From the IMG/VR virus record IMGVR_UViG_3300037963_005162, positions 1-35,419 of that record: a DNA stretch of 35,419 nucleotides. The stretch is one strand, 5' to 3'. The notes beneath the pieces were generated by a model. That model saw only the letters and a program-made list of their open reading frames with translations, was not told the DNA's origin and searched no databases. Positions 1 through 35,419 of this stretch are shown here, in pieces. The position numbers were made by a program, and so were the translations under genes. Position 1 is the first letter of the stretch. Every line of letters begins with the position of its first letter. The stretch is from a virus.

Positions 1-483
1 CCTTACTCTGACTACTGGACTCCAATGATCCTGTTGGGTTGGCACTACGGCATGAGGCTAGGGGATACTGCTTGTTTCCAGCGGCCTTGGGTTAACAACA
101 AGACCAAGCAGATTAAGTTTATCCCTGCTAAAAGAAAGAAGAAGGAGATCATCCTTCCTCTTGTGCCAGATGTTGACCTAGCATTATCAAAGGTTCCCCA
201 TGAAGATGATACGTACTACTTCCCTTTAGCACGTGACCGATATTATTTTCGCGGTACTTTGTCTAACCAGTTCAAGAAGATTGTGAAAGACGCAGGACTG
301 GATCACTCCTTGACGTTCCACTGTCTGCGTCATGGTGCTGCCACACGTATGTTAAAGCAGGGGGTCAGAACAACTACCATAACTGAGATCATTGGATGGG
401 AAAGCCCTGCTATGCTTCAGAGATATATAGACAGGGACGAGGAAGATATATCCAAAGCACTGGAGGGAAGCATAACTGTATGA
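1..483 (+). CDS. int: Tyrosine-type phage integrase, C-terminal catalytic part (5' end cut by window edge)
   Basis: Site-specific recombinase of the tyrosine integrase family, which would insert and excise the phage genome at an att site. The frame is open back to base 1, so the N-terminal arm-binding and core-binding domains lie outside the window; the ATG at 25 is internal. Counting from that ATG, the catalytic set is visible: Arg11 in GMRLGD, the box H99-x-x-R102-H103 in HCLRHGAATRML, Trp125 in IIGWES (the position that is His or Trp in the family), and the nucleophile Tyr134 in LQRYIDRD. The lysine-rich hairpin around residues 36-41 fits the beta2-beta3 Lys region. The stop overlaps the start of a micro-ORF (ATGA at 480-483). 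The family call is firm. The insertion site is not visible here. Confidence 0.93.
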   Translation, partial: PYSDYWTPMILLGWHYGMRLGDTACFQRPWVNNKTKQIKFIPAKRKKKEIILPLVPDVDLALSKVPHEDDTYYFPLARDRYYFRGTLSNQFKKIVKDAGLDHSLTFHCLRHGAATRMLKQGVRTTTITEIIGWESPAMLQRYIDRDEEDISKALEGSITV

Positions 484-560
484 ACGAACACGTGCTGATT
501 AGCATAGTGATATTCTTTATCCTGCTATCAGCAGTAACTCATTTCACTGACAGACAATGA
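480..560 (+). CDS. 26-residue single-span membrane micro-protein, translationally coupled on both sides
   Basis: Short reading frame of 26 codons whose ATG overlaps the integrase stop (ATGA at 480-483) and whose TGA overlaps the next ATG (AATGA at 556-560). The peptide begins MNEHVLISIVIFF and ends THFTDRQ. Residues 5-20 are almost all Ile, Val, Leu, Phe, Ser or Ala, so it should form one transmembrane helix with short polar ends. A GGAGG lies at 462-466, 13 nt before the ATG, which is rather far for a Shine-Dalgarno. The 4-nt and 3-nt overlaps at both ends are the main evidence that it is translated. It could still be a chance frame that only serves to couple the flanking genes. The function is unknown. 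Confidence 0.5.
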   Translation: MNEHVLISIVIFFILLSAVTHFTDRQ

Positions 561-1357
561 CAGAGAGACAAATTGAGAAGTGGATGCTTGATGACAAGTA
601 TCTCAATGAAGAGAACGACAGCTATGTGTACTTCATACTTCATGGATATGATGGATACATGGACGCAATAGAAAACCCGGACAATAAGAATTACAAATTG
701 CAATGGGATGAAAAGTCTTACGTTAAAGTGGGCATATCCAAAGACCCGCAGAAGCGCATCAGTGGCATCCAGATGAGCAACCCCATCAAATTAACCTGTC
801 TAGGTTACATCCCCGCCAATGAGGACATAGAGAAAAAGATTCACCGCTGCTTAAAGAAGCATCACGTTAGAGGTGAGTGGTTCAAGTACAACGGATCAGT
901 GCATGAATACATAGACTCGTTATATCTTTTGGATTACAAGGGTCAGCCGCAGCCAAGTTACTATGACAAGAAGTATCCCAGTTCCTGCTTCTTTGCAAAC
1001 AACGGGGCAAGGGTTCGCCTTGTTGACTCTTCTTACTATGAAGCGGACAAGGACATACCTAATATGATGCGCTTATTGTTTGGAGATTGCGTTCAACACA
1101 CTGTGGCAAGGAAGGCTCACATTGATGACTTTAATGACATCATTGATGCGGGGGAATCTTACTGGAAGACAGGACTTGACTATAACTATCCAAGGAAGTT
1201 TTCAGAAAGAACAATCAGAAAAGTTATGATGCACTTTGGGATGGAGAAGATATGCAAGAACGCATTAGAAAGCCAAAGGGCTGCTGATGCGGAGATCGCC
1301 AAGAAAGCTACTGATGCTATGGAAAAGCACATGGAGCCTTTATTTAAAAATAACTAG
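557..1357 (+). CDS. T5orf172 / MUG113-type protein (GIY-YIG nuclease-like N-terminal domain)
   Basis: A 266-residue protein. Residues about 21-110 match the T5orf172/MUG113 pattern: YVYFI at 23-27, then YVKVGISKDPQKRISGIQ at 55-72 with the conserved Gly59 and Arg67, and RGEWFKY near 105-111. This family belongs to the GIY-YIG fold. Members occur in phages and mobile elements, often fused to DNA-binding domains, and are thought to act on nucleic acid, but no activity can be proved here. Residues 110-266 are not recognised; the end is helical and rich in Ala, Lys and Glu. The gene has no clear Shine-Dalgarno and starts inside the stop of the micro-ORF, so it probably shares a transcript with the integrase. 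It could be a regulator or homing-type nuclease rather than an integration factor. Confidence 0.75.
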   Translation: MTERQIEKWMLDDKYLNEENDSYVYFILHGYDGYMDAIENPDNKNYKLQWDEKSYVKVGISKDPQKRISGIQMSNPIKLTCLGYIPANEDIEKKIHRCLKKHHVRGEWFKYNGSVHEYIDSLYLLDYKGQPQPSYYDKKYPSSCFFANNGARVRLVDSSYYEADKDIPNMMRLLFGDCVQHTVARKAHIDDFNDIIDAGESYWKTGLDYNYPRKFSERTIRKVMMHFGMEKICKNALESQRAADAEIAKKATDAMEKHMEPLFKNN

Positions 1358-1467
1358 GTTAGGAACGTGGGTGCAGAGATGTTTGTCTTTCTCCTCTGAT
1401 CATCTTGGAAATTCCTTAAAGGGTACGCACGGGTTACTACCTCCCCAAAGCCTCTGCCCTTGCCTAG

Positions 1468-4400
1468 TTAGATGTTAGGTTGAGGCATACCTAATCGCGT
1501 TGGACTTTTCTTTATCCGCTCCCTGCTTCCGGGGCGTTGCGGGTTTTGCATCCTAAAGTAAGGCAGAGTATCTTCTTCTGCCTCCCAGATTCCATCTCTA
1601 TCAATTCCAAAATCTATGTAAAATTGATTGAAGGTATCTAAAGTCTTCATGGTTTTATCAAACCAATCTTTATCTTTAGCTTTCATTACGCTCATCTCTT
1701 CTATGAACTGACTTCTTGTCGGGATAGTCCCCGGAGCAAGAGCGTAATGCAGTGGCGTCTTCAACCTAAGATGGGAGTTTAACTTCCTCTCGGCCTCAAG
1801 GTTAGACAACTTAGGGTCTTCTTCCTTTAAGCTGTTTAGCATCACGATCCTTAACCTAGTCGCCTCTTCCACATCCCCCCTACCAAGTGCTGATTGGAAC
1901 AGCCTTACGTCATTTGTTAGGACATTAATGTTTGCAACTGATGACGCAATAGTCTGGCCTTTAAAATGTTTCACATCAGATGGCTTATAGAAATTACGTA
2001 TAGCGTTAGACGCATTGGTGAAGCCCAACCATCCTTGTCCGTACTCAGTGAACTGATCCTTGATGCCTACAACCATTGGACTCATTCCGCGAGCCAAACT
2101 ATTAAGCCCATACGTAGGGTCTTTTGTTTCGGCAGTCTCAGCTAAATACTTAACAACAACACCAGCCTTTGATGCAAACAAACTGCCGGGGTGCATCATT
2201 CCTCTTGAAGGTGCTTCGTCAACAAGAGACTCCAGCCATGCGCCTACCATTGGGACTGAACTCAATGATAGACCAAGGAAAGCACGTGCTGAATCGGCAG
2301 GGTCTTTCTTGTCATAAGGCATTCCTTTCTTCGGCTCTCTGCCCAAGAAAGTTCGCATGAACCAATTGATCATCACCATAGCTAGAATTCCAGCCGGGAT
2401 GGAAGAAGCCATTAGGCCAAGCATCCATATCATACTGGCAAAAGACTGCTGTGCTTTATCACTGGCAGTTCCCTTCCTGCTCCTGCCTAAAGTTACGTTT
2501 GCTAGATTCTGAATTGCGTTACTTCCCCAACCCAACAACGCCATAAGCATTTGATTTGTTTTGGTAAGCCTTGCCCATGTTGGCCTATTACTTGGGGTTG
2601 CTGAGTTAGACTGAGTAACCCATCCCTCCGCAATACTGTTTCTTTGTAGATCAGTTAAGAACTGAGTTTCTTCTCCGCTTTCTAAGTCTTGAAAGAACTT
2701 CTTAGCTTCCTTCTGGAAGTTTGTAACTCCCCCTCTAGCCATCATACCTAAAGCGTTATTAAATGAAGCCTTGTTGGCTCTCATAATATACAAGTACCTA
2801 CCCAATAACTCTTCTTCAGATATGTCTTCTGTTAAACTGTCCCCGTAAATCTTCCTTCTGTTGTAGGACAGCCTAAGCATCCTCTCTATATTCCTTACAA
2901 ACTCTATGCCTGCATTCCAAAGCTGCACGTTACCGCTGATATCTCCCATACGGGGGAACACCGGCCTGCCAGCCAAAGCAAGTGCGGCCTCGGCCTGCCC
3001 AAAGCCAGACTGAATTGACCTCCCCAGAAGCTGAATAAATTCACTGTCAGTTTTGTAGGAGTTGATCCCGTTCCCTCCACTCATTAAGTCCCCGTAAAAA
3101 GCCTGCTCTGTTTCAATTGGAGTTACTGGCATATCAAGCCCGCGCTCTTTAAGTAAGCGGGCCTCATGCAAGCGCAGTGGCATATTCTGAAAAAACTCTT
3201 CTGCTGCTGGCGCAAGAAAGCCAGTAATTGGAGCGGTCGCTTTATGTAAACCTCTCGCCTTTATGAAAGCATCTATCATTCCGGGGAGTGATTTAAAAAT
3301 AAGCGCAGGCTTATCCCAGCTAAACTTCGGAGCAAAAACTTTCTTGCCAGCTTCTGTTCTAGTTAGCTGAGTTTCCAGCCCGGTGGTGTATCTGATAGCA
3401 GATGCTCCAGTAGATACCCCCATCTTGCCAATAGATGTCGGCCACCTAAGAAGCAACCCCTTCAAGAAAGAAGCAGCCCCTGTTTGCCCTTGTGCAGCGG
3501 CAAGATTGGAGCCGCCTATCACACTGGCATCAGTGCTGTTTTTAATTAAAGTACTGGCAGCTAACAAGGTTGACCCAATCACTGCTGATTGAGCGCGATG
3601 AAATCCTCCCGGCATTATATCTTCTTTTGAGCCAGCACTTCCGGGGGAATAAGCTGTAGCGTAGGTCTCCGCAATATCTCCAAGCCTCCTCTTCCAGAAA
3701 TAAAGCTCATCTATTGTCGGGATATAAGTCGTTCCTGTTGAAGCTTCAAGCTTGAACTCTTTCCTTAGTCTCTTCTCTAAAGCGGGAGAGTTTTTCGGGA
3801 AGCCTTCCTTAATAAGTTCCCTCCTCCTTTTAATAATATTATTCTCTAAAGTTTCATACTCTCTCTGTATGCTTTGAATTGAAAGCATTACATTTTCAAG
3901 AGGCTTACTGCTGCCCATTAAAGCAAACTTCTTCAAGTCTGATTCATTCCTAAAGCCATACTGGTAAAAATAGTACGGGCCTAAAGCATTTGAACGCGCC
4001 TTAACAAACGGCCCCTCTGCCTCAAGGTCTGTATACACAGCCGTGCGCTTTGTGTTTTCAGATGGAAGTATTATCCTCTCCAGAGAATTAAGAATGTCCT
4101 TATACTCTGACAGTATAAGCTGTTTTATTTCTGCTCTACCCTTGCCAGTTTCTGATTGCAGAAAATCAACCACATCGTCTGCGCTTACAGAGTCTAAGCT
4201 GCCATCCCCAATAGCCGCAGCAAGTTTTGAGTAAGCTTCTTCTAGTTCGCTTGGCCTCTTAATAAACTCTGGGTTCCTGTCTACTATAAAAGATAGCAGT
4301 GCCTCTTCATGCCCTGTGAATAAGTCGCTAAAGTCTTTCGGCCCAAGCTCTCCATTTGGTGTTGCGTTTCTTAACGTGCGGTAATTGGAGAGGAATGTCT

Positions 4401-7400
4401 TTGCTCTCTCGCTGAAGACGCGAGGAAGGAATGTCTTACCTTTTGCTAAAGGAAGTCTGACAATCGGGGCTGCCCCTTTCTTCCTGTCTACAATGTATGT
4501 AGGAGTAACAGACTTATCTAGGTCTGCAATGTTTTGATTAAGCGCATAAGCTTCATCTGTGATCTGCCCTTCAAAGTTTAACAAGGCCATGTCGGCTTCA
4601 GTGACTTGCTCGCCTGACATTAAGAAATCGCCTTCCTCTAAGTTCCTCCCCCCTTCTTGATGAGATGCCCTTAGCTCGTTCCCTACAGACAACTCCCACT
4701 GCCTATAGGTTTCATCTCTATCTATAGTGTTAAAGTTAGTATCATAGCCATGACTCTTGGCTGCTGCTTTCATCTTGTTCTTCCAAGCGTCTCCGTAAGT
4801 AGCGGCCCAAGCCGCCATTCTCTGGTAGTACAAGTTGTGCTTTCTTACCAATTGTTTAGTGACCTCAACAGACCTACCCGGAATATTGTTGAGGGTTTGC
4901 TCTAGAACAGAAAAAGTCCACCTGACAGGCAGCGCACGAACATTTTGTTTCGGGTGCATGACAAGCTCGGACATATAAATATTTTCAAGACTGTTCTGCC
5001 AAGCTTGATAGTAATCAAAGTACTCATGCTCGGCTCCATTAGTTATCAGCCAATCTGTAATTGCATCATAAGCCTCGCGCATTCTCGCGAGGTTCTCGTC
5101 TCCTTTTTTATCTGAGAGTATCTCAACAACTACAACCTTAGCTTTGTTCGTCCCTCTTTGTGGAACAGGAATAATAAGAGTATTGTTTTGGTAGTTGTCT
5201 GGCATTACCCCATCCAGAAACACTTCCTCTTCCACTCCTTCTTTGCCTTCTTTTATTCTGAAGACAGGAGTCTCTATTGCCTTAGCATCTTTATTTAAAG
5301 TTGCTAGGTATGCCTTTAACTCTGGATCATTTAGGAATCTATCTGCTATCTGCCTTGCCTCGTTGTAAGCTTGCAGCCTGTTGAACAAAGTGTTCAGCGG
5401 CTCATACTGCTTCTGAAAAATAAGACGTTGCCTTTCAGATTTCTTAGCGTAATTCGTAACGCGCTTGGTTGCAGCAGCAATAGCTTTAGCCTTTACTTCT
5501 GGGTCAGTATCTTCTAGCCCACGGATCAAGTCATCAGCAAACTTCTGAATACCGTCTTGCTCAAGGTCTCCATCTTCTGAGAAGACCAACGCCAGTGCGT
5601 TTTCTTTTAGTGACTTATTGGTAGCCAAGATACCAGCAGCAAGCTGCCACTTCTTGTATGTCTTGGTTCCCGGTTCAGCTAATGCAGGAGCATTGGGGTT
5701 CAGTGTTCTCTCTTTACTGTACACCTCAAGAATCCTGTCTGCCTGAGCGGCTACATCTGCCGCCGTTGCGTTAGGATTTACTTCTAATATCTCTGACCCT
5801 AAAGCCGCCTTTGAAACTACACGCGCAATCTCTTTTGCTTTGCCTCTGATGTTTGCAACGTCACGCTGATTCTCCAGAAGCGTCTCTTCATTCCCTGCAA
5901 TGTTAAGCAATACGTTTGCAGCCCTAACATCTGTTGACTCTGACGCTACAGCTATAGCTGCAATCCTGAATTGACGCTCAAGTTCCCTGAAGATTGCTAC
6001 TTCTTTTGCCTCCTTCTGGAGCGCGTCGTCTGCTTTGCTGATTATTTTTTTAACACGCTCTGAACGTAACTCCTTGGCAAGGTTTTGGTAGTTTGTTTCT
6101 ACCCACCTCATCCTTGATTGCAGTGTTTTAAGGAATGTTAAACTTGTATCAGCTAAGACCTTTGCCAACTCTGGCCTACCGTCTTCAATGAACTTCTGCT
6201 TCTGCGCTTCATACTCCTTCGGAAGAATAGAATCAGCAGCAACAGCACCAACACTATCCACAATGTTCTTTTTAATTAGTTTGCTTACTTGCTTAGTGGG
6301 AGTCTTGCCAGCAAGTATCCTATTTAATATGGAACTGACAGTTGTAGTTGCTGCCGCCGCCTGTCCTTTTAGTAAGTCTGCGCTTTCCCCTCTGCCTGCC
6401 TTCTCCAGTGTGGATAAATCTGTCGTGAGTTTCTTTGCGCTGGATATGTATATACTCCCAGCGTCCATTGCACTTCGCGTTAAAAGTCCTCCCGGCTTTG
6501 CCGCCCTGTTAAAGTCCAGCCCTTTGCCAGTCTTCAACATCTTCTCCACCTCACTAAAGAACCTCCTCTTTTCTCTTCGCGCAGCTACTGACTCAACACG
6601 TATCAGACTGTTGTCCAGTAACGCGCTGACAATATCCAAGGCAATCTCTACGCCTCTCTTAAACGCCCCTTCTGTAGACTGCTTAACCAGATTGCGGGCA
6701 TAGAACTCATCGGGGTTAATGATCCCATATAAATCTTGATCAATCCGGTCAAGTATATCCGTCTGTTCCTGAGAGATGGAGCCAGATATTACACTGTCAG
6801 GGTCGGTAGAAAACTCACCAGTGTTAGAGATGGCTGACTTGATCTGATTGTTATCAAATACAGCTAGGTTATCTCTGCCCATTTCATTGATGTAATAACC
6901 ATCAAACCCTGCGTACTTAATGTGTCTGGTAAACTTCTCTACTTCACTCCAGTGCTTGTACTCTAGCTCGCTAACAGCTTGCTTGACCTTATTGAGATAT
7001 AAATCTTCATTTATTGTTCCTCTTTGAATCTGTGAGAGATTGCCTACTGTTTCCACGGAGAAGCCGTTACTTAGTCTTTCAAGTGCAGCGTTTATCTTTG
7101 CGCTTTCCTCGGCAAAGGTTTCCAACTCCATGTCTATTTCTTCTTGCGTATAGCCAAATGATTCAAGTTCTGCAACGTCAGGTTCTCGTTGGTGGTTTAA
7201 AGAATCTGCTATTTTTGTATTAAAGCTCCATGCCTTTTCCATGTCTAGCTGATCTTGAAGGTACGCAGCGTCAGCAGCAGCATCAGCAACTGCCTGCTCT
7301 AAACGGAGCCGGTGTTCTGGGTTAGAGCCATCAAAAGGATTCTCTGCCCTTATGTACACTGGGTATATAGTTAAGTCAGTTCCGTGGCCTTTGAAGTATG

Positions 7401-10400
7401 CAGCATCATTGTTCACCAGCTTATTATCAGATAGCAATAAGCTAGACATTTTATTGTAAGGCTCAGTACCCGGCTCTACGTTTCCTAAGTAGAGTTGCCC
7501 AAACACTGGGTCGGGAGAGAAGAAGTGACCTATTCTTTTATCATTGTTCTGAACAACCTCTGCTTGAACATAATCTGGGAGAGGGTCTGATTTACTAAGC
7601 CCAAGCTCCGCTCTCTTCCTATCAATAAATCCACTAAGCTCATCAAACCTATCTATCTGTCCATCAAATGTTGTGGCGTGAAAGAATATCAATGGCTTGC
7701 CGTCAGCAGTTTTAACGACAGAGTCCCCAAACCATTCCGCAAACTCAGGAGTATTAACTTGCGGCTTGTCTATAAGCTGCAAAGCCTTAGCGTCAAAGCC
7801 TTCTCCTTGCTCCCAGTTGCCCGGATTGAACGCAGCAATTGATCCAGCTATTTCAGATTCAATCTTAGGTTCCTTGGCAATGATGATATCGCCACGGCGT
7901 TGCACGTTTCCAAATCTGTTCTCAATCTCTGGCAGATAATCAGCCGCCTTCCTGTTCTCCTGCCAGTTGTCTGGTTTTGTCTTAGGCGAAGCCCCCTCCC
8001 CTGTCCTGTTCCCTTCAAAGATTTTAAAGTAAACAGTACCTCCGGGCTTAACTGCATTAGCTGCCTGAGCTATAACCAACTGACGGACACGCGCTTCTTT
8101 AATCACATTAAGCACGTTGTTTACGGTAGCAGTATCGGCTTGCCCGTTGGCAATCCTAGCTACTACTTGATTGTTATGCTCTATAGTCCTATTGAAAGGA
8201 TCATAAATTAAATTCTCAACGCCCAGTGATTTTAAGTATTCAGTAGCGTTGTCAAACCTACCGCCCCCTATGTCTGCGTTTATCCCACCGGGAACAAACT
8301 CAACAAAGTTAGATGTGAAGGTGGTAGGCATCCTGCCTTGGTTAATTGAGGTGTCAGCAGAAGAGATATCTTGGGCAGGGTAGCTCCATAAGTTAAGCCC
8401 CTCTCCTATTGATCCCGCTATACTGTCATAGTATAAGGGGGTATCACTAGGTACTTCAGAAAGGATGATCCCGTTCTTTGCTGCTGCATTAGTTCTGATT
8501 CTTGCATAGTTTGCAGAACTTAATTCCCCTGCGCTCTTCTTGGCCTCATCTAAAATGTCCAGTTCCGTTTGAAGTATGAGCCTTTCTGTTCCGGTGGCTT
8601 TCTTAATAGCCTTCTTAATCCTCTTCTCTTCCTTTTCAAAAGCTTTAAGCTGTAGGCTCTTCACCCTTTTTCTGTACTGCTCAGGTAAAAGCTTTGCCGT
8701 GAAGTGGGCAATCTCTTCGGCAACAACTTCCGGGTTCGCGCTGTTTGCAATCTTGGCTGCGTTAGTTAAAGCGTTGAACGTACCATCAAACGTGACAGTC
8801 TCATTGCCATCTATATCTACACCTCCAGTAATCTCAAGCGTCAGAAGTGCTAGGGTTTTCTGGTCTAAGACTTCAATGAACTTGTTGAAGACTCTTCTCT
8901 GCTCTTCAGTTAATCCATTGTCTGTCCTGTTAACCAACTCTTTTATTTGTGCCGCTCCCTTTGCTTTAGGCAAATCGGGAATAGTACTAGTTGCACCTCT
9001 TTTTTTCTGTGAGGCTATGCTGCCAGCTAGTTCTTGTTTAATTAGAGGTAGGTTCTCATAGAAAGTTTGCGGGTCTTTATGTACTTGCTCTGCAAACTTA
9101 CGGGCCTTGACCTTATCTTGTTCGGTCATGGTCTCCGGGTTTAAGTTCAAAGAGTCAAGGCGTCTTAAAATCTGAATGCCCTGTTTGCTTTTCTGTTCAT
9201 CTGAACTATTGGCAAGCCCCTCAATCTTGTCGGCTTGTTCCTTTACAAAGGCATCAGCCTCCCTGTCTTCAAGTGTTCTTTGGCGTTGTGCGCCTTGCGC
9301 TGCGTCTATGGATTCCTCCACTTGCGCTTCAATAGCTTCAGATTCTCTTTGCTGCTGTGCCGCTGCTTGGTCTACCTCAAAATCTTCTGGGGCGAACTCA
9401 TCTAAAGCCTCTGCTTGTGTTTGTTGCGTGGTTGGTTGGAGCCTGCCAGTGCCGCCAGCCTGCCTAGCCTCATCAAACTCAAACAGGCCAGCCTTATTTG
9501 CTTCAGCCTTCTCTCCTGCTGTTTGAAGCAAAGATATAAGTGCTACAGTCCTGCGCTCTTTCAACCCCTTACCTTTGGCTTTAGATTTAAGGGACAGTGC
9601 TAGGTTCTGCTCATCCTTTAAAGACCCAGCAGTGGATTCATCTGTGGGGGTAGTTGTTTGCCGGGGGTCTCCTACTATACGCCTATAAACTGAAGGCTCA
9701 GAGGAGTTGCTTATAGCCTTGAGTAAATGCCTGCCTAATGTACTAGGATCAGCAACTGTTCCTGCATATACATCCGTACCTTTAGCCCCCTTAACTCCTG
9801 CTGCGTTAATTAACGCCCGCATCTGGCCAAGAGTAACTGTATTGCTTTCAACAAGCGGCTTTAGGATGCTCTTAATGTTCTTGTTTTTGATTGCATCAAC
9901 TACTTTCAACGCAATCTCTTGTTGAGGGACTACATCTGTCTTAGCTTTATCAGTCCTCTTACTAGTGTCTGACTTTGTTACCTTCCATACTCTGCCGTCC
10001 TCTTTGTTCTGGTCGTTAGCTATGAAATCTTGAGTGGTTATGTTCTTAGGAATCCGTGCGCCAACAACCCTCTTCTTTGAATCAAGTATGGTTTCAATTG
10101 CGCTATCATCTTGTATCGTAAACTCCTCATTGAACTTGGGTTTGCCTGTTGAAGAAACTCCTTGGTAGTAACCGATCCCCCAACTCTTTGTGTTCTTGTT
10201 GTATTTAAGAACAGCTTGCTGTGGGTTTTCCGGGCGAAGCGTGTACTCTAGTTCTACCTCTATGGGAGCGTCTTTAACTTGATCGTCTTTGACCCAGTTA
10301 AATTTTTTACCAACCTTTCTTTTAACTGTGTTAGCTATTACGTAATCAGTTTCTGGTTGTGGTGGTAATGTAGGGGTTGGTACTTCTTGCTCCTCGGTGA

Positions 10401-12192
10401 CAGATTGTTCTGGCGTAGTTGTTCCTATGCCCACATCCCCATCTTCTTGGGTAACTGCCCCCTGCCTGTTTTCTTTTTCTATACGCTCGTCTGCTCTTAG
10501 CTCTGCTATGGCTTGGTGAAATTCAGCAACAGTCATCCCGTCTTCTAGCTGAGAAGATAGGACAGGCTGCCCTTTTAGTTTTTCTAATTCTTCAGCTATG
10601 TATGCATCTCTTTTACGCTGGAACCCAAGCCTTTCAAAAATTATGTCACGCTCTTCTGGCTTTGCTGTTTGGGACTGACGTTCTTGCCTTGCCTCCTCAT
10701 ACTCTTGGTACGCTAAGTCTTCTTCTGTTTCTAACTCTTCGTCATATACTACTGGTAAATCTTCTTCTGTTTCAACGGCTTCGGCTTCAGCAAGGACTGT
10801 TTGGTTATTATCTATAATCTCAACAGCCATTTGTTCAGCTATTTGTTCAACATCTTCCTCTGTGATCTCTTCGCCTTGCGCCTCCCTAAAAGACTTTATT
10901 TGCGGGGCAACAGATTTCTTAAATTCTTCTCGCTGCTTACTTCTCTCATTGCGTAGCTCTTTGTTTGATTTACGGATAGCTGCCTTTCTTCCAACATAGC
11001 CGGGAATACTTCCTACTCCTGTGTATGTTCCTCCCATTGCAGCACCAAGGCCATAGGCAGTTGCAATCTCATTAACTATTTGCTTCCAAGGTTTATCTGG
11101 GTTGTAAGTTGCTGTCTGAACAATGCTCTGGGCAATAGAGTCTGCAACTTCTTCAGCCCCCTCAAACTGAGATTGTTTCAGTGAAGCTTTAATTATTCCT
11201 CCAATGCTTTGTGCGGCTTTAGGGTTGGCTAATAAAGATTCAATACCAGTTAGCCCAAATAAACCGACAATGCCCGCCGTTGCAGCACCTCCAATTGTTG
11301 CTGGAAGTAAGGCTTCTTCTGCTGAGTTAGCGTATGCTATATCCCATATCTGATCGTCTGTTAAGTCTGGGTTGTTTTCACGTAGTTGTCCTACCTTTTC
11401 GGCGGCATAGGTATCTAAAGCAGAAGCATAAGTTCCAGCACCAGACCGGAGGCCATGTATCCCAGCCATAGAACCGATACTCATTTTCTTCTGAAGCCTT
11501 CTTCCTGCTCTGCCAGCTAATCTTTCTACAGCTTCTTCGCCTACCTCTCTACCTAAACGCTGCGCTCCATACCTAACACCTTGCCTTCCTACCGCCGCAG
11601 CTACGTTTCCTACTCCTGCTGTCGTAAGAAGAAAGGGAAGCTCTTGGGCTAAGGCAGTTCCAATCATGCCCCCAGTAGCAGCAGCTTCTGGGTCGGGCAT
11701 GGTTTCATACTGGCTTTCAACTACATCCCCAAGCACCTGAGCGTAGGTATCTCTCTCTGCCAAAGCGTCTTGAAATTCTTCACGCTTCCTATCTGCCACC
11801 TCATCTACGGTTTCACCAGTAACTGGAGACTCATCCAGCACCATCCAATCCGGTAAATCTTTAAGCCTTTCAGTTAATGCTAAACCAGCACCTGAGTACA
11901 GTGACCCTATATCAGCGGCAGTCTTTTGAAGAGTAGCACCGAGGCCATCGGCAGTTGGGAAGTCTTGGTAAAACTCTGGCTCCCAGATAAAGTTGGAAAA
12001 CTCATCACTGTCTCCAGCAATAGAAGAGTAAGCACCACCTAACCCACTAAGGAACGGCGAGCTTTCAAGAAAATCTTCCTCTTCAGACTCTTCCCATATG
12101 CGCCTCCTCTCATCATTGCGGAAATCTAAAGGGTCATACTTCTTGTAAAGATTTGACCAATCACTATCTGTTAAGGTGTCAAAGTAGCTCAC
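1468..12192 (-). CDS. Giant multidomain internal virion / polyvalent protein with methyltransferase-like and ADP-ribosyltransferase-like domains
   Basis: A 3574-residue protein, nearly a third of the window, last gene of the late block. Its GTG start overlaps the previous stop (TAGTG). Visible parts in order: Gly/Ala-rich hydrophobic stretches at about 172-200, 295-325 and 378-398; an acidic repeat (ETEEDL twice) near 470-500; EEIAH at 1159-1163 in a zincin-like context (HExxH with the first His lost); a class I methyltransferase-like fold at about 1295-1440 (ADIGGGRFDNA near 1304, acidic YDPFN, KPGGTVYFK near 1380); an ADP-ribosyltransferase-like fold at about 1485-1795 (FFHATTFDG near 1502, GHFFSPDP near 1555, NEMGRDNLAVFDNNQIKSA near 1770) like ART domains of phage polyvalent proteins; then about 1750 mostly helical residues with hydrophobic segments near 2860 and 3253-3285. 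The position matches the T7 gp16 slot. Ejection with the DNA and action on host targets are inferred. Confidence 0.85.
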   Translation of the reverse strand: MSYFDTLTDSDWSNLYKKYDPLDFRNDERRRIWEESEEEDFLESSPFLSGLGGAYSSIAGDSDEFSNFIWEPEFYQDFPTADGLGATLQKTAADIGSLYSGAGLALTERLKDLPDWMVLDESPVTGETVDEVADRKREEFQDALAERDTYAQVLGDVVESQYETMPDPEAAATGGMIGTALAQELPFLLTTAGVGNVAAAVGRQGVRYGAQRLGREVGEEAVERLAGRAGRRLQKKMSIGSMAGIHGLRSGAGTYASALDTYAAEKVGQLRENNPDLTDDQIWDIAYANSAEEALLPATIGGAATAGIVGLFGLTGIESLLANPKAAQSIGGIIKASLKQSQFEGAEEVADSIAQSIVQTATYNPDKPWKQIVNEIATAYGLGAAMGGTYTGVGSIPGYVGRKAAIRKSNKELRNERSKQREEFKKSVAPQIKSFREAQGEEITEEDVEQIAEQMAVEIIDNNQTVLAEAEAVETEEDLPVVYDEELETEEDLAYQEYEEARQERQSQTAKPEERDIIFERLGFQRKRDAYIAEELEKLKGQPVLSSQLEDGMTVAEFHQAIAELRADERIEKENRQGAVTQEDGDVGIGTTTPEQSVTEEQEVPTPTLPPQPETDYVIANTVKRKVGKKFNWVKDDQVKDAPIEVELEYTLRPENPQQAVLKYNKNTKSWGIGYYQGVSSTGKPKFNEEFTIQDDSAIETILDSKKRVVGARIPKNITTQDFIANDQNKEDGRVWKVTKSDTSKRTDKAKTDVVPQQEIALKVVDAIKNKNIKSILKPLVESNTVTLGQMRALINAAGVKGAKGTDVYAGTVADPSTLGRHLLKAISNSSEPSVYRRIVGDPRQTTTPTDESTAGSLKDEQNLALSLKSKAKGKGLKERRTVALISLLQTAGEKAEANKAGLFEFDEARQAGGTGRLQPTTQQTQAEALDEFAPEDFEVDQAAAQQQRESEAIEAQVEESIDAAQGAQRQRTLEDREADAFVKEQADKIEGLANSSDEQKSKQGIQILRRLDSLNLNPETMTEQDKVKARKFAEQVHKDPQTFYENLPLIKQELAGSIASQKKRGATSTIPDLPKAKGAAQIKELVNRTDNGLTEEQRRVFNKFIEVLDQKTLALLTLEITGGVDIDGNETVTFDGTFNALTNAAKIANSANPEVVAEEIAHFTAKLLPEQYRKRVKSLQLKAFEKEEKRIKKAIKKATGTERLILQTELDILDEAKKSAGELSSANYARIRTNAAAKNGIILSEVPSDTPLYYDSIAGSIGEGLNLWSYPAQDISSADTSINQGRMPTTFTSNFVEFVPGGINADIGGGRFDNATEYLKSLGVENLIYDPFNRTIEHNNQVVARIANGQADTATVNNVLNVIKEARVRQLVIAQAANAVKPGGTVYFKIFEGNRTGEGASPKTKPDNWQENRKAADYLPEIENRFGNVQRRGDIIIAKEPKIESEIAGSIAAFNPGNWEQGEGFDAKALQLIDKPQVNTPEFAEWFGDSVVKTADGKPLIFFHATTFDGQIDRFDELSGFIDRKRAELGLSKSDPLPDYVQAEVVQNNDKRIGHFFSPDPVFGQLYLGNVEPGTEPYNKMSSLLLSDNKLVNNDAAYFKGHGTDLTIYPVYIRAENPFDGSNPEHRLRLEQAVADAAADAAYLQDQLDMEKAWSFNTKIADSLNHQREPDVAELESFGYTQEEIDMELETFAEESAKINAALERLSNGFSVETVGNLSQIQRGTINEDLYLNKVKQAVSELEYKHWSEVEKFTRHIKYAGFDGYYINEMGRDNLAVFDNNQIKSAISNTGEFSTDPDSVISGSISQEQTDILDRIDQDLYGIINPDEFYARNLVKQSTEGAFKRGVEIALDIVSALLDNSLIRVESVAARREKRRFFSEVEKMLKTGKGLDFNRAAKPGGLLTRSAMDAGSIYISSAKKLTTDLSTLEKAGRGESADLLKGQAAAATTTVSSILNRILAGKTPTKQVSKLIKKNIVDSVGAVAADSILPKEYEAQKQKFIEDGRPELAKVLADTSLTFLKTLQSRMRWVETNYQNLAKELRSERVKKIISKADDALQKEAKEVAIFRELERQFRIAAIAVASESTDVRAANVLLNIAGNEETLLENQRDVANIRGKAKEIARVVSKAALGSEILEVNPNATAADVAAQADRILEVYSKERTLNPNAPALAEPGTKTYKKWQLAAGILATNKSLKENALALVFSEDGDLEQDGIQKFADDLIRGLEDTDPEVKAKAIAAATKRVTNYAKKSERQRLIFQKQYEPLNTLFNRLQAYNEARQIADRFLNDPELKAYLATLNKDAKAIETPVFRIKEGKEGVEEEVFLDGVMPDNYQNNTLIIPVPQRGTNKAKVVVVEILSDKKGDENLARMREAYDAITDWLITNGAEHEYFDYYQAWQNSLENIYMSELVMHPKQNVRALPVRWTFSVLEQTLNNIPGRSVEVTKQLVRKHNLYYQRMAAWAATYGDAWKNKMKAAAKSHGYDTNFNTIDRDETYRQWELSVGNELRASHQEGGRNLEEGDFLMSGEQVTEADMALLNFEGQITDEAYALNQNIADLDKSVTPTYIVDRKKGAAPIVRLPLAKGKTFLPRVFSERAKTFLSNYRTLRNATPNGELGPKDFSDLFTGHEEALLSFIVDRNPEFIKRPSELEEAYSKLAAAIGDGSLDSVSADDVVDFLQSETGKGRAEIKQLILSEYKDILNSLERIILPSENTKRTAVYTDLEAEGPFVKARSNALGPYYFYQYGFRNESDLKKFALMGSSKPLENVMLSIQSIQREYETLENNIIKRRRELIKEGFPKNSPALEKRLRKEFKLEASTGTTYIPTIDELYFWKRRLGDIAETYATAYSPGSAGSKEDIMPGGFHRAQSAVIGSTLLAASTLIKNSTDASVIGGSNLAAAQGQTGAASFLKGLLLRWPTSIGKMGVSTGASAIRYTTGLETQLTRTEAGKKVFAPKFSWDKPALIFKSLPGMIDAFIKARGLHKATAPITGFLAPAAEEFFQNMPLRLHEARLLKERGLDMPVTPIETEQAFYGDLMSGGNGINSYKTDSEFIQLLGRSIQSGFGQAEAALALAGRPVFPRMGDISGNVQLWNAGIEFVRNIERMLRLSYNRRKIYGDSLTEDISEEELLGRYLYIMRANKASFNNALGMMARGGVTNFQKEAKKFFQDLESGEETQFLTDLQRNSIAEGWVTQSNSATPSNRPTWARLTKTNQMLMALLGWGSNAIQNLANVTLGRSRKGTASDKAQQSFASMIWMLGLMASSIPAGILAMVMINWFMRTFLGREPKKGMPYDKKDPADSARAFLGLSLSSVPMVGAWLESLVDEAPSRGMMHPGSLFASKAGVVVKYLAETAETKDPTYGLNSLARGMSPMVVGIKDQFTEYGQGWLGFTNASNAIRNFYKPSDVKHFKGQTIASSVANINVLTNDVRLFQSALGRGDVEEATRLRIVMLNSLKEEDPKLSNLEAERKLNSHLRLKTPLHYALAPGTIPTRSQFIEEMSVMKAKDKDWFDKTMKTLDTFNQFYIDFGIDRDGIWEAEEDTLPYFRMQNPQRPGSRERIKKSPTRLGMPQPNI
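4101..4117. promoter_or_regulatory. Dispersed palindrome, copy 1
   Basis: TATACTCTGACAGTATA: the 8+1+8 palindrome TATACTGT-N-ACAGTATA with one arm mismatch. It lies inside the giant gene, where the minus strand reads ILSEYK. It is probably an operator-like site for a dimeric DNA-binding protein, with no promoter nearby. Confidence 0.6.
8419..8435. promoter_or_regulatory. Dispersed palindrome, copy 2
   Basis: TATACTGTCATAGTATA: the same 17-bp palindrome with one arm mismatch. It lies inside the giant gene, where the minus strand reads YYDSI, in a different reading frame from copy 1. It sits just before the codons of an interdomain AGSI motif. Confidence 0.6.
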
Positions 12193-13931
12193 TAGTCTTT
12201 TTGATAATAATTTCTACTTACTTTTGCTGAAGCCCTTTCAAGTAAATTTCTCATGTTAAGTGTTGCTTGAAAGGCTGGGTCATTTAACTGCTCAACAGAA
12301 ACTCCTGCTATGTTTGCTGCCTCACCTATAATAAGTCCTCTAAACTCACTAGGGCTAACGCCAATCAAATCTCTTGCCCTAGTGTTTCTAATTAATTCCT
12401 CTTGCTCTGGTCTTAAAGAATCTCCTGTCTGCCCCGGCGTCATTGTGGTGGCTAAGTTCAGTGCATCTGCCATTGACTGCCCACCGGGTAACGCACTGGG
12501 GCCGGGAACAGCAAGAGGCTGAACTGGGACAGTTGGAACAACTGGCGCGGGAGTAACAGTAGGACTCTGGCTTAATGGGTTAGGCTGATTAACTTCTGGA
12601 CTGCTCATGCCCGCCCCATCCCAATCTGGCATTTGAATAGCAGACTCTGATCTTCGTGTTGGGTTTTCTCTAAAGAATCTTTCGGTGGCCGGGGAGTAGG
12701 GATTAGCCCTTGCGTAATCAAGCTGCCTTTGAAGATCAGCAAACTCTCTGCGCTGTTCAGCCTCAACTTGCTCAGAACTTCTTCGCGCCCGGAAAGCCGC
12801 ATCTCTCTCTAGCTGCTCTCTTCGTGCGGCTTCTCTTGCTGCGTTTCTCCTTTGAACCTCAGCAGCCACTTCGGCTTCAGATGTTTGGTTGCTGAAATCT
12901 ATAAATGAACTTTGGTCTGGCTCTGCTGATCCCTCAAAAATTTCCCCTCTCCATCTAGGTTTTTTATCTTCAGTCCACACGTTAACAAAGTTGTTGTCTG
13001 CACTACGTTCCCATAAACCTTTTGAAGTGTAATCAAAGTCCAGCCTTTCTAGCTCTTTTTGAAGTTTATCTGCTTCGCCACTTTTGTTATCTGCTTTTGC
13101 TGTAGCTATTAATGCTTTAAGCTCGCCCCTCCTTTTAAGGCCAGCGGCTGCTACCTTTTCGTTGCCGTCTGCAATATTATCATACCGATCTGCTTGAAGC
13201 CGCAAAGCGTTTTCATACTGCTCTGGTAGGTCTCCTTGTTTTAAATTAAAATTACGGAACCCTTCCCTGTTTCCGTACTGAACTGAAGGGGAGATGAGGC
13301 TATACAGATTTCCCCCTTCAATCCTTCTCTTGTTAAGCTCTTCTTGAGTGTTTGTTTTGGCAGCATCAGCCATAGCCAGACGGAACAAATCTGTTTCCTC
13401 TTGGTTCCCTTTGTATTGACGCAGATATCTGTCTGCATTCTTGGGATCAAGAAGACCAGCCCTATATATAGCAGCATTTTTCCGGTCTTCTTCCTTATTC
13501 ATTTCGGTTCTGTTTGCCCTAGCTATGTCTGCCATGAGCGCATTCTGCCTACTAACTGCAAGCTGACGGTTCTTTTCGCGCTGACGCTGTTCTTCCATTA
13601 AGGCCAACGCCATCTTTTGTTGTGCCTGCCTTCTCTTCTCAGCCTCTTGCGCGTTCATGTAGGCAACCTTTCTTTCTTGATCTATGTCGCCGCCAGTAGC
13701 AGCAACTGCATCAGCAAAGTTTGAGTACTGCATCTGAGGATCAGCGTTCTCAAAGAACACAGTCCTATTGGCCATGCCCGGAGGGGTGTAATAGTCTGGC
13801 TGGATAAAGCCTTGACCCATTCCCGCTGGCGCAGAGTTTCTTGCCATCCCAGAACCAATGCCGCCCGCATAGTTTTGCATATACGGGAGGGCATTCCTTG
13901 TCTTCCTAGCTATATCGTAAAAGGTAGCCAT
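12192..13931 (-). CDS. Probable internal virion protein, coiled-coil rich (579 aa)
   Basis: No family is recognised. The protein has a Gly/Pro/Tyr-rich N-terminus, then long charged helices rich in Gln, Arg, Glu and Ala at about 85-210 and 340-415 that should form coiled coils, then a Pro/Val-rich linker at about 425-500 (VTPAPVVPTVPVQP) and a helical C-terminus. No signal peptide or membrane segment is seen. It lies directly before the giant protein and shares one base with it (TAG/GTG), in the slot held by the T7 gp15 internal core protein. A role as a second ejected or core protein is inferred from this order and the helical composition only. The start is preceded by a perfect-looking palindrome (13932-13948) instead of a Shine-Dalgarno. 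Confidence 0.6.
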   Translation of the reverse strand: MATFYDIARKTRNALPYMQNYAGGIGSGMARNSAPAGMGQGFIQPDYYTPPGMANRTVFFENADPQMQYSNFADAVAATGGDIDQERKVAYMNAQEAEKRRQAQQKMALALMEEQRQREKNRQLAVSRQNALMADIARANRTEMNKEEDRKNAAIYRAGLLDPKNADRYLRQYKGNQEETDLFRLAMADAAKTNTQEELNKRRIEGGNLYSLISPSVQYGNREGFRNFNLKQGDLPEQYENALRLQADRYDNIADGNEKVAAAGLKRRGELKALIATAKADNKSGEADKLQKELERLDFDYTSKGLWERSADNNFVNVWTEDKKPRWRGEIFEGSAEPDQSSFIDFSNQTSEAEVAAEVQRRNAAREAARREQLERDAAFRARRSSEQVEAEQRREFADLQRQLDYARANPYSPATERFFRENPTRRSESAIQMPDWDGAGMSSPEVNQPNPLSQSPTVTPAPVVPTVPVQPLAVPGPSALPGGQSMADALNLATTMTPGQTGDSLRPEQEELIRNTRARDLIGVSPSEFRGLIIGEAANIAGVSVEQLNDPAFQATLNMRNLLERASAKVSRNYYQKD

Positions 13932-13948
13932 AATACTGTCACAGTATA
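13932..13948. promoter_or_regulatory. Dispersed palindrome, copy 3 (intergenic, abuts a start codon)
   Basis: AATACTGTCACAGTATA: one mismatch from TATACTGT-N-ACAGTATA, with 7-bp inner arms that pair perfectly. It fills the 20-bp gap between two genes and ends directly at the ATG of the 579-residue protein. A protein bound here, or a small RNA hairpin, could act on transcription or on start-codon access. Confidence 0.65.
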
Positions 13949-13951
13949 AAG

Positions 13952-14890
13952 TTAAACTCTCTCAAGTACCCTTGGGTAGTTGTTGTAAAGTGGGGCAGCG
14001 TACTGATATCCGTAAAGACCATTAAGCGGATTAACTCCGTACCCGATGAATGGCTGTTTAGGGAACCTTGCAAAAGGTTCTGTCTGGCTCATGTCATAAT
14101 TAACAAAGCCAACATTCTCTTGAGGGACTGGAGCCATTCCTTGCGCCTCTAATGCTGCTTGGTACTCGCGGGCCTGCGTGTACTCTGGGGTTTCAGCTAG
14201 GTGATATATCTGATTTGTCCTGTCAATCTGGCCTAACTGGCCAAGCCTGTTAAGCTGTTGCCCCATCATCTGGTTCCTAGCTTGCATCGGCATTAATTCT
14301 CTGGCTGCTAAAGAATCCATAATGCCCTGACGCCTGCCTATGTTTGCCAACTGTAGCCGGTTTAGGTAGTCATAGTCTGCCCTGCTTTGGTCGGCTAATT
14401 GGTTGGCAATCCCTACCTCAATTTGCTGGCTCCTGTCAGCGGCCATCTTGTCCAACCTAGAACCAGCACCCCCTCGGCTTCTAAACCCTGCAAGCTTTAG
14501 GTCTCTTCTGAGACCTTGCCTAGCTAAGTCACCAGCTTGGCGCATTGCGTCTGCTCTTTCAGAGCGTAAAGCAGAAAGCTTGTTCTCCATTCCCCCCCCA
14601 TAAATATTAGATAAAGCACCCGCTTCTTCCGTGGCATATCCTTTTACCCCGCCACGGTTTAATGCGCTTTCATATCGGTTAAGAGCGGTGGCGTCTTTCT
14701 TCTGTTGAGAGCCTATTCCTCCAATAATATCTTTAACTCTATCAGCAAGCTCTTGATTCCTTGGGGTAGCCACAGTCTCATAGGGAGACTGGGTTTGAGT
14801 TTGCTGTCCTAAAGGGGTAGCAAGTGGAGCGGAAAACCTCCTTGTATTCTGCTTTCCGCTCTGAAGCCTATCAAAATAATTAACAGCCAT
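13952..14890 (-). CDS. Probable internal virion protein (312 aa, helical)
   Basis: Unrecognised 312-residue protein. The first 60 residues are Thr/Gln/Pro-rich and probably flexible. Residues about 60-235 are strongly helical and rich in Arg, Gln, Leu, Ala and Met (for example MPMQARNQMMGQQLNRLGQLGQI). The last 60 residues are rich in Tyr, Pro and Asn (LYNNYPRVLERV at the end). There is no signal peptide or membrane segment. It precedes two other internal virion candidates in the same order as T7 gp14, gp15 and gp16, and such small helical proteins often form the first layer of the ejected channel. The role is inferred from order only. The sequence before the ATG is TATTATCCTCCGC, which has no Shine-Dalgarno. 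Confidence 0.6.
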   Translation of the reverse strand: MAVNYFDRLQSGKQNTRRFSAPLATPLGQQTQTQSPYETVATPRNQELADRVKDIIGGIGSQQKKDATALNRYESALNRGGVKGYATEEAGALSNIYGGGMENKLSALRSERADAMRQAGDLARQGLRRDLKLAGFRSRGGAGSRLDKMAADRSQQIEVGIANQLADQSRADYDYLNRLQLANIGRRQGIMDSLAARELMPMQARNQMMGQQLNRLGQLGQIDRTNQIYHLAETPEYTQAREYQAALEAQGMAPVPQENVGFVNYDMSQTEPFARFPKQPFIGYGVNPLNGLYGYQYAAPLYNNYPRVLERV

Positions 14891-14924
14891 GCGGAGGATA
14901 ATACCACACGGGAGTTATTATCGG

Positions 14925-15683
14925 CTAATTTGCAAGGGCGGTTTGCAGTTCAATTTGCCAGTTATCTAGAGAATCATCCCATTCAGACATATCCCTATCA
15001 ACTGACCTATGAAACTTCTCCTTAATCTTATCAGACCACTTGGGGAAAACTGGTATATCTATAGGAGTTGAAGCGGATGGCTGAGAAATTCCACCAGAAA
15101 CTGAAGCTTGTGCTTCAGTTGATCCGCTTTCTGGCCCTTCTGCTTTAAATATCTGACCATTAATATCTGTTCTAGGTACAGCTTCCCCCAAAAAAATACC
15201 CCCTCCGGTGGTAATTAACCCGGCAATCCCCTTGGCTATTAAAGACTCAAGATCAGAATACAAAACCCATCCATATTTATCTGGCTCTTCATAGTAAGAG
15301 TACAATGGCAATGATATTTGATTCCCGTTTAAGTCACGCAAGACATGGCGATTGCCATCATCTTTCCCGTATTCCCAAATCCATTTAACCATACCACCTT
15401 CTCCAAGTGGGCTTGTATCACTGTCCTTGTATTCCCACGGCCTCCTCAAAGCAAAGAGTAATTCACAAAGCCCTTGCCACACCGCAACCCACGGCCTGTC
15501 TAGCTGTAGCACATCATATGGGGAAAACCTAAAATTAGGGTACTGATAGTAGCTGAAAACTACACCTACATTAATGCCGTTAAACTGTGATTGCTTTCTC
15601 AAGATGTCATCATACCTATCCAAGTCTGACAAGTCTTTGTCAAACGCCCAATCTAATAAGCTTAATTCAGATTCTGTTGGCAT
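14925..15683 (-). CDS. Hypothetical tail-region protein, paralogue of its upstream neighbour (252 aa)
   Basis: Unrecognised protein rich in Trp, Tyr and Asp in its first 150 residues. Near residue 155 it has IAKGIAGLITTGGGIF, followed by a Ser/Gly/Ala linker (about 185-205) and a C-terminal helix with FPKW, EWDDSLDNW and a final QTALAN. The 153-residue protein just upstream has the same layout: SSLIGTGGG, FPKV, ERWEDSVQDW and QNQLS at the end. The two are therefore probably tandem duplicates that have diverged. The gene begins 1 nt after the stop of that neighbour and has no Shine-Dalgarno. A minor tail or nozzle-associated role is suggested by position only. Confidence 0.6.
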   Translation of the reverse strand: MPTESELSLLDWAFDKDLSDLDRYDDILRKQSQFNGINVGVVFSYYQYPNFRFSPYDVLQLDRPWVAVWQGLCELLFALRRPWEYKDSDTSPLGEGGMVKWIWEYGKDDGNRHVLRDLNGNQISLPLYSYYEEPDKYGWVLYSDLESLIAKGIAGLITTGGGIFLGEAVPRTDINGQIFKAEGPESGSTEAQASVSGGISQPSASTPIDIPVFPKWSDKIKEKFHRSVDRDMSEWDDSLDNWQIELQTALAN

Positions 15684-15684
15684 T

Positions 15685-16146
15685 TTAGCTTAATTGATTC
15701 TGAACAACTCTGACCCAATCTTGAACTGAATCCTCCCATCTCTCCCACTCATCTTTTAATTCTGGGAACTTAGACTTCACATTAGCTGGAACTTTAGGGA
15801 ACTCTGGCAAGGGTACTTTTAATTTACTTGGGTCGGCAGCAAGTCTTGCAAAGGGGCCGCTACCCCTGTTTACCCCGCCGCCAGTGCCGATTAATGAAGA
15901 CAACTTGTCTGTAGAAATTTGCAAGTACAGCCTCTCCCCATCTCTATATTCATACAGCAAACCAAGGTATGCATCAAAATAGAATTGCTTACCGTCTAGG
16001 TAAAATGCAGGGAGATCAATAAATGGAATGAGAATCCAAATGATCTCTTTAACTTCGTCTGGGGTAAGAGTCCTACTTTGGGCTTGGGTTAGTAGCTCAT
16101 CTACCCTTTGCCCTTCTTCATCACTACGCTTTTTTAGTTGAGGCAT
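15685..16146 (-). CDS. Hypothetical tail-region protein, shorter paralogue (153 aa)
   Basis: Unrecognised protein. The N-terminal helix is charged (KKRSDEEGQRVDELL), the middle is aromatic and beta-like (FYLDGKQFYFDAYLGLLYEY), then comes a Gly stretch (SLIGTGGGV) near residue 85, a Pro/Lys linker (KVPLPEFPKVPANVKSKF) and a C-terminal helix DEWERWEDSVQDW. The Gly stretch, the FPK element and the last helix are shared with the 252-residue protein that follows. Its first 23 bases overlap the end of the nozzle candidate gene, so the two should be translationally coupled. No Shine-Dalgarno is visible. The function is unknown; the context is the tail. Confidence 0.55.
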   Translation of the reverse strand: MPQLKKRSDEEGQRVDELLTQAQSRTLTPDEVKEIIWILIPFIDLPAFYLDGKQFYFDAYLGLLYEYRDGERLYLQISTDKLSSLIGTGGGVNRGSGPFARLAADPSKLKVPLPEFPKVPANVKSKFPELKDEWERWEDSVQDWVRVVQNQLS

Positions 16147-18160
16147 AAAGTCTTATAGCTGTCGCCTCAAACGCTCCCGCTGTTCCGCTTACAGACAACT
16201 CATAATAAAGGTTTCTTCCTTGTTCATAGACAGGCCAAGTAAGCTCCTCTGAAGCTCGCGTGTTATTTTCTGTGTGAGCGTTTCGGTTGAAGTCAGTGAC
16301 GCATTTGACTTCCTTGGTTCCAGCTTTACTCCACACCAGTCCGCATCCCACCTTGTTTGGGTCGGCAGCCTGTGCTGAGTTTCCTATCCTCAAACTAATC
16401 TGGCCTCCTACTTGATCATGGTCAAACTCCAAGGTGAATGTCCTTAATAGTTTATTTCTAGTGGGATCATTAAGCCTTAAAGCTGGGCTTGTTAGTATTG
16501 AGTTAAAGTCTTCATCAGTATAGGTGGGACATGAAGATGTCCCAGCCGGGTGTGTGCTTGTGCAACGCTCTCTTTTGAAATGATTCCCGTCTTCCTTTAT
16601 GCAGTTGTCTTTAGTCCACACCATCACAAACCTTACTTCTTCGGGGCAGGATTCATCACAAAGATCAGCAAACGTGTTAAGGCCAAGCTTTGTATAAAGC
16701 GTGTCTGACGCAGCAGAACTAGTCCAATCTTCTGTGGCTAGGTTGTCATCTGGGAAAGCAGAATCAGAGTAAGTCTTAGTAGATGTGGTGAATAAATTGT
16801 TTATGTTTGGCGAACACCTTGTGGTGCTAAAGTTTTCAGAACCGGAACAAACTGAAGAGCCTTCAGACGAGTCTCTGTATTGGTGGATTCCATGAGTTGC
16901 TCCTCCTTCAGCACATACGCAATTACTGATAGCCCATTCCGCAATGCTTGTGTAGTTCTGGTTGGTAAAATTCGTGAAAGCAGAAAAGCCCGCATCCATA
17001 TAAGATACGTGCTTGTACTTAGTGTTAATGATTAGTGTCTTATCATTCTTTGTTGCTCCTTTACTTGGCCAGCTAATCCATATTTCATCTGTCTTAGCAT
17101 TGAATGCTGCTATAGGAAGCTCACACTTAGATTGGTTTATGTCATCAAAGATAATGCTGGATGCTAGGTGAAGCCAGTTATCGCGGACAGGCTCACTCCG
17201 GTATATACTGTAATAGTATATGCCATCCCGGCCCAAATAAAAATGTTCATTCCCAGCCGCCACTATTGTATTCGGATAGTTAGGAATCATGTTCCCGCTA
17301 TCATCATCTGAATATCTTTTACGGAACGTGAGAACATCAGTCCCAGTCCCACCAGCAACCTCAAACTGCCAGATGCCTTTAGTCGTGTAGACTAGTAAGA
17401 CATTAGACAAGGGTTCCATTCCTATGATGTCTTCACCTTGGCCAAGGTCTTGGTATCCTGCTAGGGAATCTTCTACGTTTGGTGTAATTTCAAATGGCTT
17501 TTTAAAGTCACTCCACACAAGCCTGTCAGGAACCCATTCGTTTCCTTCATTCACATTGGCGTAAAACATTAGCCCACGCCATTCGGTAATATGCTTAACT
17601 CGGTTAAGTCCAATCCCCTTGAATGATTCTATTTCTTTCAGTGAGTTAACTTTGTCAACAAGACCTGAGTTAGTTCTTTGTGATTCTTTCGGTTGATCAA
17701 GTTTGTAGTAAACAGGCTTGGCGTGTTCATTAACCAAAACAACAAACTCTCCTAACTGTGCAGCTTTCCATTGCCCTGCCGTAGCAAGCCCCTCACCTAT
17801 AAGCTTCCAGTTGTTTGTCTTTATATTGAGCGCGTACAGTCTTCCTTTTGAGCCAGCCAGTAATTTGGTAACACCATTAGATATCTCTGCCTCAAAAAGA
17901 AAGTTAAGGTCTTCAACCGCTGCTCCCGAAGATGTGTTCTCTAGCTGCCAATGTAAGTCTGCGTTATTGTAAGTTGCTCCTTCAGTGTACAACAACCTTC
18001 TGAACCCGTTGGCCCTGCTTAATGCACCGGCAGAATTAATTCTAAAGTTCTGTACCCATCTATGCCCTCCAGCAAGCACTGCATCTGGAGAAGAAGAAGG
18101 GTCTAGCGGCCCTGTTAGAGGGCGCAGTTCATAAAGCTTTGCATCTGGTGGTGTTCTCAT
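16124..18160 (-). CDS. Putative tail nozzle / tubular protein B-like beta-propeller with cysteine-rich insert (678 aa)
   Basis: Long beta-rich protein with repeated blade-like segments: AGSKGRLYALNIKTNNWKL near 100, EFVVLVNEHAKPVYYKLD near 140, DRLVWSDFKKPFEITP near 215, NVLLVYTTKGIWQFEV near 250 and EHFYLGRDGIYYYSIYR near 305. This style is typical of podovirus tail nozzle or stopper proteins (T7 gp12-like or P22 gp10-like). It also sits before the internal virion genes, where gp12 would be. Residues about 410-625 are unusual for this class: they hold about a dozen cysteines (NCVCAEGG, SVCSGSENF, CDESCPEE, ERCTSTHPAGTSSC, KVGCGLVW). The start overlaps the previous stop (ATGA at 18157-18160). 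The assignment rests on fold style and gene order, not on a signature motif. Confidence 0.6.
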   Translation of the reverse strand: MRTPPDAKLYELRPLTGPLDPSSSPDAVLAGGHRWVQNFRINSAGALSRANGFRRLLYTEGATYNNADLHWQLENTSSGAAVEDLNFLFEAEISNGVTKLLAGSKGRLYALNIKTNNWKLIGEGLATAGQWKAAQLGEFVVLVNEHAKPVYYKLDQPKESQRTNSGLVDKVNSLKEIESFKGIGLNRVKHITEWRGLMFYANVNEGNEWVPDRLVWSDFKKPFEITPNVEDSLAGYQDLGQGEDIIGMEPLSNVLLVYTTKGIWQFEVAGGTGTDVLTFRKRYSDDDSGNMIPNYPNTIVAAGNEHFYLGRDGIYYYSIYRSEPVRDNWLHLASSIIFDDINQSKCELPIAAFNAKTDEIWISWPSKGATKNDKTLIINTKYKHVSYMDAGFSAFTNFTNQNYTSIAEWAISNCVCAEGGATHGIHQYRDSSEGSSVCSGSENFSTTRCSPNINNLFTTSTKTYSDSAFPDDNLATEDWTSSAASDTLYTKLGLNTFADLCDESCPEEVRFVMVWTKDNCIKEDGNHFKRERCTSTHPAGTSSCPTYTDEDFNSILTSPALRLNDPTRNKLLRTFTLEFDHDQVGGQISLRIGNSAQAADPNKVGCGLVWSKAGTKEVKCVTDFNRNAHTENNTRASEELTWPVYEQGRNLYYELSVSGTAGAFEATAIRLYASTKKA
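17204..17220. promoter_or_regulatory. Dispersed palindrome, copy 4
   Basis: TATACTGTAATAGTATA: one arm mismatch from TATACTGT-N-ACAGTATA. Further pairing outside the core gives GGTATATACT against AGTATATGCC. It lies inside the nozzle candidate gene, where the minus strand reads YYYSI. Confidence 0.6.
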
Positions 18161-20103
18161 GCCGTATCATAGTCTGATGTTGCGTAAGTAATATATGCAC
18201 ATCCCCCGAAAGCATGACCGCCATTAGCAAAAGGCCCATGAATCTCACTAGCATCACCGAATGACCCATAAGCCCCGCTTCCGGGTGCGTTGAAATCAAA
18301 TGCGTTTGCACCCCTTGTGTATGAGTTATTATTTGCTGCTGCTATGGTCGGAGCTTTAGGCTCTAGGCTATCCCACGCATGACCTCCAACTCCGGGCGAT
18401 CCAGCGGTTCCTGCTGATATAGCACCAACTCCCATAACCCCATCGGCTCCGGGGTAAAATATTGTTCCTTTCCCCCCAAAGGAAGCTGCCCTAAGAGCAG
18501 CAACTCCTGAGTGATCTTTAGTCCCATACTGACTTAAAGAATAATCGCTGGCTGCGCTTGCTGAAAATGTGCCATCAGACGCTTTCCAGTAAACTTGTTT
18601 TGAGCCAACGCCACCATTGCTAGACGTTCCTTGAGTCGTGTCCGCATCAGCGTGGCCTCCTCCCTCTCCGTTAGCAACCCATGCAATTAAATACCACGAT
18701 CCCCCTTTCTGAACTTCAAGTTGAGTTCTGTAAGGTGCAGCTTTTCCTGCTACAATGTCATTAGCTTTTGGTTCTCCTGCCGTAGGGTCTGCCGAAGCAG
18801 ACTGTCTGCCCACCCCTCCACGTATATATGTAAACTCATCTCCTTGATAACCGGAACCAAAAGAAGATGAGTTGGATAATAATACTTCTGTGTTTGCAGA
18901 ATCAAACGTCCTTACCCTGACGCCAGTAATACTGTTGCCGTCTATGTCAAAAACGGCTTGAAGTATTCCTCCTGCTCCACCGCCGCCGCCCGGAACCCTT
19001 GTTGGCTGCGCGTCAGCAAGTGCGTAAATTACACCCCATGTTTTAGTGCTGGTGTTTGGAATGTCTATTGCCGTGCTTGCAGCAGGGGCGGCAAGTCCAT
19101 TGATAGGCTCACACGTAAATTGGTTGGATTGGTTTAAGATTTCTTTAACGGTTAAAACTTGAGTGTTCCAAGCCGCTGTAGTCTGCCCGCTTAGAATAAG
19201 TTGATCCCCCACATCAAAGTTATGAACTTGGCCACCAACTTGGTGCAGCGTGAAAGTTATTGGCTGACCACTTGTGTATGATATGTTGGTTATATGAAAT
19301 CTATTAAACGTAGCCAGCGCATAATCTCCTCCAGCACCCCCTCCTCCCCCGCCGCCACGAAGAACAACTCTCATTCTTTTCTTTGAGGACATTCCGGTAG
19401 GGGCTTCACTTTGCCCTGAGAACAATAGCTTAGGTGTTCCTATGGATGAATAGTTAGTAACATTCCTGCTAAATCCTATCACCGGCCCAGCAAAGTCACT
19501 CTTTGCTCCGTTGTTATTCTTGGCAACAACCCAGTAATAATAAGGAGTAGTTCCGTCCACCCTGTTAGAGTTCTTATCATCCTGCCTTGTTGTAGGGTTA
19601 TAAACAGGCCCACCGTTAACATCTAAATACAATATGGTTCCATCCCTGCGCTCACAAAGCATCGTCCTTGGCGCATTCATATTCTTTAATCCCGCACGTA
19701 AGTCCTTCCTAATTCTTTTTGTGGTTGCAGCCGTGATGCTATCTGAAGTTCCACGATAGATGTCATACTTTGTGGCTCCATCAACTTTATTAAACACAAT
19801 CGGGATACCGCCGTTATGCCTCATTGCTGCACCAGCTTTTACAAAAGGAGCCTCTAAATTTCCTCCGGGGTTTGTTACGTCAATAGGACGCTCTTCCCCT
19901 GTCTCTACGTCATCACATTGAATCTCACAGAAATCATTCTTAAATGCTTCAGAGAATGTGCCGTCCTCATTGTATATGTAACTGAACCAATCATATACTC
20001 GTCGCGGAAAGTCTACTATCACCTTCTTTAATCTTGCACACGCACTACTGTCAGTAGACGGGAGCGTATCCTTTATGTCACTTGGTCTAATTGGGGAAGC
20101 CAT
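18157..20103 (-). CDS. Fibre-like adhesin: anchor domain, fibronectin type III-like domain, polyglycine-rich tip (648 aa)
   Basis: Residues 1-63 (IRPSDI, WFSYIYNEDGTF, CEIQC) match the N-terminus of the next fibre gene and probably fix the protein to the virion. Residues about 85-210 look like a fibronectin type III domain (VFNKVDGATKYDIYRGTS ... PYYYWVVAKNNNGAKSDFAG). From about 245 on there are runs of glycine: GGGGGGGAGG near 250, GGGGGAGG near 372, and many GxGG patches from 470 to the end. Glycine-rich tips of this type are known from phage adhesins such as T-even-type gp38, where polyglycine II helices carry the variable receptor loops. Receptor binding is therefore likely but inferred. 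The gene overlaps the end of the upstream fibre gene by 17 nt. No chaperone domain is seen. Confidence 0.7.
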   Translation of the reverse strand: MASPIRPSDIKDTLPSTDSSACARLKKVIVDFPRRVYDWFSYIYNEDGTFSEAFKNDFCEIQCDDVETGEERPIDVTNPGGNLEAPFVKAGAAMRHNGGIPIVFNKVDGATKYDIYRGTSDSITAATTKRIRKDLRAGLKNMNAPRTMLCERRDGTILYLDVNGGPVYNPTTRQDDKNSNRVDGTTPYYYWVVAKNNNGAKSDFAGPVIGFSRNVTNYSSIGTPKLLFSGQSEAPTGMSSKKRMRVVLRGGGGGGGAGGDYALATFNRFHITNISYTSGQPITFTLHQVGGQVHNFDVGDQLILSGQTTAAWNTQVLTVKEILNQSNQFTCEPINGLAAPAASTAIDIPNTSTKTWGVIYALADAQPTRVPGGGGGAGGILQAVFDIDGNSITGVRVRTFDSANTEVLLSNSSSFGSGYQGDEFTYIRGGVGRQSASADPTAGEPKANDIVAGKAAPYRTQLEVQKGGSWYLIAWVANGEGGGHADADTTQGTSSNGGVGSKQVYWKASDGTFSASAASDYSLSQYGTKDHSGVAALRAASFGGKGTIFYPGADGVMGVGAISAGTAGSPGVGGHAWDSLEPKAPTIAAANNNSYTRGANAFDFNAPGSGAYGSFGDASEIHGPFANGGHAFGGCAYITYATSDYDTA

Positions 20104-21340
20104 TGATATTATCGTATGTTATTTTAAGGTTGTTCACTGTACTGTGAGGATAAATTTGTGCGTACCCGGAAAGGTGTCCGTCATAGGTAAATGTCCAAGC
20201 TTGAGATTTACCCCTAAGCCATGCGCTTGATGGCTTGAAGCACGGCTCTGCACCGTCATTCTGCCAACGCTCATCATAAAGAACAAAGTCAGGGCGCAAG
20301 TGGTTTTCCACCCCGACAAGAACAGGGTTGCCCGTCTGAGATGTGGCCAGAAAAGCCTGACCATACCCAAGGTGTACCATTCTCATCCCGTAGAACTTTA
20401 AGAAGTAAGGCTTATCTGCGCGTTTCTTCCAGTACACATTTTTATTTTTGCCTGTTATGTACTGTGGATCAACTTTTGTTGAGATTTTAAACTTAAAGTC
20501 TCTTGTCATTAATCCCGTATGCTCTGTCCTGACCGCCTCCCATGTGTGGATTATAATTCTTACACACCAGTCGCCGCCATTCCCTAGCTTAACATGAAAC
20601 TTTCTACCGTCAGCCGTAGGGTTGATTTGGAAATACCCTGTTACTTGAGCGTCATCAGAAACCCCATTAGGTATTTCAAGCTCATCCATCTTCCCGTACA
20701 AAACAACCTCAACTTGAGTCCAAGTATTTGTTTTGATAGCAACCTTGGCGTCTCCCGAACGATTCCCATTGCCTACATCAAAGTGTTTTTGGCCGCCTTC
20801 AGAATACCCTTGGTGAAAGAAGTACCTATCAGTTGCTTTTCTCCAGTTATCATTAGAGGTGAGGGTAAGGGCTTGCTCTCTCTTGTTTGTGAAGCCTACA
20901 AACTTATGATTGTTTCCGTCACACAGTATATCAACATTAGATGTTGTGCCGTCAGGGCTTCTTTCATTTAGGGTAAGAAACTCAAAATCATTTTCTGGAA
21001 CCCCATAGTTCTCTACTTTTTTACAGCACCCGCCTTGGCCTGCGTCAGGATTTGTTGGCTCTGGGGCAATAGGGCCGGGAAGAACATCCTCGTCATCTTC
21101 CCCCTCTATGTCTTCTTCATTGTTGTTGCCGGGGTTAACAATCTCCTTCTCCAAGCACCCCGACTTACACATCTCATACTTTACGTTATGTCCAAATGTC
21201 CCATCAGACTTAAACTCTGAGCGGAACCAACGCCAAAACAAAATGGCAAACTGCACGTACTTAACTAGACCCTGCGCTACTGTATCCGTCTCCTTGGGGA
21301 GATGGTTCTCAAAATCTTTGGGTCTGATATTACTAGGCAT
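20087..21340 (-). CDS. Fibre-like virion protein sharing the anchor domain (417 aa)
   Basis: The first 62 residues (IRPKDFENHLP, WFRSEFKSDGTF, CKSGC) are the same domain as in the neighbouring fibre. An acidic, Pro-rich linker follows at about 67-105 (NNNEEDIEGEDDEDVLPG), then a beta-rich body with many Trp, Tyr, His and Asp residues that I cannot assign. The body resembles a carbohydrate-binding or receptor-binding domain in composition only. It starts 2 nt after the glycosyltransferase stop. The palindrome at 21344-21360 lies just before its ATG in place of a Shine-Dalgarno. Because the anchor is shared while the rest is unrelated, the two genes probably supply alternative or paired tips on the same virion site. 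Confidence 0.6.
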   Translation of the reverse strand: MPSNIRPKDFENHLPKETDTVAQGLVKYVQFAILFWRWFRSEFKSDGTFGHNVKYEMCKSGCLEKEIVNPGNNNEEDIEGEDDEDVLPGPIAPEPTNPDAGQGGCCKKVENYGVPENDFEFLTLNERSPDGTTSNVDILCDGNNHKFVGFTNKREQALTLTSNDNWRKATDRYFFHQGYSEGGQKHFDVGNGNRSGDAKVAIKTNTWTQVEVVLYGKMDELEIPNGVSDDAQVTGYFQINPTADGRKFHVKLGNGGDWCVRIIIHTWEAVRTEHTGLMTRDFKFKISTKVDPQYITGKNKNVYWKKRADKPYFLKFYGMRMVHLGYGQAFLATSQTGNPVLVGVENHLRPDFVLYDERWQNDGAEPCFKPSSAWLRGKSQAWTFTYDGHLSGYAQIYPHSTVNNLKITYDNINGFPN

Positions 21341-21342
21341 TG

Positions 21343-22305
21343 TTATACTGTAACAGGATAAGGCTCCCCTAGCCGAAGCATTGTTGCTTTAGGAAGGAAA
21401 ACATCAGATATAAAATTCATTAACTTGTTGTGGCACTCCTTACTTGATCTAATTAAGCACTCATAAAAAGCCCTCACTAGGTTGTAGGATATGTGGCGTT
21501 GCGCTTCTTTCGGTTTCAAATGGGCGTGAAAGCTAACCATCCTCTCTTTGTTTAGGTAGATGTCATCTCCTGCTGACATACCAAGCTCGGCAAGTAGCTG
21601 GTCTTTGTTGCTGTCTATGTTGGAAAAGGATGACTTCCAAAGCCCGTAGTTATGAGCCTCACTAAATAAGGAGGTGTCATACTGTTTGTAGATTCTCCCT
21701 AAGCACTCCTGCTCTAAGAATTTAGAATCACTTCTGAATGCGTTAGCCCAAAACTCTGGGAAGCTTGGGTCACCGGAGTACACATATCCTGCGTTGTAAA
21801 TACCGTAAGCCTGACAGGCTTCCTCTGTTATCAAGTGCGGGCTTAGTGATACCGGGTGCTGAAAGTTGCACGTGACAGGGTTCACCATAATCACATCCGC
21901 ATCTAGGAACAATGTGTTGCCGCTGCCTTTGATGGCCTTAGACATGATGTCCATCTTTAGGCTTCCTTCCGCAGGATTCCACAAGCTACCCCAGCTTGCA
22001 CAGTCAGGCCATATGTCTCCCAAGTTTTCGGGGAACTCACTACGCCTTTCTTCAAGGAACCCATCTGGGATGACAGTGACTTCTACGTTATCTGGGATAT
22101 CTTCCTCCAAGCATTGATGTCCAAAGGCATCTGTTAGTAGGTAAATTTTTTTATCAGAATGAAGGCGTATGCTATTCATAAGCAGTGCCGCTTCATAGCC
22201 GTGGTTGCCAGTTGCTACCGTGCAATAAGACTCAAGATTAGACGGGCCTTCTTCAGATTGCCTTGGAAGGTTTTTTATATGATCCGCTTGAGTCTTTAGT
22301 TCCAT
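21343..22305 (-). CDS. GT-A type glycosyltransferase (GT8-like)
   Basis: A 320-residue enzyme that should transfer a sugar from a nucleotide-sugar donor. Seen in the sequence: an N-terminal Rossmann-like start (SYCTVATGNHGYEAALLMNSIRL), the metal-binding DxD in TLFLDADVIMVNPV (Asp135 and Asp137), the acceptor-side YNAGYVYSGD at 170-179, and a late HAH (260-262) where GT8 enzymes have a metal-binding His. There is no signal peptide or membrane segment, so it should act in the cytoplasm. It lies between a VWA/Ig-like protein (TAATG overlap) and two fibre genes, so the simplest idea is that it glycosylates a virion surface protein made beside it. Modifying host glycans is an alternative. The fold is fairly sure; substrate and donor are not known. 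Confidence 0.75.
   Translation of the reverse strand: MELKTQADHIKNLPRQSEEGPSNLESYCTVATGNHGYEAALLMNSIRLHSDKKIYLLTDAFGHQCLEEDIPDNVEVTVIPDGFLEERRSEFPENLGDIWPDCASWGSLWNPAEGSLKMDIMSKAIKGSGNTLFLDADVIMVNPVTCNFQHPVSLSPHLITEEACQAYGIYNAGYVYSGDPSFPEFWANAFRSDSKFLEQECLGRIYKQYDTSLFSEAHNYGLWKSSFSNIDSNKDQLLAELGMSAGDDIYLNKERMVSFHAHLKPKEAQRHISYNLVRAFYECLIRSSKECHNKLMNFISDVFLPKATMLRLGEPYPVTV
21344..21360. promoter_or_regulatory. Dispersed palindrome, copy 5 (next to a start codon)
   Basis: TATACTGTAACAGGATA: one arm mismatch from TATACTGT-N-ACAGTATA. It encodes the last residues of the glycosyltransferase (PVTV-stop) and ends 3 nt before the ATG of the 417-residue fibre, much like copy 3. Confidence 0.6.
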
Positions 22306-24698
22306 TAGTTGACGCCAGTTTCTGATTCAAAATCCTCTGTAAAAATAGTTTCACTTGTAGTCCAAGTGTTTCCTGACTGGGTTCCTTTTTGTAGCTTAAC
22401 CTCTGCCAGAACTATCCCGTAAGGGAGGGGAGTTAAGAACTCATCTGCCCCGCTGGTATAAAACTTGTGGCTTTGGTTCCTGTCTCCAGCCACAACTTTT
22501 CCAAAAGCGTCAGTGAACCCACTAAAATCAGAAATTCTTAAAGGGTTCTCTTGTGTTCCTTTTATATCCTTGCAGTTATTACCTGAGAAAATTTTAACCC
22601 TCTCTGCGGCTGGTATTTCATGCTTAAAATCACGGTTAGCTTTTGAATAAAAATAAGGAAACTGCTCTATTCTTATTTTGTAAGAGCCTCCGTCGCCAAC
22701 GGGCAAAGGTAGTATGTATTCTTTCAATCCGCTTTCCGGGTCTACCTCTTCCGTAAATTCATAGAACGCTCCATCAATTTTCCTTGTCACTAAAACAGGA
22801 ATGCCATCCACAGTTTCAAGGGTTCCATCTAAGCTAGGGTCAGTCGCCCTCACTCCTTCAAGCTCTCCTTTTTGAGTTCCTCCAATTGTGACCCTATAGC
22901 TGCTGCCCAGCTTGGCCCCGTGTTGGCCGTGATGATTCTGGAACGCTGCTTTATTTTTAACCCTGTTCCCGCCTATCTTTAATACCAACCTATATTGAGC
23001 ATCTTTAATTAGGGGGAACTCATCTATTGTTTCAATGCCGCCGAAGTTGTGGTCAAATGGGACTGTTACACTTTGGCATTCTGAAGTGTATTCAATATAA
23101 GCACTTTTCAATTCCCATCGGCTTCCTGAGTCTGCTTCGTCTAGCAGAGGATACCCAGTGTTGCCTATCAAGCTGACATACATACCAGCATTAGGGTGCG
23201 CTGTGTTCCATAGGTCTTTACCTCTTAAATCTATACTGTTCTTACATACATTCCATCTCTTTAACCCGCTCTTTATCCCAAACTGATCTCTTAATTGAGG
23301 GGTGTCTCCTTTGCCTTGCCCTGTTGTGGGAATGTAATGGCAGGAATTATTAGAACCCCCAGTCCCTTTTGTGTTGTCTTGGCATATTGTATTTAAGATT
23401 TCACTAAACAATCCCTTCAGTCCGTCATGGTCTGTGGGGAAGAAGGTTAATGAAGTTGCGTTAGCTGTGTCGTTGCCGTAGCAGTTTGCTATCAGTTTTA
23501 AGTAGTTTTCTACAGTGATAGTAGCTCCGCTAGGAGAATTATTAGAACACCGCTTTATTGACTTACTTGAATCCAGCATGAACCCAACCACAGCAATCAT
23601 TGTGTCGTGAGCTTTTGTTGCCCCTGACTGTCCTAGCCTGTCTGCGCGTATAGCAGTGGCTACTGCTATGGGGTCGGGATCACATACATTTTCATAACCA
23701 TCAGTAAGGAGAATGATAAGTTTTCTTGGCCAAGCATTTGCTCCAGCCGGGTTAACTCTAGCCCCAACTTCTCCTTCTAAATCATAGTCATCTGACTCAC
23801 CTTTCAATATGTCATAAGCCAACTGAAGACCTCCTCCTATGCTAGTCCAGCACCCGCCACCCGGTTTACCAGTACCCCCATCACAATCTTCAGAGACTAA
23901 AAATTCTTCGTCATCAACCAACCCTAGAGCCGCTGTTTTTGTGTCAACAAAACCGCTAACAAATGAAACTCTTTTCTCCCCATCATCTCCAGCGTAGCTA
24001 ACAAACGCCATCCTATCTATTTCTTTGCCAACAGTGGTGTTAACGGATGTGTTCCCAGACGTAACTATCTTTTCGTCTTCACTGTCCCAAAGCTTGGAGT
24101 TTTTTATTAGCTGCCTGCAAGCAGCGCGGGCAGCTTCAGTGCGGGTCTCTTCTCCTGAGATAGCAGAATCTGTTTTAAGCATTGATGCGCTTCTGTCTAA
24201 AACAACAACAATGTCAATTGCACTGCCATAGCAACTAGCTTTAATTGTGATAGAAGAGGTTGACCTTAACTGGTCTGTGTAGTTTTTGGTTACACCATCA
24301 ACAACAACAGATGGAGTGTAAGTGGCTGTAACTTTTACAGTTAAATTATTTGTGGCCTCGCCGCCTTTAAACTCTCCACTTCCTAAGCTTCGTGCAATAG
24401 CTGAGTTGGCCGAAGACCATGCAGCTTTTTCAGTTACATCAATAGCTTTCTTGGTTCCGTCTTTGTACCTTAAATCTAAATAAGCAGAAAACTGAGCGTT
24501 GCCTGACGAACCAATCGTTACCCCACTTGCTGGCCTTATGTATAGCCCGTCAATAACTGGAGCATTGGTGCAGAAGTTTTCACCCATGATGGCTGCATAC
24601 AATGGATCAGATAAACAACGTGCGTCCTCGGTGTCTTCAATAACCACAGGTGCTTTCTCCCCAATGCAGGGAACATTCTTTATATTATCAAACTTCAT
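22305..24698 (-). CDS. Virion-associated VWA-domain protein with bacterial Ig-like domain (797 aa)
   Basis: Residues about 48-150 look like a bacterial Ig-like (Big2) domain: GLYIRPASGVTIGSSGNAQF, AAWSSANSAIARS and NNLTVKVTATYTPS. Residues about 160-440 form a von Willebrand factor A domain with an apparently complete metal-ion-dependent adhesion site: DRSAS at 168-172 (DxSxS), the Thr in GGGCWTSIGGGLQLA, and the Asp of LLTDGYEN near 333. The C-terminal 350 residues are beta-rich and not recognised. There is no signal peptide. VWA domains bind proteins or surfaces through a metal ion. In the middle of a tail gene group this suggests host adhesion or virion decoration, which is inferred. Starts and stops overlap with both neighbours as TAATG, so translation should be coupled. 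Confidence 0.75.
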   Translation of the reverse strand: MKFDNIKNVPCIGEKAPVVIEDTEDARCLSDPLYAAIMGENFCTNAPVIDGLYIRPASGVTIGSSGNAQFSAYLDLRYKDGTKKAIDVTEKAAWSSANSAIARSLGSGEFKGGEATNNLTVKVTATYTPSVVVDGVTKNYTDQLRSTSSITIKASCYGSAIDIVVVLDRSASMLKTDSAISGEETRTEAARAACRQLIKNSKLWDSEDEKIVTSGNTSVNTTVGKEIDRMAFVSYAGDDGEKRVSFVSGFVDTKTAALGLVDDEEFLVSEDCDGGTGKPGGGCWTSIGGGLQLAYDILKGESDDYDLEGEVGARVNPAGANAWPRKLIILLTDGYENVCDPDPIAVATAIRADRLGQSGATKAHDTMIAVVGFMLDSSKSIKRCSNNSPSGATITVENYLKLIANCYGNDTANATSLTFFPTDHDGLKGLFSEILNTICQDNTKGTGGSNNSCHYIPTTGQGKGDTPQLRDQFGIKSGLKRWNVCKNSIDLRGKDLWNTAHPNAGMYVSLIGNTGYPLLDEADSGSRWELKSAYIEYTSECQSVTVPFDHNFGGIETIDEFPLIKDAQYRLVLKIGGNRVKNKAAFQNHHGQHGAKLGSSYRVTIGGTQKGELEGVRATDPSLDGTLETVDGIPVLVTRKIDGAFYEFTEEVDPESGLKEYILPLPVGDGGSYKIRIEQFPYFYSKANRDFKHEIPAAERVKIFSGNNCKDIKGTQENPLRISDFSGFTDAFGKVVAGDRNQSHKFYTSGADEFLTPLPYGIVLAEVKLQKGTQSGNTWTTSETIFTEDFESETGVN

Positions 24699-26536
24699 TA
24701 GTTGGTTACTGTTCTTGTGGTGGACGTATCAGAAAGAGCTTTAGTTAAAGTGTATGTGTCTATTGTGGTTCCTGACTTGTTGATGAACTCAAACTTCAAA
24801 GTAGTTCCATCAACAGTTCCTTTAATAGCTCCGTTTTCTGTACTGTAAAATTTCTCTGAGGAGTACCCGCTAGGCAGGGTTGCTCCGCTCCCGCGAAGAG
24901 GCGCACCACCAGCCCCGTTCACTAAGTATCTAAAATCATTTGCATCCTTAATCCTCTCATAGTTATGAGAGTGACCAGAGATAACAACATCAGCCCCCAT
25001 ACCGGGGAAATCCCAGCGCATATCTGTATCTCCGGGGCCGTGACCACCACTTGAGGTTTCTGATGTGTATGGAGAATGGTGGAAGTAAACCACCTTCCAG
25101 TGAGATGTGCTACTCCCAAGCTTTGACTCCAACCACTCATGCTGGCCTCCAGTAATGCCAACACCTAGCTTGGCGTTGTATACACTGTTATCAGTTCTCT
25201 TGTTGGAGAATAAGCAGAAAAAGTGAATCGGGCCTTTGACGAAGTCATAGTACTCCTCATTGTTTGGCAGGGTGAAATAGTTCTTGTAGTGGGCCAACCC
25301 TGCATCTGTTGTCCCGTAGGCGTCAGTAATATCATGGTTGCCTATTGCCGGGAAAAACCTATTGCCAGTTGTTGCATTAGATGTGCTTGTGTATCCGTGC
25401 AATCCAGATTGGCCATATGGGAATATGAAGTCTGAATACCACTGACCTACGTTTGTATCTAAATCTGTAGCAGTGCTTTGATCGCCACCACTTGCCCCGT
25501 AGCTATTGTCACCAGTTGTGATAATGAACTCTGGAGACCAACCCTTAACCAAGGTGGCTACTGCACTAGCATTAGTTCCGTCATAAGCAGAGCCAGAACC
25601 TCCAACTGATGCTCCGTAATCCCCTATGACTCCAAACGTAAAACTAACATCCACTGCTTGAGAGGGAGCTAGTTCTGTTGTGGCGGCTTCCGCGACAGTT
25701 GTTATCGTTGCTTTCAACGCCTCATTGAAACGCTGATTTCTCCTGACGGCTAAAATGTCATAAGCCTCTGGGCAGAAGAATGTCTTCTTAACTTCTGTTT
25801 GCCTCTTGCACTCATGGATCAAGTCGCCCATTGCAGTGTCAAAGTCCATGCTCATGTACTTGTAACGCTCATAGTCGTTATCAAAGTCACGGGCATACTC
25901 GCGCTGGACATACAACTTAACAGCCCTCTTGAAGTCTATGTCTTCAATGACTGCATCATCTGGTGAGTACTTAGTCTTTACCCCGTCCCACTCAACAACA
26001 ACAATCTCGTCAGAATTAATCCAAGGAGATATGTAGATGCGGTCACGGTCTATTGCCCACTGACCAATTACAGCCCTGCCATGTTTTTTTGTTAGCAAGG
26101 TTTTGGTTGTCCCACTTCGGCTTACCTTGTAATCAGAATCTTCATCCGGGTACTTGAAGCCCATCGGTAAAGGCTCCCTGTCCAGATTCTTTGGAGGATA
26201 AACCATAGACAACAGCTTGAGGCTGTTACACTCAAGCTGGTCTAGTGTTACTTGGGTAAACAGGGCGGGATAAACCTCGTCCCCGTCTTGATCTAGTATT
26301 GTGTATACCTTGTTGATGCGCCCTTTAGGAGCGTCAATGACAGTCTTCCCTCCTTGGTAGTAAGTGGAACACTGTGGATATCTGTTGATATTTCTGGACT
26401 GAAGACATGGAATATACCGCTGGAGATGAGTTACTGCCGCCTCAAAGTTTTTATTGATGGGCGCGACAAGGTTTTCTGGAACCCCTTCGGGCCAGATGTC
26501 ACTACGTAACTCTGTTACCAGTTCGGAGAATTTCAT
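24698..26536 (-). CDS. Tail connector-like protein fused to a calcineurin-like metallophosphoesterase (612 aa)
   Basis: Residues 1-270 are helical with aromatic strands (WPEGVPENLVAPINKNFEAAV at the start; DFKRAVKLYVQREYARDFDND near 205) and occupy the slot of the T7 gp11-type connector. Residues about 295-525 are a metallophosphoesterase of the purple acid phosphatase type with all five metal-site blocks: GDYG (near 302), GDNSYG (near 342), GNHD (near 398), HHSPY (near 486) and GHSHNYER (near 520). An 85-residue beta-rich tail follows. No stop or frame change separates the parts. It should hydrolyse phosphoesters, perhaps of host surface polymers or lipids, from the surface of the particle. 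The enzyme family is sure; the connector role and virion location are inferred from order. Confidence 0.8.
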   Translation of the reverse strand: MKFSELVTELRSDIWPEGVPENLVAPINKNFEAAVTHLQRYIPCLQSRNINRYPQCSTYYQGGKTVIDAPKGRINKVYTILDQDGDEVYPALFTQVTLDQLECNSLKLLSMVYPPKNLDREPLPMGFKYPDEDSDYKVSRSGTTKTLLTKKHGRAVIGQWAIDRDRIYISPWINSDEIVVVEWDGVKTKYSPDDAVIEDIDFKRAVKLYVQREYARDFDNDYERYKYMSMDFDTAMGDLIHECKRQTEVKKTFFCPEAYDILAVRRNQRFNEALKATITTVAEAATTELAPSQAVDVSFTFGVIGDYGASVGGSGSAYDGTNASAVATLVKGWSPEFIITTGDNSYGASGGDQSTATDLDTNVGQWYSDFIFPYGQSGLHGYTSTSNATTGNRFFPAIGNHDITDAYGTTDAGLAHYKNYFTLPNNEEYYDFVKGPIHFFCLFSNKRTDNSVYNAKLGVGITGGQHEWLESKLGSSTSHWKVVYFHHSPYTSETSSGGHGPGDTDMRWDFPGMGADVVISGHSHNYERIKDANDFRYLVNGAGGAPLRGSGATLPSGYSSEKFYSTENGAIKGTVDGTTLKFEFINKSGTTIDTYTLTKALSDTSTTRTVTN

Positions 26537-26538
26537 GC

Positions 26539-26979
26539 TTAGTCTTCTGAATCAGCAGTAGCTTTACGCTTTCCTACTTTAGGCTTGGAATCTTCTGGAA
26601 GAGGTTCAGCTTGCGCTTGCTCTTGAACGGCAGCAGCAGCAGGCTCTTTAGCCTCCACAGCAGCTTCGGCCACGGTCTTGGATCGGAGGGCTTTGCCTCC
26701 TTTGATTTCCTCTCTCCATAGCGGCTCGGATGGTGATGACTGATTGTTTTTTTTTAAGGAATCATACTCCTCTTTAGAGCCTTTTGATATTCCGTATTCC
26801 CCTTCAAAAGGTTCAATCAGCTTATTGGTTGCCTCGTCAACAATAGAGTAGCCTATATGCCCTTCGTTTGGAAACCTTCCCAAATCCTCCACTTCCAAGT
26901 AAACCAAAGGGTCTGCTGAAAGTTTGACACGTGCGTTTGGTAGTACCTTTTTCCAATAGTATTTCTTTGAACTAGCCAT
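26539..26979 (-). CDS. Small head-region protein with Ala/Glu/Lys-rich tail (146 aa)
   Basis: Unrecognised protein. Residues 1-90 are compact and mixed (KKYYWKKVLPNARVKLS, DLGRFPNEGHIGYSIVDE). Residues 95-146 are a low-complexity tail of Ala, Glu, Lys and Pro that ends KVGKRKATADSED. It is the first gene after the capsid terminator and 2 nt before the connector-phosphoesterase gene. A minor head, decoration or head-completion role is possible by position. There is no Shine-Dalgarno; the ATG follows TATACTGATCCGGT, which resembles half of the dispersed palindrome. Confidence 0.55.
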   Translation of the reverse strand: MASSKKYYWKKVLPNARVKLSADPLVYLEVEDLGRFPNEGHIGYSIVDEATNKLIEPFEGEYGISKGSKEEYDSLKKNNQSSPSEPLWREEIKGGKALRSKTVAEAAVEAKEPAAAAVQEQAQAEPLPEDSKPKVGKRKATADSED

Positions 26980-26991
26980 ACCGGATCAGTA

Positions 26992-27028
26992 TATAAAAAT
27001 AGGGGCGGTATTGACAACCGCCCCTATT
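26992..27028 (-). terminator. Intrinsic terminator after the major capsid gene
   Basis: On the minus strand, AATAGGGGCGGT and ACCGCCCCTATT form a perfect 12-bp stem with a 7-nt loop (TGTCAAT), followed by a T tract (TTTTTATA). It begins 23 nt after the capsid stop. It is the clearest terminator in the window and should reduce, but perhaps not stop, transcription into the tail genes. Confidence 0.88.
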
Positions 27029-27051
27029 GGAATTCCTTTCCTTAGATGAAA

Positions 27052-28980
27052 CTAGGTCTGGTCTACTTTGTCTCCAGCAAAGTTTTCAATTATTAAGTTG
27101 TCTGTAGGACACTCAACAATTGCTGTCCACGTTGTGGAGTTTAAGGTCGTCTCAGAAGTTGGATTCTTCATTACGCATTTGTATGAAGGGTCAACTTTAG
27201 CTAAGTCTTCCAAGTCTCCAGTCTTATGGACAACACGATTTGAACCCAAGATGCCGGGATAAACACCGCCACCTAAATCCAAGATCATAGCAAACCTTCC
27301 CATGGAACCGTTAGAAGTAATTCCTGTCTCAGTGGTTCCTGCTTCAGTTGCAGTGACCATGTCATCAAAGAACTCATTAGTGATCACGTTGAGTGTCACC
27401 CCGGCTGGGTAATGCAACTTGTAAGACTGTGCATAGAATCCCAGATCAGAGATGTTCTTGTTGGTGATGTCATAGTTCATCCGTAACGCGCCAGCATTAG
27501 TTAGAGCGTTGTTATTATCAACAGTTCCCCCGCCTTCTACAGCGTAGTACTTAACCATTGCGTTGAAGATGTTCTTCGCAGTTCTTGAATCCGTGAACAA
27601 ATCAATAGAATCAGCAGGCTTGCCTTGATCCTTACGCGAACGAACAATATTAAAGATGTGAGTCTCTAAAAGATCATCCAACTTCAATGTTGCTCCGCTG
27701 TTGTCAACAACACGGCCAGTGTCTGCCAATTGGCGGTATACACCAACTGCGTTGGCGCGATAACCAATTGCGGCTCCTTCAATATCAGACCCTGCGGCGA
27801 AGGTAGAACTATCAACTGACTGGATGACATCCAGTTCCTTGTACTCTGCAAGTGTTTGCTTGCTGCTAATAGGCTGACCCCAGAAGAATGAGTTAGTCCA
27901 CTCTTTCTGGTGCATTAATCCTAATTGAGCATTACGCTCCGCAAGTGATACATCTCCAAACTTATTGAAGAATGCGTTTGTTCTCATCATCCGCTCTAGC
28001 CACTCTTTGTAGAATTCAGAAACACAAAGAGAGTAGCGAGATGTTTGATACCAAAAAGGAACGTGCTTTAACGTATTAAGAGCAGGACGCTGTTCGCACC
28101 AATACTCAAAATCGTTAACATTGTTAGCTCCAAGCACACACACACCAGAACCACCTGTGTCGTATGCGCCAATCTTAGAAGCAGCAGTTCCGTCTCCGAA
28201 AGCAAATGTTGACCCAATGTCTGCGCCAGCACCCCATCCACTTAGGAACTTAACACCAACATCAACATAATCCACATTACTAACAGTAGCGGAAACAGCA
28301 GATACTATCTTAAAAGCAACCCGGTACGCAGCACCAGTATTAGCTATTTTAGAAAAATAGTTAATTGTGGTTCCCGGCTTGAAATAACCTATGCTATTAG
28401 TTTGGTTGCTGTTTGACCTTTTAAGCCGAATAACAAAGTTAGCTCCAGCATTTGCTGCACTAGCGTGGAGCGCAGGGCTGTGAGTTATTGCCCCACCCGG
28501 TGCTAAAGTAAGTGAGCTAGTGCTGGCACTTGTTTCAAACTTGTATTCGTGGTTTAGCAACCTATCAACAATCCAGTAATTGTCTTTGATTGTGTCTTTT
28601 TGTGCCGCCAAGATAAATGGCTCAATTTCACTGGCCCCTCCCGCAACACTGCGCTTAGTAACACCAGAACCCATTGACTTAGCACCAGACATCAACCAAT
28701 CATACATACCGTACTGACGGCCACCGCAAGTTTTGAGTTCCATCTGAGTCACCAGAAGGCTCTCCATGTCGCGGTATCTGTCAAAGTTACCCATGTTGTT
28801 GGTTCCACCTGAGTCTGTGAAGATTGCATCAAGATCAGCAGATTCTGCTAGACCCACATCAGCACGTGTCATTGTTCCACACGTGTCGTAGTTATTCCAA
28901 ATAGCCACACTATTCGGATTATTGTTTTCTTTAAAAACCGTGCTGCTTGATACGCCCGGTATAGTTGCTCCTGCGCTCAT
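27052..28980 (-). CDS. Major capsid protein (642 aa)
   Basis: Assigned from position (after scaffold, before a strong terminator), size and composition. The sequence is rich in Ala, Gly, Asn, Thr and Ser with many aromatic residues and no signal peptide. Segments such as YDWLMSGAKSMGSG, SVSEFYKEWLERMMR-like helices and DSIDLFTDSRTAKNIFNAMVKYYAVEGG fit a large HK97-fold subunit. It is much longer than the roughly 350 residues of T7 gp10A; residues about 165-290 (Ser/Thr/Ala/Gly-rich beta segments) could be an extra surface domain. The leader reads AACAATAAATTATG with only a weak AAGGGA 13 nt upstream. I saw no decisive motif, so the family is inferred from context. Confidence 0.75.
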   Translation of the reverse strand: MSAGATIPGVSSSTVFKENNNPNSVAIWNNYDTCGTMTRADVGLAESADLDAIFTDSGGTNNMGNFDRYRDMESLLVTQMELKTCGGRQYGMYDWLMSGAKSMGSGVTKRSVAGGASEIEPFILAAQKDTIKDNYWIVDRLLNHEYKFETSASTSSLTLAPGGAITHSPALHASAANAGANFVIRLKRSNSNQTNSIGYFKPGTTINYFSKIANTGAAYRVAFKIVSAVSATVSNVDYVDVGVKFLSGWGAGADIGSTFAFGDGTAASKIGAYDTGGSGVCVLGANNVNDFEYWCEQRPALNTLKHVPFWYQTSRYSLCVSEFYKEWLERMMRTNAFFNKFGDVSLAERNAQLGLMHQKEWTNSFFWGQPISSKQTLAEYKELDVIQSVDSSTFAAGSDIEGAAIGYRANAVGVYRQLADTGRVVDNSGATLKLDDLLETHIFNIVRSRKDQGKPADSIDLFTDSRTAKNIFNAMVKYYAVEGGGTVDNNNALTNAGALRMNYDITNKNISDLGFYAQSYKLHYPAGVTLNVITNEFFDDMVTATEAGTTETGITSNGSMGRFAMILDLGGGVYPGILGSNRVVHKTGDLEDLAKVDPSYKCVMKNPTSETTLNSTTWTAIVECPTDNLIIENFAGDKVDQT

Positions 28981-29002
28981 AATTTATTGTTTCCCTTTTA
29001 AA

Positions 29003-29022
29003 AGCCCTTCAACAATTGGGCT
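29003..29022 (-). terminator. Weak hairpin in the scaffold-capsid gap
   Basis: On the minus strand AGCCC and GGGCT can pair around a 10-nt loop, followed by TTTAAAA. The stem is only 5 bp, so this may be a weak terminator, an attenuator or a processing site that sets the capsid-to-scaffold ratio. It may also be chance. Confidence 0.3.
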
Positions 29023-29037
29023 GAAAAGCATATTGTA

Positions 29038-30633
29038 TCATCCCCATAGACGCTTATGCATTTTTTTATTATCACCCATGTCTACAGTAGTGGAGGGGTT
29101 CCCCCCTGTGGCAGTTACTGCCTCTCCCGCTGTTGATGGAGGGTTGGTTTTAGCCCGCTTTTGTTGAGTGTTTTTAACTTCTCCGTTTTTCTTTGGGGAA
29201 CTTTTTTGCCCGGACTTATGTTGAACATACTTGTCAAATATATCCCTTTGTTTATCTATGCGGCTTTTAGCCTCACTTCCTACGTCAGATATATACATGG
29301 CCTTTATATGCTCTGGCTGTAAATGCCAGTACCCTAAACGCTGTGACTCATTCATTTCTGACCACTGTTTAGTTGTCGCGAACCTACGCCCTTCGTGCAT
29401 CTGGTCAGCTAAAGGAAGCTTAGAGATGTCCTGCTCTTTCTTTATTGCAAAATCAATAAGCATTTTGTGGGTGTCATTGTTCACATTAAGCCTAAACTTT
29501 TTAGAGGGGTGAGTAAGCTTTTCAAGTTCATATAAGGCTTTTTCATTAGAAGCTAAAACCTCATTAAGTACATCGTGGGCCACAGGGTCGGCCTCCTTGA
29601 GGGCGTCTCCCCCTCCGTCTTGAACTACCTTCAAGTAGCTCTCGTCAGCTATCTTTACTATTTCAGCAACGCTATTATTTGAAGCCTCCTGCAACTCCCC
29701 CTTCATGTTCCCCTCCTCAACAGAAGAGCGCAGTTCTTCTATCTCACTCCGGTAGGCCCGCTCCTGCTCTTTGATTAAGCTTCTAGCTTTTACGGTGATT
29801 CTGGCATCAGTGAAATCGTTAGCCTCATAACTGGGCTGGTTATCAGAAATAAAATCTTCATGCTCTAGGTCATCCATGTTGAACTCGGAAGAAGGATTAT
29901 CCTTTAACCACTGGGTCTTATACTGTGACAGTTTAGTAAGGTATCCTAAGTATTTATCTTTAATGCCTGCATACTTAGGGTCTTTCTCCATTTCTGAAAA
30001 GACCTCAAGGTCAGCCCTGTTCTTGGCTTCAATCTGGCTCACTGGCTTTTCAGCGGGGGCGGCTTCTGCAACTGCCGGGGCAGGCTGCTGGGCTACAGAT
30101 TGCGCGGTCTCTCTAATTATTTCCTTAATCTCTTCAGCATCAATACCCTCTTTCTTTCTCCTTTTACGCTTGGCCTTTGCTGGCTCTTCCGAAGCTTCCT
30201 CTTCGGGTTCTTGTGCGGGTTCTTGTGCGGGTTCTTGTGCGGGTTCTTCTTCAGCAACTTCTTCCGCTTGAGCCTCTTCTGGTGCAGGCTCAGAAGGTTG
30301 CTCTGGCTCTGCTTTTGCTTTCTTGGGCTTTGAAAAACCGAGGCGATCCATAAAGTTGTCCACAGCATCTGAAACCTCTTCTGCTTGCTGCGTTTCTTCT
30401 GTGGCGGGAGCGGCATCGGAAGCTGGCTCTTCAGTTTGGGCTGGCTCTTCTTGTTCTGCCATGTTGGGGGATATGGCGTCTAATGCGCGTACCACCCCAG
30501 AAGCTTTAGGCTGGGGGTTATTAATGTCCTCATTGCCGGTTAAGCCTTCTGGCTCAGGGGCTTTGCGGATTTTCATTTGTGGCAAAGCCGAAGCCGCCAT
30601 GTGTTGTTCTACTCTTTCAGCTATTTCGCTCAT
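29038..30633 (-). CDS. Scaffolding protein (531 aa)
   Basis: Highly charged helical protein directly before the capsid gene, the usual place of a scaffold. Residues about 40-150 are very acidic and rich in Glu, Pro, Ala and Gln, including the tandem AQEP repeat at 128-143. A basic patch follows (KAKRKRRKKEG, near 150-160), then coiled-coil-like helices to about 450. The C-terminus is basic (HKSGQKSSPKKNGEVK, then KKMHKRLWG at the very end), as in scaffold proteins whose basic tail binds the capsid subunit. No protease motif is visible, so the scaffold may leave intact. The leader AACAATAATCTTATG resembles that of the capsid gene and has no Shine-Dalgarno. Confidence 0.78.
   Translation of the reverse strand: MSEIAERVEQHMAASALPQMKIRKAPEPEGLTGNEDINNPQPKASGVVRALDAISPNMAEQEEPAQTEEPASDAAPATEETQQAEEVSDAVDNFMDRLGFSKPKKAKAEPEQPSEPAPEEAQAEEVAEEEPAQEPAQEPAQEPEEEASEEPAKAKRKRRKKEGIDAEEIKEIIRETAQSVAQQPAPAVAEAAPAEKPVSQIEAKNRADLEVFSEMEKDPKYAGIKDKYLGYLTKLSQYKTQWLKDNPSSEFNMDDLEHEDFISDNQPSYEANDFTDARITVKARSLIKEQERAYRSEIEELRSSVEEGNMKGELQEASNNSVAEIVKIADESYLKVVQDGGGDALKEADPVAHDVLNEVLASNEKALYELEKLTHPSKKFRLNVNNDTHKMLIDFAIKKEQDISKLPLADQMHEGRRFATTKQWSEMNESQRLGYWHLQPEHIKAMYISDVGSEAKSRIDKQRDIFDKYVQHKSGQKSSPKKNGEVKNTQQKRAKTNPPSTAGEAVTATGGNPSTTVDMGDNKKMHKRLWG
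29919..29935. promoter_or_regulatory. Dispersed palindrome, copy 6
   Basis: TATACTGTGACAGTTTA: one arm mismatch from TATACTGT-N-ACAGTATA. It lies inside the scaffold gene, where the minus strand reads KLSQYK. Confidence 0.6.
30205..30252. repeat. 12-bp tandem repeat in the scaffold gene
   Basis: Three perfect copies of GGGTTCTTGTGC and a fourth that diverges in its last four bases. On the coding strand each unit gives Ala-Gln-Glu-Pro. The unit length is a multiple of three, so copy number can change by slippage without breaking the frame. Confidence 0.9.
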
Positions 30634-30637
30634 AAGA

Positions 30638-30892
30638 TTATTGTTCTATAGAAATTTTAGTTATTGGAAGCTCCATCTTGCCCGCAGCAATTGTGGTTAA
30701 TATAGTCAAAAAGTTTAGCAGTTGACTAGCTTTATCAGCTTCCTCTTTAGCGTCAGCTTCTTTGCGCGGGTCAGAAATAGATTCAATCAACAGCCTAGAA
30801 GCTGCTTCTTGATGGAAGGCAATCAATCCTCTTATTTGTTTTTTTAACTTAGCGCACTGGCCCTGCTGGAGCCAGTTCTGGATTTCCAACAT
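30638..30892 (-). CDS. Small helical protein between portal and scaffold (84 aa)
   Basis: Unrecognised. The frame is open further back (possible ATG at 30931, 97 residues). I prefer the ATG at 30892 because GGAGG lies 8 nt before it, one of the few good Shine-Dalgarno sites in the late block. The start lies inside the portal gene (44-nt overlap). The protein is helical and charged in the middle (DPRKEADAKEEADKASQLL) and ends with a hydrophobic LLNFLTILTTIAAGK segment followed by PITKISIEQ. The hydrophobic stretch is short and could be an amphipathic helix or a membrane segment. Candidates are a head assembly factor or a lysis-type peptide; neither is shown by the sequence. Confidence 0.6.
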   Translation of the reverse strand: MLEIQNWLQQGQCAKLKKQIRGLIAFHQEAASRLLIESISDPRKEADAKEEADKASQLLNFLTILTTIAAGKMELPITKISIEQ

Positions 30893-33143
30893 CTGCTGGG
30901 CCTCCAGTGGGGACTGGGTTATTTGTATCATACTGTTGAGGGCTAGGAGGCTGCGGCCCGCGCTGAAGCACATCTACTATCTGCTGAATCATAGTTGCGT
31001 TTTGCTGCGTTCCTTGAGCTAAAGGCTCTATTGCCTCTCCTACCTCTGAGATTATTGAGTTCCGTATCTCTTCGGCCACTGCCGCCATCTGATCACCCTG
31101 AGCTTGGGGTTGATCTCCTTGGTCTATCTTTTGCAGCTTAAAGTCTTTTGGTAATCCCAGCATCTCACCGATCTGGTTTACAACATCTAGCACTTGGTCA
31201 ATGCCCACAGTCTGTCTTATCTCTGGGTCACTTGCCACAATTTGGTAAAGCTGGGTCAACGCAGCAGCCATTGCGTTATCAGAGACACGATCCGTAGAAT
31301 CGCGATAGCTGCCAATAACATCAAGGCCAAGTGCAGTCTTCTGTCCTCGTACTCCAACAAGGCCAGCCCTATCCGTATCTTCCTCTTCCAGCGTGAAGCC
31401 AAGATCATTAATCTGCTCTGGCGTATAACCAGAATTAATTTCTGCATAAACTTCATCTTCTCCATACGCCATCAGACCCCTGTATATCTGCTCTTTCCAT
31501 GCAAGCATGGCGTCATCTACTGCTGACGCAGTAAACGCGAGGCGCGTGGTAGTAGTATTTGCAACCGTCCTAACTTCCTCGGCGGTCTGCTCATGGCTGG
31601 CAACCTGAGCAATCTCTTGTGCTGATATGACCAGCAAACGCTCAAGCATATCTATCACTTGGCGCATAGCCCCAACTATCCCATTAGTGTCTAGTGCCGT
31701 GAACCGGACAGAAGTGAAAGCTTCCCTTACATCACTCTGGGCAAACTTGTTCTGCCTGCTTGAAAAGGGCATGAAGTTTAAGCTTCTGAAAAGCTTTTCG
31801 CCCCAGTTCTGTAGCCTATCAATCATGTCCTTTGGTACTTGATCAGTGTCAACAAAGGTCATGTTGGCTAGGTTTTGCTTAACGCTTAACAAGTACTGGC
31901 TCAATAGATTCCCCACTTGATCTTGGAACGGAACAATCTCAAGGCTTAATGACGAGTTAATGCTTTTCCCTTCATGCGGGTCATAAGCGTAGTAAACCAC
32001 TGGGCAATAAGGGACAGGGGCAGCATAAAGAACAGTATCATCATTAGCCAAACAGAAACGAAACCATATAGGATGATCATAATCACCAAGGCCATGCTCA
32101 CTTGGAATAAGTTTCTCATAATACTCGGTAACTAGAACCGCTTTATCATCATCAGCGGTCTTATAAACCGTGTTGATGCTGGCCTCTCTGTCAGTAATGC
32201 CGAATGAAGCCCTGCTTTTAGGGAACTCCATAGTGCAAGGAGAGACCAACTCAAGATAAGTTTTAGCTCGGCCAAGCAGATCACTTGTTCTTCCATAGGT
32301 TATCTTATCTGTATTCCAAAACTTAGGATTACTTCTGATATCCTTGTACCGCATTATCCTCCAGTAACCGCCATACGTACATCCTGAGTCAGAGTTGAAA
32401 GTGGTGGGCCTGTGGGCTTTGTCTATGAATACGCGACTTGGGTGAGGGAGGTGATAACGGATACCCTCTTTGGTGTATTTCTCAACCTCTTCCCCAGCCT
32501 CATCTAAAGCTAGTTGCTTCTCAGAATGCCACTCTTCCTGCGGGAATTGAGCCGCCCAACCATAGTGAAGCATATGGAATATAGACTGCTTGAGTAGCTC
32601 ACTGTAACCATACTGATTGGAAATAACTTGTACGCGATCTGTTAAAATTTCTGAACGCAGTTTATTTGTGGTGGTGTTTTTACCCATCTCATACTTGAAC
32701 AATGGGTACTGCCTGCGGTCATTGTAAATTCTAGCCCACCTAATTGTAACGTATGAGCGCACCAGTGGTACAAAAATATTAAAGAACACAGGAAGGTTCA
32801 GCTTCTGTGTCTGTCCTTTTGTGTCCTCAACTGTCTCAATCATGCCAGTAAGACCCCAGTCTCTGGCGGCATTAAGAACAGTCTCCTCACTCAAGTCTTC
32901 GTGCTGAAGAGAATGGGCAAGGGTATGGCTTACTTGTTTAAGGGGGGCATCCCAAGCAACATCTAATGCGTGGTAAATCTTATGGTTCTGTATGCAGTGG
33001 TTTAGCCCTTCGTCTATCCTGTCTTGTATCCTGTCCAGAAGGTATAAACCCTTATCGGATATGTCTGAATCGTCCCCAGCAAAAACTTGCTTCGCGGTCT
33101 CTGCCGTCACCCCACGCTTTGTTAGTACATTTAAATCTATCAT
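30849..33143 (-). CDS. Portal (head-tail connector) protein (764 aa)
   Basis: Large podovirus-type portal candidate. Its N-terminal half has the aromatic and charged helices usual in the clip and wing of portals (RWARIYNDRRQYPLFKYEMGKN, NQYGYSELLKQSIFHMLHYGWA, HPSRVFIDKAHRP). The centre has long helices (IVPFQDQVGNLLSQYLLSVKQN; AMRQVIDMLERLLVISAQEIAQVASHEQ) and the C-terminus is Gln/Pro-rich and probably flexible (PQPPSPQQYDTNNPVPTGGP). It lies before the scaffold and capsid genes and is 764 residues long, within the range of podovirus portals (T7 535, P22 725). Twelve subunits would form the DNA channel and the docking site of the terminase. The start overlaps the previous stop as TGATG. The assignment rests on size, composition and order. 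Confidence 0.8.
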   Translation of the reverse strand: MIDLNVLTKRGVTAETAKQVFAGDDSDISDKGLYLLDRIQDRIDEGLNHCIQNHKIYHALDVAWDAPLKQVSHTLAHSLQHEDLSEETVLNAARDWGLTGMIETVEDTKGQTQKLNLPVFFNIFVPLVRSYVTIRWARIYNDRRQYPLFKYEMGKNTTTNKLRSEILTDRVQVISNQYGYSELLKQSIFHMLHYGWAAQFPQEEWHSEKQLALDEAGEEVEKYTKEGIRYHLPHPSRVFIDKAHRPTTFNSDSGCTYGGYWRIMRYKDIRSNPKFWNTDKITYGRTSDLLGRAKTYLELVSPCTMEFPKSRASFGITDREASINTVYKTADDDKAVLVTEYYEKLIPSEHGLGDYDHPIWFRFCLANDDTVLYAAPVPYCPVVYYAYDPHEGKSINSSLSLEIVPFQDQVGNLLSQYLLSVKQNLANMTFVDTDQVPKDMIDRLQNWGEKLFRSLNFMPFSSRQNKFAQSDVREAFTSVRFTALDTNGIVGAMRQVIDMLERLLVISAQEIAQVASHEQTAEEVRTVANTTTTRLAFTASAVDDAMLAWKEQIYRGLMAYGEDEVYAEINSGYTPEQINDLGFTLEEEDTDRAGLVGVRGQKTALGLDVIGSYRDSTDRVSDNAMAAALTQLYQIVASDPEIRQTVGIDQVLDVVNQIGEMLGLPKDFKLQKIDQGDQPQAQGDQMAAVAEEIRNSIISEVGEAIEPLAQGTQQNATMIQQIVDVLQRGPQPPSPQQYDTNNPVPTGGPADVGNPELAPAGPVR

Positions 33144-33406
33144 CAGATAATCTTAGGCGACTTTTGGGCCACCATGTTTTTGTAGAACTGATCCATTATT
33201 TGCTTCCTCTTCTTCTTACTCACCGGCCTCCAAAGCTTAACATATCCAACCATACCAGCTTCTTTAACCCTGCCCTCAAAATACAAAACGCTTCTGTAAC
33301 CACGCCCCGTCTTGGGCTTTAGCCCGTTTAACTGGATAACTGCATCTACGGTTTCGTCTTCCTTGTAGTTAACCAAGATGCTTTTCTTACTAAGCCTTCT
33401 TGGCAT
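33143..33406 (-). CDS. Small basic hypothetical protein (87 aa)
   Basis: Unrecognised basic protein (PRRLSKKSILVNY at the start, RPVSKKKRKQIMDQFYKNM near the end) with a beta-like middle. It overlaps the upstream acidic gene by 17 nt and the portal start by one base. AAGGAGG lies directly against the ATG with no spacer, which is too close for a normal Shine-Dalgarno; coupling is more likely. Basic here and acidic in the neighbour (the 82-residue protein) suggests that the two may bind each other. Confidence 0.55.
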   Translation of the reverse strand: MPRRLSKKSILVNYKEDETVDAVIQLNGLKPKTGRGYRSVLYFEGRVKEAGMVGYVKLWRPVSKKKRKQIMDQFYKNMVAQKSPKII

Positions 33407-33638
33407 CCTCCTTCATAATTATAGCCACAGCTTTTGGAGCTTCTTCTTCGTCATACTCCTCATCAAATTCATCACCATACTTCTCAACTGAATCCGGGTC
33501 TAAGTCAGCTACCAACTCCTCCCCGTTTTCATTTACCAAAATATCCATAGTTATGGTGTGAGTTTCTCCCGGCTGGCAGTCAGCAAACGCCTCCTGCATT
33601 GCCGGGTCTGTTAAGTCTATTCTCAGTTCATTTGCCAT
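33390..33638 (-). CDS. Small acidic hypothetical protein, first gene of the late block (82 aa)
   Basis: Unrecognised acidic protein with a beta-like N-terminal half (THTITMDILVNENGEELV) and an Asp/Glu-rich stretch at about 46-68 (EKYGDEFDEEYDEEEAP). It is the first gene of the minus-strand block; its ATG is 31 bp from that of the terminase on the other strand. Only a weak AGG precedes the ATG. The role is unknown. It could be a DNA mimic or an assembly chaperone by composition, but this is a guess. Confidence 0.55.
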   Translation of the reverse strand: MANELRIDLTDPAMQEAFADCQPGETHTITMDILVNENGEELVADLDPDSVEKYGDEFDEEYDEEEAPKAVAIIMKEDAKKA

Positions 33639-33669
33639 AAAGCCTGCAAATCGTTAAGATATCACAGAT

Positions 33670-35142
33670 ATGCCGCTTGATGCTAGTGGGTGTTGGTATC
33701 CATCAATCAGTCCTAAGCAGCTTGAGATATTCAACTGTTCCAAAAGATACCTATTGGTCAGTGGGCCTAGATACTCCTCAAAAACAATAGGAGTCCTCCA
33801 CCGATTAGTAAGGCACTGCTGGGAAACAAAGGGAGGGCGAGTTGGAATCTTTTGTAAAACCATACGCAACGCTAAGTCTGGCGTGTGGTCTGATCTTGTA
33901 GACCTTATATTGCCAGAGTGGGAAGCCAACTTAATGGGGTTTAAGATAACTGTTCCTCCTAAAGTTGATGGGGTTACTAAGATGCACTACTTGCGGGTCA
34001 GCAATATGCACGGCAATGAGACAGAAATCCAGCTTCATTCTCTAGATGTTGACCACGATATTGAGGAGAAGATTAAAGGAACTAGGTTCTCATTAATATT
34101 TTTCTCTGAGCTATCCAACTTTAAAGATATGTGTGTGTTCTCCATATCAAAAGGCCAGCTACGTTTGCCCGGATTGGATTACAAGGCGCACCAATGGATA
34201 GGTGACACCAACCCCGCCGAAGAAGGAACAAACTCTTGGATATACAAATTGTGGTATGAAGAGCCAAACAAAGAAGACCACCCAGACCCAGAGTATGCCG
34301 AACAATTCTCAATCATTGAGTCCATGATTGATGATAACCCTTATCTTTCCGAGTATGACAAGAAGGACTTGATAGCCACATTTAGAGGAGACCCGGAAAT
34401 GTATGACAGATATGTGCTTGGGAAGTGGACTGCATCTTCAACAAACGCTCACTTTGGAAAAGTGTTTAGGCATGACACCCACGTTGTCGGTAATACCGAC
34501 AGCCCAATAGCAAGCGACTGGGAAGTTATCCTGCCAACAGAAAACTGCACTGAACTTATTGGAGGGTGGGATTTGGGTGACAGGAACCATGCGTTCCATA
34601 TCTTAGAAAAGGTAGACACACTCAACGGAACCAGATGGACTGTGCTTGATGAACTTATCGTGCTTCACCAAGATGTCTCTCTTGAAGACTTTACCGGAGA
34701 GGCGATGGAAAGAATTGAGAAACTAGAAGAACACATCGGGCAGAAAGTTAGGTGGACTCACTGGTCTGACACATCTTCAATGGTCAGGTATAGAGCAAGC
34801 GCAAACTCCTATGACCACAGGGTTGTGGCAGCCGCAAGCGGAGGAAGGATAAACCTTATAGGCGCACCCAAGTTTGCTGGGTCAGTAAGACAAAGGGTGA
34901 AGCTTCTTAAAGATTTACTGATGCAGAACAGACTGCACATATCTGCCCACTGTATCGGAACTATTGATATGTTTAGATACCTCAAGAGAGGCAGCAGCGT
35001 GGGCAGATATGTGGCTAGTGATGATAATAAGCACAGCTTTGATTCACTAAGCTATGCTTTAATTGGCGAAATGTCTGCCGATCTTGAGATTTCCAGCGAT
35101 CCGACAACCGGAAGAATCGGCTTAACTTCCGTCCCACTTTGA
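33670..35142 (+). CDS. terL: Terminase large subunit
   Basis: Packaging motor and nuclease that cuts the concatemer and pumps DNA through the portal using ATP. The N-terminal ATPase shows Walker A SGPRYSSKT at 31-39 and a Walker B-like LIFFSE at 142-147 with Glu147 as the catalytic base; the usual Asp before this Glu is Ser146. The C-terminal RNase H-like nuclease shows three acidic residues in the expected order: Asp301 (GGWDLGD), Asp367 (HWSDTSS) and Asp458 (HSFDSLSYAL). Length 490 is within the normal range. It is transcribed away from the portal and capsid genes, which is unusual. No small subunit is recognisable beside it. There is no Shine-Dalgarno before the ATG. Confidence 0.95.
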   Translation: MPLDASGCWYPSISPKQLEIFNCSKRYLLVSGPRYSSKTIGVLHRLVRHCWETKGGRVGIFCKTIRNAKSGVWSDLVDLILPEWEANLMGFKITVPPKVDGVTKMHYLRVSNMHGNETEIQLHSLDVDHDIEEKIKGTRFSLIFFSELSNFKDMCVFSISKGQLRLPGLDYKAHQWIGDTNPAEEGTNSWIYKLWYEEPNKEDHPDPEYAEQFSIIESMIDDNPYLSEYDKKDLIATFRGDPEMYDRYVLGKWTASSTNAHFGKVFRHDTHVVGNTDSPIASDWEVILPTENCTELIGGWDLGDRNHAFHILEKVDTLNGTRWTVLDELIVLHQDVSLEDFTGEAMERIEKLEEHIGQKVRWTHWSDTSSMVRYRASANSYDHRVVAAASGGRINLIGAPKFAGSVRQRVKLLKDLLMQNRLHISAHCIGTIDMFRYLKRGSSVGRYVASDDNKHSFDSLSYALIGEMSADLEISSDPTTGRIGLTSVPL

Positions 35143-35162
35143 TTTTAGGGGACGCAAAGACC

Positions 35163-35282
35163 TTACTTCTTTTTCTTCTTGGCTCCATACTTCACCGGCT
35201 TGCCTGACTTCTTGGCGGCTGCTTTAGCCTGAGCCATTCCTTTAGCTGAGTATGGGTATTTCTTTTTACCTACGTGTGGCAT
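35163..35282 (-). CDS. 39-residue lysine-rich basic phage protein
   Basis: Begins MPHVGKKKYPYSAKGMAQAK and ends KPVKYGAKKKKK. About 15 of 39 residues are Lys and there is no acidic residue. Tiny proteins of this style (MPxVGKKxFPYxxxGxAxA, then a Lys-rich end) are common near the terminase in marine and other podoviruses; they are uncharacterised and may bind DNA or a head component. The ATG follows the best Shine-Dalgarno in the window. The gene converges on the terminase, with only 20 nt between the two stops. Confidence 0.82.
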   Translation of the reverse strand: MPHVGKKKYPYSAKGMAQAKAAAKKSGKPVKYGAKKKKK

Positions 35283-35288
35283 TATTAT

Positions 35289-35300
35289 ATCACCTCCTTT
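35289..35300 (-). promoter_or_regulatory. Near-perfect Shine-Dalgarno of the tiny basic gene
   Basis: AAAGGAGGTGAT on the minus strand pairs with 11-12 nt of the usual bacterial 16S 3' end (ATCACCTCCTTT). GGAGG is 10 nt before the ATG. The following TATAATA also resembles a -10 box. Confidence 0.85.
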
Positions 35301-35304
35301 TTAA

Positions 35305-35419
35305 TCACCATTTAACCTTATGCGACCAATAACGAGCGGATAATTTTGAGGGACTGCTATCTTGAGCATTGTGCCTAGCGTAATAGGATTTCTTTCGGGC
35401 TTTATCCTTTGCACTTGTT
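35305..35419 (-). CDS. C-terminal end of a small basic protein (cut by window edge)
   Basis: A frame open to the window edge, 37 codons long here, ending in TGA 13 nt before the Shine-Dalgarno core of the tiny basic gene. The visible part is basic and aromatic (KDKARKKSYYARHNAQ; SKLSARYWSHKVKW at the C-terminus). It is not recognised. It probably shares a transcript with the 39-residue gene. Confidence 0.5.
   Translation of the reverse strand, partial: TSAKDKARKKSYYARHNAQDSSPSKLSARYWSHKVKW

Follow-up and report, generated by a model that had tools for sequence, protein, structure and literature searches.

Dispersed palindromes as probable operators of a phage-encoded repressor in a family of uncultivated phages

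The viral DNA analyzed here (a single virus record of 35,419 bases, hereafter the window) carries six copies of a 17-bp palindrome scattered along a block of virion genes, which raises the question of what such widely separated copies of one word are for. The window starts inside an integrase gene and ends after the terminase gene. Each palindrome has the shape 8+1+8 and is one arm base off the perfect TATACTGT-N-ACAGTATA, and the features are located as follows.

1..483, plus strand: integrase (tyrosine recombinase; Pfam PF00589, E 2.6e-17), 5' end missing at the contig edge
1468..33638, minus strand: late (virion) block carrying the six sites
4101..4117: site 1, TATACTCTGACAGTATA, within the giant virion gene 1468-12192 (3574 codons), at about codon 2694
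8419..8435: site 2, TATACTGTCATAGTATA, within the same giant virion gene, at about codon 1255
13932..13948: site 3, AATACTGTCACAGTATA, intergenic, directly against the ATG (13931) of gene 12192-13931
17204..17220: site 4, TATACTGTAATAGTATA, within gene 16124-18160
21344..21360: site 5, TATACTGTAACAGGATA, 3 bp before the ATG (21340) of gene 20087-21340 and overlapping the 3' end of 21343-22305
29919..29935: site 6, TATACTGTGACAGTTTA, within gene 29038-30633
33670..35142, plus strand: terminase large subunit (Pfam PF04466), the query for relatives and the basis of the tree

All six sites claimed in the initial annotation, each with one arm mismatch, were verified at these coordinates, four lying inside genes and two (sites 3 and 5) against start codons as it had described. 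Its hand estimate of about 0.0004 expected copies was too low. Thus, when synonymous codons were permuted inside each gene, copies with one mismatch at most arose 0.027 times on average and never more than once in 300 trials, versus six in the real sequence, so that the conclusion still holds and protein coding, as had been argued, does not explain the sites. With up to three mismatches allowed, the same codon-preserving shuffles gave a mean of 1.05 copies (maximum 4) and dinucleotide shuffles of the window gave 0.09, and the whole window held no copy beyond the six. Palindromes of any sequence showed no marked enrichment (24 versus a shuffle mean of 15 and maximum of 27), indicating that the signal is a single specific word.

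The 35 related loci retrieved with the terminase query represent a family of uncultivated phages. The closest terminase similarity in a set of 50,697 annotated phage records was below 60% identity (haloviruses and Gordonia phage Jace). Two longer relatives, G001 (51 kb) and G002 (64 kb), contained 18 and 23 sites of the TATACTGT class, respectively, with a single match each for a reversed-pattern control. Six of the G002 copies are perfect, and five of these lie inside 2.4 kb (8.1–10.5 kb). In the longer relatives, sites occur in the early plus-strand block, including the starts of early genes in G002, as well as in the late minus-strand block, and one site lies 3–5 bp upstream of the integrase start (about 4 bp before the ATG) in G001, G002, and G003. 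The earlier claim that the sites are confined to the minus-strand block and absent near the integrase is therefore true of the window but not of these relatives; the impression arose because the window is an incomplete contig. An integrase was found in six of the seven long relatives. Searches of 84,980 bacterial and archaeal genomes with single-sequence and alignment queries returned no related terminase, so that no prophage was seen.

The surroundings of five of the six window sites could be aligned to relatives, and in phages of the same class the 17-bp core was kept at 16–17 of 17 positions, with flanks 67–79% identical. Thus, the core of the site at 4101 is fully conserved (17/17) in G001 and G002 between flanks of 67–69% identity, and that of 8419 is identical in the same gene of both phages, amid flanks too diverged for blastn alignment. 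The site at 29919 is likewise unchanged (17/17) in L036, L045, L015, L042, L033, and L011, where the flanks are 68–98% identical (68–73% in the last five); other relatives carry class-specific variants there. The initial annotation had named loss of the palindromes from otherwise conserved proteins as evidence against the proposed operator system; instead, the palindromes were kept far better than their flanks, or were swapped in place for a palindrome of the same shape. Together with the codon-preserving shuffles, this core-versus-flank conservation rules out chance and protein coding as the origin of the sites.

The placement of the sites in the longer genomes bears on what they do. They are concentrated outside genes (14 of 23, 11 of 14, 15 of 20, 6 of 9, and 7 of 11 sites, in genomes that are 9–16% non-coding), often stand 0–10 nt before an ATG, and are spaced every 3–9 kb in the late block. 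Moreover, the imperfect palindromes are oriented in two motif classes: all informative sites of G003, on both strands, share their asymmetry relative to transcription (6:0), and in G005 the ratio at the informative position is 12:2 (12 of 14 sites). The corresponding figures for G002, where the worse arm is the upstream one in 11 cases against 3 (p = 0.057), and for G001 (p = 0.12) are trends only. Conservation ends at the core, with neither a –35 nor an initiation signal kept beyond it, and this speaks against promoter elements.

These data bear on three alternatives. The sites could be ordinary operators, at which a repressor blocks initiation at local promoters with no block of elongation; their position before start codons, the resemblance of the half-site TATACT to a –10 hexamer, and the precedents of P1 C1 and SPbeta MrpR, multi-promoter regulons that act through dispersed sites, all agree with this. 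However, the surroundings of the sites share neither a –35 nor an initiation signal, the control region has no more promoter-like matches than shuffles do, and the two sites within the giant gene (codons 1255 and 2694) have no obvious promoter to serve, so that we regard this reading as rather unlikely. A positive role, in which a phage polymerase uses them as promoters or a lytic activator or antiterminator binds them, would account for the single site at each early gene or operon, the orientation bias, and the adjacency to start codons, but it fits poorly with the near-perfect symmetry, the lack of a conserved flank or initiator, the sites deep inside genes, and the perfect sites found on both sides of a putative regulator gene (see below). 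No single-subunit RNA polymerase was matched either, in a weak test whose positive control was also silent; overall, a positive role appears improbable. Finally, the palindrome could fold in mRNA into a hairpin of 7 bp with a 3-nt loop, acting at start codons in processing or translational control. Yet imperfect pairs read in the mRNA sense (G002, G013, G005, G003, and G007) comprised only 4 G–U pairs (4 of 87) versus 19 A–C and 64 other mismatches, and no Rfam family was found in the window. An RNA-level element is hardly credible on these grounds, and we reject it.

A de novo search in the relatives revealed that the palindrome of the window is one of five motif classes, all of them near-perfect palindromes of 17–19 bp. 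The others are TTAAACTAT-N-ATAGTTTAA in G013 (14 sites), AATAACTGG-N-CCAGATATT in G005 (about 20 sites), TATAACCT-N-AGATTATA in G003 (about 9 sites; taken alone, a modest excess of 9 versus 5 in shuffles), and TTATACTT-NN-AAGTATAA in G007 (10 sites). The places of the sites are retained despite the differing words. Thus, the site upstream of the integrase is present in G001, G002, G003, G005, and G013. The window sites at 13932 and 21344 have syntenic copies in G001 and G002, and in G003 and G013 the orthologues of the genes concerned (G002 36231 and 44208) are preceded by different palindromes. A site also lies upstream of the orthologues of G002 20536, 12681, 11526, and 59651 across classes, and the orthologue of G002-3010 in G005 has one at codon 25–26. 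The class switches even between near relatives, since L015 carries the TATACTGT class although it falls inside a TATAACCT group. In addition, G005 contains at 53513 a decayed TATACTGT-type site (three mismatches) amid genes unusually similar to those of G002, as expected if imported sites erode when the resident repressor cannot read them.

On the terminase tree, 20 contigs, including the four dispersed classes, split from a sister clade of 11 contigs, which are practically devoid of late-block sites. Such sites are absent from the long members of the sister clade (G006, G007, and G011): all ten sites of G007 lie in the early region, and G006 and G011 contain none within their sequenced portions. 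Late-block sites are thus not essential in this phage group; they are a trait of one clade and no requirement of the group as a whole.

If the palindromes are operators, a cognate DNA-binding protein should be encoded by the phages. In all ten records that include the early region, a member of one fast-evolving gene family is found next to sites or flanked by them; the gene falls outside the window, in the early region. Its members are as follows.

G002: 8859-9380
G013: 60620-61372
G005: 1677-2237
Further members: L078, L079, L107, L088, G007, L085, and L086

In G002, L078, L079, and L107, the candidate gene has a perfect site about 80–100 bp upstream and, some 45 bp beyond the stop codon, a second site that is perfect or has a single mismatch. 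The candidate proteins matched no curated family of Pfam, PHROG, or NCBIfam above cut-off and no integrase family. At E ≤ 5, their profile did not match any PDB chain of a phage repressor, a result compatible with a very remote relation. An AlphaFold2 model of a 173-residue candidate, of moderate confidence (pLDDT 65.7), predicts helices only, with an HTH-like pair (63–82/87–100) and a separate C-terminal helical hairpin; a second model of the family was too poor for use (pLDDT 46.9). A fold search of the candidate, with the first and still uncertain model as query, gave no significant match among solved structures (all E > 0.7). The homology of the HTH across the protein subfamilies was detectable (hhalign E 1.9e-5).

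The assignment of this family as the candidate repressor rests on synteny and on co-variation with the operator. All four proteins of the TATACTGT class carry EGG[FY]Sx[SQ]HAxN. Moreover, HTH identity is 55% and C-terminal identity only 17–19% between G002 and L079/L107, which have one operator in common, whereas the figures for G002 and G013, which have different operators, are 30% in the HTH and 44% in the C-terminus. In the five sequences of this criss-cross comparison, the operator class thus follows the HTH rather than the remainder of the protein. Among other candidate binders, no CI-type HTH_3 repressor was found above cut-off, and a sigma-70 region-4-like protein (G002 18124-18552) was rejected, because it is conserved (48–51%) across phages with different operators.

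One family member weakly matched a ParB-like profile from phages (E 0.079), and the late-block sites are spread widely and rather evenly, both of which could be taken to indicate segregation, DNA packaging, or nucleoid-organizing sites, an alternative that the initial annotation had raised. However, the phages encode an integrase, and neither ParA nor ParB (ParB_N) was found in G002, G005, G013, or G007 in searches with positive controls, which disfavors segregation; the bias of the sites toward gene starts and the direction of transcription, and the sister clade that copes without late sites, speak against the whole group of explanations, which we consider very unlikely.

Collectively, the palindromes are probably dispersed operators of a phage-encoded immunity repressor, stoperator-like in arrangement, and read by a new family of HTH repressors. 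The initial annotation had suggested a dispersed operator system, and this suggestion gains support from the approximately 20 sites distributed over all transcription units, the orientation bias, the sites flanking the HTH gene, and the co-variation of operator and HTH. From these observations we infer a model of binding, dimerization, repression, roadblock, and lysogeny. The repressor would be a small helical protein of about 170–250 residues in which the HTH occupies the center and the C-terminus forms a helical hairpin of its own; its gene would be the one that the best early-region sites flank (8859-9380 in G002). Since the sites are palindromic, each 17-bp copy is probably bound by a dimer, with one HTH per half-site. 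The perfect sites around the repressor gene may serve autoregulation and shut-off of the early promoter, and the weaker sites, which have one mismatch and lie at the starts of genes or within them, may silence leaky transcription of the prophage; sites with no promoter nearby would act as stoperators, that is, as roadblocks. As to the more specific picture, in which an independent stoperator system with a new dimeric HTH family uses in-gene roadblocks, re-codes its sites along with repressor specificity, and thereby forms natural immunity groups, we judge the case evenly balanced.

Comparable systems are known. Cluster A mycobacteriophages (L5, Bxb1, and TipsytheTRex) have about 20–30 repressor sites genome-wide, oriented with transcription and placed at gene borders, with one site near the repressor gene and a consensus that co-varies with the repressor between heteroimmune relatives (PMC6550527, PMC9283540). 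The present phages resemble them in copy number (23 in the 64 kb of G002, 18 in the 51 kb of G001, about 20 in G005, and 14 in G013), in orientation (6:0 in G003 and 12:2 in G005, with trends only in G002, p = 0.057, and G001, p = 0.12), and in co-variation, the HTH following the motif class over five classes in the sequences compared. They differ in that the L5 site is an asymmetric 13-mer, in contrast to the near-perfect palindromes of 17–19 bp with half-site symmetry found here; the L5 repressor is a two-domain monomer to which the candidate has no detectable relation; several of the present sites are located well within genes; and the terminase is only weakly similar to those of annotated phages. 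Because two defining features of cluster A, the asymmetric site and the L5-type monomeric repressor, are missing, the system is not a member of that type. The system is probably independent of cluster A, in line with the earlier proposal of an independent, palindromic version of the L5-type system.

Phage P1 has 22 C1 operators dispersed over its genome (PMC8546580). Its operator is an asymmetric 17-mer, unlike the palindromes here, and its prophage is a plasmid, unlike the phages described here, which have an integrase and in which ParA/ParB were not found. In SPbeta, a short element (SPBRE) repeated at several places of the prophage is bound by the master repressor MrpR (YopR) (PMC10516654); this element is 15 bp long and intergenic, and MrpR has a tyrosine-recombinase fold, in contrast to the small helical HTH protein predicted for the candidate. 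Phage T1 and Citrobacter phage Stevie also contain dispersed, transcription-oriented, mostly intergenic repeats (PMC4319613), but these are asymmetric, occur in lytic phages, and have no assigned function. The system is thus probably a variant of dispersed-operator immunity, of which the palindromic sites and the repressor family are the new parts.

Whole-prophage dispersed silencing is known from few systems, and an unrelated palindromic second solution, if true, would represent repeated evolution. A contig fragment is enough to tell the operator class, so that metagenomes might then allow the immunity groups of uncultivated phages to be predicted. Moreover, the many sites at conserved places and the one HTH that switches with them provide a natural data set in which a regulator and about twenty sites change specificity jointly.

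Several further matches emerged. An apparent GTAACAG-NNN-CTGTTAC motif of L086 and L080 arises from a repeat of short period confined to one stretch; the palindromes of L086 belong to the TTATACTT class, as in the phages whose candidate repressors are related to its own. Exact palindrome matches that occur singly in other viral contigs, with no further sites and no candidate gene, were attributed to chance. In the second clade of the terminase tree, L027 has one lone TATACTGT match with one mismatch.

A decayed TATACTGT-type site was found at 53513–53529 of the related phage contig G005, which belongs to the AATAACTGG class, and the surrounding gene block resembles the near relative G002 (64 kb, also L043) unusually closely; judged from the sequences, the decayed site is an apparent import by recombination. 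A single isolated TATACTGT site with one mismatch was also noticed at 10607–10623 of another relative, G010 (L027), which falls in the clade of the terminase tree otherwise without late-block sites.

Around some of the early-region palindromic sites the symmetry extends further, the site itself forming the middle of a larger inverted repeat, e.g., CTCTCACCGC...GCGGTGGGAG, and the resulting dyad spanning about 40 bp, in G002 and in the relative L078, as follows.
G002 8740–8830 and 11440–11510, extended inverted repeats
L078 6540–6600 and 9650–9700, extended inverted repeats

Other observations concern individual genes, including the following in the window.
557–1357, T5orf172/MUG113 (GIY-YIG-type) gene between the integrase and giant genes
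22305–26536, two structural genes with unusual domains: von Willebrand A (797 aa), and calcineurin-like phosphoesterase plus purple-acid-phosphatase-like C-terminus (612 aa)
Because the place corresponding to 557–1357 contains no gene in G002 and in the other near relative, G001 (51 kb), the T5orf172/MUG113 gene looks like a mobile insertion in this genomic comparison. The 3574-aa product of the giant gene (1468–12192) gave a weak ART-PolyVal (ADP-ribosyltransferase) match and contains a recurring [IV][AS]GSI-like motif (LAGSIASQK, IAGSIGEG, IAGSIAAFN, and ISGSISQEQ), the copies of which could be polyprotein processing or linker sites.

Among the relatives, the product of G002 5277–5807 is a fusion of a single-strand-binding protein with a sigma-70 region-4-like HTH, which is kept throughout the phage family. 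Finally, two relatives encode a 74-aa protein whose N-terminus is pseudopilin-like (G003 sequence, MMEAHTLLEVLLVIAMLGIL).
G002 62819–63043, 74-aa protein
G003 48890–49114, 74-aa protein
Its sole Pfam match was weak and unrelated, and the protein is possibly a hint at the host group.
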